This document shows positions 1-64,000 of a stretch of 64,000 nucleotides of DNA, in pieces. The position numbers were made by a program, and so were the translations under genes. The DNA is taken from assembly GCA_947652115.1 (NCBI GenBank), contig OX393568.1, positions 8,765,521-8,829,520 on the forward strand, in the 5' to 3' direction. Position 1 is the stretch's first letter. Each line of letters begins with the position of its first letter. Source of the stretch: Blastomussa wellsi. Taxonomy: Eukaryota > Cnidaria > Anthozoa > Scleractinia > Plerogyridae. Below the pieces are notes generated by a model, which saw only the letters and a program-made list of their open reading frames with translations, had not been told where the DNA came from and did no database searches.

Positions 1-182
1 ACTGGTTGGATGGCGAAAGATGCATTCCTTTCTGGACCGTGGTTGTAAAACAGTCGTAAACTCCGAACAATTTATTTTGTCCTTTGTGTTTTAATAAAAA
101 AAATCTAATATTTTGTGTAATAATTCTATCACTGTTTCAACCGCACACTAGGTAAAATTAACAAGTACAAATTTTGCCTTAA

Positions 183-254
183 CTCCCCGGCGGGGAATCG
201 AACCCCGGTCTCCCGCGTGACAGGCGGGGATACTCACCACTATACTACCGAGGA
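183..254 (-). tRNA. tRNA-Asp-GTC: tRNA-Asp(GUC), unit 1, canonical
   Basis: A 72-nt cloverleaf read on the minus strand. The acceptor TCCTCGG pairs with CCGGGGA (one G-U) with G as discriminator. The anticodon stem is CCCGC/GCGGG with loop CTGTCAC, giving anticodon GTC. The T-stem is CGGGG/CCCCG with loop TTCGATT, so the polymerase III B box is intact. The variable arm has four bases, as usual for tRNA-Asp. No intron. This copy is the reference against which the other Asp copies are described. Confidence 0.96.
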
Positions 255-793
255 CCCATGTATAGACATGTTAACGTCGCACTGTGCATTATGATCTTAT
301 CCGGCAGAACAAGACAAAGAATTAGCAATGAAAGTATTTTCAGATCAAACTGCTTCTCACGGTCAGTTATTATGCAGTATTGACATAAAGAAATTCCTGT
401 ACAGTGCTGATCAAAATAAAACAACGTACCAAATAACTCAACACCTTCCAATAGCGAAGCGCGCGAACTCGGAAAATAGAGAATCAAATTATTGTACCGC
501 AGCGAGACTTGAAAACATCAGCGTATTGTGGAAGAAATAGAGTCAATTTAGACGCAGTTTACATTTGCAAAGTCTTTTAGGAAAACCGGCTTTCGCGCTT
601 GAGGAAATCTTGACAATCGTCCGCCATTCCTGTTTGTTTGTCAGACTCTTGTCTTGATGTCACTCGCCTACTTCGCTATTCCTCGGGCTCACCATCTCTT
701 AAAACTTTCGAAAAATGAAACGTTCTCGCTTCCTGAGAGAGGACCAAAGAATGTAGCTCTAAAAAGGTTCAATATAAAGGCGTGGCTCATGCT

Positions 794-866
794 TGTTTCC
801 GGCAGGACTCGAACCTGCTACCTTCCGCGTGTGAGGCGGACGTGATAACCACTACACTACGGAAAC
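794..866 (-). tRNA. tRNA-Val-CAC: tRNA-Val(CAC), unit 1
   Basis: A 73-nt cloverleaf on the minus strand: acceptor GTTTCCG/CGGAAAC with discriminator A, anticodon stem TCCGC/GCGGA with loop CTCACAC (anticodon CAC), and T-arm GCAGG-TTCGAGT-CCTGC. This copy alone has A instead of C at position 48, the base that normally makes the Levitt pair; otherwise it equals the array consensus. Confidence 0.9.
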
Positions 867-1581
867 CACGCAGCGATTCAAACTTAAATCAATATTTGAC
901 CAGTTACTTTCAAAATCATTAATGCATCACGATTTTCATTTTTCCGTTTTTGTTTGGGAAATGATTGTTTCCAGTGCAGAGCGTAATCTCATTTTGTTTC
1001 CAGAAGTCTTGAGAAAGTCACCGTTCCTTTGACAGCCGAGTCCAATTTGGTTTTCAGAGGAATGTTCTCAATTGGACAGCATGTATTCCTATTACATATA
1101 CTAATTCTACATGTTGCAACAAAGGTAAAGCATACGATTATTTTTTCACTGTCATGAGTAGTTTTCTTTTTTTTTCTAACTACGTTAATGATTCTTTTGT
1201 TTTGGAAAAGTAAAATAATGAATTTCTAAAAAGTTGATTCACCTAACCAGAGGGACAGCAGAGAAATATACACGAAAGCTGATTCAAAGAGTATATTTTT
1301 AATACCAAATCTGCCAATTTGAAAAACAATAAGGTTGGTATAGCATGCAACACGTTGCTCTGGCTGTCCAAAATCGGTCACTTTGTAAGGAAATAAGATA
1401 CTGGTTGGATGGCGAAACATCCATTCCTTTCTGGACCGTGGTTGAAAAACAGTCGTAAACTCCGAACAATTTATTCTGTCCTTTGTTTTTTAATAAAAAA
1501 ATCTAATATTTTTTATTATAATTCTATCACTGTTTCAACCGCACACTAGGTAAAATTAACAAGTAAAAATTTTGCCTTTAA

Positions 1582-1653
1582 CTCCCCGGCGGGGAAACGA
1601 ACCCCGGTCTCCCGCGTGACAGGCGGGGATACTCACCACTATACTACCGAGGA
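1582..1653 (-). tRNA. tRNA-Asp-GTC: tRNA-Asp(GUC), unit 2, A58 changed
   Basis: Same as unit 1 except that the T-loop reads TTCGTTT, so conserved A58 is T. This weakens the T54-A58 pair and the B box. Function is doubtful. Confidence 0.8.
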
Positions 1654-2193
1654 CCCATGTATAGGCATGTTAACGTCGCACTGTGCATTATGATCTTATC
1701 CGGCAGAACAAGACAAAGAATTAGCAATGAAAGCATTTTCAGATCAAGCTGCTCCTCACGGTCAGTTATTATACAGTATTGACATAAAGAAATTCCTGTA
1801 CAGTGCTGGTCAAAATAAAACAACGTACCAAATAACTCAACACCTTCCAATAGCGAAGCGCGCGAACTCAGAAAAAAGAGAATCAAATTATTGTACCGCA
1901 GCGAGACTTGCAAACATCAGCATATTGTGGAAGAAGTAGAGTCAATTTAGACGCAGTTTGCGTTTGCAAAGTCTTTTAGGAAAACCGGCTTTCGCGCTTG
2001 AGGAAATATTGACAATCGTCCGCCATTCCGTTTTGTTTATCCGACTCTTGTTTTGATATCACTCGCCTACCTCGCTATTCCTCGGGCTCACCATCTCTTA
2101 AAACTTTCGAAAAATGAAACGGTCTCGCTTCCTGAGAGAGGACCAAAGAATGTAGCTCTAAAAAAGGTTCAATATAAAGGAGTGGCTCATGCT

Positions 2194-2266
2194 TGTTTCC
2201 GGCAGGACTCGAACCTGCGACCTTCCGCGTGTGAGGCGGACGTGATAACCACTACACTACGGAAAC
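2194..2266 (-). tRNA. tRNA-Val-CAC: tRNA-Val(CAC), unit 2, canonical
   Basis: All stems pair, anticodon CAC, T-loop TTCGAGT. Taken as the reference for the Val copies. Confidence 0.95.
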
Positions 2267-2981
2267 CACGCAGCGATTCAAACTTAAATCAAGATTTGAA
2301 TGGTTACTTTCAAAATCATTAATGCATCACGATTTTCATTTTCACGTTTTTTTTTGGGAAATGTTTGTTTGGAGTGCAGAGCGTAATCTCATTTTGTTTC
2401 CAGAAGTCTTGAGGAAGTAACCGTTCCTTTGACAGCCGAGTCCAATTTGGCTCTCAGAGGAATGTTCTCAATTGGACAGCATGTATTCCTATTACATATA
2501 CTAATTCTACATGTTGCAACAAAGGTAAAGCATACGATTATTTTTTTCACTTCCATAAGTAGTTTTCTTTTTCTGCTATCTACGTTAGTGATTCTTTTGT
2601 TTTGGAAAAGTAAAATAATGAATTTCTAAAAAGTTGATTCACCGAACCAGAGGGACAGCAGAGAATTATAGACGAAAGCTGATTCAAAGAGTATATTTTT
2701 AATACCAAATCTGCCAATTTGGAAAACAATAAGGTTGGTATAGCATGCAACACGTTGCTCTGGCTGTCCAAAATCGGTCACTTTATAAGGAAATAAGAGA
2801 CTGGTTGGATGGCGAAAGATCCATTCCTTTCTGGACCGTGGTTGTAAAACAGTCGTAAACTCCGAACAATTTATTTTGTCCTTTGTGTTTTAATAAAAAA
2901 AATCTAATATTTTGTGTAATAATTCTATCACTGTTTCAACCGCACACTAGGTAAAATTAACAAGTAAAAATTTTGCCTTAA

Positions 2982-3053
2982 CTCCCCGGCGGGGAATCGA
3001 ACCCCGGTCTCCCGCGTGACAGGCGGGGATACTCACCACTATACTACCGAGGA
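2982..3053 (-). tRNA. tRNA-Asp-GTC: tRNA-Asp(GUC), unit 3, canonical
   Basis: Identical to the unit 1 tRNA-Asp. Confidence 0.95.
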
Positions 3054-3592
3054 CCCATGTATAGACATGTTAACGTCGCACTGTGCATTATGATCTTATC
3101 CGGCAGAACAAGACAAAGAATTAGCAATGAAAGTATTTTCAGATCAAACTGCTTCTCACGGTCAGTTATTATGCAGTATTGACATAAAGAAATTCCTGTA
3201 CAGTGCTGAACAAAATAAAACAACGTACCAAATAACTCAACACCTTCCAATAGCGAAGCGCGCGAACTCGGAAAATAGAGAATCAAATTATTGTACCGCA
3301 GCGAGACTTGAAAACATCAGCGTATTGTGGAAGAAATAGAGTCAATTTAGACGCAGTTTACGTTTGCAAAGTCTTTTAGGAAAACCGGCTTTCGCGCTTG
3401 AGGAAATCTTGACAATCGTCCGCCATTCCTGTTTGTTTGTCAGACTCTTGTCTTGATGTCACTCGCCTACTTCGCTATTCCTCGGGCTCACCATCTCTTA
3501 AAACTTTCTAAAAATGAAACGTTCTCGCTTCCTGAGAGAGGACCAAAGAATGTAGCTCTAAAAAGGTTCAATATAAAGGCGTGGCTCATGCT

Positions 3593-3665
3593 TGTTTCCG
3601 GCAGGACTCGAACCTGCGACCTTCCGCGTGTGAGGCGGACGTGATAACCACTACACTACGGAAAC
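3593..3665 (-). tRNA. tRNA-Val-CAC: tRNA-Val(CAC), unit 3, canonical
   Basis: Identical to the Val reference copy. Confidence 0.95.
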
Positions 3666-4380
3666 CACGCAGCGATTCAAACTTAAATCAATATTTGACC
3701 AGTTACTTTCAAAATCATTAATGCATCACGATTTTCATTTTTCCGTTTTTGTTTGGGAAATGATTGTTTTCAGTGCAGAGCGTAATCTCATTTTGTTTCC
3801 AGAAGTCTTGAGAAAGTCACCGTTCCTTTGACAGCCGAGTCCAATTTGGTTTTCAGAGGAATGTTCTCAATTGGACAGCATGTATTCCTATTACATATAC
3901 TAATTCTACATGTTGCAACAAAGGTAAAGCATACGATTATTTTTTCACTGTCATGAGTAGTTTTCTTTTTTTTCTAACAACGTTAATGATTCTTTTGTTT
4001 TGGAAAAGTAAAATAATGAATTTCTAAAAAGTTGATTCACCGAACCAAAGGGACAGCAGAGAAATATAGACGAAAGCTGATTCAAAGAGTATATTTTAAA
4101 TACCAAATCTGCCAATTTGAAAAACAATAAGGTTGGTATAGCATGCAACACGTTGCTCTGGCTGTCCAAAATCGGTCACTTTGTAAGGAAATAAGATACT
4201 GTTTGGATGGCGAAAGATCCATTCCTTTCTGGACCGTGGTTGTAAAACAGTCGTAAACTCCGAACAATTTATTTTGTCCTTTGTTTTTTAATAAAAAAAA
4301 TCTAATATTTTTTATTATAATTCTATCACTGTTTCAACCGCACACTAGGTAAAATTAACAAGTAGAAATTTTGCCTTTAA

Positions 4381-4451
4381 CTCCCCGGCGGGAATCGAAC
4401 CCCGGTCTCCCGCGTGACAGGCGGGGATACTCACCACTATACTACCGGGGA
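4381..4451 (-). pseudogene. tRNA-Asp copy with 1-nt deletion, unit 4
   Basis: 71 nt instead of 72: one C is missing from the 3' strand of the T-stem, so T-stem and acceptor cannot both pair fully. The acceptor also has C for T at position 4, which by itself improves pairing. Probably non-functional or poorly processed. Confidence 0.75.
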
Positions 4452-4991
4452 CCCCTGTATAGACATGTTAACGTCGCACTGTGCATTATGATCTTATCCG
4501 GCAGAACAAGACAAAGAATTAGCAATGAAAGTATTTTCAGATCAAACTGCTCCTCACGGTCAGTTATTATACAGTATTCACATAAAGAAATTCCTGTACA
4601 GTCCTGGTCAAAATAAGACAAGGTACCAAATAACTCAACACCTTCCAATAGCGAAGCGCGCGAACTCGGAAAAAAGAGAATCAAATTATTGTACCGCAGC
4701 GAGACTTGCAAACATCAGCGTATTGAGGAAGAAGTAGAGTCAATTTAGACGCAGTTTTCGTTTGCAAAGTCTTTTAGGAAAACCGGCTTTCGCGCTTGAG
4801 GAAATCTTGACAATCGTCCGCCATTCCGGTTTGTTTGTCCGACTCTTGTCTTGATGTCACTCGCCTACCTCGCTATTCCTCGGGCTCACCATCTCTTAAA
4901 ACTTTCGAAAAATGAAACGGTCTCGCTTCCTGAGAGAGGACCAAAGAATGTAGCTCTAAAAAAGGTTCAATATAAAGGCGTGGCTCATGCT

Positions 4992-5064
4992 TGTTTCCGG
5001 CAGGACTCGAACCTGCGACCTTCCGCGTGTGAGGCGGACGTGATAACCACTACACTACGGAAAC
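4992..5064 (-). tRNA. tRNA-Val-CAC: tRNA-Val(CAC), unit 4, canonical
   Basis: Identical to the Val reference copy. Confidence 0.95.
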
Positions 5065-5779
5065 CACGCAGCGATTCAAACTTAAATCAAGATTTGAATG
5101 GTTACTTTCAAAATCATTAATGCATCACGATTTTCATTTTCACGTTTTTGTTTGTGAAATGATTGTTTGGAGTGCAGAGCGTAATCTTATTTTTTTTCCA
5201 GAAGTCTTGAGAAAGTAACCGTTCCTTTGACAGCCGAGTCAAATTTGGCTCTCAGAGGAATGTTCTTAATTGGAAAGCATGTATTCCTATTACATATACT
5301 AATTCTACATGTTGCAACAAAGGTAAAGCATACGATTATTTTTTTCACTTCCATAAGTAGTTTTCTTTTTTTGCTATCTACGTTAGTGATTCTTTTGTTT
5401 TGGAAAAGTAAAATAATGAATTTCTAAAAAGTTGATTCACCGAACCAGAGGGACAGCAGAGAAATATAGACGAAAGCTGATTCAAAGAGTATATTTTTAA
5501 TACCAAATCTGCCAATTTGAAAAACAATAAGGTTGGTATAGCATGCAACACGTTGCTCTGGCTGTCCAAAATCGGTCACTTTGTAAGGAAATAAGATACT
5601 GGTTGGATGGCGAAAGATCCATTCCTTTCTGGACCGTGGTTGTAAAACAGTCGTAAACTCCGAACAATTTATTTTCTCCTTTGTTTTTTAATAAAAAAAT
5701 CTAATATTTTTTATTATAATTCTATCACTGTTTCAACCGCACACTAGGTAAAATTAACAAGTAAAAATTTTGCCTTTAA

Positions 5780-5851
5780 CTCCCCGGCGGGGAATCGAAC
5801 CCCGGTCTCCCGCTTGACAGGCGGGGATACTCACCACTCTACTACCGAGGA
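5780..5851 (-). tRNA. tRNA-Asp-GTC: tRNA-Asp(GUC), unit 5, two substitutions
   Basis: Anticodon GTC is kept. Position 38 in the anticodon loop is A instead of C, and T13 in the D-stem is G. The B box is intact. May still fold; activity uncertain. Confidence 0.75.
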
Positions 5852-6390
5852 CCCATGTATAGACATGTTAACGTCGCACTGTGCATAATGATCTTATCCG
5901 GCAGAACAAGACAAAGAATTAGCAATGAAAGTATTTTCAGATCAAACTGCTCCTCACGGTCAGTTATTATACAGTATTCACATAAAGAAATTCCTGTACA
6001 GTGCTGGTCAAAATAAAACAGCGTACCAAATAACTCAACACCTTCCAATAGCGAAGCGCGCGAACTCGGAAAAAAGAGAATCAAATTATTGTACCGCAGC
6101 GAGACTTGCAAACATCAGCGTATTGTGGAAGAAGTAGAGTCAATTTAGACGCAGTTTGCGTTTGCAAAGTCTTTTAGGAAAACCGGCTTTCGCGCTTGAC
6201 GAAATCTTGACAATCGTCCGCCATTCCGGTTTGTTTGTCCGACTCTTGTCTTGATGTCACTCGCCTACTTCGATATTCCTCGGGCTCACCATCTCTTAAA
6301 ACTTTCGAAAAATGAAACGGTCTCGCTTCCTGAGAGAGGACCAAAGAATGTAGCTATAAAAAGGTTCAATATAAAGGCGTGGCTCATGCT

Positions 6391-6430
6391 TGTTTCCGGC
6401 AGGAGTCGAACCTGCGACCTTCCGCGTGTG
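6391..6430 (-). pseudogene. Truncated tRNA-Val, unit 5
   Basis: Only the 3' part (T-arm and acceptor strand) remains. About 49 bp covering the rest of the tRNA and its 5' flank are deleted after plus-strand GTGTG at 6430, which explains the short 1349-bp spacing to the next unit. The T-loop also has a substitution. Not functional. Confidence 0.9.
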
Positions 6431-7128
6431 ACTTAAATCAAGATTTGAATGGTTACTTTCAAAATTATTAATGCATCACGATTTTCATTTTCACGTTTAT
6501 GTTAGGGAAATGATTGTTTGGAGTGCAGAGCGTAATCTCATTTTGTTTCCAGAAGTCTTGAGAAAGTAACCGTTCCTTTGACAGCCGAGTCCAATTTGGC
6601 TGTCAGAGGAATGTTCTGAATTGGACAGCATGTATTCCTATTACATATACTAATTCTACATGTTGCAACAAAGGTAAAGCATACGATTATTTTTTCACTG
6701 TCATGAGTAGTTTTCTTTTTTTTCTAACTACGTTAATGATTCTTTTGTTTTGGAAAAGTAAAATAATGAATTTCTAAAAAGTTGATTCACCTAACCAGAG
6801 GGACAGCAGAGAAATATAGAGGAAAGCTGATTCAAAGAGTATATTTTTAATACCAAATCTGCCAATTTGGAAAACAATAAGGTTAGTATAGCATGCAACA
6901 CGTTGCTCTGGCTGTCCAAAATCGGTCACTTTGTAAGGAAATAAGAGACTGGTTGGATGGCGAAAGATCCATTCCTTTCTGGACCGTTGTTTTATAACAG
7001 TCGTAAACTCCGAACAATTTATTTTGTCCTTTGTGTTTTAATAAAAAAATCTAATATTTTGTGTAATAATTCTATCACTGTTTCAACCGCACACTAGGTA
7101 AAATTAACAAGTAAAAATTTTGCCTTAA

Positions 7129-7200
7129 CTCCCCGGCGGGGAATCTAACCCCGGTCTCCCGCGTGACAGGCGGGGATACTCACCACTATACTACCGAGGA
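7129..7200 (-). pseudogene. tRNA-Asp copy with B-box C56A, unit 6
   Basis: The T-loop reads TTAGATT, so the invariant C56, the key B-box base for TFIIIC and the partner of G19 in the tRNA elbow, is A. Everything else matches the reference. Transcription is expected to be strongly reduced, from family knowledge. Confidence 0.75.
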
Positions 7201-7739
7201 CCCATGTATAGACATGTTAACGTCGCACTGTGCATTATCATCTTATCCGGCAGAACAAGACAAAGAATTAGCAATGAAAGTATTTTCAGATCAAACGGCT
7301 TCTCACGGTCAGTTATTATGCAGTATTGACATAAAGAAATTCCTGTACAGTGCTGGTCAAAATAAAACAACGTACCAAATAACTCAACACCTTCCAATAG
7401 CGAAGCGCGCGAACTCGGAAAATAGAGAATCAAATTATTGTACCGCAGCGAGACTTGAAAACATCAGCGTATTGTGGAAGAAATAGAGTCAATTTAGACG
7501 CAGTTTACGTTTGCAAAGTCTTTTAGGAAAACCGGCTTTCGCGCTTGAGGAAATCTTGACAATCGTCCGCCATTCCTGTTTGTTTGTCAGACTCTTGTCT
7601 TGATGTCACTCGCCTACTTCGCTATTCCTCGGGCTCACCATCTCTTAAAACTTTCGAAAAATGAAACGTTCTCGCTTCCTGAGAGAGGACCAAAGAATGT
7701 AGCTCTAAAAAGGTTCAATATAAAGGCGTGGCTCATGCT

Positions 7740-7812
7740 TGTTTCCGGCAGGACTCGAACCTGCGACCTTCCGCGTGTGAGGCGGACGTGATAACCACTA
7801 CACTACGGAAAC
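7740..7812 (-). tRNA. tRNA-Val-CAC: tRNA-Val(CAC), unit 6, canonical
   Basis: Identical to the Val reference copy, although its unit partner Asp carries the C56A change. Confidence 0.94.
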
Positions 7813-8526
7813 CACGCAGCGATTCAAACTTAAATCAATATTTGACCAGTTACTTTCAAAATCATTAATGCATCACGATTTTCATTTTTCCGTTTTTGTT
7901 TGGGAAATGATTGTTTCCAGTGCAGAGCGTAATCTCATTTTGTTTCCAGAAGTCTTGAGAAAGTCACCGTTCCTTTGACAGCCGAGTCCAATTTGGTTTT
8001 CAGAGGAATGTTCTCAATTGGACAGCATGTATTCCTATTACATATACTAATTCTAAATGTTGCAACAAAGGTAAAGCATACGATTATTTTTTCACTGTCA
8101 TGAGTAGTTTTCTTTTTTTTCTAACTACGTTAATGATTCTTTTGTTTTGGAAAAGTAAAATAATGAATTTCTAAAAAGTTGATTCACCTAACCAGAGGGA
8201 CAGCAGAGAAATATAGAGGAAAGCTGATTCAAAGAGTATATTTTTAATACCAAATCTGCCAATTTGGAAAACAATAAGGTTAGTATAGCATGCAACACGT
8301 TGCTCTGGCCGTCCAAAATCGGTCACTTTGTAAGGAAATAAGAGACTGGTTGGATGGCGAAAGATCCATTCCTTTCTGGACCGTGGTTTTATAACAGTCG
8401 TAAACTCCGAACAATTTATTTTGTCCTTTGTGTTTTAATAAAAAAAATCTAATATTTTGTGTAATAATTCTATCACTGTTTCAACCGCACACTAGGTAAA
8501 ATTAACAAGTAAAAATTTTGCCTTAA

Positions 8527-8598
8527 CTCCCCGGCGGGGAATCTAACCCCGGTCTCCCGCGTGACAGGCGGGGATACTCACCACTATACTACCGAGGA
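8527..8598 (-). pseudogene. tRNA-Asp copy with B-box C56A, unit 7
   Basis: Same C56A lesion as unit 6, so the two neighbouring units are recent duplicates of each other. Confidence 0.75.
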
Positions 8599-9137
8599 CC
8601 CATGTATAGACATGTTAACGTCGCACTGTGCATTATCATCTTATCCGGCAGAACAAGACAAAGAATTAGCAATGAAAGTATTTTCAGATCAAACGGCTTC
8701 TCACGGTCAGTTATTATGCAGTATTGACATAAAGAAATTCCTGTACAGTGCTGGTCAAAATAAAACAACGTACCAAATAACTCAACACCTTCCAATAGCG
8801 AAGCGCGCGAACTCGGAAAATAGAGAATCAAATTATTGTACCGCAGCGAGACTTGAAAACATCAGCGTATTGTGGAAGAAATAGAGTCAATTTAGACGCA
8901 GTTTACGTTTGCAAAGTCTTTTAGGAAAACCGGCTTTCGCGCTTGAGGAAATCTTGACAATCGTCCGCCATTCCTGTTTGTTTGTCAGACTCTTGTCTTG
9001 ATGTCACTCGCCTACTTCGCTATTCCTCGGGCTCACCATCTCTTAAAACTTTCGAAAAATGAAACGTTCTCGCTTCCTGAGAGAGGACCAAAGAATGTAG
9101 CTCTAAAAAGGTTCAATATAAAGGCGTGGCTCATGCT

Positions 9138-9210
9138 TGTTTCCGGCAGGACTCGAACCTGCGACCTTCCGCGTGTGAGGCGGACGTGATAACCACTACA
9201 CTACGGAAAA
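9138..9210 (-). tRNA. tRNA-Val-CAC: tRNA-Val(CAC), unit 7, first base changed
   Basis: G1 is T, which breaks the terminal G1-C72 acceptor pair. The rest is canonical. RNase P processing and charging may suffer. Confidence 0.75.
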
Positions 9211-9925
9211 CACGCAGCGATTCAAACTTAAATCAATATTTGACCAGTTACTTTCAAAATCATTAATGCATCACGATTTTCATTTTTCCGTTTTTGTTTG
9301 GGAAATGATTGTTTCCAGTGCAGAGCGTAATCTCATTTTGTTTCCAGAAGTCTTGAGAAAGTCACCGTTCCTTTGACAGCCGAGTCCAATTTGGTTTTCA
9401 GAGGAATGTTCTCAATTGGACAGCATGTATTCCTATTACATATACTAATTCTACATGTTGCAACAAAGGTAAAGCATACGATTATTTTTTCACTGTCATG
9501 AGTAGTTTTCTTTTTTTTCTAACTACGTTAATGATTCTTTTGTTTTGGAAAAGTAAAATAATGAATTTCTAAAAAGTTGATTCACCGAACCAGAGGGACA
9601 GCAGAGAAATATAGACGAAAGCTGATTCAAAGAGTATATTTTTGATACCAAATCTGCCAATTTGGAAAACAATAAGGTTGGTATAGCATGCAACACGTTG
9701 CTCTGGCTCCCCAAAATTGGTCACTTTGTAAGGAAATAAGAGACTGGTTGGATGGCGAAAGATCCATTCCTTTCTGGACCGTGGTTGTAAAACAGTCGTA
9801 AACTCCGAACAATTTATTTTGTCCTTTGTGTTTTAATAAAAAAAATCTAATATTTTTTGTAATAATTCTATCACTGTTTCAACCGCACATTAGGTAAAAT
9901 TAAAGAGTAAAAATTTTGCCTTTAA

Positions 9926-9997
9926 CTCCCCGGCGGGGAATCGAACCCCGGTCTCCCGCGTGACAGCCGGGGATACTCACCACTATACTACCGAGGA
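9926..9997 (-). tRNA. tRNA-Asp-GTC: tRNA-Asp(GUC), unit 8, C31G
   Basis: The anticodon stem reads CCCGG/GCGGG, so the loop-closing C31-G39 pair is a G-G mismatch. Anticodon and promoter boxes are intact. Function uncertain. Confidence 0.75.
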
Positions 9998-10536
9998 CCC
10001 ATGTATAGACATGTTAACGTCGCACTGTGCATTATGATCTTATCCGGCAGAACAAGACAAAGAATTAGCAATGAAAGTATTTTCAGATCAAACTGCTTCT
10101 CACGGTCACTTATGATGCAGTATTGACATAAAGAAATTCCTGTACAGTGCTGGTCAAAATAAAACAACGTACCAAATAACTCAACACCTTCCAATAGCCA
10201 AGCGCGCGAACTCGGAAAAAAGAGAATCAAATTATTGTACCGCAGCGAGACTTGCAAACATCAGCGTATTGTGGAAGAAATAGAGTCAATTTAGACGCAG
10301 TTTACGTTTGCAAAGTCTTTTAGGAAAACCGGCTTTCGCGCTTGAGGAAATCTTGACAATCGTCCGCCATTCCTGCTTGTTTGTCAGACTCTTGTCTTGA
10401 TGTCACTCGCCTACTTCGCTATTCCTCGGGCTCACCATCTCTTAAAACTTTCGAAAAATGAAACGTTCTCGCTTCCTGAGAGAGGACCAAAGAATGTAGC
10501 TCTAAAAAGGTTCAATATAAAGGCGTGGCTCATGCT

Positions 10537-10609
10537 TGTTTCCGGCAGGACTCGAACCTTCGACCTTCCGCGTGTGAGGCGGACGTGATAACCACTACAC
10601 TACGGAAAC
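10537..10609 (-). tRNA. tRNA-Val-CAC: tRNA-Val(CAC), unit 8, T-stem mismatch
   Basis: The 5' T-stem strand is GAAGG instead of GCAGG, leaving one unpaired position. The loop TTCGAGT is intact. Confidence 0.75.
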
Positions 10610-11323
10610 CACGCAGCGATTCAAACTTAAATCAATATTTGACCAGTTACTTTCAAAATCATTAATGCATCACGATTTTCATTTTTCCGTTTTTGTTTGG
10701 GAAATGATTGTTTCCAGTGCAGAGCGTAATCTCATTTTGTTTCCAGAAGTCTTGAGAAAGTCACCGTTCCTTTGACAGACGAGTCCAATTTGGTTTTCAG
10801 AGGAATGTTCTCAATTGGACAGCATGTATTCCTATTACATATACTAATTCTACATGTTGCAACAAAGGTAAAGCATACGATTATTTTTTCACTGTCATGA
10901 GTAGTTTTCTTTTTTTTCTAACTACGTTAATGATTCTTTTGTTTTGGAAAAGTAAAATAATGAATTTCTAAAAAGTTGATTCACCTAACCAGAGGGACAG
11001 CAGAGAAATATAGAGGAAAGCTGATTCAAAGAGTATATTTTTAATACCAAATCTGCCAATTTGGAAAACAATAAGGTTGGTATAGCATGCAACACGTTGC
11101 TCTGGCTGTCCAAAATCGGTCACTTTGTAAGGAAATAAGAGACTGGTTGGATGGCGAAAGATCCATTCCTTTCTGGACCGTGGTTGTAAAACAGTCGTAA
11201 ACTCCGAACAATTTATTTTGTCCTTTGTGTTTTAATAAAAAAAATCTAATATTTTGTGTAATAATTTTATCACTGTTTCAACCGCACACTAGGTAAAATT
11301 AACAAGTAAAAATTTTGCCTTAA

Positions 11324-11395
11324 CTCCCCGGCGGGGAATCGAACCCCGGTCTCCCGCGTGACAGCCGGGGATACTCACCACTATACTACCGAGGA
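11324..11395 (-). tRNA. tRNA-Asp-GTC: tRNA-Asp(GUC), unit 9, C31G
   Basis: Carries the same G-G mismatch closing the anticodon loop as unit 8. Confidence 0.75.
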
Positions 11396-11934
11396 CCCAT
11401 GTATAGACATGTTAACGTCGCACTGTGCATTATGATCTTATCCGGCAGAACAAGACAAAGAATTAGCAATGAAAGTATTTTCAGATCAAACGGCTTCTCA
11501 CGGTCAGTTATTATGCAGTATTGACATAAAGAAATTCCTGTACAGTGCTGGTCAAAATAAAACAACGTACCAAATAACTCAACACCTTCCAATAGCGAAG
11601 CGCGCGAACTCGGAAAATAGAGAATCAAATTATTGTACCGCAGCGAGACTTGAAAACATCAGCGTATTGTGGAAGAAATAGAGTCAATTTAGACGCAGTT
11701 TACGTTTGCAAAGTCTTTTAGGAAAACCGGCTTTCGCGCTTGAGGAAATCTTGACAATCGTCCGCCATTCCTGTTTGTTTGTCAGACTCTTGTCTTGATG
11801 TCACTCGCCTACTTCGCTATTCCTCGGGCTCACCATCTCTTAAAACTTTCGAAAAATGAAACGGTCTCGCTTCCTGAGAGAGGACCAAAGAATGTAGCTC
11901 TAAAAAGGTTCAATATAAAGGCGTGGCTCATGCT

Positions 11935-12007
11935 TGTTTCCGGCAGGACTCGAACCTGCGACCTTCCGCGTGTGAGGCGGACGTGATAACCACTACACTA
12001 CGGAAAC
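11935..12007 (-). tRNA. tRNA-Val-CAC: tRNA-Val(CAC), unit 9, canonical
   Basis: Identical to the Val reference copy. Confidence 0.95.
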
Positions 12008-12721
12008 CACGCAGCGATTCAAACTTAAATCAATATTTGACCAGTTACTTTCAAAATCATTAATGCATCACGATTTTCATTTTTCCGTTTTTGTTTGGGA
12101 AATGATTGTTTCCAGTGCAGAGCGTAATCTCATTTTGTTTCCAGAAGTCTTGAGAAAGTCACCGTTCCTTTGACAGCCGAGTCCAATTTGGTTTTCAGAG
12201 GAATGTTCTCAATTGGACAGCATGTATTCCTATTACATATACTAATTCTACATGTTGCAACAAAGGTAAAGCATACGATTATTTTTTCACTGTCATGAGT
12301 AGTTTTCTTTTTTTTCTAACTACGTTAATGATTCTTTTGTTTTGGAAAAGTAAAATAATGAATTTCTAAAAAGTTGATTCACCTAACCAGAGGGACAGCA
12401 GAGAAATATAGAGGAAAGCTGATTCAAAGAGTATATTTTTAATACCAAATCTGCCAATTTGGAAAACAATAAGGTTGGTATAGCATGCAACACGTTGCTC
12501 TGGCTGTCCAAAATCGGTCACTTTGTAAGGAAATAAGAGACTGGTTGGATGGCGAAAGATCCATTCCTTTCTGGACCGTGGTTGTAAAACAGTCGTAAAC
12601 TCCGAACAATTTATTTTGTCCTTTGTGTTTTAATAAAAAAATCTAATATTTTGTGTAATAATTCTATCACTGTTTCAACCGCACACTAGGTAAAATTAAC
12701 AAGTAAAAATTTTGCCTTTAA

Positions 12722-12793
12722 CTTCCCGGCGGCGTATCGAACCCCGGTCTCCCGCGTGACAGGCGGGGATACTCACCACTATACTACCGAGGA
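12722..12793 (-). pseudogene. Decayed tRNA-Asp, unit 10
   Basis: The 3' T-stem strand is CGCCG instead of CCCCG, the T-loop ends in A, and one acceptor G is A. The T-arm cannot form. The anticodon arm is still intact. Confidence 0.8.
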
Positions 12794-13332
12794 CCCATGT
12801 ATAGACAAGTTAACGTCGCACTGTGCACTATGATCTTATCCGGCAGAACAAGACAAAGAATTAGCAATGAAAGTATTTTAAGATCAAACTGCTTCTCACG
12901 GTCAGTTATTATGCAGTATTGACATAAAGAAATTCCTGTGCAGTGCTGGTCAAAATAAAACAACGTACCAAATAACTCAACACCTTCCAATAGCGAAGCG
13001 CGCGAACTCGGAAAATAGAGAATCAAATTATTGTACCGCAGCGAGACTTGAAAACATCAGCGTATTGTGGAAGAAATAGAGTCAATTTAGACGCAGTTTA
13101 CGTTTGCAAAGTCTTTTAGGAAAACCGGCTTTCGCGCTTGAGGAAATCTTGACAATCGTCCGCCATTCCTGTTTGTTTGTCAGACTCTTGTCTTGATGTC
13201 ACTCGCCTACTTCGCTATTCCTCGGGCTCACCATCTCTTAAAACTTTCGAAAAATGAAACGGTCTCGCTTCCTGAGAGAGGACCAAAGAATGTAGCTCTA
13301 AAAAGGTTCAATATAAAGGCGTGGCTCATGCT

Positions 13333-13405
13333 TGTTTCAGGCAGGACTTGAGTCTACGACCTTCCGCGTGTGAGGCGGACGTGATAACCACTACACTACG
13401 GAAAC
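13333..13405 (-). pseudogene. Decayed tRNA-Val, unit 10
   Basis: The T-arm reads GTAGA-CTCAAGT (T54 and G57 changed, stem broken), so the B box is lost, and G67 in the acceptor is T. Both tRNAs of this unit are therefore dead. Confidence 0.85.
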
Positions 13406-14119
13406 CACGCAGCGATTCAAACTTAAATCAATATTTGACCAGTTACTTTCAAAATCATTAATGCATCACGATTTTCATTTTCCCGTTTTTGTTTGGGAAA
13501 TGATTGTTTCGAGTGCAGAGCGTAATCTCATTTTGTTTCCAGATGTCTTGAGAAAGTCACCGTTCCTTTGACAGCCGAGTCCAATTTGGTTTTCAGAGGA
13601 ATGTTCTCAATTGGACAGCATGTATTCCTATTACATATACTAATTCTACATGTTGCAACAAAGGTAAAGCATACGATTATTTTTTCACTGTCATGAGTAG
13701 TTTTCTTTTTTTTCTAACTACGTTAATGATTCTTTTGTTTTGGAAAAGTAAAATAATGAATTTCTAAAAAGTTGATTCACCGAACCAGAGGGACAGCAGA
13801 GAAATATAGACGAAAGCTGATTCAAAGAGTATATTTTTAATACCAAATCTGCCAATTTGGAAAACAATAAGGTTGGTATAGCATGCAACACGTTGCTCTG
13901 GCTGTCCAAAATCGGTCACTTTGTAAGGAAATAAGAGACTGGTTGGATGGCGAAAGATCCATTCCTTTCTGGACCGTGGTTGTAAAACAGTCGTAAACTC
14001 CGAACAATTTATTTTGTCCTTTGTGTTTTAATAAAAAAAATCTAATATTTTGTGTAATAATTCTATCACTGTTTCAACCGCACACTAGGTAAAATTAACA
14101 AGTAAAAATTTTGCCTTAA

Positions 14120-14191
14120 CTCCCCGGCGGGGAATCGAACCCCGGTCTCCCGCGTGACAGCCGGGGATACTCACCACTATACTACCGAGGA
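14120..14191 (-). tRNA. tRNA-Asp-GTC: tRNA-Asp(GUC), unit 11, C31G
   Basis: Same C31G variant as unit 9. Units 9-10 and 11-12 form a repeated pair. Confidence 0.75.
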
Positions 14192-14730
14192 CCCATGTAT
14201 AGACATGTTAACGTCGCACTGTGCATTATGATCTTATCCGGCAGAACAAGACAAAGAATTAGCAATGAAAGTATTTTCAGATCAAACGGCTTCTCACGGT
14301 CAGTTATTATGCAGTATTGACATAAAGAAATTCCTGTACAGTGCTGGTCAAAATAAAACAACGTACCAAATAACTCAACACCTTCCAATAGCGAAGCGCG
14401 CGAACTCGGAAAATAGAGAATCAAATTATTGTACCGCAGCGAGACTTGAAAACATCAGCGTATTGTGGAAGAAATAGAGTCAATTTAGACGCAGTTTACG
14501 TTTGCAAAGTCTTTTAGGAAAACCGGCTTTCGCGCTTGAGGAAATCTTGACAATCGTCCGCCATTCCTGTTTGTTTGTCAGACTCTTGTCTTGATGTCAC
14601 TCGCCTACTTCGCTATTCCTCGGGCTCACCATCTCTTAAAACTTTCGAAAAATGAAACGGTCTCGCTTCCTGAGAGAGGACCAAAGAATGTAGCTCTAAA
14701 AAGGTTCAATATAAAGGCGTGGCTCATGCT

Positions 14731-14803
14731 TGTTTCCGGCAGGACTCGAACCTGCGACCTTCCGCGTGTGAGGCGGACGTGATAACCACTACACTACGGA
14801 AAC
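14731..14803 (-). tRNA. tRNA-Val-CAC: tRNA-Val(CAC), unit 11, canonical
   Basis: Identical to the Val reference copy. Confidence 0.95.
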
Positions 14804-15517
14804 CACGCAGCGATTCAAACTTAAATCAATATTTGACCAGTTACTTTCAAAATCATTAATGCATCACGATTTTCATTTTTCCGTTTTTGTTTGGGAAATG
14901 ATTGTTTCCAGTGCAGAGCGTAATCTCATTTTGTTTCCAGAAGTCTTGAGAAAGTCACCGTTCCTTTGACAGCCGAGTCCAATTTGGTTTTCAGAGGAAT
15001 GTTCTCAATTGGACAGCATGTATTCCTATTACATATACTAATTCTACATGTTGCAACAAAGGTAAAGCATACGATTATTTTTTCACTGTCATGAGTAGTT
15101 TTCTTTTTTTTCTAACTACGTTAATGATTCTTTTGTTTTGGAAAAGTAAAATAATGAATTTCTAAAAAGTTGATTCACCTAACCAGAGGGACAGCAGAGA
15201 AATATAGAGGAAAGCTGATTCAAAGAGTATATTTTTAATACCAAATCTGCCAATTTGGAAAACAATAAGGTTGGTATAGCATGCAACACGTTGCTCTGGC
15301 TGTCCAAAATCGGTCACTTTGTAAGGAAATAAGAGACTGGTTGGATGGCGAAAGATCCATTCCTTTCTGGACCGTGGTTGTAAAACAGTCGTAAACTCCG
15401 AACAATTTATTTTGTCCTTTGTGTTTTAATAAAAAAATCTAATATTTTGTGTAATAATTCTATCACTGTTTCAACCGCACACTAGGTAAAATTAACAAGT
15501 AGAAATTTTGCCTTTAA

Positions 15518-15589
15518 CTCCCCGGCGGCGTATCGAACCCCGGTCTCCCGCGTGACAGGCGGGGATACTCACCACTATACTACCGAGGA
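15518..15589 (-). pseudogene. Decayed tRNA-Asp, unit 12
   Basis: Same T-stem decay as unit 10 (CGCCG), but the acceptor 3' strand is still CCGGGGA. Confidence 0.8.
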
Positions 15590-16128
15590 CCCATGTATAG
15601 ACAAGTTAACGTCGCACTGTGCACTATGATCTTATCCGGCAGAACAAGACAAAGAATTAGCAATGAAAGTATTTTAAGATCAAACTGCTTCTCACGGTCA
15701 GTTATTATGCAGTATTGACATAAAGAAATTCCTGTGCAGTGCTGGTCAAAATAAAACAACGTACCAAATAACTCAACACCTTCCAATAGCGAAGCGCGCG
15801 AACTCGGAAAATAGAGAATCAAATTATTGTACCGCAGCGAGACTTGAAAACATCAGCGTATTGTGGAAGAAATAGAGTCAATTTAGACGCAGTTTACGTT
15901 TGCAAAGTCTTTTAGGAAAACCGGCTTTCGCGCTTGAGGAAATCTTGACAATCGTCCGCCATTCCTGTTTGTTTGTCAGACTCTTGTCTTGATGTCACTC
16001 GCCTACTTCGCTATTCCTCGGGCTCACCATCTCTTAAAACTTTCGAAAAATGAAACGGTCTCGCTTCCTGAGAGAGGACCAAAGAATGTAGCTCTAAAAA
16101 GGTTCAATATAAAGGCGTGGCTCATGCT

Positions 16129-16201
16129 TGTTTCAGGCAGGACTTGAGCCTACGACCTTCCGCGTGTGAGGCGGACGTGATAACCACTACACTACGGAAA
16201 C
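16129..16201 (-). pseudogene. Decayed tRNA-Val, unit 12
   Basis: T-arm GTAGG-CTCAAGT and acceptor G67T. One T-stem base fewer is changed than in unit 10, so the two are close relatives at different stages of decay. Confidence 0.85.
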
Positions 16202-16915
16202 CACGCAGCGATTCAAACTTAAATCAATATTTGACCAGTTACTTTCAAAATCATTAATGCATCACGATTTTCATTTTCCCGTTTTTGTTTGGGAAATGAT
16301 TGTTTCGAGTGCAGAGCGTAATCTCATTTTGTTTCCAGATGTCTTGAGAAAGTCACCGTTCCTTTGACAGCCGAGTCCAATTTGGTTTTCAGAGGAATGT
16401 TCTCAATTGGACAGCATGTATTCCTATTACATATACTAATTCTACATGTTGCAACAAAGGTAAAGCATACGATTATTTTTTCACTGTCATGAGTAGTTTT
16501 CTTTTTTTTCTAACTACGTTAATGATTCTTTTGTTTTGGAAAAGTAAAATAATGAATTTCTAAAAAGTTGATTCACCGAACCAGAGGGACAGCAGAGAAA
16601 TATAGACGAAAGCTGATTCAAAGAGTATATTTTTAATACCAAATCTGCCAATTTGAAAAACAATAAGGTTGGTATAGCATGAAACACGTTGCTCTGGCTG
16701 TCCAAAATCGGTCACTTTGTAAGGAAATAAGAGACTGGTTGGATGGCGAAAGATCCATTCCTTTCTGGACCGTGGTTGTAAAACAGTCGTAAACTCCGAA
16801 CAATTTATTTTGTCCTTTGTGTTTTAATAAAAAAAATCTAATATTTTGTGTAATAATTCTATCACTGTTTCAACCGCACACTAGGTAAAATTAACAAGTA
16901 AAAATTTTGCCTTAA

Positions 16916-16987
16916 CTCCCCGGCGGGGAATCTAACCCCGGTCTCCCGCGTGACAGGCGGGGATACTCACCACTATACTACCGAGGA
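16916..16987 (-). pseudogene. tRNA-Asp copy with B-box C56A, unit 13
   Basis: Counterpart of unit 6 at the 9787-bp offset, with the same C56A. Confidence 0.75.
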
Positions 16988-17526
16988 CCCATGTATAGAC
17001 ATGTTAACGTCGCACTGTGCATTATCATCTTATCCGGCAGAACAAGACAAAGAATTAGCAATGAAAGTATTTTCAGATCAAACGGCTTCTCACGGTCAGT
17101 TATTATGCAGTATTGACATAAAGAAATTCCTGTACAGTGCTGGTCAAAATAAAACAACGTACCAAATAACTCAACACCTTCCAATAGCGAAGCGCGCGAA
17201 CTCGGAAAATAGAGAATCAAATTATTGTACCGCAGCGAGACTTGAAAACATCAGCGTATTGTGGAAGAAATAGAGTCAATTTAGACGCAGTTTACGTTTG
17301 CAAAGTCTTTTAGGAAAACCGGCTTTCGCGCTTGAGGAAATCTTGACAATCGTCCGCCATTCCTGTTTGTTTGTCAGACTCTTGTCTTGATGTCACTCGC
17401 CTACTTCGCTATTCCTCGGGCTCACCATCTCTTAAAACTTTCGAAAAATGAAACGTTCTCGCTTCCTGAGAGAGGACCAAAGAATGTAGCTCTAAAAAGG
17501 TTCAATATAAAGGCGTGGCTCATGCT

Positions 17527-17599
17527 TGTTTCCGGCAGGACTCGAACCTGCGACCTTCCGCGTGTGAGGCGGACGTGATAACCACTACACTACGGAAAC
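17527..17599 (-). tRNA. tRNA-Val-CAC: tRNA-Val(CAC), unit 13, canonical
   Basis: Identical to the Val reference copy. Confidence 0.94.
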
Positions 17600-18313
17600 C
17601 ACGCAGCGATTCAAACTTAAATCAATATTTGACCAGTTACTTTCAAAATCATTAATGCATCACGATTTTCATTTTTCCGTTTTTGTTTGGGAAATGATTG
17701 TTTCCAGTGCAGAGCGTAATCTCATTTTGTTTCCAGAAGTCTTGAGAAAGTCACCGTTCCTTTGACAGCCGAGTCCAATTTGGTTTTCAGAGGAATGTTC
17801 TCAATTGGACAGCATGTATTCCTATTACATATACTAATTCTAAATGTTGCAACAAAGGTAAAGCATACGATTATTTTTTCACTGTCATGAGTAGTTTTCT
17901 TTTTTTTCTAACTACGTTAATGATTCTTTTGTTTTGGAAAAGTAAAATAATGAATTTCTAAAAAGTTGATTCACCTAACCAGAGGGACAGCAGAGAAATA
18001 TAGAGGAAAGCTGATTCAAAGAGTATATTTTTAATACCAAATCTGCCAATTTGGAAAACAATAAGGTTAGTATAGCATGCAACACGTTGCTCTGGCCGTC
18101 CAAAATCGGTCACTTTGTAAGGAAATAAGAGACTGGTTGGATGGCGAAAGATCCATTCCTTTCTGGACCGTGGTTTTATAACAGTCGTAAACTCCGAACA
18201 ATTTATTTTGTCCTTTGTGTTTTAATAAAAAAAATCTAATATTTTGTGTAATAATTCTATCACTGTTTCAACCGCACACTAGGTAAAATTAACAAGTAAA
18301 AATTTTGCCTTAA

Positions 18314-18385
18314 CTCCCCGGCGGGGAATCTAACCCCGGTCTCCCGCGTGACAGGCGGGGATACTCACCACTATACTACCGAGGA
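18314..18385 (-). pseudogene. tRNA-Asp copy with B-box C56A, unit 14
   Basis: Counterpart of unit 7, with the same C56A. Confidence 0.75.
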
Positions 18386-18924
18386 CCCATGTATAGACAT
18401 GTTAACGTCGCACTGTGCATTATCATCTTATCCGGCAGAACAAGACAAAGAATTAGCAATGAAAGTATTTTCAGATCAAACGGCTTCTCACGGTCAGTTA
18501 TTATGCAGTATTGACATAAAGAAATTCCTGTACAGTGCTGGTCAAAATAAAACAACGTACCAAATAACTCAACACCTTCCAATAGCGAAGCGCGCGAACT
18601 CGGAAAATAGAGAATCAAATTATTGTACCGCAGCGAGACTTGAAAACATCAGCGTATTGTGGAAGAAATAGAGTCAATTTAGACGCAGTTTACGTTTGCA
18701 AAGTCTTTTAGGAAAACCGGCTTTCGCGCTTGAGGAAATCTTGACAATCGTCCGCCATTCCTGTTTGTTTGTCAGACTCTTGTCTTGATGTCACTCGCCT
18801 ACTTCGCTATTCCTCGGGCTCACCATCTCTTAAAACTTTCGAAAAATGAAACGTTCTCGCTTCCTGAGAGAGGACCAAAGAATGTAGCTCTAAAAAGGTT
18901 CAATATAAAGGCGTGGCTCATGCT

Positions 18925-18997
18925 TGTTTCCGGCAGGACTCGAACCTGCGACCTTCCGCGTGTGAGGCGGACGTGATAACCACTACACTACGGAAAA
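18925..18997 (-). tRNA. tRNA-Val-CAC: tRNA-Val(CAC), unit 14, first base changed
   Basis: Same G1-to-T change as unit 7. Confidence 0.75.
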
Positions 18998-19712
18998 CAC
19001 GCAGCGATTCAAACTTAAATCAATATTTGACCAGTTACTTTCAAAATCATTAATGCATCACGATTTTCATTTTTCCGTTTTTGTTTGGGAAATGATTGTT
19101 TCCAGTGCAGAGCGTAATCTCATTTTGTTTCCAGAAGTCTTGAGAAAGTCACCGTTCCTTTGACAGCCGAGTCCAATTTGGTTTTCAGAGGAATGTTCTC
19201 AATTGGACAGCATGTATTCCTATTACATATACTAATTCTACATGTTGCAACAAAGGTAAAGCATACGATTATTTTTTCACTGTCATGAGTAGTTTTCTTT
19301 TTTTTCTAACTACGTTAATGATTCTTTTGTTTTGGAAAAGTAAAATAATGAATTTCTAAAAAGTTGATTCACCGAACCAGAGGGACAGCAGAGAAATATA
19401 GACGAAAGCTGATTCAAAGAGTATATTTTTGATACCAAATCTGCCAATTTGGAAAACAATAAGGTTGGTATAGCATGCAACACGTTGCTCTGGCTCCCCA
19501 AAATTGGTCACTTTGTAAGGAAATAAGAGACTGGTTGGATGGCGAAAGATCCATTCCTTTCTGGACCGTGGTTGTAAAACAGTCGTAAACTCCGAACAAT
19601 TTATTTTGTCCTTTGTGTTTTAATAAAAAAAATCTAATATTTTTTGTAATAATTCTATCACTGTTTCAACCGCACATTAGGTAAAATTAAAGAGTAAAAA
19701 TTTTGCCTTTAA

Positions 19713-19784
19713 CTCCCCGGCGGGGAATCGAACCCCGGTCTCCCGCGTGACAGCCGGGGATACTCACCACTATACTACCGAGGA
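19713..19784 (-). tRNA. tRNA-Asp-GTC: tRNA-Asp(GUC), unit 15, C31G
   Basis: Counterpart of unit 8, with the same mismatch closing the anticodon loop. Confidence 0.75.
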
Positions 19785-20323
19785 CCCATGTATAGACATG
19801 TTAACGTCGCACTGTGCATTATGATCTTATCCGGCAGAACAAGACAAAGAATTAGCAATGAAAGTATTTTCAGATCAAACTGCTTCTCACGGTCACTTAT
19901 GATGCAGTATTGACATAAAGAAATTCCTGTACAGTGCTGGTCAAAATAAAACAACGTACCAAATAACTCAACACCTTCCAATAGCCAAGCGCGCGAACTC
20001 GGAAAAAAGAGAATCAAATTATTGTACCGCAGCGAGACTTGCAAACATCAGCGTATTGTGGAAGAAATAGAGTCAATTTAGACGCAGTTTACGTTTGCAA
20101 AGTCTTTTAGGAAAACCGGCTTTCGCGCTTGAGGAAATCTTGACAATCGTCCGCCATTCCTGCTTGTTTGTCAGACTCTTGTCTTGATGTCACTCGCCTA
20201 CTTCGCTATTCCTCGGGCTCACCATCTCTTAAAACTTTCGAAAAATGAAACGTTCTCGCTTCCTGAGAGAGGACCAAAGAATGTAGCTCTAAAAAGGTTC
20301 AATATAAAGGCGTGGCTCATGCT

Positions 20324-20396
20324 TGTTTCCGGCAGGACTCGAACCTTCGACCTTCCGCGTGTGAGGCGGACGTGATAACCACTACACTACGGAAAC
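20324..20396 (-). tRNA. tRNA-Val-CAC: tRNA-Val(CAC), unit 15, T-stem mismatch
   Basis: Counterpart of unit 8, with T-stem strand GAAGG. Confidence 0.75.
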
Positions 20397-21110
20397 CACG
20401 CAGCGATTCAAACTTAAATCAATATTTGACCAGTTACTTTCAAAATCATTAATGCATCACGATTTTCATTTTTCCGTTTTTGTTTGGGAAATGATTGTTT
20501 CCAGTGCAGAGCGTAATCTCATTTTGTTTCCAGAAGTCTTGAGAAAGTCACCGTTCCTTTGACAGACGAGTCCAATTTGGTTTTCAGAGGAATGTTCTCA
20601 ATTGGACAGCATGTATTCCTATTACATATACTAATTCTACATGTTGCAACAAAGGTAAAGCATACGATTATTTTTTCACTGTCATGAGTAGTTTTCTTTT
20701 TTTTCTAACTACGTTAATGATTCTTTTGTTTTGGAAAAGTAAAATAATGAATTTCTAAAAAGTTGATTCACCTAACCAGAGGGACAGCAGAGAAATATAG
20801 AGGAAAGCTGATTCAAAGAGTATATTTTTAATACCAAATCTGCCAATTTGGAAAACAATAAGGTTGGTATAGCATGCAACACGTTGCTCTGGCTGTCCAA
20901 AATCGGTCACTTTGTAAGGAAATAAGAGACTGGTTGGATGGCGAAAGATCCATTCCTTTCTGGACCGTGGTTGTAAAACAGTCGTAAACTCCGAACAATT
21001 TATTTTGTCCTTTGTGTTTTAATAAAAAAAATCTAATATTTTGTGTAATAATTCTATCACTGTTTCAACCGCACACTAGGTAAAATTAACAAGTAAAAAT
21101 TTTGCCTTAA

Positions 21111-21182
21111 CTCCCCGGCGGGGAATCGAACCCCGGTCTCCCGCGTGACAGCCGGGGATACTCACCACTATACTACCGAGGA
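21111..21182 (-). tRNA. tRNA-Asp-GTC: tRNA-Asp(GUC), unit 16, C31G
   Basis: Counterpart of unit 9. Confidence 0.75.
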
Positions 21183-21721
21183 CCCATGTATAGACATGTT
21201 AACGTCGCACTGTGCATTATGATCTTATCCGGCAGAACAAGACAAAGAATTAGCAATGAAAGTATTTTCAGATCAAACGGCTTCTCACGGTCAGTTATTA
21301 TGCAGTATTGACATAAAGAAATTCCTGTACAGTGCTGGTCAAAATAAAACAACGTACCAAATAACTCAACACCTTCCAATAGCGAAGCGCGCGAACTCGG
21401 AAAATAGAGAATCAAATTATTGTACCGCAGCGAGACTTGAAAACATCAGCGTATTGTGGAAGAAATAGAGTCAATTTAGACGCAGTTTACGTTTGCAAAG
21501 TCTTTTAGGAAAACCGGCTTTCGCGCTTGAGGAAATCTTGACAATCGTCCGCCATTCCTGTTTGTTTGTCAGACTCTTGTCTTGATGTCACTCGCCTACT
21601 TCGCTATTCCTCGGGCTCACCATCTCTTAAAACTTTCGAAAAATGAAACGGTCTCGCTTCCTGAGAGAGGACCAAAGAATGTAGCTCTAAAAAGGTTCAA
21701 TATAAAGGCGTGGCTCATGCT

Positions 21722-21794
21722 TGTTTCCGGCAGGACTCGAACCTGCGACCTTCCGCGTGTGAGGCGGACGTGATAACCACTACACTACGGAAAC
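21722..21794 (-). tRNA. tRNA-Val-CAC: tRNA-Val(CAC), unit 16, canonical
   Basis: Identical to the Val reference copy. Confidence 0.95.
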
Positions 21795-22508
21795 CACGCA
21801 GCGATTCAAACTTAAATCAATATTTGACCAGTTACTTTCAAAATCATTAATGCATCACGATTTTCATTTTTCCGTTTTTGTTTGGGAAATGATTGTTTCC
21901 AGTGCAGAGCGTAATCTCATTTTGTTTCCAGAAGTCTTGAGAAAGTCACCGTTCCTTTGACAGCCGAGTCCAATTTGGTTTTCAGAGGAATGTTCTCAAT
22001 TGGACAGCATGTATTCCTATTACATATACTAATTCTACATGTTGCAACAAAGGTAAAGCATACGATTATTTTTTCACTGTCATGAGTAGTTTTCTTTTTT
22101 TTCTAACTACGTTAATGATTCTTTTGTTTTGGAAAAGTAAAATAATGAATTTCTAAAAAGTTGATTCACCTAACCAGAGGGACAGCAGAGAAATATAGAG
22201 GAAAGCTGATTCAAAGAGTATATTTTTAATACCAAATCTGCCAATTTGGAAAACAATAAGGTTGGTATAGCATGCAACACGTTGCTCTGGCTGTCCAAAA
22301 TCGGTCACTTTGTAAGGAAATAAGAGACTGGTTGGATGGCGAAAGATCCATTCCTTTCTGGACCGTGGTTGTAAAACAGTCGTAAACTCCGAACAATTTA
22401 TTTTGTCCTTTGTGTTTTAATAAAAAAATCTAATATTTTGTGTAATAATTCTATCACTGTTTCAACCGCACACTAGGTAAAATTAACAAGTAAAAATTTT
22501 GCCTTTAA

Positions 22509-22580
22509 CTTCCCGGCGGCGTATCGAACCCCGGTCTCCCGCGTGACAGGCGGGGATACTCACCACTATACTACCGAGGA
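22509..22580 (-). pseudogene. Decayed tRNA-Asp, unit 17
   Basis: Counterpart of unit 10, with the T-stem and acceptor changes shared. Confidence 0.8.
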
Positions 22581-23119
22581 CCCATGTATAGACAAGTTAA
22601 CGTCGCACTGTGCACTATGATCTTATCCGGCAGAACAAGACAAAGAATTAGCAATGAAAGTATTTTAAGATCAAACTGCTTCTCACGGTCAGTTATTATG
22701 CAGTATTGACATAAAGAAATTCCTGTGCAGTGCTGGTCAAAATAAAACAACGTACCAAATAACTCAACACCTTCCAATAGCGAAGCGCGCGAACTCGGAA
22801 AATAGAGAATCAAATTATTGTACCGCAGCGAGACTTGAAAACATCAGCGTATTGTGGAAGAAATAGAGTCAATTTAGACGCAGTTTACGTTTGCAAAGTC
22901 TTTTAGGAAAACCGGCTTTCGCGCTTGAGGAAATCTTGACAATCGTCCGCCATTCCTGTTTGTTTGTCAGACTCTTGTCTTGATGTCACTCGCCTACTTC
23001 GCTATTCCTCGGGCTCACCATCTCTTAAAACTTTCGAAAAATGAAACGGTCTCGCTTCCTGAGAGAGGACCAAAGAATGTAGCTCTAAAAAGGTTCAATA
23101 TAAAGGCGTGGCTCATGCT

Positions 23120-23192
23120 TGTTTCAGGCAGGACTTGAGTCTACGACCTTCCGCGTGTGAGGCGGACGTGATAACCACTACACTACGGAAAC
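23120..23192 (-). pseudogene. Decayed tRNA-Val, unit 17
   Basis: Counterpart of unit 10, with the B box lost in the same way. Confidence 0.85.
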
Positions 23193-23906
23193 CACGCAGC
23201 GATTCAAACTTAAATCAATATTTGACCAGTTACTTTCAAAATCATTAATGCATCACGATTTTCATTTTCCCGTTTTTGTTTGGGAAATGATTGTTTCGAG
23301 TGCAGAGCGTAATCTCATTTTGTTTCCAGATGTCTTGAGAAAGTCACCGTTCCTTTGACAGCCGAGTCCAATTTGGTTTTCAGAGGAATGTTCTCAATTG
23401 GACAGCATGTATTCCTATTACATATACTAATTCTACATGTTGCAACAAAGGTAAAGCATACGATTATTTTTTCACTGTCATGAGTAGTTTTCTTTTTTTT
23501 CTAACTACGTTAATGATTCTTTTGTTTTGGAAAAGTAAAATAATGAATTTCTAAAAAGTTGATTCACCGAACCAGAGGGACAGCAGAGAAATATAGACGA
23601 AAGCTGATTCAAAGAGTATATTTTTAATACCAAATCTGCCAATTTGGAAAACAATAAGGTTGGTATAGCATGCAACACGTTGCTCTGGCTGTCCAAAATC
23701 GGTCACTTTGTAAGGAAATAAGAGACTGGTTGGATGGCGAAAGATCCATTCCTTTCTGGACCGTGGTTGTAAAACAGTCGTAAACTCCGAACAATTTATT
23801 TTGTCCTTTGTGTTTTAATAAAAAAAATCTAATATTTTGTGTAATAATTCTATCACTGTTTCAACCGCACACTAGGTAAAATTAACAAGTAAAAATTTTG
23901 CCTTAA

Positions 23907-23978
23907 CTCCCCGGCGGGGAATCGAACCCCGGTCTCCCGCGTGACAGCCGGGGATACTCACCACTATACTACCGAGGA
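23907..23978 (-). tRNA. tRNA-Asp-GTC: tRNA-Asp(GUC), unit 18, C31G
   Basis: Counterpart of unit 11. Confidence 0.75.
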
Positions 23979-24517
23979 CCCATGTATAGACATGTTAACG
24001 TCGCACTGTGCATTATGATCTTATCCGGCAGAACAAGACAAAGAATTAGCAATGAAAGTATTTTCAGATCAAACGGCTTCTCACGGTCAGTTATTATGCA
24101 GTATTGACATAAAGAAATTCCTGTACAGTGCTGGTCAAAATAAAACAACGTACCAAATAACTCAACACCTTCCAATAGCGAAGCGCGCGAACTCGGAAAA
24201 TAGAGAATCAAATTATTGTACCGCAGCGAGACTTGAAAACATCAGCGTATTGTGGAAGAAATAGAGTCAATTTAGACGCAGTTTACGTTTGCAAAGTCTT
24301 TTAGGAAAACCGGCTTTCGCGCTTGAGGAAATCTTGACAATCGTCCGCCATTCCTGTTTGTTTGTCAGACTCTTGTCTTGATGTCACTCGCCTACTTCGC
24401 TATTCCTCGGGCTCACCATCTCTTAAAACTTTCGAAAAATGAAACGGTCTCGCTTCCTGAGAGAGGACCAAAGAATGTAGCTCTAAAAAGGTTCAATATA
24501 AAGGCGTGGCTCATGCT

Positions 24518-24590
24518 TGTTTCCGGCAGGACTCGAACCTGCGACCTTCCGCGTGTGAGGCGGACGTGATAACCACTACACTACGGAAAC
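24518..24590 (-). tRNA. tRNA-Val-CAC: tRNA-Val(CAC), unit 18, canonical
   Basis: Identical to the Val reference copy. Confidence 0.95.
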
Positions 24591-25304
24591 CACGCAGCGA
24601 TTCAAACTTAAATCAATATTTGACCAGTTACTTTCAAAATCATTAATGCATCACGATTTTCATTTTTCCGTTTTTGTTTGGGAAATGATTGTTTCCAGTG
24701 CAGAGCGTAATCTCATTTTGTTTCCAGAAGTCTTGAGAAAGTCACCGTTCCTTTGACAGCCGAGTCCAATTTGGTTTTCAGAGGAATGTTCTCAATTGGA
24801 CAGCATGTATTCCTATTACATATACTAATTCTACATGTTGCAACAAAGGTAAAGCATACGATTATTTTTTCACTGTCATGAGTAGTTTTCTTTTTTTTCT
24901 AACTACGTTAATGATTCTTTTGTTTTGGAAAAGTAAAATAATGAATTTCTAAAAAGTTGATTCACCTAACCAGAGGGACAGCAGAGAAATATAGAGGAAA
25001 GCTGATTCAAAGAGTATATTTTTAATACCAAATCTGCCAATTTGGAAAACAATAAGGTTGGTATAGCATGCAACACGTTGCTCTGGCTGTCCAAAATCGG
25101 TCACTTTGTAAGGAAATAAGAGACTGGTTGGATGGCGAAAGATCCATTCCTTTCTGGACCGTGGTTGTAAAACAGTCGTAAACTCCGAACAATTTATTTT
25201 GTCCTTTGTGTTTTAATAAAAAAATCTAATATTTTGTGTAATAATTCTATCACTGTTTCAACCGCACACTAGGTAAAATTAACAAGTAGAAATTTTGCCT
25301 TTAA

Positions 25305-25376
25305 CTCCCCGGCGGCGTATCGAACCCCGGTCTCCCGCGTGACAGGCGGGGATACTCACCACTATACTACCGAGGA
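25305..25376 (-). pseudogene. Decayed tRNA-Asp, unit 19
   Basis: Counterpart of unit 12. Confidence 0.8.
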
Positions 25377-25915
25377 CCCATGTATAGACAAGTTAACGTC
25401 GCACTGTGCACTATGATCTTATCCGGCAGAACAAGACAAAGAATTAGCAATGAAAGTATTTTAAGATCAAACTGCTTCTCACGGTCAGTTATTATGCAGT
25501 ATTGACATAAAGAAATTCCTGTGCAGTGCTGGTCAAAATAAAACAACGTACCAAATAACTCAACACCTTCCAATAGCGAAGCGCGCGAACTCGGAAAATA
25601 GAGAATCAAATTATTGTACCGCAGCGAGACTTGAAAACATCAGCGTATTGTGGAAGAAATAGAGTCAATTTAGACGCAGTTTACGTTTGCAAAGTCTTTT
25701 AGGAAAACCGGCTTTCGCGCTTGAGGAAATCTTGACAATCGTCCGCCATTCCTGTTTGTTTGTCAGACTCTTGTCTTGATGTCACTCGCCTACTTCGCTA
25801 TTCCTCGGGCTCACCATCTCTTAAAACTTTCGAAAAATGAAACGGTCTCGCTTCCTGAGAGAGGACCAAAGAATGTAGCTCTAAAAAGGTTCAATATAAA
25901 GGCGTGGCTCATGCT

Positions 25916-25988
25916 TGTTTCAGGCAGGACTTGAGCCTACGACCTTCCGCGTGTGAGGCGGACGTGATAACCACTACACTACGGAAAC
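25916..25988 (-). pseudogene. Decayed tRNA-Val, unit 19
   Basis: Counterpart of unit 12. Confidence 0.85.
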
Positions 25989-26703
25989 CACGCAGCGATT
26001 CAAACTTAAATCAATATTTGACCAGTTACTTTCAAAATCATTAATGCATCACGATTTTCATTTTCCCGTTTTTGTTTGGGAAATGATTGTTTCGAGTGCA
26101 GAGCGTAATCTCATTTTGTTTCCAGATGTCTTGAGAAAGTCACCGTTCCTTTGACAGCCGAGTCCAATTTGGTTTTCAGAGGAATGTTCTCAATTGGACA
26201 GCATGTATTCCTATTACATATACTAATTCTACATGTTGCAACAAAGGTAAAGCATACGATTATTTTTTCACTGTCATGAGTAGTTTTCTTTTTTTTCTAA
26301 CTACGTTAATGATTCTTTTGTTTTGGAAAAGTAAAATAATGAATTTCTAAAAAGTTGATTCACCGAACCAGAGGGACAGCAGAGAAATATAGACGAAAGC
26401 TGATTCAAAGAGTATATTTTTAATACCAAATCTGCCAATTTGAAAAACAATAAGGTTGGTATAGCATGAAACACGTTGCTCTGGCTGTCCAAAATCGGTC
26501 ACTTTGTAAGGAAATAAGAGACTGGTTGGATGGCGAAAGATCCATTCCTTTCTGGACCGTGGTTGTAAAACAGTCGTAAACTCCGAACAATTTATTTTGT
26601 CCTTTGTGTTTTAATAAAAAAAATCTAATATTTTGTGTAATAATTCTATCACTGTTTCAACCGCACACTAGGTAAAATTAACAAGCAAAAATTTTGCCTT
26701 TAA

Positions 26704-26775
26704 CTCACCGATGGGGAATCGAACCCCGGTCTCCCGCGTGACAGGCGGGGATACTCACAACTTTACTACCGAGGA
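26704..26775 (-). pseudogene. Decayed tRNA-Asp, unit 20
   Basis: The acceptor 3' strand is TCGGTGA instead of CCGGGGA, the T-stem has lost its last pair, T13 is A, and one of the two conserved D-loop G residues is T. First unit after the higher-order duplication; it does not match unit 13. Confidence 0.8.
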
Positions 26776-27314
26776 CCCATGTATAGACATGTTAACGTCG
26801 CACTGTGCATTATGATCTTATCCGGCAGAACAAGACAAAGAATTAGCAATGAAAGTATTTTCAGATCAAACTGCTTCTCACGGTCAGTTATTATGCAGAA
26901 TTGACATAAAGAACTTCCTGTACAGTGCTGGTCAAAATAAAACAACGTACCAAATAACTCAACACCTTCCAATAGCGAAGCGCGCGAACTCGGAAAATAG
27001 AGAATCAAATTATTGTACCGCAGCGAGACTTGAAAACATCAGCGTATTGTGGAAGAAATAGAGTCAATTTAGACGCAGTTTACGTTTGCAAAGTCTTTTA
27101 GGAAAACCGGCTTTCGCGCTTGAGGAAATCTTGACAATCGTCCGCCATTCCTGTTTGTTTGTCAGACTCTTGTCTTGATGTCACTCGCCTACTTCGCTAT
27201 TCCTCGGGCTCACCATCTCTTAAAACTTTCGAAAAATGAAACGGTCTCGCTTCCTGATAGAGGACCAAAGAATGTAGCTCTAAAAAGGTTCAATATAAAG
27301 GCGTGGCTCATGCT

Positions 27315-27387
27315 TGTTTCAGGCAGGACTCGAACCTGCGACCTTCCGCGTGTGAGGCGGACGTGATAACCACTACACTACGGAAAC
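27315..27387 (-). tRNA. tRNA-Val-CAC: tRNA-Val(CAC), unit 20, one acceptor mismatch
   Basis: G67 in the acceptor is T, opposite C6. The other arms are canonical and the B box is intact. Confidence 0.75.
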
Positions 27388-28101
27388 CACGCAGCGATTC
27401 AAACTTAAATCAACATTTGACCAGTTACTTTCAAAATCATTAATGCATCACGATTTTCATTTTCCCGTTTTTGTTTGGGAAATGATTGTTTCCAGTGCAG
27501 AGCGTAATCTCATTTTGTTTCCAGAAGTCTGGAGAAAGTCACCGTTCCTTTGACAGCCGAGTCCAATTTGGTTTTCAGAGGAATGTTCTCAATTGGACAG
27601 CATGTATTCCTATTACATATACTAATTCTACATGTTGCAACAAAGGTAAAGCATACGATAATTTTTTCACAGTCATGAGTAGTTTTCTTTTTTTCTAACT
27701 ACGTTAATGATTCTTTTGTTTTGGAAAAGTAAAATAATGAATTTCTAAAAAGTTGATTCACCGAACCAGAGGGACAGCAGAGAAATATAGACGAAAGCTG
27801 ATTCAAAGAGTATATTTTTAATACCAAATCTGCCAATTTAGAAAACAATAAGGTTGGTATAGCATGCAACACGTTGCTCTGGCTGTCCAAAATCGGTCAC
27901 TTTGTAAGGAAATAAGAGACTGGTTGGATGGCGAAAGATCCATTCCTTTCTGGGCCGTGGTTGTAAAACAGTCGTAAACTCCGAACAATTTATTTTGTCC
28001 TTTGTTTTTTAATAAAAAAAATCTAATATTTTTTGTAATAATTCTATCACTGTTTCAACCGCACACTAGGTAAAATTAACAAGTAAAAATTTTGCCTTTA
28101 A

Positions 28102-28173
28102 CTCCCCGGCGGGGAATCGAACCCCGGTCTCCCGCGTGACAGGCGGGGATACTCACCACTATACTACCGAGGA
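28102..28173 (-). tRNA. tRNA-Asp-GTC: tRNA-Asp(GUC), unit 21, canonical
   Basis: Identical to the unit 1 reference. Confidence 0.95.
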
Positions 28174-28715
28174 CCCATGTATAGACATGTTAACGTCGCA
28201 CTGTGCATTATGATCTTATCCGGCAGCTGAAAAAGACAAAGAATTAGCAATGAAAGTATTTTCAGATCAAACTGCTTCTCACGGTCAGTTATTATGCAGT
28301 ATTGACATAAAGAAATTCCTGTACAGTGCTGGTCAAAATAAAACAACGTACCAAATAACTCAACACCTTCCAATAGCGAAGCGCGCGAACTCGGAAAATA
28401 GAGAATCAAATTATTGTACCGCAGCGAGACTTGAAAACATCAGCGTATTGTGGAAGAAATAGAGTCAATTTAGACGCAGTTTACGTTTGCAAAGTCTTTT
28501 AGGAAAACCGGCTTTCGCGCTTGAGGAAATCTTGACAATCGTCCGCCATTCCTGTTTGTTTGTCAGACTCTTGTCTTGATGTCACTCGCCTACTTCGCTA
28601 TTCCTCGGGCTCACCATCTCTTAAAACTTTCGAAAAATGAAACGGTCTCGCTTCCTGAGAGAGGACCAAAGAATGTAGCTCTAAAAAGGTTCAATATAAA
28701 GGCGTGGCTCATGCT

Positions 28716-28788
28716 TGTTTCCGGCAGGACTCGAACCTGCGACCTTCCGCGTGTGAGGCGGACGTGATAACCACTACACTACGGAAAC
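28716..28788 (-). tRNA. tRNA-Val-CAC: tRNA-Val(CAC), unit 21, canonical
   Basis: Identical to the Val reference copy. Units 3 and 21 are the units in the window where both tRNAs lie uninterrupted and both are fully canonical. Confidence 0.95.
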
Positions 28789-29503
28789 CACGCAGCGATT
28801 CAAACTTAAATCAATATTTGACCAGTTACTTTCAAAATCATTAATGCATCACGATTTTCATTTTCCCGTTTTTGTTTGGGAAATGATTGTTTCCAGTGCA
28901 GAGCGTAATCTCATTTTGTTTCCAGAAGTCTCGAGAAAGTCGCCGTTCCTTTGACAGCTGAGTCCAATTTGGTTTTCAGAGGAATGTTCTCAATTGGACA
29001 GCATGTATTCCTATTACATATACTTATTCTACATGTTGCAACAAAGGTAAAGCATACGATTATTTTTTCACTGTCATGAGTAGTTTTCTTTTTTTTCTAA
29101 CTACGTTAATGATTCTTTTGTTTTGGAAAAGTAAAATAATGAATTTCTAAAAAATTGATTCACCGAACCAGAGGGACAGCAGAGAAATATAGACGAAAGC
29201 TGATTCAAAGAGTATATTTTTAATACCAAATCTGCCAATTTGAAAAACAATAACGTTGGTATAGCATGAAACACGTTGCTCTGGCTGTCCAAAATCGGTC
29301 ACTTTGTAAGGAAATAAGAGACTGGTTGGATGGCGAAAGATCCATTCCTTTCTCGACCGTGGTTGTAAAACAGTCGTAAACTCCGAACAATTTATTTTGT
29401 CCTTTGTGTTTTAATAAAAAAAATCTAATATTTTGTGTAATAATTCTATCACTGTTTCAACCGCACACTAGGTAAAATTAACAAGTAAAAATTTTGCCTT
29501 TAA

Positions 29504-29575
29504 CTCCCCGGCGGGGAATCGAACCCCGGTCTCCCGCGTGACAGGCGGGGATACTCACCACTTTACTACCGAGGA
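29504..29575 (-). tRNA. tRNA-Asp-GTC: tRNA-Asp(GUC), unit 22, D-stem T13A
   Basis: One change: T13, which forms a G-U pair in the D-stem, is A. The rest is canonical, so it is probably functional. Confidence 0.85.
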
Positions 29576-30114
29576 CCCATGTATAGACATGTTAACGTCG
29601 CACTGTGCATTATGATCTTATCCGGCAGAACAAGACAAAGAATTAGCAATGAAAGTATTTTCAGATCAAACTGCTTCTCACGGTCAGTTATTATGCAGTA
29701 TTGACATAAAGAAATTCCTGTACAGTGCTGGTCAAAATAAAACAACGTACCAAATAACTCAACACCTTCCAATAGCGAAGCGCGCGAACTCGGAAAATAG
29801 AGAATCAAATTATTGTACCGCAGCGAGACTTGAAAACATCAGCGTATTGTGGAAGAAATAGAGTCAATTTAGACGCAGTTTACGTTTGCAAAGTCTTTTA
29901 GGAAAACCGGCTTTCGCGCTTGAGGAAATCTTGACAATCGTCCGCCATTCCTGTTTGTTTGTCAGACTCTTGTCTTGATGTCACTCGCCTACTTCGCTAT
30001 TCCTCGGGCTCACCATCTCTTAAAACTTTCGAAAAATGAAACGGTCTCGCTTCCTGAGAGAGGACCAAAGAATGTAGCTCTAAAAAGGTTTAATATAAAG
30101 GCGTGGCTCATGCT

Positions 30115-30187
30115 TGTTTCCGGCAGGACTCGAACCTGCGACCTTCCGCGTGTGAGGCGGACGTGATAACCACTACACTACGGAAAC
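30115..30187 (-). tRNA. tRNA-Val-CAC: tRNA-Val(CAC), unit 22, canonical
   Basis: Identical to the Val reference copy. Confidence 0.95.
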
Positions 30188-30902
30188 CACGCAGCGATTC
30201 AAACTTAAATCAATATTTGACCAGTTACTTTCAAAATCATTAATGCATCACGATTTTCATTTTCCCGTTTTTGTTTGGGAAATGATTGTTTCCAGTGCAG
30301 AGCGTAATCTCATTTTGTTTCCAGAAGTCTCGAGAAAGTTACCGTTCCTTTGACAGCTGAGTCCAATTTGGTTTTCAGAGGAATGTTCTCAATTGGACAG
30401 CATGTATTCCTATTACATATACTTATTCTACATGTTGCAACAAAGGTAAAGCATACGATTATTTTTTCACTGTCATGAGTAGTTTTCTTTTTTTTCTAAC
30501 TACGTTAATGATTCTTTTGTTTTGGAAAAGTAAAATAATGAATTTCTAAAAAGTTGATTCACCGAACCAGAGGGACAGCAGAGAAATATAGACGAAAGCT
30601 GATTTAAAGAGTATATTTTTAATACCAAATCTGCCAATTTGAAAAACAATAAGGTTGGTATAGCATGAAACACGTTGCTCTGGCTGTCCAAAATCGGTCA
30701 CTTTGTAAGGAAATAAGAGACTGGTTGGATGGCGAAAGATCCATTCCTTTCTCGACCGTGGTTGTAAAACAGTCGTAAACTCCGAACAATTTATTTTGTC
30801 CTTTGTGTTTTAATAAAAAAAATCTAATATTTTGTGTAATAATTCTATCACTGTTTCAACCGCACACTAGGTAAAATTAACAAGTAAAAATTTTGCCTTT
30901 AA

Positions 30903-30974
30903 CTCCCCGGCGGGGAATCGAACCCCGGTCTCCCGCGTGACAGGCGGGGATACTCACCACTTTACTACCGAGGA
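30903..30974 (-). tRNA. tRNA-Asp-GTC: tRNA-Asp(GUC), unit 23, D-stem T13A
   Basis: Same single change as unit 22. The two units also share private spacer variants and are near-identical. Confidence 0.85.
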
Positions 30975-31513
30975 CCCATGTATAGACATGTTAACGTCGC
31001 ACTGTGCATTATGATCTTATCCGGCAGAACAAGACAAAGAATTAGCAATGAAAGTATTTTCAGATCAAACTGCTTCTCACGGTCAGTTATTATGCAGTAT
31101 TGACATAAAGAAATTCCTGTACAGTGCTGGTCAAAATAAAACAACGTACCAAATAACTCAACACCTTCCAATAGCGAAGCGCGCGAACTCGGAAAATAGA
31201 GAATCAAATTATTGTACCGCAGCGAGACTTGAAAACATCAGCGTATTGTGGAAGAAATAGAGTCAATTTAGACGCAGTTTACGTTTGCAAAGTCTTTTAG
31301 GAAAACCGGCTTTCGCGCTTGAGGAAATCTTGACAATCGTCCGCCATTCCTGTTTGTTTGTCAGACTCTTGTCTTGATGTCACTCGCCTACTTCGCTATT
31401 CCTCGGGCTCACCATCTCTTAAAACTTTCGAAAAATGAAACGGTCTCGCTTCCTGAGAGAGGACCAAAGAATGTAGCTCTAAAAAGGTTTAATATAAAGG
31501 CGTGGCTCATGCT

Positions 31514-31586
31514 TGTTTCCGGCAGGACTCGAACCTGCGACCTTCCGCGTGTGAGGCGGACGTGATAACCACTACACTACGGAAAC
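31514..31586 (-). tRNA. tRNA-Val-CAC: tRNA-Val(CAC), unit 23, canonical
   Basis: Identical to the Val reference copy. Confidence 0.95.
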
Positions 31587-32301
31587 CACGCAGCGATTCA
31601 AACTTAAATCAATATTTGACCAGTTACTTTCAAAATCATTAATGCATCACGATTTTCATTTTCCCGTTTTTGTTTGGGAAATGATTGTTTCCAGTGCAGA
31701 GCGTAATCTCATTTTGTTTCCAGAAGTCTCGAGAAAGTTACCGTTCCTTTGACAGCTGAGTCCAATTTGGTTTTCAGAGGAATGTTCTCAATTGGACAGC
31801 ATGTATTCCTATTACATATACTTATTCTACATGTTGCAACAAAGGTAAAGCATACGATTATTTTTTCACTGTCATGAGTAGTTTTCTTTTTTTTCTAACT
31901 ACGTTAATGATTCTTTTGTTTTGGAAAAGTAAAATAATGAATTTCTAAAAAGTTGATTCACCGAACCAGAGGGACAGCAGAGAAATATAGACGAAAGCTG
32001 ATTTAAAGAGTATATTTTTAATACCAAATCTGCCAATTTGAAAAACAATAAGGTTGGTATAGCATGAAACACGTTGCTCTGGCTGTCCAAAATCGGTCAC
32101 TTTGTAAGGAAATAAGAGACTGGTTGGATGGCGAAAGATCCATTCCTTTCTCGACCGTGGTTGTAAAACAGTCGTAAACTCCGAACAATTTATTTTGTCC
32201 TTTGTGTTTTAATAAAAAAAATCTAATATTTTGTGTAATAATTCTATCACTGTTTCAACCGCACACTAGGTAAAATTAACAAGTAAAAATTTTGCTTTTA
32301 A

Positions 32302-32373
32302 CTCACCGGCGGGGAATCGAACCCCGGTCTCCCGCGTGACAGGCGGGGATACTCACCACTTTACTACCGAGGA
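32302..32373 (-). tRNA. tRNA-Asp-GTC: tRNA-Asp(GUC), unit 24, two substitutions
   Basis: T13A as in units 22-23, and acceptor G69 is T opposite T4, giving a mismatch. Anticodon and B box are intact. Confidence 0.75.
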
Positions 32374-32913
32374 CCCATGTATAGACATGTTAACGTCGCA
32401 CTGTGCATTATGATCTTATCCGGCAGAACAAGACAAAGAATTAGCAATAAAAGTATTTTCAGATCAAACTGCTTCTCACGGTCAGTTATTATGCAGTATT
32501 GACTTAAAGAAATTCCTGTACAGTGCTGGTCAAAATAAAACAACGTACCAAATAACTCAACACCTTCCAATAGCGAAGCGCGCGAACTCGGAAAATAGAG
32601 AATCAAATTATTGTACCGCAGCGAGACTTGAAAAACATCAGCGTATTGTGGAAGAAATAGAGTCAATTTAGACGCAGTTTACGTTTGCAAAGTCTTTTAG
32701 GAAAACCGGCTTTCGCGCTTGAGGAAATCTTGACAATCGTCCGCCATTCCTGTTTGTTTGTCAGACTCTTGTCTTGATGTCACTCGCCTACTTCGCTATT
32801 CCTCGGGCTCACCATCTCTTAAAACTTTCGAAAAATGAAACGGTCTCGCTTCCTGAGAGAGGACCAAAGAATGTAGCTCTAAAAAGGTTCAATATAAAGG
32901 CGTGGCTCATGCT

Positions 32914-32986
32914 TGTTTCCGGCAGGACTCGAACCTGCGACCTTCCGCGTGTGAGGCGGACGTGATAACCACTGCACTACGGAAGC
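32914..32986 (-). tRNA. tRNA-Val-CAC: tRNA-Val(CAC), unit 24, acceptor and A-box changes
   Basis: T2 is C opposite A71, and one A-box base is C instead of T. The T-arm and anticodon are intact. Confidence 0.75.
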
Positions 32987-33700
32987 CACGCAGCGATTCA
33001 AACTTAAATCAATATTTGACCAGTTACTTTCAAAATCATTAATGCATCACGATTTTCATTTTCCCGTTTTTGTTTGGGAAATGATTGTTTCGAGTGCAGA
33101 GCGTAATCTCATTTTGTTTCCAGAAGTCAGGAGAAAGTCACCGTTCCTTTGACAGCCGAGTCCAATTTGGTTTTCAGAGGAATGTTCTCAATTGGACAGC
33201 ATGTATTCCTATTACATATACTAATTCTACATGTTGCAACAAAGGTAAAGCATACGATTATTTTTTCACAGTCATGAGTAGTTTTCTTTTTTTCTAACTA
33301 CGTTAATGATTCTTTTGTTTTGGAAAAGTAAAATAATGAATTTCTAAAAAGTTGATTCACCGAACCAGAGGGACAGCAGAGAAATATAGACGAAAGCTGA
33401 TTCAAAGAGTATATTTTTAATACCAAATCTGCCAATTTGAAAAACAATAAGGTTGGTATAGCATGAAACACGTTGCCCTGGCTGTCCAAAATCGGTCACT
33501 TTGTAAGGAAATAAGAGAATGGTTGGATGGCGAAAGATCCATTTCTTTCTGGGCCGTGGTTGTAAAACAGTCGTAAACTCCGAACAATTTATTTTGTCCT
33601 TTGTTTTTTAATAAAAAAATTCTAATATTTTTTGTAATAATTTTATCACTGTTTCAACCGCACACTAGGTAAAATTAACAAGTAAAAATTTTGCCTTTAA

Positions 33701-33772
33701 CTCCCCGGCGGGGAATCGAACCCCGGTCTCCCGCGTGACAGGCGGGGATACTCACCACTATACTACCGAGGA
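33701..33772 (-). tRNA. tRNA-Asp-GTC: tRNA-Asp(GUC), unit 25, canonical, beside the Crypton insertion
   Basis: Identical to the reference, but foreign DNA starts 8 bp beyond its 5' end (33781), so its usual upstream spacer has been moved 7.5 kb away. Confidence 0.94.
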
Positions 33773-34262
33773 CCCATGTATTTATAACATAACTAAAGCA
33801 AAGCGCGCGATCTGATTGGTCAATTCAGCATTTACAATTTGCCCATGGGTGTATGCTGCTGACGTGTGTGCAAATGTTTATAAAGCAAATATTTTGACAG
33901 AGATTGTTTCCAAAATAATGGCTGACATCCCTTCTTCCAAAAATGCTAAACTGTCCTCTCAGTTGTCTGAAGAAGAAACAGAATATCCGGCATCCTTCGA
34001 CCTATTTGGGAGTATTTTTGCCGAACCACCTGCAAAGAGATTCGCAAGTTTAAGCGAAAGCGATCTTGACGACCTTATAAGTGAACGACACTCAAAAAAG
34101 ACGAAAGAAGTCACAAACTGGTCTGTGTCCACATTTAAAGGTAAACAGCAGGTTACTAAAGCTTAGTTGGAACTCATTAATAGGCTTTACGATAAAGACA
34201 AAACGACTTATTAAAGAAATTGTTTCTGTTAAGATATGTATAAACCCAATAAAATGCTCACG

Positions 34263-34558
34263 TGTCGGAAACAGGGTGATTAGTACTGTAAGCGATTGTG
34301 AAATCTCACCGGAAATCGAGCGTCGCGTCATGTCTGCTCTGAATGAATGATTTTGTTTATCCCTGTTGTCTGGAAATATCTTTAGCCAATCAGCTTACGT
34401 TCAATTAAGGTGTGCCAAAACATGAGGCAACAATGAACTGGGTTTTCCGAGTAAGATATCGAAAGTTTTAACTGAACTTTGTTGTGTACGCGGACTGAGA
34501 ATAAAAGCAACTGGAAGAGAGAACAGCGACAGTGTGGGCTCCTGACTTATTCCCCACA
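34263..34558 (+). repeat. 5' LTR of BEL element
   Basis: 296 bp, starts TGTCGG and ends CCCCACA. It contains a CCAAT motif and AATAAA (about 34500) ahead of the end. By eye it differs from the 3' LTR at one position (GTTTTA against GCTTTA). Confidence 0.93.
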
Positions 34559-34562
34559 TTAG

Positions 34563-34580
34563 TGGCACCTCCGACGGGAC
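34563..34580 (+). promoter_or_regulatory. Primer binding site of BEL element
   Basis: Starts TGGCACC four bases after the LTR, complementary to a tRNA 3' end with CCA. I could not assign the tRNA. It is not the array Asp or Val, whose acceptor ends differ. Confidence 0.65.
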
Positions 34581-34595
34581 TGTTTATCTAAGACT

Positions 34596-37500
34596 ATGGA
34601 ATCTAAACACAAGGCTCTCGATGCCGAGCTTCAACTTTTGACTCTAACGCGTGGCAAGACTGACGCCATTGTCAAGAAGGGAAGCAATGACAAAATTGCC
34701 CGATCGAGGATCTCAAACTGGACATTGAGAAAGGTAAGCTTGAAGCGGCAGAAAGTATTGAAGACGTGAAGGCATGGGGGTCAAAGATCGAACAAACGAT
34801 CGATGAAGTAGATTTGCAAATAGGAGATTTAACTCGTTATCTGGAAGATCTTGGAACTAAAGAGAAAAATCAAAAGCTAGAAGAGGAAGAAGCTATTCTT
34901 GCCAAAAAGAGGGAGGACGAACTGCAATTCGAAAAGCTGAAATTTGAACAGAAATCTAAAATGCTATCATTAGATCAGCCTACTGCGAAGTCTCCCAGTA
35001 AGGGAAATGTGAGAATGCCAAAGCTAGTTATCACAAAGTATGACGGCACCTATGAAAAATGGCTCTCCTTCTGGAATAAGTTTGAAGCTGAAATAGATGC
35101 AACGGATATTCCACCGGTAACAAAGTTTGCCCATCTTAAGGAATTATTGGAAAGTAATGTATGTGAAGCAATTGATGGTTTGCCCTTCAACTCCGAAGGC
35201 TACGAACGTGCTAAGAATATCTTGAAATCTAATTACGGGAAAACGAGCGAGATCGTGCGAGCTTACATCGATAACATCAATGCGTTGCCGGTGATATCTG
35301 GAAGCCAACCAAATGAAATCCACAAGTTTTGGCAAACTTTGAACTATAATGTTCAATCTCTAGAGACTCTGGGTAGACTTTCTGGTTGTTTATCTATGGT
35401 GCGTGGGGTTCTAGACAAATTACCTGGCATAAAAGCAGATCTCGTGAATGGGAAACCAGGATGGCAAGACTGGGGATTCGCGGAGCTAATGCGAGCGTTA
35501 GAAGAATGGAAAGCTATCCATCCAATGGACGTAAATGAGTCAGTTGGCGAGATCTCCCCTTTACCGCAATTACCTCTGCGTTTTCGGCCTCCGCGACCGC
35601 CGCGTCCTCCTCGCACTCCTCGCGAAAATAGTTTCTACGCGCAAGAAGGCGGATCATCCTCACGAAACGCGTGTGTTTACTGTGATCGCGTGACACACAG
35701 ATCTTGGGAATGTGAGAACGTGACATCTCCAGCAGAGCGCCGTCGCATTCTTCAAAACAAACGCTTGTGCTTCAACTGCACTGGGGCTCAACACAGCGTT
35801 TCACAATGCCGAAGCCGTGCATCTTGCGTACACTGCAAACAAAAGCACCACTCATCCATTTGCGACCGACCGTCGGCAACTGGACGCCAAACAGCGAACA
35901 ACGGCGGAGTGGCTCTCACCGCAACTCAAGAAGGGGAGAAAGTCTGCCATCCAATCGTACTTGTCAAGTTGAATGGCGTGATCTGTAGAGCCCTACTGGA
36001 CACCGGTGCGACTGCGTCGTATGCTTCGGGATACATCTTGGATCGATTAAATCTTGCACCGTCACGCACTCTAACGCGCCAAGTACAAACTATTGTGGGC
36101 ACCGTTACCAAGCGAACCGAAACCTACGACGTGCAAGTGAGTGACACAAAAGGAAACCATATCATCCCTCTCAGCGCAAACAGGATAGACCGGGCTGAAC
36201 TGTTGTGCGTGGAAAACCCAAACTACAGAGAAATGATCAAACGATACCGACATTTGAAAGGCGTGGACATGGATGACACTGACACAAAGAGCTTACTTCC
36301 GGTTCACGTTATTCTGGGCGCGAGTGATTACGCGAAGATTAAAACGTCGACATCCCAGCGCACTGGAGCCATCGGAGAGCCTGTAGCCGAGTTCACTCTT
36401 TTCGGGTGGACTATTATGTCTCCAGGATCAGAGCAAAACCTTGACAGCATGTTCTTGGCCCAGACGACTTCAACCAACTATGAAGAGCTCTGCCGCATGG
36501 ACGTCCTAGGCCTCGAGGATAAACCAAATGGAGATCAGAGTGTGGTGTACGAAGAATTCATCGAACAGCTCAGCCGCAGCCCCGAAGGCTGGTACGAGAC
36601 CGGCCTTCCCTGGAAAGGAGACCACCCTCCCTTGCCCTCCAACAAGGCGGGAAGTTTGAAACGACTCGGAAGTCTAGTCCGACGACTGGAGAAAACAGGA
36701 AAGCTTGACGCCTATGATGCAATTATCCAAGAGCAGCTACAGGAAGGAGTTATAGAAGAAGCAGAGATGGCAGCATCTGAACGAGAATTCTATATCCCTC
36801 ACAAGGCCGTCGTGAGAGAGAGTGCCGAAACTACTAAGATGCGGATTGTGTACGATGCCTCAGCAAGAGCTTATGACTCAGCACCCTCCTTAAACGACTG
36901 CCTAGAAGTTGGACCACCCCTACAGAATCAGCTCTGGAAAGTACTCTTAAGGGGAAGATTTCATGCAGTAGCCCTCGCCGGTGATATTCGCAAGGCGTTT
37001 CTTCCAGTGCGTATCCGCGAGCAAGACCGAGATGCACTGCGTTTCCATTGGCTGGACGGCAAGAATCCATTGAGTGTTCGCACTTACAGGTTCACCAGAG
37101 CACTCTTTGGCTTGGGACCCTCGCCTTTCCTGCTTGGCGGCGTAATCCACCAACATTTAAACACCTGTAGAGCTGATTTCCCTGATGCTGTTGCAGAAAT
37201 AGAACGAGAACTTTATGTAGATGACCTCATTACTGGCGGGGGGACTGTCCAAGAAACGGAACAAAAGAAAACCACAACGACTGAAATATTTCGCCGGGCC
37301 ACCTTCCATTTGCACAAGTGGCACTCAAACGTCCCTGAATTGGAGATCTCAGAGGACGCCGAGAATGAAGACGTATTAAGCTATGCGAAACAGCAACTAG
37401 GAGTAAAGTCCAGAGGGTGCGGCCTCCTTGGCATAAAATGGAACAAATCGACGGATGAAATTGCAGTCACGATTCCAGAAGAAGTTGTTCAACCTACTAA

Positions 37501-39220
37501 ACGAGGGATTTTGGGAAAAGTAGCAAGAATCTATGACCCCCTTGGTCTGATCGCGCCAATCACCTTGCAGGGAAAGCTGCTTTACCGAAGCGCCTGCGAT
37601 GAGAAATCTGCCTGGGATGCACCGTTGTCTGTGCCTTTGCAACAACAGTGGAAGAAGTGGGAGAGTTCTTTACCACCTGAAGTTTCCTGCCCAAGAGCAC
37701 TGACCAGCGCCCAAGAACCAATTGAGAGAATTGAACTCCACGCCTTCGGTGACGCAAGCGGAAAAGGCGTCGCCGCTGCTGTGTATGCCGTCGTCAAGCA
37801 ACCAAGCACTTTAAATCAAGGACTTGTCGCGGCAAAAGCAAGACTGGCGAAACAAGGCCTAACTATACCTCGCCGAGAGCTGGTCTCTGGTCACATGGCT
37901 GTAAACCTCCTGAGCAACGTACAAGACGCGCTTCAAGGTTTCCCAGTGACTTCACTACACTTTTGGCTCGACAGCAGCGTTGCCTTGCACTGGATACTGG
38001 GTGGAGGAGACTACAAACAGTTTGTAGCTAACCGAGTACGGAAGATTAGAGAGCATGCTGAGGTTATCTGGCGGCACGTACCAACCGAAGTTAATCCTGC
38101 AGATCTTGCAAGTCGTGGTGGATTGGTAATTGAAAAGAACAAACTATGGTGGAGGGGACCAGAGTGGCTTAGTGATCCTAGGAAGTGGCCAGAAAACCTC
38201 GTCACCGCACCCAGTAAGGAATCAAACCAAGAGGTGAAAACCACAAAGGAACTGTTCGCCCTGGCCGTGAATTCTGACGATGAACTAGACGAACTCCTTG
38301 CCAAGAACTCATACTGGAAAACCTTACGAGTGTGTGCCTGGATCATGCGGTTTGCCCAAAATGCTAGAACAAAGAGAGCAAGCAGAACCAAAGGTCCTCT
38401 TACAACAGAAGAAATTGAAAGGCAAAATCTCTTCTGGATGTTGCGCGCTCAGAGCCAGGGGAATGAAAACTTGGAAGAAGACCGACTGAGTCTCAACTTG
38501 CAGAGAAACAAAGACGGATTGCTAGAGTGCCGTGGAAGACTACCAAGTCCCTATCCGATCTACATACCAGACTCTACAACCTTTGCTGAGAAATTGGTTC
38601 AACACGCCCACAAAGCCACTCTCCATGGGGGAGTGGGGCTGACTATGGCTAAAGTCAGAGAGGAGCATTGGATCCCACGCCTTAGACGCCTTGCAAAGAA
38701 AGTCATCAAGCAGTGCCATGGATGTAAGCGTTTTCAGGCAGTTGCTCTCGCAGCTCCACCCCCTGGTTTGTTGCCACCTGAGAGAACAGAGGGATCAGGT
38801 CCTTTCGAAGTAGTGGGTGTTGACTTTGCCGGCCCTATTAAGTACCGCAAGTCTTCGCGAGCGGAAGGGAAAGCCTACTTGGTGCTTTATGCCTGCAGTT
38901 TAACAAGAGCCTTGTACCTAGAAATCTTACCAAATCTGAAGACCACTACCTTCATGGCAAGCCTAAAGCGATTCATCGCTAGGCGAGGACGACCTTCGAA
39001 GATTTTCTCAGACAATAGAAGGACTTTCGTGGGAGCGGCCAAGCTGATAAAAGAAATCCAACACCTTTACCCTCTGGAATTAGCCTGTGATAAAGTCCCA
39101 GGAAGAGCCGCAGCGCCGCCACAGCTTAACGCTGCAGCGCCAGTTTTCCGCCCAAGGAGAGATGCTGCTGTGGCTGCTAACTTGCGTATCCACGATGCTA
39201 TTGAAGATGCAGAACTTTAA
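34596..39220 (+). pseudogene. BEL/Pao Gag-Pol polyprotein, N-terminal frameshift, integrase truncated
   Basis: The likely start ATG at 34596 is in another frame; about one base appears to be missing near 34700, and the open frame from 34766 gives 1484 residues. Domains in order, residues numbered from 34766: coiled-coil-like charged N-terminus; DUF1759 Gag-like domain (about 88-230); three zinc knuckles (about 302-370); aspartic protease with DTGA at 412; BEL-type reverse transcriptase (conserved region from about 690, catalytic YVDD at 817-820); RNase H with GDAS around 995; HHCC integrase zinc domain (about 1280-1320); integrase core with Asp at 1353 and Asp at 1416. The third catalytic acid and the remaining integrase are absent: the sequence passes directly into the conserved basic C-terminal tail of the family. 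The SDN motif also continues RRTF where a G-x-x-F form is usual. An in-frame deletion is inferred. Confidence 0.9.
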
Positions 39221-39383
39221 AACCTGAGAACAGGATCGAACTATGATTTTACATATAAGCATTAGTGATTCAAAATTCAAATGAACTATGACATTTTCTT
39301 TACTTCGTTTTGTTCTATAGTGTTACTTGTAAATGAGCTTATCTAGTTTCCTCTGATTACATGTGCTTCCACGTGGAAAGCAC

Positions 39384-39395
39384 ATGGGGGGAGTG
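39384..39395 (+). promoter_or_regulatory. Polypurine tract of BEL element
   Basis: ATGGGGGGAGTG directly before the 3' LTR; expected plus-strand primer site. Confidence 0.75.
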
Positions 39396-39691
39396 TGTCG
39401 GAAACAGGGTGATTAGTACTGTAAGCGATTGTGAAATCTCACCGGAAATCGAGCGTCGCGTCATGTCTGCTCTGAATGAATGATTTTGTTTATCCCTGTT
39501 GTCTGGAAATATCTTTAGCCAATCAGCTTACGTTCAATTAAGGTGTGCCAAAACATGAGGCAACAATGAACTGGGTTTTCCGAGTAAGATATCGAAAGCT
39601 TTAACTGAACTTTGTTGTGTACGCGGACTGAGAATAAAAGCAACTGGAAGAGAGAACAGCGACAGTGTGGGCTCCTGACTTATTCCCCACA
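39396..39691 (+). repeat. 3' LTR of BEL element
   Basis: 296 bp, nearly identical to the 5' LTR, ending CCCCACA before intron sequence. Confidence 0.93.
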
Positions 39692-41214
39692 ATTTGTTGT
39701 TTTTACGTCACGATTTTAAAAAGCGCTTACTTTGATAACAGATGAAAAAATGTTAAGTTCAATTACAAACCAAATTTTGATAGTCCGTTTCCTTTTGTTT
39801 TATATTTAGCATGGTGTGCAGAAAAACAAATTCAAACCCCGCTTGAAGCGATGAAAATAGGTCAGCTGGATCAAAACCTTCGCAGATTTTATGCAGAAGC
39901 GAGAACGAAAAAGGGCGAAGAATACAGTAAATCTACCTTGCTGGGATTTCGCCATTCGATAGAAAGATTCCTCAATGCCCCGCCATTTAGCAGAGGCCTA
40001 CAAATTTCAACTGACCCAAGATTTGCAAGATCAAACCTCATGCTAGATGCGCAAATAAAAAATCTAAAACGAAGCGGCAAAGAAAATGTCTCGCACAAAC
40101 CTGCTATCGAGGAAGAAGACCTCCAGAAGCTGAAATCAAGTGAAGTGTTGTCCTTGTCGTCACCGCTTTCCTTGCTGAGAAACGTTTGGTTTCATGTTGT
40201 CCTGTTTCTGCAGAAGGGGCCTTGAAACCGATGCGGCTGGAAGAAATTACGCAACCATGACTCACGATGAATTATCAAAGAATCATCCCGGAGGGCTTAA
40301 GGACGTTGAAAGCACGGAAAAAGAAGCCAGAATGTATGAGACCGAAGACCAAGGTGACGGCTACAAGGCCCTCAAATTGTATCTCCAGAAGGTCAATCCA
40401 AAGTGTACTGCGTTTTTTCAATATCCCAAGAAAAATAGCATGGCTCTAGATGCCGTTTGGTACGAAGCACGACCGCTTGGAATAAACAGCCTCGCTAAAA
40501 TGATGAAGACCATCAGCGAAGAAGCACGTTTATCCAAAGTCTACACAAACCATTGTGTAAGAGCCACTGCCATCACTCTCTGGTCCAACGCCGGGTTTTC
40601 AAACCGCCACATAATGGCCATTTCTGGACACCGCAGTGAGCAGTCTCTGGTAAGCTACAATTCGCAGCCTTCGACCTCACAGCTCCATAACTGTAGCCAA
40701 GTCTTGTCGAGAGCCTTCAGTTCTCCTTCTGCCAACAATCACAGCCAGCCATCAGAAACTTCTCGGCAATCCACGTCGTTCCAGGCCAAACAAGTGGCAA
40801 CGAAATCGCTCTTCAGCGAATGCACCAGTCAAAATGTGAAAATTGTTTTCAACGGTTCATTCTCTGAATCGATGTGAAATTCAGTCCTTCGTGTTTTAAT
40901 AACTTTGGACGGTTGTCTACTTTTTTCCCTGAGTTTGTTCATAATTCTATTGAACTATTTCACCGGTTGTTGGATACAGACCTTAGAAAGAGGATTTTGA
41001 TCGATATTTCAGGAAACGTGATTAAACTTTATCGAGTTGCTGGTGTGCAGTCGCTTGTCATGAATGAATTTGCGCGCGCTTATTTTCTCCTGTCATGTAA
41101 GACTACACCAACATTTTTTGCGATGTACCTCAATAAAAGCAGCTCTGTTGTTCCAATGTCTCAGTGTTATGTTATAAAACAAATTGACTTTATAAGCCAA
41201 AGGTCACGGTCACT

Positions 41215-41246
41215 GACCGGGGTTCGTTTCCCCGCCGGGGAGTTAA
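41215..41246 (+). pseudogene. 32-bp tRNA-Asp 3' fragment in opposite orientation
   Basis: This stretch equals the T-arm, acceptor 3' strand, discriminator and first downstream bases of the array tRNA-Asp, but on the plus strand. The T-loop is TTCGTTT, the A58T variant seen in unit 2. Similarity stops abruptly on both sides. It lies in the right flank of the Crypton, about 100 bp before the array resumes, and cannot make a tRNA. Confidence 0.8.
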
Positions 41247-41875
41247 GCTATCGCCTCCCGCGACTCTTACGCTTCTTTCGTGCTTAGCAACCTCCCGCGT
41301 GCACCCATAACTCAATAGTACATGCTATGGCGTTTACCATTTGTTAGATATGTTAACGTCGCACTGTCCATTATGATCTTATCCGGTAGAACAAGACAAA
41401 GAATTAGCAATGAAAGAATTTTCAGGTCAAACTGCTCCTCACGGTCAGTTATTATACAGTATTGACATAAAGAAATTCCTGTACAGTGCTGGTCAAAATA
41501 AAACAACGTACCAAATAACTCAACACCTTCCAATAGCGAAGCGCGCGAACTCGGAAAATAGAGAATCAAATTATTGTACCGCAGCGAGACTTGAAAACAT
41601 CAGCGTATTGTGGAAGAAATAGAGTCAATTTAGACGCAGTTTACGTTTGCAAAGTCTTTTAGGAAAACCGGCTTTCGCGCTTGAGGAAATCTTGACAATC
41701 GTCCGCCATTCCTGTTTGTTTGTCAGACTCTTGTCTTGATGTCACTCACCTACTTTGCTATTCCTCGGGCTCACCATCTCTTAAAACTTTCGAAAAATGA
41801 AACGGTCTCGCTTCCTGAGAGAGGACCAAAGAATGTAGCTCTAAAAAGGTTCAATATAAAGGCGTGGCTCATGCT

Positions 41876-41948
41876 TGTTTCCGGCAGGACTCGAACCTGC
41901 GACCTTCCGCGTGTGAGGCGGACGTGATAACCACTACACTACGGAAAC
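41876..41948 (-). tRNA. tRNA-Val-CAC: tRNA-Val(CAC), unit 25, canonical
   Basis: Identical to the reference. It is the partner of the Asp gene at 33701-33772 and was separated from it by the inserted elements. Confidence 0.95.
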
Positions 41949-42663
41949 CACGCAGCGATTCAAACTTAAATCAATATTTGACCAGTTACTTTCAAAATCA
42001 TTAATGCATCACGATTTTCATTTTCCCGTTTCTGTTTGGGAAATGATTGTTTCGAGTGCAGAGCGTAATCTCATTTTGTTTCCAGAAGTCTCGAGAAAGT
42101 TACCGTTCCTTTGACAGCTGAGTCCAATTTGGTTTTCAGAGGAATGTTCTCAATTGGACAGCATGTATTCCTATTACATATACTAATTCTACATGTTGCA
42201 ACAAAGGTAAAGCATACGATTATTTTTTCACTGTCATGAGTAGTTTTCTTTTTTTCTAACTACGTTAATGATTCTTTTGTTTTGGAAAAGTAAAATAATG
42301 AATTTCTAAGAAGTTGATTCACCTAACCAGAGGGACAGCAGAGAAATATAGACGAAAGCTGATTCAAAGAGTATATTTTTAATACCAAATCTGCCAATTT
42401 AGAAAACAATAAGGTTGGTATAGCATGCAACACGTTGCTCTGGCTGTCCAAAATCGGTCACTTTGTAAGGAAATAAGAGACTGGTTGGATGGCGAAAGAT
42501 CCATTCCTTTCTGGACCGTGGTTGTAAAACAGTCGTAAACTCCGAACAATTTATTTTGTCCTTTGTGTTTTAATAAAAAAAATCTAATATTTTGTGTAAT
42601 AATTTTATCACTGTTTCAACCGCACACTAGGTAAAATTAACAAGTAAAAATTTTGCCTTTGAA

Positions 42664-42735
42664 CTCCCCGGCGGGGAATCGAACCCCGGTCTCCCGCGTG
42701 ACAGGCGGGGATACTCACCACTATACTACCGAGGA
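42664..42735 (-). tRNA. tRNA-Asp-GTC: tRNA-Asp(GUC), unit 26, canonical
   Basis: Identical to the reference. Last Asp gene of the array. Confidence 0.95.
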
Positions 42736-43274
42736 CCCATGTATAGATATGTTAACGTCGCACTGTGCATTACGATCTTATCCGGCAGAACAAGACAAAG
42801 AATTAGCAATGAAAGTATTTTCAGATCAAACTACTTCTCACGGTCAGTTATTATGCAGTATTGACATAAAGAAATTCCTGTACAGTGCTGGTCAAAATAA
42901 AACAACGTACCAAATAACTCAACACCTTCCAATAGCGAAGCGCGCGAACTCGGAAAATAGAGAATCAAATTATTGTACCGCAGCGAGACTTGAAAACATC
43001 AGCGTATTGTGGAAGAAGTAGAGTCAATTTAGACGCAGTTTTCGTTTGCAAAGTCTTTTAGGAAAACCGGCTTTCGCGCTTGAGGAAATCTCGACAATCG
43101 TCCGCCATTCCGGTTTGTTTGTCCGACTCTTGTCTTTATGTCACTCGCCTACTTGGCTATTCCTCGGGCTCACCATCTCTTAAAACTTTAGAAAAATGAA
43201 ACGGTCTCGCTTCCTGAGAGAGGACAAAAGAATGTAGCTCTAAAAGCGTTCAATATAAAGGCGTGGCTCATGCT

Positions 43275-43860
43275 CTTTTCCGGCAGGACTCGAACCTGCG
43301 ACCTTCCGCGTGTGAGGCGGACGTGATAACCACTGCACTACGGTAGACTAAGAGCAGTCCCTTTTTTCTTAGTCCGTCGAGTGCGAAGCGAAAAAAATGT
43401 CCGCAGGAAACCCTTAGCCTACGATTGAAGTCTCCGTAAAAATAGTTTTTAAATTACATCTGCAAACTGTACAACATTGATATAAGGCCGGCCTTCCCTT
43501 CACTTGCTCTTGGGAGTTTTGCTGATCGAAGATATCCCTTTTGCTGCGTTCTTTTTGTTGCGTTTTCCTCTGCCGAAATCTGTTTTCATCTTTGAAACTC
43601 CCAGGGTGGCGACGACAAGCAAAATTGACAGGACGTCAAGATAAGGATTAAATCATTGGGCGCGGTTAATTCAATTTGAAATTAACACCAAAAAATCACT
43701 CTGCCGTGAAAAGTCAAACACTGTCGCTTAGGCGGTAGGTCCTCTTTTTCGGGCCTCGCCGTGTGGGCGCGTCTCCCAGGTTTCTTGCGGCCATTTTTTC
43801 GCTTCGCGCTCGACGGACTAAGAAAAAAAGGGACTGCTCGTAGTCTAACACTACGGAAAC
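43275..43860 (-). pseudogene. tRNA-Val of unit 26 split by a MITE
   Basis: The 3' and central parts (43275-43343) are present, with the acceptor ending in A instead of C72. The 5' acceptor strand is separated from them by a 505-bp insertion at 43344-43848 that duplicated 8 bp of the tRNA (CACTACGG). The gene is destroyed. Confidence 0.88.
43344..43848. mobile_element. 505-bp MITE inserted in tRNA-Val
   Basis: Terminal inverted repeats of roughly 45 bp starting TAGACTA, including GAGCAGTCCC and CTTAGTCCGTCGAG, flanked by the 8-bp direct repeat CACTACGG. An 8-bp duplication fits hAT, P or Merlin-type transposases. No coding capacity seen. The interior holds GC-richer unique sequence. Confidence 0.88.
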
Positions 43861-44521
43861 CACGCAACGATTCAAACTTAAATCAAATAATATTTGACCA
43901 GTTACTTCCAAAATCATTAATACATCACAATTTTCATTTTCCCGTTTTTGCTTGGGAAGTGATTATTTCCAGTGCAGAGCGTAATCTCATTTTGTTTCCA
44001 GAAGTCTTGAGGAAGTCGCCGTTTAATTCCGTCAGATTCAAACCCATCTTTTTAAAAAACTCATTTGTCTTTACATTACCACTTTTCGTCTGAGGAACGA
44101 ATCATTGGCCTACATTCTTGGTAATATAGGACTGAAGTTGACAAGTGATAGAAGCTGGCTTATAAAGTCACAACAGCTGCTGTGCAATCTGCACAGGACA
44201 TATGCCAAGACTGTGTCTCAGTGAATCGTTGTTTTGGGTGAATAATTGAAAAATTTATCTTTGCGTTCAATAATATCATTTAAATAACCTTCGTTCCTAA
44301 CAAACCTACATGCAGACTTTTATCCTAACACTAACTGGAACAGTTTTTGTCTTCTTCATTTTCACTTTTATCACTTTTTTCCTTTTCCTATTTCCTATCT
44401 TAAATTACTTGAATCATTAATCATTATAAACTTAACTACTTGGTGTTCTCGTGTTGTCTGGATTTTATCTTTAATTATATAGCAACATTGAAATGGCATC
44501 AACAGAAACTCGGAAAAATCC

Positions 44522-44598
44522 GAGTCCCATATGGGATTGGAACCCACGACCCTCCGTGATTTAGTCGGATGCTCTAACCACTGAGTTACTGGAGACTC
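44522..44598 (-). repeat. tRNA-derived SINE head
   Basis: Minus-strand tRNA-like sequence with acceptor GAGTCTC/GGGACTC, a D-arm-like part and a T-arm with loop TTCCAAT. Extra bases before the D-arm and an atypical anticodon loop argue against a working tRNA. A short hairpin (CTCGGA/TCCGAG, 44510-44523) overlaps the 3' end, and AT-rich sequence follows, as in tRNA-derived SINEs. Confidence 0.6.
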
Positions 44599-44751
44599 TA
44601 TGGTGAGCAAGAGTCAAATGTGGGTCTTGACTGGAACTGGAACTGGACTAGACTTGGAAAACATCATCTTTATCACATGCCGAGTGCTAAAAAGTATAAA
44701 AGGTAGTTGCCAGTACAAATGTTTTGGTAAGTCTTTAATTAGTTAGGTACT

Positions 44752-44761
44752 TATTATTATT

Positions 44762-44806
<45 letters not shown>

Positions 44807-44814
44807 TTCATCGG

Positions 44815-44848
<34 letters not shown>

Positions 44849-44867
44849 TATTATTATTATTATTATC
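44752..44867. repeat. (ATC)n/(ATT)n microsatellite
   Basis: ATC trinucleotides with one interruption near 44810, passing into ATT repeats at the end. Confidence 0.95.
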
Positions 44868-45108
44868 TAGGTCCTCTAATTTTTATACCTATATTCTGAT
44901 GGTCTATCGAATACTTTTTATTGTTGTGATTTCTTTTAGCTTTCTTAATCTTGTAACTGATTTGTTGTGAAGTTTTAACTATTACTTTTATTGAGAGTTG
45001 GTCATATTAAATAACTGAATGTAATGATTATGTGATTATTTGAATGTTTTTAAAAATTTGATGATTTGTAAATAGGTTTTCTGATGAGATTTTAATAAAA
45101 ATTTATTA

Positions 45109-45110
<2 letters not shown>

Positions 45111-45207
<97 letters not shown>
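45111..45207. repeat. (ATT)n microsatellite
   Basis: About 32 uninterrupted ATT units. Confidence 0.97.
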
Positions 45208-45860
45208 GTGAAACCGATAGAACAATAATATAATTATCTCTTCCATAAAATTTCAATAATTTAAATAGGCTCCTTACAGCATAACAAACACTTCTGTCAT
45301 GGCGACACAACTGGCATTCAATCACAGCTACACCAGTAATAATGATAAGAAACAATTTTTGCTACAGGTTTGTAAAGACTTATTGTCAAAATAAGAAAAG
45401 CGTGAATGCTAAATTCATTTCCGCAATGTTATTGCCTTGCAAGCAAACACCCAAGAAGGCGTAGAAAAAGAAAGTGCAGCCAGAGATGTTAATTAATTTT
45501 ATGGCTTTCAGAAGTTGTGATTGTTCACTATACAATCAACATTACCAAACGATTTCAGGTGCTCAATTTTGTGAGTTTGACAGTAACCAATGAACAAATT
45601 TAGGTGACTGAAATCAAAATTTGTTGCCATGGCCAAAGAGACAACATTCAAGCCATGTGGTGAATTATCAGCTTAACAAAAAATTGAGAGACACCGTTAC
45701 GTTTTCTTGACATAAATTTACGGTGGCTGAATCCTATGTACAATTTGGAAGTTTCTCTTGAAACTAAATCTAAAATATATTGAAACCAAAAATTTCGCTG
45801 TGTAGTTTTCAGGTTAGCAGCCTTTTATTGTTTCTAAAATTTCAGGCTTGTGTATTTTTT

Positions 45861-46719
45861 TAGCCTGCGTAGCTGGCGGGATTCGCGGCTAAGTGCTTTT
45901 GTTTTTGGGGAGCCTTCGTAAGAGCGGCAAAGCCGTGGAGAGATTGGTGAGGAGTCAAGTTGAAATGCCGTCTGGGTTTTTTGGAATTATGCGTTCACCC
46001 AGTGAACGCGAATTGCCGATTGGCTAATAGTGGTGAAATGCCAATCAAATGTTAATTGATACTTCATCTTTCCCACGCCGGCGGTCACAGAAAAATATCC
46101 GTGATCACGAACAACAAATCTGTATTAACATTTAATGGACGGGCCCGTTATCGCAAATATTCAATGCAAGTTGAAATAAACTTCGCGGAAAATTTCAGTT
46201 CTGGTCCTTCCAGAGCTAACATTTTGAGAGCTAAACATATCGTGAAAGTAGTAACGAGCCAAAACAAAACGCGCGGACAAAACATATGCAAATTACTAAG
46301 GTGTCAAATTCTACTAACAGCTACGGGAAACTCTCAGGAACCGTGGGAAACCGAGCACACCTGCGAAGTCCTATGACCTCTACACATTGTGGTTAACTTA
46401 AAACGCCTCCAAATAGCGCTATCACAAATAAATAGAAAGCAAAAAAGGGTCGGAAGACCGAATTAATGTCACGAACGTAGGATAAGTAATTATTTTGCGG
46501 CTTTGAGGTTCGTTCGCTCTATACAAACCTGTCAATAAATACATTTCACCTCGCTCTCTGATTGGCTTATTTAATTAGTTCGCTGAAGGCGATAAAAGTA
46601 GGCGGCCAGCAAAACCCATAAGCAATGAGGCAGGCGGGAAATTTCCACTTGCGCGGCTTCGCCCGGGAATGCTGAGTGAGTAGCTCGCACCCTCAAATCC
46701 CGCCGGCTACGCAGGCTAG
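45861..46719. mobile_element. 859-bp MITE with TAGCCTGCGTAGC ends
   Basis: Terminal inverted repeats of about 24 bp (TAGCCTGCGTAGC, then YGGCGGGATT), flanked by TATTTTTT at 45853-45860 and 46720-46727, an 8-bp duplication. An internal ORF at 46056-46376 has no recognisable domain. Non-autonomous DNA transposon, possibly hAT-like. Confidence 0.82.
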
Positions 46720-47163
46720 TATTTTTTGGGTTTGCAATATGAAGCTCCGTTGGACCCCCCGTCATATATAATGTGAGTACCCCTGGGACACTACCATGGT
46801 GGCAAATTTTTACATCAGTTCGATTGCACTGGGTGACTGTTAGGGAAAGAAATTTAAATGGACAAGCGATTACTGGATTTGAAAAAGTTAAGCTTTTGAA
46901 TTGTTATAGCACACAACTTCAGACATAAAAATCCCTCAACTATATTTCTTGGCTACAAAAGAAATTACTAACTTATATGTCCATGTTAACAATAAACAGA
47001 TGAGCGATCATACAAAAAACTGAAAAAGATGAAGCTTGAATGAAATTATTTCTTCCACAGAAGCATGGCGTCTCAATATTGATAGAACCAAAGGAATGTG
47101 ACATGACTCAACATACCAACATAGTGAAGATTTACCAAATGAATGCACTTTGTTGAAGCATAC
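46720..47163. other. Non-coding stretch between two transposons
   Basis: About 440 bp of unique sequence with no gene or repeat that I recognise. Confidence 0.55.
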
Positions 47164-47989
47164 TATGGTGGCCGATTGTTCTCACAGAAAAACTGGGCCA
47201 AATTCTTAAATGTCCGAAGAAAAAGCGAAGAAAAAACAATTTTTCGTTGAATAATTTTTTTCTGAAAAATAAAAAAATATATAAAAAAATAAAAGGGATA
47301 GTACAAATGTTTTAAAATAAATTTAATTTTGGTTTAAAAAAAAAGAAAAAAATTAAGAAACATGTTTCGGAAATGAAAACGCAAAATTAAACTAGAGTAT
47401 ATTTACAAAAAAACAGTAAATAAAAAAAACACAAAGAATAAAATCAGAGTTTTGATTTCAATACCAAATACATTTGAATTTCAAAAACGCTGTGAGAACG
47501 ACCGACCATGAGAAGGCCGATCGTTCTCATACAAAATTGTAATTGAAAACGAAATGTTTGATGACGGCCGAGTGTTCTCATAGCCCGCTATATCCATGAT
47601 CAGCGGTCTTCTAATCAAAGATGGCGGAAAGGTCGATCCGAAGCAGTGACACACGAAGCAGATCTACGCTATGTTATGAAAAATGTCAGACAAAAGGAGA
47701 TTCTGGACTTCAATTGTTCGTTGGGATTTTCTTGAACATGCTTAGAGTTTGGGAACTTTGAGCAGAAGACTGGTTCAAAAAGGCGTACCAGTGCACTAAG
47801 AGGGTCTTCAAATTCTGCTTTGTGTGGTGTTGTCAAACCAAGTTTACCGGGGGTGGGGGGTGCTCCCATATGAACAAAGGCGTGCGAGGCGTCTGGGGAG
47901 CTGCAGCGCTCCCCAGTTTCAAAACGTTTTGACATTTTTCGGGCAAAACGCGTAGAATAGACCAATTCCAATACATTAAAATTCTAACA

Positions 47990-48090
47990 TGGCGCCCAGG
48001 CTTAGGGGAATAAAACAAAAGAAATTATTTATTCATCGCTAAGCCTCGATGCACAATCTTTTGTTTTATTCCCCCAAGCCTCGGTGACAT
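47990..48090. repeat. Internal hairpin of the 2.4-kb element
   Basis: Arms of about 32 bp containing GGGGAATAAAACAAAAG pair with each other around a 35-bp loop. The edge resembles the hairpin at 54427-54530 (GAGGCTYTRGGGAATAAA). Confidence 0.7.
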
Positions 48091-48094
48091 ATTA

Positions 48095-48126
48095 GAGTCG
48101 CGCAGGCTTGTCAACATTTTTACACT
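48095..48126 (+). repeat. 32-bp direct repeat, copy 1
   Basis: GAGTCGCGCAGGCTTGTCAA and the 12 following bases recur exactly at 48890-48921. Confidence 0.85.
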
Positions 48127-48889
48127 GTCACGTTGCCTGAAAAAACCATGTAGTGGAAAACGAAACACGCAACATAGTCAACAGACTTGCGCGTGAAAAT
48201 TTACAGCTTAATCGTGTGGTGCTAGAATGTCACATGACGAATAAAGGAGATAGAAACCTAAACACCGAGCTCAAGAGGAAAAAGCTCGTCCGAGTTGATG
48301 CAAGAAACAACCTTGGCGACAGACAGCGTCTCTCTAAGACAAACTAATAGCCTTCAAGAAGTAAAGCTACAGCAGTATTTGGTTTAGTCGGACAAAGATA
48401 ATTATCGTATTCAAAGGCGAGAGACCACAATCTCAATGTTGGCTCCTGTATCCGTGATAAGGCGCAACAATAACTTGCAATACTTTAATGAAACAGCCAG
48501 GCCCGGCTCCACAATGTAGACAATGTAGAATGCAAGTAAGATAAATCTCACTGTAAATCTCACACTTTGTCTTTCTAAAGCAAATTTAGAGAGCTAAAAG
48601 AAAGTCTTGCATTAGATATGATCCAAAATAAACTACATGTAACAGCAAATGATAAATTGTAGAGGTGTCAGACTCTACACGAAAGCGTCAGATAACAACG
48701 GAAATCATGCCGAGCCCTATGACCTCTTAACATTTGCTGCACAACGCTAACACGGATCTATTCGTATTCATAGTCCTCCTCATAACACAGAATTATTGCC
48801 CTTAAGAAACAAGTGCGAAGCAAGAAAACGGTCGAAAGATCGAAATCGAAAAGGGAACGGCAAATCAGTACAAATGTCACGGCACGTAG

Positions 48890-48921
48890 GAGTCGCGCAG
48901 GCTTGTCAACATTTTTACACT
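48890..48921 (+). repeat. 32-bp direct repeat, copy 2
   Basis: Second exact copy of the sequence at 48095-48126, 795 bp downstream. Confidence 0.85.
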
Positions 48922-49707
48922 TTCCACTTCTTCGATCGATATCACCGAAAACTCCTAGCCTTCTGCTCAAAGTTCCCAAACTCCAAGGATATTCAGGAAA
49001 ATCCCGACAAACAGATGAAGTCCAGAATCTTCTTTATAGCGCAGTTATTGACTTGAATTTGTTCATAGTCCTCCCAGTTACTGCTTCCGCTTAGAAGACC
49101 GCTTATCATGGATATAACGGGCTATGAGAACACTCGGCCGTCATCAAACATTTCGTTTTCAATCACAATTTTGTATGAGAACGATCGGCCTTCTCATGGC
49201 CGGTCGTTCTCACAGCGTTTTTAAAATTCAAATGTATTTGGTATTGAAATCAAAACTCTGATTTATTCTGTGTTTTTTTTTATTTACTGTTTTTTTGTAA
49301 ATATACTCTAGTTTATTTTTGTGTTTTCATTTCCGAAACATGTTTCTTAATTTTTTTCCTTTTTTTAAGCCAAAGTCAAATTTATTTTAAAACATTTGTA
49401 GTATATTCCTTTTATTTTTTTTATATATTTTTTTTATTTTTCAGAAAAAATTATTCAACGAAAAAATGTTTTTTTTTTCTTCGCTTTTTCTTCGGATATT
49501 TAAGAATTTGGCCCAATTTTTCTGTGAGAACAGTCGGCCACCATACTTCAGTAACAACACTTAACATGCTCTTGGTGTCAAATACAAAAACTTAAGCCAT
49601 TAATATATGGTAGCATGGTTAAGAAACAGAAAGGATTAAAAGCCCAGCAAATTTCTTTGACAAGTGTTTTTGTTCACTATTTTGGTTATTGACCATGCAC
49701 ATGTACC

Positions 49708-49850
49708 ACTTATTAACCGAGAGCGAGGTCATTGCAGGGAAATCTCAGACCTAGGCCTTGATGTACTGACCGAGCGATAGCGAGGTCAATACATCAAGGC
49801 CGAGGTCTGAGATTTCCCTGTAATGACCGAACGGACGAGGTTAATAAGTT
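49708..49850. mobile_element. 143-bp near-perfect foldback (mini MITE)
   Basis: Starts ACTTATTAACC and ends in its complement GGTTAATAAGT. Arms of about 65 bp pair, including GAAATCTCAGACCT with AGGTCTGAGATTTC, around a small loop near 49783. It lies just beyond the 3' end of the minus-strand DUF3504 pseudogene. Confidence 0.85.
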
Positions 49851-50600
49851 ATTTATTATATGGCCTTTTAACACCGGAAGTAATTTTCCACATCCGTTTG
49901 GGCGCGTAAGAGGTCATTCGAGGTCGTGTTTACTGAACCGAAACGAACCTGGCGATGCGTTCAAAATCACAAGACACAGTTTGGCTACTGGCTGGAGGCT
50001 GGAGGAGCAGTTATCTGCTGGGGGGGACTGATTTGAACCACTTAAGATGTACGACATCTGTCGTTGATGGTGCTCATTTGCTGCCTTGTATGACTGGAGG
50101 GTTTGAAGATTTTTATGATCGCTTAGTTGAGCCACAAAAGTCTCTGGAGTATTTGCATCTAGCAATCGGCCAATGCTGGTCTTCCTGACACTGGGGTTTG
50201 CGACTTTTGATCCTTGTCTCTGGATACTGGCTTCATCTGCGGCTGTTTTCAAGAATTTACCTATTTCATTTTTGCCAAGGGGCGCCTTCATGTACCACAC
50301 TTGAGGATTTACTCGGCGGTCGCGGTGTCGTACAGCAAGGAAGAATGGAGAGTCTGGCTTGTTCATTTCTTCAGGTCGGTGGCTTCTGAACAGCTTGTAA
50401 AAATTGACAGGACACCTCTGTGTGTTTGTGGCGTATGCTTTTGGTGAGAAAGGACGCCTTTGGCCATTTTCCTCGCCTTTACGTGTCTTGGTGCCCCGCC
50501 CATTCAGCCAAAGAAGCCAGTAGCGCTTACAGGAATGGTTCCGGGCTCGGAATGCACTGGGGACGAGTTTGGTTAGCTAAATTAGGCTACAAAATCACCC

Positions 50601-50743
50601 TGGTTAGCCTATTATAACACTGCGGTTAGCCTACTAAGCAATCCGGTTAGCCTACTGAGCACTGCGGTTAGCCTATTAAGCAATCCGGTTAGCCTACTAT
50701 AGCACTCCGGTTAGCCTACTAAGCACTGCGGTTACGTGGTTAG
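50601..50743. repeat. Minisatellite of 21-22 bp units
   Basis: Six copies beginning GGTTAGCCTA with two alternating 3' halves (AAGCAATCC and AGCACTGC types), then a partial seventh. It lies in the gap between blocks C and B of the DUF3504 pseudogene, probably an intron. Confidence 0.92.
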
Positions 50744-51454
50744 CTCTCAAGAATGGTAAGGGTAACACGATAAATTTTTAAAATTTTCGGTTTTCGGCAG
50801 CTGGGCCTCGGGAATAGCTCATGATCTGAGTTACCCGGGATCGACTCCACCTATGTGCTTTTATAATTGACTTTGTTTTTTTCTCTTGATTAGACGAAAA
50901 ACTCAATGTCGAAAAAATCTAAGTGTCCCGGAGCCATTCCTGCATTTAACGCCATGCAAACAAGCATTTCGCGGCCATCTTGAATTGGTCCGTCTGCAAG
51001 GAAACGTCTCCCCAGCACAATTTACGGCTTTTGTCACGGGCTCTAAACCCGAAATACAGGGACAGAATCCACCACCTGGTTCTCTGAAGGGCTACGGGAT
51101 TTTCTGCACCGAATGCGCCATTCTGAAAAAGCTTTTCTTCTTCTTCAGTCAGCGAGCGAGTCGCGTTTGGACGGTTGCATTTGCCTTGCACAACGAGGTT
51201 TTTACGCTTGGCTTTCAGCACTTTTCGTGAATACACAAACTCGTCGTCCTTCAGAATGTTCATCTTGGACCGGAATCAGACAGAAAAATCTGGATACTTC
51301 TCTGCAGTCCCGTCAAAGTACTTGGCTCGTATTCCTTGCCATTGATTTTCCTTAAAGAACTTTCCCAGGAGGTGATCAAGTTCTTCCGGTGGTAAGTCCA
51401 AAATCTGAACATTTGTCTTGTTTATGTCGCCAAGAAAACGGTAAAAACTCTTCA

Positions 51455-53560
51455 GGAAAAATTTCCGCACAGCCCCATACATTTATTATGCATGCTGAAT
51501 CCTTAATTATGCATGCGCTTTATTGTCTTTTTAAACAATAGATATCCCCTACGGATTTGAATACATACATCGTTAATTGCTACTTACAGTTTGAATAAAA
51601 ATGGTTTTCTCTGCTCTCTCTTTCTCTTCCCCTTTCTCCCTTTTTCTTCTTCTTATTTCCCTCTCTTCTACTCCGAATTTCTCTGTCCAGATTCCCTTCG
51701 AATATTTCTTTTTTTTTCTTTTTTTTTTACCCCAGCAAGCCTCGAACCCTCGGCCTTCAAACTGGTGGTTTAAAATTAAATTCTATTTCTTCGTTACTTT
51801 TGTAGACAAAGAGAAATTTGCATTACAATCCTTTATTCTCTTATTTGATAATTCTTTATCCCTGCATGAAAACATGCAGAATATTTCATTTCCATTGGCT
51901 CCCTTGGCAAATAAAAAGAAGTGTTCGCTTTTCTCACCCTCTCGATTATTTGCTCGAATACACTAGAAACCAGAAATCAGTACATCTTATATTTCGCTTC
52001 ATTTTCAACGTTATCTTCTGTTTATTTGTTTTGTCCGTTTTTCAATTTTTCGTCGTTTCCTGTGTCCTGTTATGTCGTTGTCATCCCTAAATCTGTTTAA
52101 GCTGTTCTCGATAATCTCAGATCACGACCGGTGCATACAGGAACACAACCTGCTCGCGTCGTCAGTAAAGTGTCCACGAGAAGGCTGTAGCAATACTCTT
52201 TCATGGACACGACGAGCTTCATCGGGAGACGGGTATGAGTGGCGATGCTCGAAGAGAAACTGCAATGGAATGGCATCAATGCGCCAGAACTCATGGTTTT
52301 CTGGAAGCAAGCTGTCCATTGAAAAAATATTAGCCCTGACTTACGCTTGGGCGCACAGGTTTTCTACTACTCAAGCAGTGCACGAAACCTCACTGGATGA
52401 TGAAGTAACGTCAACAGAAACGGTGATAGACTGGTATAACTATTGCCGAGAGGTTTGTGCCGACAGAATCATAAACCATCGTGCGGGGCAAATAGGCGGA
52501 CCAGGTACAACTGTTGAGATGAACGAGTCCAAGTGTGGCAAAATGAAGTATCACCGCGGTCGCTACATCGAAGGACAGTGGGTCTTCGGCGGCATTTGCT
52601 GCGAAACCAAGGCCTGCTTCCTTGTTCCGGTAGAGCGCAGGGATAAAGATACTCTCGTACCCATCATTCGCGCTCAAATATTGCCTGGAACACGCGTGAT
52701 GAGCGACATGTGGAAAGCTTACGGTTGCCTAAATGACGAGAGCTATAGTCATCTCACAGTTAACCACAGCTTAAACTTCGTAGACCCAGACACAGGTGCG
52801 CATACACAGCGCATTGAAAATACATGGTGGGGAATAAAACGAAGTATGCCCCGTACAGGGACATCCAAAGATCTCTTCGAAAGCTACCTACAGGAGTGGT
52901 TGTGGCGTAAGCATTATGGAGAGGATCCTTTTGGAAACATAATCAAGCATATCGCCGATCTTTATGAAGTCCGCATGGACGCATAATTGTTCTTAGATGG
53001 TGATGGATTCATTTCACTGCGATCTCCGACTACGAAGACGTACAGGAATGAGACCTGTCTGCTCTTCTCGCGTAATGAAAACAACGGAACACAACGACAA
53101 AATACAATGAGAAAGGTAAGCAAAACATTTATTCTTTATTTTGTATCATTAAATAATATACTTGATGACCCAAACAACATTTGAAAGGTAACCCCAAGGC
53201 CTACATCACTATTTTAAACCATTTCTACACGCGTATTTAATTTTAAAACATCGTGAAATCGCCCAAAAATTTAACATTTCCTTTTGATTTTCCGTATTTT
53301 AGACGCTAAATTTTCCAAATTTTCTAAGTCTAAATTTATTTACCTTATTTTTCACACGATTCCAGACAAATTTCGTTAAATTTTTCTAAGTTTAAAACTA
53401 TTTTGGACTGAAAAGTTGAAAGTGAAAAGTTAGTCCAACAAAGAAATGAGTCAAACAAAGAGCGTAAGTCCCAAAGGGTCTCTATTGTTCCGGCTATTGT
53501 TTTCTATAAACAAAGAACTGCATGCATAATAAATGTATGGGGCTATGCGGAAATCTTGCC
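51455..53560 (+). mobile_element. Merlin (IS1016-like) DNA transposon
   Basis: 2106 bp with terminal inverted repeats of about 41 bp (38 identical by eye) starting GG, including AGCCCCATACATTTATTATG, flanked by ACTCTTCA (51447-51454) and ACACTTCA (53561-53568). That is an 8-bp duplication with one difference, the size expected for Merlin. It codes for one transposase on the plus strand and sits in a coding exon of the minus-strand DUF3504 gene. A pyrimidine-rich tract (51605-51735) precedes the gene. Confidence 0.9.
52072..52986 (+). CDS. Merlin transposase (ISXO2-like DDE domain), 304 aa
   Basis: Cut-and-paste transposase of the Merlin/IS1016 family. An N-terminal zinc-finger-like part (CPREGC around residue 34, CSKRNC around 60) is followed by a helical segment and the ISXO2-like catalytic domain from about residue 145. 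The second catalytic Asp (SDMWKAY, residue 212) and the Glu (RIENTWW, residue 249) are present, but the first acidic position, usually V-E-x-D-E-S, reads VEMNES with Asn at 151. If that alignment is right the enzyme is probably inactive despite an uninterrupted full-length frame. The start ATG lies after a T-rich leader; no intron is needed. Confidence 0.9.
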   Translation: MSLSSLNLFKLFSIISDHDRCIQEHNLLASSVKCPREGCSNTLSWTRRASSGDGYEWRCSKRNCNGMASMRQNSWFSGSKLSIEKILALTYAWAHRFSTTQAVHETSLDDEVTSTETVIDWYNYCREVCADRIINHRAGQIGGPGTTVEMNESKCGKMKYHRGRYIEGQWVFGGICCETKACFLVPVERRDKDTLVPIIRAQILPGTRVMSDMWKAYGCLNDESYSHLTVNHSLNFVDPDTGAHTQRIENTWWGIKRSMPRTGTSKDLFESYLQEWLWRKHYGEDPFGNIIKHIADLYEVRMDA

Positions 53561-53830
53561 ACACTTCATATCACTTGACGTTTTTTTCACAGTGTTTTCA
53601 CTTTTCTGTTCTTGAGCAAACTTTTGTAATTCCTTTTGACTGTTACCGAAATTTTCGTCTTCGTGAGTGATAACTTTGCTCATGTTGTTTGGCTCAGTTT
53701 TGGCCTGTTCTTCGTCCTTTGAATAATAAAACTCGCTACCGCTATGGCTCTCTTCCTCGCTCATACCAAAGAAGTATCTGTATGCTAGTTTTTCTTTCAG
53801 TTTTTGAAAATATAGTTGTACTTTGTACAT

Positions 53831-54426
53831 ATTTTTTGTTGTTTTCGCCCACGCGCTCGTAGCTTTTACTCACCGTAGAGCCGAGAAAAAGTTTCATAAT
53901 GCCCGATCATTACAAGAAAATCTTGCCCGCTCAGCAGCCAATCAGAGCGCGCGTACTATTGAAGCTATATAATAAAACCTGATAATTCAACATACACTGT
54001 AATATTGGCTTCTTTGTTTGCTCTTTTGATGTTTACCCTAGCGTTTTTACCATTCACTTAAACATTGACCACAGCAACATGCTCAGATACTCAGAGCAAC
54101 TTATTATTTGTAATATAGCATTGGGTGGAAGCTATAAACTATCCATGCCATAATATTGCGCTATCACACCATGATGCTATGTACTGCACACCAGTGCTAA
54201 CAGTAACCAAGTCCATTTTGAAATTAATAAAGATACATCAATACTTAATGGTCACCCATAAATATAAAAAAAGAGAAATAAACTCATCTATCTACAGGCT
54301 TGTTAAACCATCCATAAAAGTAGATAAAACAATCCTTTCATAAATTTCACTTGTCCACTACTCAAGCTGCCCTGCAGTGTTGAAATTGTATCGTGCACAC
54401 TTATTGATTCATTACAAAAAGTTTAA
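53831..54426. other. Non-coding stretch
   Basis: A possible promoter-like stretch (CCAAT at about 53938, GC-rich) lies upstream of the DUF3504 pseudogene start. Nothing else that I can name. Confidence 0.5.
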
Positions 54427-54530
54427 AAATTCAGCCTAACAATAGACCTCAGCACAAGGCTCTGGGGAATAAACTATATAGTTTGTGGGGTTTATTCCCT
54501 AGAGCCTCGTAGTGATGTTTATTGTTTTGG
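54427..54530. repeat. Foldback sequence, ~40-bp arms
   Basis: CAAGGCTCTGGGGAATAAAC pairs with a reversed copy ending in GAGCCTCGTAGTG around a short centre. It shares its core with the hairpin at 47990-48090, suggesting one MITE family. Confidence 0.7.
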
Positions 54531-54982
54531 GATAAAGTTTAAATGTTGAAATTGGGCTATTGGTACTGTTTAAAGCCAAGAGGCTGAGACCACCACATCT
54601 GTAGCATAGAGCAATTAGGAACTTGTATTTTTACTTTGCCCTGTTACACCAGATGATTACCTTATTACCTGAAATTTTATTACATGAAACTTTCAGGACA
54701 TGTTAATTTGATGAATTTCGCTATGTAAAATAATTGTGAAATTAATGTGATGCAAAAGATAAGTGTTGCAAACATAAAATGATTCCAAAATTAAATGACT
54801 AGCTCATTAGCTATGGTATATTGGATTTCTTGAGTTCTGATTGGTTTAGACTCAACATGAGCTCATATTCCATTGACTTACAAACTAAATATGGTAGGTG
54901 CACACGTAAAAGCATGCATTTTTGCAATGTTTGTATAATATTTTTGGGCGTTTTTAATAAAAAAATTATTCCACTTGTGTTT

Positions 54983-55052
54983 GTTGGATATGAGATGGTT
55001 ATAGCCAACTCGGCGCTACCCACCTTGTTTGTTATCTACCATCTCGTATCCA
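54983..55052. repeat. Short hairpin
   Basis: TTGGATATGAGATGGT and ACCATCTCGTATCCAA form a 16-bp stem with one mismatch. Possibly part of a larger MITE starting near 54820. Confidence 0.55.
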
Positions 55053-57252
55053 ATGTGTGCTCATGGAATACTTGTTAATTATTCTTTTTGAATTCACATT
55101 CTTCAAACTGGCCATTCACTTGTTTTCTGTAATACGGTTCCACTGCCTGTTTCCATGAAAACCTCTTTAATAATTGCTTTCATGTTTAATTATTGTAAAG
55201 GCTTTTATTCTTACTCTCTACACTGTATGTCAAAAGCCTATTTCAGTAATCTTTTTCGCAGCTGTAAACATCACGTAGGACACAGTTTATTCTAAAATGT
55301 TCTCAGCTCAAGCAGCATTCTTCTCTGATCTCGAACACAGGGAAAACTTCTCTTCAATAATCTATTCAATATTATATCAATCTTGAGAGCTCTAATGGTG
55401 ACATAATTCAACACTGATCACCACACAGGAATTTGAAAAACATCTCCATTTTGCATAAAAATTGTTTGCCAGCTGACAGCATCACTTAAAAAAACATTTT
55501 GCCTAGCCTTTGGAATTATGAAAGGGTCAAAAGAGTCAGTAGCCACCAGAATTAGGGGAGAACCAAGCATGTAACATCTTAATAGTTGCTGTTGGCATTA
55601 TGTAAATTCTGGCTAAATTCATGCGTGATGATCATGTGAAGCCAGATAATAATCTAGCCAACATCGAAGTTTTATTGGTTTGAATCATTGATGCCACAAT
55701 CAGATGTTTGTAGTGCTTTTTCATACTGCTAAAAATTCAACAGGTACCAGTACAGCTTACAACTGAAAACTTGTCTCTGAGTGACCTGGAATATTCTGCC
55801 CCATTTGGTTTGTAGCACATGCACATGCATATAATATTTATATGCAGGATGTCATGACCCTGTCATCTGCATATGCTTTAGTAGCGTTGCATGATCATGA
55901 CCTTCGTACTGAAAAGTAAAAAAAGACATCTCAATACACAATATATACTTAATATAATATTTACAAACTACACACTGCAGTACTGAAATATATGGTATAA
56001 AGACCACATGACATTATGATAGAAAGACCGTTTATATTTCTGCTCAAATACACATCGTGGGCTCTAGCTCTCAGGGGAAAATTTAGGGCTAAACAATCGC
56101 AAACAAATAACTTGCTCGGCATTAAATGTACATAAAATGATGTTTCACGCAAGAAGTAAGCTTAAACGTACAGTGTACCCATTCGCTATCGAAAAGATCA
56201 ATTTCGACTTCAAAGAGTTACTTGCTTTAAAAGACACACAAAGATCTAAGACACACCGTTTAACACAAAAGCCTCAGTTTACCGGTATTATATTATTGTT
56301 ATACCACAACGCCAACGTGCAAAACTGTTTAAAACTTGTACTTACCTTTAAAAGTTTTGAGTAGCAATTTCAAACGACTTGCGGACAATACGGAGCGACG
56401 AATAATTGCACTCTTGTCACCAGAATACAAAACATTATTACTGTAAACCCACTCGCCAGCAGAAAAGACGAACGGCAGTGAGCAAATGGGCAAAAACACA
56501 TGCATCTTCCAGACCGCTTTTCACGATAAAATTCAACCGAGCACACAAACGAATAGAGTAGTACCCAGTCGTACCCATTTACGTGCTTTCGGATTATGGT
56601 GGAGAGGAGATTGGATACAAAGGGTTGGGCAAGATGTCATCAAAATGGAATGATCGGAATGTTGATAAGTGATGCCAATTTAGCCATAAAGGACTTAAAA
56701 TGCAGATAAACTGTTGACGCCATCGAAAAGCGCATACATTCAAACCTTTCAACCGTTGGTTAAAAATCCACTAAACAGGAAGCAATTAAACTATTGAACT
56801 GCAATTTTCACTGGCGTATTTTTTGACAGACGAGTAATAGTGGCCTTTTCCAAATATAACATCTGAAAATCTGCAATGTCGATGTACAAGAACTCAGATC
56901 CACGCGTCCTGATCACGTGACCTATGACGTCACAACGTCAAGCTTAAAAACAGTGTATCTTCATATAAAAATCTACCAACATGCAGTTGCTTGTAACTCT
57001 ACGTTTTAATGGCGGGAAGATATACATTGGTGCCCAGACCCCCACTTTTTTCGCTTGCTCATAGCCCCCTTAAATTTTAAATGCAAGAAGTCTCATGGCC
57101 ATTTCTGAATGCACAATCAAACTATACTTCAAAATTTATCAACTAATTTCAATTTTAGCCTTATCTGTTCTTACGGTGAGCTAAAATCCACTTTTTTGTC
57201 ATAGTCACGTGACTGTTGACGACATCACGCCGAGTTTGCAAACAACATCTAC
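55053..57252. other. Non-coding stretch
   Basis: No supported gene. Short ORFs lack domains. A CACGTGAC/TGACGTCA cluster (about 56916-56940) and a related CACGTGAC site (57207) might bind bZIP or bHLH factors; that is only a motif match. Confidence 0.45.
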
Positions 57253-57430
57253 TATTCTCTACTTGCACAAATCCCATAATACACCTCTTTTACCCCCCAA
57301 AATTTTGCAAAGTCATTGTTTACAATTTCTCCTGAGACATGAAGATGTCCCAAAGGAAATCTAAAACAATGCCTATGCAATTTTTTTGGGGGGTAGAAGC
57401 GGTGTATTATGGTATTGTGCAAGTAGAGAA
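57253..57430. mobile_element. 178-bp foldback MITE
   Basis: Ends ATTCTCTACTTGCACAA and its complement, with arms of about 66 bp including CCATAATACACC and CCCCCCAAAA, around a central segment of about 45 bp. Confidence 0.82.
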
Positions 57431-57890
57431 TTCGGGAACTTGATATGTTCGCATGGTGAACTGCGATTCCGGACTTGAAACTGACAAAGTTATTTGACAC
57501 AGATGCTGGGAAGGTCCTTATTATAATTATAATATTGTTTATAATTATTATTATTGTTATGATTATTATTATTAGCAAGTTACTTTTAATAGTCACTTTT
57601 CCTGCATACAAAATACATTTGCCTTAACAAATGTATTTGTTTTCGACAAATCAGACACTCGTACCATTTTGTTATTTTATTTGTTATTATTTTATTTCAT
57701 TTCCATATTCAGTTCACGCAACCATGGCTAATTCCAATGGTATGTTATCCATGATATTAGAGTTGAAACAGAAGTCAAACCCCATGTAACAGATACTTTC
57801 TTAATAATAACATATGTAAACGGGTCCTTTTGCTTCCCAGTTATTACCCTTTCTAGTAAATTACCGTAACCCAGTTAATAGGAACACACA

Positions 57891-58124
57891 ATTACAGCGC
57901 GACGCGCCTAAGTGTAGCCACCCAACAAACTTTTTTGACAAGTTAGCCAATCAGAGAGCAAGAAATTTTTTGAGCTGTCCCGCCTCCTTGTTAAAAGGGC
58001 GGCAGGTTTTGAACATTGCAAGGAGGCGGGACAGCTCAAACAAATTCGCGCTATCTGATTGGCTAATTATAACTTGCCAAAAAAGTTTGTTGGGTGGCCA
58101 CACTGAGGTGCGTCGCGCTGTAAT
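57891..58124. mobile_element. 234-bp foldback MITE
   Basis: Starts ATTACAGCGCGACGC and ends with its complement. Arms of about 105 bp include GCCACCCAACAAACTTTTTT and GAGCTGTCCCGCCTCCTTG around a short centre. Each arm carries a CCAAT-type AGCCAATCAGA motif. Confidence 0.87.
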
Positions 58125-59808
58125 ACAGAAATTTGCCTCGGTCCCTTCAGTATCAGTATTAATCGAAATTCATTATATTTAAAAACATAGCTGGTAACTA
58201 AAATTAATATACTTCCTTGCTATCCGATTCATTCAATAACAATAATGGCTATCACATCTTAGCCAAAATACCTGTCGTATGTGAATGAATATCATATAAA
58301 ATAAAATTTCATCGTGAATATGTTAGCTAGCACAGTTTGGAATTTTGTGTTTATAATAAAATAGTTTTTTTTCTGTCCAGAAAGTACTGGTACCATCGTG
58401 GAATATCTACACGACCTATCAAAGATAAAAACCAGCAAAAAACAAACAAAGTCACCCTTATTAAAATCGTTAACATACGTCAATTTTACCTGCAACCCCT
58501 TGAAACCCCCTCGGGTGTTTTCTTTTTTACTAAAATGAGATGCTCATAGAAGAGAAATGACTAAATTCCTGTCCTCAAAATTTCACAGTTGCCCTTAAAT
58601 TTCACTTATTAACAAACTGTTCACTTTTCAAACAATATTTGAGCTTCAAATAGCATCCACCAATATACAAACTTAAGGCTTTGCATAATAAAATAGCATT
58701 GGCAATAGAAAAACAGCTGAGTGGAATATAGGTAAGCATTGTATTGTGTAGTCGACAGTATTACACCCAACCTTCCCATTGCCTGCTGCAATCTTATCTT
58801 TGCCAAAAATTAGCAAGCATATTTTCTATGGCATGGGACGGATCGTGTAAATACCTAAAAAAAAGTGTGACTTGGATTTTCCATGGTATACCACTCGAAA
58901 GTATTGCTTAACTAGTATTTGTTGACAGTCAGAAAACTGTCTTTCAATGTTATCAGTACTCTTGGTGCCTAGATTTATGGTCGATATAGCCCAGAATGAA
59001 CTGGAAGCAAAAGATTTATTTTACTTTACATGTTGCACTTATTCTTTATCTCATTTTGACATGCATTTTTATATTTGCATAAAACTCTAACAACTCTGAC
59101 TGTTTCATATTGTTGATCAACTTAGAGGTTCTGTCCTTGTGAACCGGTACATAATGTAACGCCAGAGTAATACAGGATTTTGTTGGCAAAATTATGGCTG
59201 GCATGAGAATACCGTACATGTACTTAACGTTTGAGAGCATTTGAATCTGCTGGAACAACGGAATTTCTTCCTGCAATGGAAACTATTGTCAAGCACTGAT
59301 TTATTTTACCTTTCCATCGATTGCTGTAGCCCAGTGCAAGTAAAAAACTCTCTTCAAAGTATGTCGAGACGGGACTTGCCGACACAAGATTCGTCAAAAT
59401 TAAAATCGATACCTTTGGAGGAATATTCACCCACTTCTTCAGTATCTTTTTTTGGATCCTTAGCAAACTGAAGCATCATTGAACCTTCCAACGAATGTTT
59501 TCGATTTTGTTTTCAAGTCATTCAAATAGCGTTTGAATTTTTTTCTTTTTTTTTACCGAAAGCCCGCTTGTTGGCACTGTGCGCTGATAGTACCCTCCGC
59601 GGATGAACACTATCGCGTCACGTGTTTAATTTAGACCAATGAGAATCGGAGAAAATTTAGTGGTGAACTATAAATTGCTATAGAGGACCCAAAGATGGTG
59701 CGGCAGGTTGTACTGGTATTTTCAGGTACCAGCGGGCACGCGGGTGCCAATAATTGTCTCGTTTGCGTAACTCAACAAATTTTGCTAACATAAACCTTTT
59801 GCGATAAG
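58125..59808. other. Non-coding stretch upstream of arfaptin
   Basis: No gene recognised. The last part presumably contains the arfaptin promoter and 5' UTR (CACGTG at about 59620, CCAAT at about 59636). Confidence 0.45.
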
Positions 59809-62332
59809 ATGATGTTAAAGAAGAAGATAAACAGAGTTTTCAGAGGTAAGTCGGAATATTAACAGCCCGATCTCTTATGTTACTTTTTCTACTTCATTGA
59901 AAGATACAATTATAGATATTATCGAAGGTCAGTAAAATTTTTCATATAACCTGAGAGAAATATTAAACAAATTTAGATCTCATGCAATTGAACAGGCAGA
60001 ATCTACGTGCAATTGCCTATGAACAGTTTATACAAACGGAGAGTGAAGCTTGGCACCACGGGCGACTAATTTTAACGCTATATATCTCATATACTAGGAT
60101 CAATCAAAGATCACGGGAGTGTGTTCGATGCTTTCAAGTAGCTCGTCTTATATGAGTAAACTCGAAGACTTCCAGGGAGAAAGAAAAGAAGGGAAACTAA
60201 AGGTCAAAGAAGGAGACCTGTTCTTTCCACTTCTGTAGCCGTCCTGTCAGACCAAATATATTTTTATTTAAATTCTGATGTTAAAATTCAATGGCCGCGG
60301 TGCATTTAAGAGTAAACCATAATCGCCAGAGAGGATCTGCTTATCACATATGGAAGGCGAATTTTTTGCATGGTGATTGCTTGCAAAAAGATTCTTAATT
60401 TTTATGACTGAGAGCAAAAGGACAAAATTACTCGTTGATTGGATGAGTGCGCCTTTCCTCTTAACTCAGTAACAAAGCTGCGGAAGTTTCTGTAGGTTTA
60501 ATTTCATTAGATGTTTAATCTTCACAGGGCCTTTTTCTTCACCAGTTTTATGGCAATCACCTGAAGGGACATATCAAAATGGTCAACCAAATTCCCAAGC
60601 CATTGTTCGACCAGGAGCTACCCAGAAAATAGAGCACATAAAGAAATGGGGTATCTCAACATACAAGTATACTAGGCAATATCTTTCGGAAAAGTTTGGT
60701 AAAGGCACAAGGACTGTGGATACTGAACTTGAGGGACAGATTATTTTGCTAAGAGAAGCCCAAGTCAAGTATAAGAATGCCTTAAAGCTTGCAAAGCAGA
60801 TGACACATCATTTTCATAGCATGGTTCAAAGTCAGAGAGCTCTTGCTGATGCCTTCACAGATTTAGGGATGAAATCCCCAGAGCTACAGAGTGAGTTCAA
60901 CTATAATGCACAGTCTCAAAGGTCATTGGTCGCAAATGGGGAAGTTCTTCTTGAGGCACTTAACTTTTTTACATCCAACCTGAACACTCTGGTGCATAAA
61001 ACCATGGAGGATTCTATCATGACAGTGAAAGCATATGAATCTGCCAGGATAGAGTATGATGCTTACAGAACAGACCTAGAGTCTACCGAAGCTGGAGAAG
61101 ATAAGCAACAGTTTGACGTCCAGAAAGAGAAATTTGACCGGCTTCGTGGCGACTTAGCAATCAAGCTCAAATTTTTAGAGGAGAATAAGGTATAGAATAG
61201 TTATTTTCTCATTATTAAAAGGTGTTCAGTTTTTCCATTAACCATTTAAAGGTGAACAAGCTGACTGGTACCTTCAGTGCATGTGACTAATGCCGAAACC
61301 GTCAAAATAAAAAGAGGTTATATTTTGTAGCAGTAAAAGCAATGGTGTTGCAAAAATTAATGTTGATTGGCAATTATTTTTTGCATGGGTTTTATTTCCT
61401 TTCTTTTAATTTTGTGTTGTTGTCAGGAGTAAATACAACACCAAGGCCGTGTCCAGTCCAAACGTTGGGTTTCAGTTTTAAGGTGTCTACACACGAGGGC
61501 ACATGAAGCAGGGACATGTCGCAGCAACATGTAATAGCGACAAAATCATGTGTTATTCACAAGTAGGGGACATCTAGCAAAGATGTGTAGCGGGAACATG
61601 TAGCTGAGACGTAATCGCAATACGTACACACACATGAAAATGGGGCGGAGAGATGTATCCGCGACATGTTGCAATGACTTGTTCCTAGTGTTTCCTGAAA
61701 ATTTGTCGGCAATTTCGTCCCTGGGATATGTTCCACGGAGACCAACTCGGCGTTGAACATTCCCTTTTACTCTCGTCGGTGAAGTCGTGAGTAACACTAA
61801 AACAATTAATTAAAATTGAATTATGATAATAAAAGAAGGTTAAAATAAACACAGGAACAACTTTCATCCAGTTAGAGGAATATAAACGTATACTATAACA
61901 ATTGCTTCCATTTCTTTAAAATAATGTAATGGCTCTAAATGGAAGTGCAGGAATTTGCTGCGGGTGGAGTTTTTTGTGTTACACTTGCAAGAATGTCATT
62001 TAGGATGACCATATGTAAAGTCGAATAAAAGACACTGAAAGTGTGCAAAATGTAAACACAAATAACAATTATAATATTACAAAGCAGTACATAAAGATCA
62101 CGCAATTCTCTCAACTATATAACAGTTAACAATGGCTTGCCACATAAATGTTGCTTTATTCTTTTATTGCTTTTAACAGGTGAAAGTCATGCATAAGCAA
62201 TTGTTACTCTTCCAGAATGCAATTAGTGCGTACTTCGCTGGAAACAAACAGGCTTTGGAAAACTGTATAAAGGAATTCCATATTAAAATCAAGAGCAAAG
62301 AAAGCAAACAGCCATCATTCCTGGCACATTGA
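59809..62332 (+). CDS. ARFIP: Arfaptin (BAR/AH-domain protein), three coding exons
   Basis: Arfaptins bind Arl1, Arf and Rac GTPases through a crescent-shaped AH/BAR dimer at the trans-Golgi. Coding exons: 59809-59845 (two ATGs; donor AGAG|GTAAGT, phase 1), 60528-61189 (acceptor TTCACAG; donor AAG|GTATAG, phase 0) and 62180-62332 (acceptor TTTAACAG, stop TGA). Phases agree at both junctions, giving about 283 residues. Family landmarks: IKKWGISTYKYTRQ, KGTRTVD, SPELQSEFNYNAQSQ, TMEDSIMTVK, RIEYDAYRTDLE, LRGDLAIKLKFLEENK, and in the last exon KVMHKQLLLFQNAISAYFAG. The product is shorter than vertebrate ARFIP1 and ARFIP2 at the N-terminus. Exon 1 is supported only by its start, donor and phase, so further 5' exons or another promoter are possible. 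The orthologue number (1 or 2) cannot be decided. Confidence 0.93.
61190..62179 (+). other. Arfaptin intron 2
   Basis: 990 bp with GT-AG ends. It contains a cluster of ACATGT-type motifs (about 61480-61690; e.g. GGGACATGTCGC and CGACATGTTGC) that looks like part of a degenerate MITE. Confidence 0.75.
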
Positions 62333-62654
62333 TTTAGTTAGGAGTAGGCGTGTTTATACTTTTGGCTGTAAGTGACAGACGTTGGAAATCAAAAAAACTA
62401 AACTGCAGCTTTTGATTAATATAAATACAATAAGATCAAGAATTGTATTATTGTAATATGTGGACGCTAGGGAAGCTAACGAGAGAATTCTAACCTTTGC
62501 TTTAAAGAAATAGTATTTTGTCCCTGTTTGAGCTAACTAAACATGACTGCATGGCTGAACCAAGGTCAGGAGATTAACGTAGTGCCCGACAACTAGACGT
62601 CTTAGCTTAAATGTGCTTCACTTGTGATATTGTTAACGGAAGCTTCATAAGGCC

Positions 62655-63235
62655 CGGTTCAAACGTCGAACTTTACATGTGCCGAACCTAATACCTATTT
62701 GGGTCGACCCGAATAATTAAGTTCGGCAGTTGATTCAAACGTCGAACTTTCACATGTGACGAACTCAATATCGGCTAAGAGGAAAACGGTGAATTTTCCA
62801 GTTGTAAACTTTATGGAACGAAATAAATACTCTTCACTGTACTCTACAATATAATGGGACCGCATATCTCTGTTGCTTTATAAAAAAAACACAAACAACA
62901 CTTTTTGAAGATCGTACTTGTAATGTGGTCGCCAGGCTTCGGTCAAATTTCTTCAGTATCGTTTAGACTGTAACTTTAACTCCTGACTTTAGTTTCTAGC
63001 CTTGTCTTTTTGTTTTATTTTGGTCTAGACGCATATTCAACAATAAAATGGGAAACAGTATGCGAATTGTGTCCGACTACATTTTTTGCGGTCCAGTGTG
63101 ATGTCGCTCCATTTCATGCACGACCGCGTTTTTTACAGCTCACTCGCCAATCAAAAACTTTCTTATATCAACAAATACATTAGCGTAATTTGTGCATTAG
63201 GTTCGGCACATGTAAAGACCGACGTATGAAACGAA
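62655..63235. mobile_element. ~580-bp inverted-repeat element (MITE)
   Basis: The outer repeats contain TTTACATGTGCCGAACCTAA and its complement near 63200, about 36 bp per arm and less similar at the very ends. A third related copy (about 62733-62770) lies inside the left part. No coding potential; the target duplication was not resolved. Confidence 0.7.
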
Positions 63236-63259
63236 GTCGATCTTTTGCCGTTCTGTATG

Positions 63260-63625
63260 GTGGCCTAGAATTGCCATAACAAAAACGCCATTGTCTTAAC
63301 AATTTTTTTTTGTTTATCTATATTTTATTCCATTTTTTGCTTTTCTTTTTTGTTTTATTTCTTTATTTTTATATTTTTTTTTGTTTTTAATCAAAATAAT
63401 AAAAATAATATTTTATCAAAGTAATTTTAAATCAAAGTAAATTATTTTAGGAACTAAATCAAAACAAAATGATTTCAAAATTAATTTGTTGTCGAAAACA
63501 ATTAAAAACGGAATTTAAAAAAAGTCAAAGTAAAATAAAAGCAAAATTGGCCATGGCCTATGATTGCCATAGCAAAAAAAAAAAAAAAAAAAAAAAAAAA
63601 CCTCATGGCCTAGCGTTGCCATAGA
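63260..63625 (+). repeat. Three copies of a 19-bp motif in AT-rich DNA
   Basis: TGGCCTA followed by three to four variable bases and TTGCCATAR occurs at about 63262, 63554 and 63605 in the same orientation. Between the first two lies a strongly AT-rich tract; an A25 run (about 63576-63600) separates the last two. They sit directly upstream of the integrase-core gene. Confidence 0.7.
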
Positions 63626-63664
63626 CCAGAATGCATTTCGGGTGCGATCGCGCCCCTATTCAAA

Positions 63665-64000
63665 ATGGCGGCTGCTCGCATCAGAAACAACGATTGGCAA
63701 GAAGACGAGGAGTTAAAAGACGCGTTGGATCGTTATGTGAAGCAGAACCTTAGTCGAATTGAAGTTTTAGACTTTGTTTCAAGGGATTTTAGTGAATATG
63801 CGTGGAGTTTAAGGACGCTAGACAGAAGACTGGAGTACTTTGGCATCAAATACACAGACCGAACCGTTCAGGTCGACGAGGTCCAAGAGGCAGTAAAGAA
63901 AGAATTGGAAGGGCCGGGAAAACTTCTTGGCTACCGAGCGTTGCACAAAAAACTTAGACAGGTTCATGAGCTTAACGTTCCACGGGATCTTGTATACGCC
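63665..64000 (+). CDS. Integrase-core (DDE) protein, N-terminal 112 codons
   Basis: Open from ATG 63665 (context AAAATGG) to the window edge without a stop. The helix-turn-helix-like start (RIEVLDFVSRDF, SLRTLDRRLEYFGIKY) and GPGKLLGYRALHKKLRQ match what I recall of a large family of integrase-core proteins in cnidarians and fishes, thought to derive from transposons. The catalytic part lies beyond the window. Whether this is a mobile element or a domesticated gene is open. Confidence 0.72.
   Translation, partial: MAAARIRNNDWQEDEELKDALDRYVKQNLSRIEVLDFVSRDFSEYAWSLRTLDRRLEYFGIKYTDRTVQVDEVQEAVKKELEGPGKLLGYRALHKKLRQVHELNVPRDLVYA

Follow-up and report, generated by a model that had tools for sequence, protein, structure and literature searches.

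A kilobase-scale tandem array of tRNA-Val and tRNA-Asp genes in the stony coral Blastomussa wellsi, with a seven-unit higher-order repeat and many altered gene copies

INTRODUCTION

The tDNA repeat of Xenopus laevis, of about 3.2 kb, is a kilobase-scale animal tandem repeat holding several tRNA genes, its unit being larger and richer in genes than the coral unit described here. Tandem tRNA arrays have also been published for Hydractinia and Nematostella (PMC11067881), and large tRNA gene clusters of fifty members and more were recorded in Nematostella and teleosts, the neighbours within the Nematostella clusters being mostly unlike (PMC2888827). In Entamoeba, tandem units carry up to five tRNA genes each and were, according to the authors, most likely homogenised by concerted evolution (PMC2652664). 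The human tRNA VNTR at 1q23.3 shows 98% inter-unit identity and comprises 9–43 units per allele (PMC4041453). With arrays of Hydractinia, Nematostella and human in print, the proposal of an initial annotation of the coral locus that kilobase-scale tDNA repeats are known from only a few lineages is too strong. Among the literature matches listed, by titles and abstract openings, there was neither a stony coral tRNA array nor a tRNA array joined to a higher-order repeat.

RESULTS

A tandem array of 1.40-kb Val–Asp units

A 64,000-nucleotide stretch of B. wellsi contig OX393568.1 (the window) was analysed, and its left part is occupied by a tandem array, whose basic features are as follows.

1..44023, minus strand: tandem array of the 1.40-kb Val–Asp unit, with 24 complete units, one interrupted unit, one partial unit and edge fragments
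183..1581, minus strand: unit 1 (Asp to Asp), the example unit
183..254, minus strand: tRNA-Asp(GTC) of consensus sequence, found in units 3, 21, 25 and 26 besides unit 1
2194..2266, minus strand: tRNA-Val(CAC) of consensus sequence
43848..44023, minus strand: last array piece

Arranged head to tail, the units each pair a tRNA-Val(CAC) gene with a tRNA-Asp(GTC) gene, and every gene lies on the minus strand; along that strand the consensus unit (39.5% GC) consists of a 715-bp spacer, the 73-bp Val gene, a 539-bp spacer and the 72-bp Asp gene. Among the 24 complete Asp-to-Asp units, 22 are 1398–1400 bp long, one is 1402 bp and one 1349 bp. In the window, ARAGORN called 26 Asp(GTC) and 23 Val(CAC) genes, 49 in total, all minus strand and spanning 183 to 43347, and Infernal/Rfam at the gathering score called 51, the extra ones being Val genes at 13333 and 23120; with the truncated Val gene of unit 5 counted on top, 52 tRNA loci were obtained, i.e. 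26 Asp and 26 Val. Since 24 complete kilobase-scale copies are present, a chance origin is excluded, and with head-to-tail tRNA units and near-identical spacers the locus is a kilobase-scale tandem tRNA gene array. The tandem Asp/Val organisation with a 1.4-kb unit, at least 26 copies and one coding strand, all stated in the initial annotation, was borne out by ARAGORN, Infernal/Rfam and unit comparison. A cnidarian host agrees with the best named matches of one protein. Its report that the array enters from the window edge was confirmed as well, namely that the array is open at the left edge and ends on the right at 44023, no consensus-unit 20-mer being found in 44024–64000. The span 1–44023 is not all array: it is interrupted by a 7.6-kb insertion and by an inverted-repeat element (43344–43847), unit 25 being split by ∼7.6 kb of inserted DNA (33782–41344) and unit 26 being partial.

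No RNA family other than tRNA was found in the window (Rfam, gathering score), and a further RNA gene in the unit was discarded as a candidate, all non-tRNA matches on 28090–33790 at Rfam E values up to 5 lying below their family gathering scores. An exact spacer 29-mer had 0 stretches in a genome-contig and a viral-contig set, which carries little weight as neither consists of animal genomes.

Tandem units of tRNA genes are shared with Entamoeba, where short tandem repeats lie between the genes (PMC2652664, from the text available), whereas Tandem Repeats Finder listed no repeat array with a period of 500 or less in 1–44023 of the coral window. The human 1q23.3 locus is likewise a large animal tRNA tandem repeat including tRNA-Asp, but its unit is 7.3 kb, GC-rich and CTCF-binding, and its five tRNA genes are spread over both strands (PMC4041453), in contrast to the short coral unit with two genes on one strand and 39.5% GC. 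The Nematostella and teleost survey counts genes up to 1 kb apart and, in the text available, gives no account of units (PMC2888827), while the coral array is resolved by unit structure.

Duplications of one, two and seven units

Identity among the units is 95–100%. The array had been called homogeneous in the initial annotation, which holds in part, pairs among the 24 units differing at 0 to 67 positions (gap openings counted). The units also form a higher-order repeat of two seven-unit blocks.

7129..16915, minus strand: higher-order block A, units 6–12, identity to block B continuing left to 7043
16916..26703, minus strand: higher-order block B, units 13–19, differing from block A by two substitutions and one 1-nt indel

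Thus units 6–12 and 13–19 show 3 differences over 9.79 kb. Smaller recent duplications were also found, of one unit (units 22 and 23, 1 position apart) and, inside the block, of two units (units 9–10 versus 11–12, with 1 and 4 differences). The mean substitution difference grows with separation, from 26 between neighbours to 40–43 at 18–20 units, and drops to 19.8 at a separation of seven. Towards the right end, identity to the best match among the 24 complete units falls from 98.3% (unit 25) to 97.2% (unit 26) and 92.6% (last piece). Rising edge divergence together with recent duplications is what unequal exchange predicts; however, units 2, 4 and 5 are divergent (41–67 differences from other units, gap openings counted) although array-internal, and so are left unexplained by a simple edge model.

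The near identity of the two blocks would also be expected if haplotype mis-assembly or over-expansion had produced the length of the array, or else just the second 9.8-kb block, and only 1 private substitution across the 14 block units points the same way. Outside the blocks, however, private substitutions (1 to 18 per unit) occur in 9 of the 10 complete units, so that software replication of a single unit does not account for the entire array, and the smaller two-unit duplication within the block further speaks against an artefact, which we consider quite improbable.

Most Asp and half of the Val copies depart from consensus

Each of the two consensus genes has a complete tRNA fold, and all 26 Asp and all 25 Val loci examined are followed by a run of at least four T that starts no more than 30 bases downstream; a complete tRNA gene followed by such a T run, as in transcribed Pol III genes, was found for the consensus copies only. 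The consensus is matched by just 5/26 Asp and 13/26 Val copies. Many of the departures (21/26 Asp, 13/26 Val) affect stem pairs or the T loop, and a broken stem pair or lost base was found in 16/26 Asp and 11/26 Val copies, one further Val gene being partly deleted.

5780..7128, minus strand: unit 5, 1349 bp, in which a 50-base deletion takes 33 of the 73 Val bases, from the 5′ end

Off-consensus copies make up all 7 Asp and 4 of the 7 Val genes of block A, and the same alleles are repeated in block B. Damaged alleles therefore appear to have been multiplied by block duplication along with good ones, and the altered copies, judged from their sequences, may have lost function. In Entamoeba, the authors saw no clear nonfunctional copies (PMC2652664, in the text available), whereas most coral Asp copies are off consensus, and the coral array does not share the Entamoeba-like property that most gene copies are intact, a property which the available Hydractinia text does not make a defining one. 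An off-consensus copy is not a proven loss of function, and the array is therefore kept in the general kind of kilobase-scale tandem tRNA arrays.

Variation in the tRNA genes resembles that in the spacers

Segregating sites were found at 23/145 gene and 140/1254 spacer positions (Fisher p 0.10), a gene-to-spacer variability ratio of 1.42 (95% interval 0.91–2.21); the tRNA genes are thus no less variable than the spacers. When units 2, 4 and 5 were treated as old against the rest, a split picked after the unit distances were known, 5 of 69 variants private to them and 0 of 16 shared with others fell in genes, the gene share by length being 10.4%. These counts lean towards an older constraint on the genes, and the deficit falls short of significance (one-sided binomial p 0.27 for 5/69, 0.11 for 5/85). 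An excess of young variants in the tRNA genes, as from transcription-linked mutation, is not claimed: it amounted to 20/87 versus 9.0 expected (binomial p 0.0005, circular shift 0.023), to 13/74 without units 10, 12, 17 and 19 (p 0.04, shift 0.07), and to 9/64 when unit 20 was also left out (p 0.22, shift 0.26). The CpG observed/expected ratio is 1.12 for the unit, 0.89 for the longer and 1.18 for the shorter spacer, and 0.89 for the flank; methylation decay of the array was dismissed, as no CpG loss relative to the flank is seen.

These data bear on two rival readings. One is that copy number has been selected for a high demand for tRNA-Val(CAC) and tRNA-Asp, comparable to rDNA, which agrees with two complete tRNA folds with T runs downstream, with the Val consensus in 13 of 26 copies and with the non-significant deficit of old gene variants; as the many off-consensus copies, with their frequent stem-pair or T-loop changes, and the spacer-like variability of the genes speak against it, we hold it as a tentative possibility. 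The other, that a satellite-like repeat has spread by recombination alone with the tRNA genes as largely silent passengers, fits the neutral-looking gene variation, the multiplication of altered alleles within the seven-unit block and the satellite-style higher-order structure, but two different tRNAs each retaining a complete consensus with T runs downstream, and undepleted CpG, make it unlikely.

One spacer stretch (unit positions 952–1151) is somewhat less variable, with 11 segregating sites versus ∼23 expected. By analogy with the human 1q23.3 repeat, for which an insulator role has been proposed (PMC4041453), such a stretch might suggest that the array is chiefly a chromatin boundary; as the lowest 200-bp window it is not significant (permutation P 0.078), nothing else in this analysis supports the idea, and we regard it as highly improbable.

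Three mobile elements interrupt the array

The array is interrupted by three mobile elements, one nested within another.

33781..41178, plus strand: outer mobile element, its insertion site 8 bp upstream of the Asp gene of unit 25
34262..39691, plus strand: BEL/Pao-type LTR retrotransposon nested in the outer element, with Peptidase_A17 in a 1509-aa ORF
41179..41344, no strand assigned: unplaced 166 bp between the outer element and the resumed unit
43344..43847, no strand assigned: 504-bp element that interrupts the last Val gene and has inverted ends of ∼70 bp

The outer element is bounded by a 13-bp terminal inverted repeat, TTTATAACATAAC, and an apparently frameshifted gene within it gives weak DUF3504/tyrosine recombinase matches (DUF3504 25.4 bits, Phage_integrase 24.7 bits, both under the Pfam cut-offs of 29.7 and 27.1); the neighbouring ORF at 39746–40225 matched nothing. 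A tyrosine recombinase gene would be the mark of a Crypton, and a terminal inverted repeat like this one is, to our knowledge, not expected of that group. The nested BEL/Pao-type element has two 297-bp LTR stretches of 99.7% identity. A 32-bp fragment of the 3′ part of tRNA-Asp plus TTAA, at 41215–41246 in the unplaced stretch and oriented opposite to the array, is a candidate site of attachment for the outer element, although it lies outside that element's inverted repeat.

A target duplication of 8 bp, CACTACGG on the plus strand and covering gene positions 5–12, or of 9 bp with one mismatch, flanks the 504-bp element. Dada transposons make 6–7 bp target duplications, often at tRNA nucleotides 8–13 (PMC8869645), with which the 8-bp duplication at positions 5–12 does not agree, and the element is not assigned to them. 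A Merlin-like element is present at ∼51.5–53.6 kb of the window. Kinship of the 504-bp element with this Merlin-like element is not supported, as no other site in the window matches its terminal sequence with 3 or fewer mismatches. The outer element and the 504-bp one are each found inside a gene or no more than 10 bp from it (chance ∼0.02 for two), and tRNA-gene-targeted insertion is not put forward, with n = 2 and a test chosen post hoc. The higher-order repeat, the mobile-element insertions and the damaged copies are additions to the initial annotation.

DISCUSSION

The locus is probably a nuclear Pol III tandem array, in which unequal crossing-over and gene conversion turn over the copies of an amplified Val plus Asp segment, with selection, if any, acting pool-wide. 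A segment bearing a single tRNA gene of each kind would have been amplified head to tail, its copies then being exchanged and converted one, two or seven units at a time, so recombination would be the engine of turnover. Selection, if any, would work on the gene pool rather than on single copies; it is seen as pool-level at most because the gene copies vary as the spacers do and damaged alleles were multiplied like intact ones. As the consensus genes are complete and followed by terminator-like T runs, the array probably supplies tRNA-Val and tRNA-Asp to the cell's pool, and it may in this way benefit its host. A further reading, which we find possible but doubtful, is a satellite-like tRNA array in which recombination builds higher-order repeats and spreads defective alleles faster than selection purges them, with a minority of the dozens of Asp genes functional and the rest possibly variant tRNAs.

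Tandem tRNA arrays as such are already known, and what the coral case appears to add is the copying of damaged genes by block duplication; a higher-order repeat and damaged copies, both present in the stony coral array, are unmentioned for Hydractinia and Nematostella in the available text of that report (PMC11067881). A stony coral is probably to be added to the animals with kilobase-scale tandem tRNA arrays, which bears on a point left open in the Hydractinia report, namely whether such arrays would come to light in cnidarian assemblies of greater contiguity (PMC11067881). Its copies carry distinguishing variants, such as Asp C31G, Asp T-loop changes and Val C50, and would thus allow a direct test of how many redundant tRNA copies are transcribed, and the array may serve as a test of selection on a gene pool under concerted evolution.

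A tandem array of tRNA-Asp and tRNA-Val genes

ARAGORN identified 49 tRNA genes in the window, with Asp(GTC) or Val(CAC) anticodons throughout, and Rfam identified 51 at the curated score, at which no other RNA family was found within the window. The tRNA genes were located on the minus strand without exception and spanned positions 183-43347. When the Val gene of unit 5 was included (units are numbered from the left window edge), from which a partial deletion had removed 33 of the 73 bases, the loci totaled 26 Asp and 26 Val. The consensus of the unit is composed as follows.

Consensus unit, in minus-strand order
715-bp spacer
tRNA-Val gene, 73 bp
539-bp spacer
tRNA-Asp gene, 72 bp

Among the 24 complete units, 22 measured 1398-1400 bp, one 1402 bp and one 1349 bp. 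The array ended on the right at position 44023, with zero occurrences of consensus 20-mers in 44024-64000, and on the left it ran off the window edge, so all counts are those of the window only. Thus, the tandem tRNA-Asp/tRNA-Val array, its 1.4-kb unit and its right boundary, all proposed in the initial annotation, were verified in the assembled sequence.

Relationships among the units

Counting both substitutions and gap openings, any two of the 24 units were separated by between 0 and 67 differences, and recent duplications were apparent at three scales, namely one, two and seven units: unit 22 differed from unit 23 at one position; units 9-10 differed from units 11-12 at one and four positions, respectively; and units 6-12 (block A, 7129-16915) were distinguished pairwise from units 13-19 (block B, 16916-26703) by two substitutions and one 1-nt indel over 9.79 kb, or by four differences if counted in the multiple alignment. 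The mean substitution difference increased with distance along the array, being 26 for adjacent units and 40-43 for those 18-20 units apart, except that units seven apart averaged 19.8. Toward the right edge, each piece resembled its closest counterpart in the 24 complete units less well, with identity falling from 98.3% in unit 25 through 97.2% in unit 26 to 92.6% in the last 176 bp. Judged from the sequences, this pattern, including the divergence at the edge, is what unequal crossing-over would predict.

Units 2, 4 and 5 (within 1582-7128) were divergent despite their interior position, carrying 69 exclusive variants, 23 of which were common to two or three of them; they may represent an older lineage or an import from another array.

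State of the tRNA genes

Among the 24 units, sites were segregating at 23 of the 145 positions in genes and at 140 of the 1254 in spacers, giving a gene-to-spacer variability ratio of 1.42 (0.91-2.21); therefore, conservation in this set of units was not measurably higher in the genes than in the spacers. Of all 200-bp stretches in the unit, the one at unit positions 952-1151, in the spacer separating Val from Asp, varied least, with 11 segregating sites versus about 23 expected (permutation P 0.078).

Only five of the 26 Asp loci had the consensus sequence, five were altered with all stem pairs kept, and in 16 a pair was disrupted or a base was missing. The pair-keeping alterations were C55A in four loci and A57T in the fifth; we take C55 to be C56 in standard numbering, an invariant T-loop base and part of the B box, and A57 to be A58. 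The 26 Val loci comprised 13 consensus copies, one altered with pairs kept, 11 with a broken pair, including that of unit 26, counted here because its call extends into an inserted element, in addition to T13C, and one partly deleted. These counts include alleles copied by duplication: all seven Asp and four of seven Val loci of block A were off-consensus, and block B carried the same altered copies. Without block B, the consensus was retained in 5/19 Asp and 10/19 Val loci. A broken stem pair would not by itself prove lost function, and tRNAs may tolerate 13:22 mismatches in particular, because the Val consensus itself carries one. Each of the 26 Asp loci was followed by a T run (≥4 T) starting 12-27 bases downstream, and each of the 25 Val loci examined by one starting at 29-30 bases.

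Genes held 5 of the 69 variants exclusive to units 2, 4 and 5, none of the 16 that these units had in common with others, and 20 of the 87 exclusive to the remaining units (5/69 versus 20/87, Fisher p 0.008). Gene hypermutation is not claimed, since the excess in genes of young variants (the last group) rested on a small number of strongly altered units; once units 10, 12, 17, 19 and 20 were left out, 9 of 64 lay in genes versus 6.6 expected. Nor is gene constraint claimed from the old variants, whose deficit in genes relative to the 10.4% expected by length was not significant (p 0.27 for 5/69; 0.11 for 5/85). A cautious reading would be that single copies drift freely and the consensus of both genes remains that of a complete tRNA.

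Mobile elements within and beside the array

Insertions near the right end of the array
33781-41178, outer element, its ends forming a 13-bp terminal inverted repeat, lying 8 bp upstream of the Asp gene of unit 25
34262-34558 and 39395-39691, LTR stretches (99.7% identical) of a BEL/Pao retrotransposon nested in the outer element
41179-41344, 166-bp stretch between the outer element and the resumed unit
43344-43847, 504-bp element with inverted ends of about 70 bp, interrupting the last Val gene

The longest inverted match in 1000 right-side shuffles was 12 bp, versus the 13 bp of the outer element. This element gave weak matches, under the Pfam cut-offs, to DUF3504 and to recombinases of the phage-integrase type, and its recombinase-like gene is apparently frameshifted and decayed. 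The 166-bp stretch had no clear match to the unit other than a 32-bp piece at 41215-41246, consisting of the 3′ part of the Asp gene plus TTAA in the orientation opposite to the array. The 504-bp element was flanked by a target duplication of 8 bp, or 9 bp with one mismatch; because its insertion splits the last Val gene, what ARAGORN called at 43275-43347 is a gene that continues into the end of the element.

Features right of the array
47164-49545, two 0.6-kb repeats in inverted orientation, with 86% identity and a gap of about 1.2 kb
49914-50576, minus strand, DUF3504 recombinase-type ORF (46 bits)
50602-50734, 21-bp tandem repeat adjoining that ORF
51455-53560, IS1595/Merlin-type transposase ORF (51967-52986; PF12762, 52 bits) flanked by inverted 41-bp repeats
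60473-61195, arfaptin-like gene, nearly the whole domain in a single open frame

The arfaptin-like gene is perhaps a retrocopy. Among the best 120 of 1535 matches to the query 60518-61195, the best named ones were in stony corals, i.e. Orbicella faveolata (82%), Desmophyllum pertusum (79%), Porites harrisoni (78%), Montipora (76%) and Stylophora (69%), and of the sea anemones named, Actinia showed 61% and Nematostella 65% identity. These matches make a scleractinian host probable, although a single protein, which may come from a retrocopy, gives this a weak footing.

Comparison with published tRNA arrays

Tandem tRNA arrays are reported in Hydractinia and Nematostella, in a paper that reports having found no RNA tandem arrays in other cnidarian genomes (PMC11067881), as well as in human (PMC4041453) and Entamoeba (PMC2652664). 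The tRNA passages of coral genome papers give predicted tRNAs in the thousands (PMC12005167, PMC13040556), such as 6,951 in Astrangia (PMC12005167) and 5,938 in Porites harrisoni, reduced to 674 of high confidence (PMC13040556); those of an Acropora paper carry no count (PMC11577847). Such high counts would fit arrays of many altered copies, arrays being unmentioned in these passages. The Blastomussa wellsi feature is a real tandem tRNA-gene array of an already known kind, and it is the higher-order structure together with the many altered copies that makes it of moderate note.
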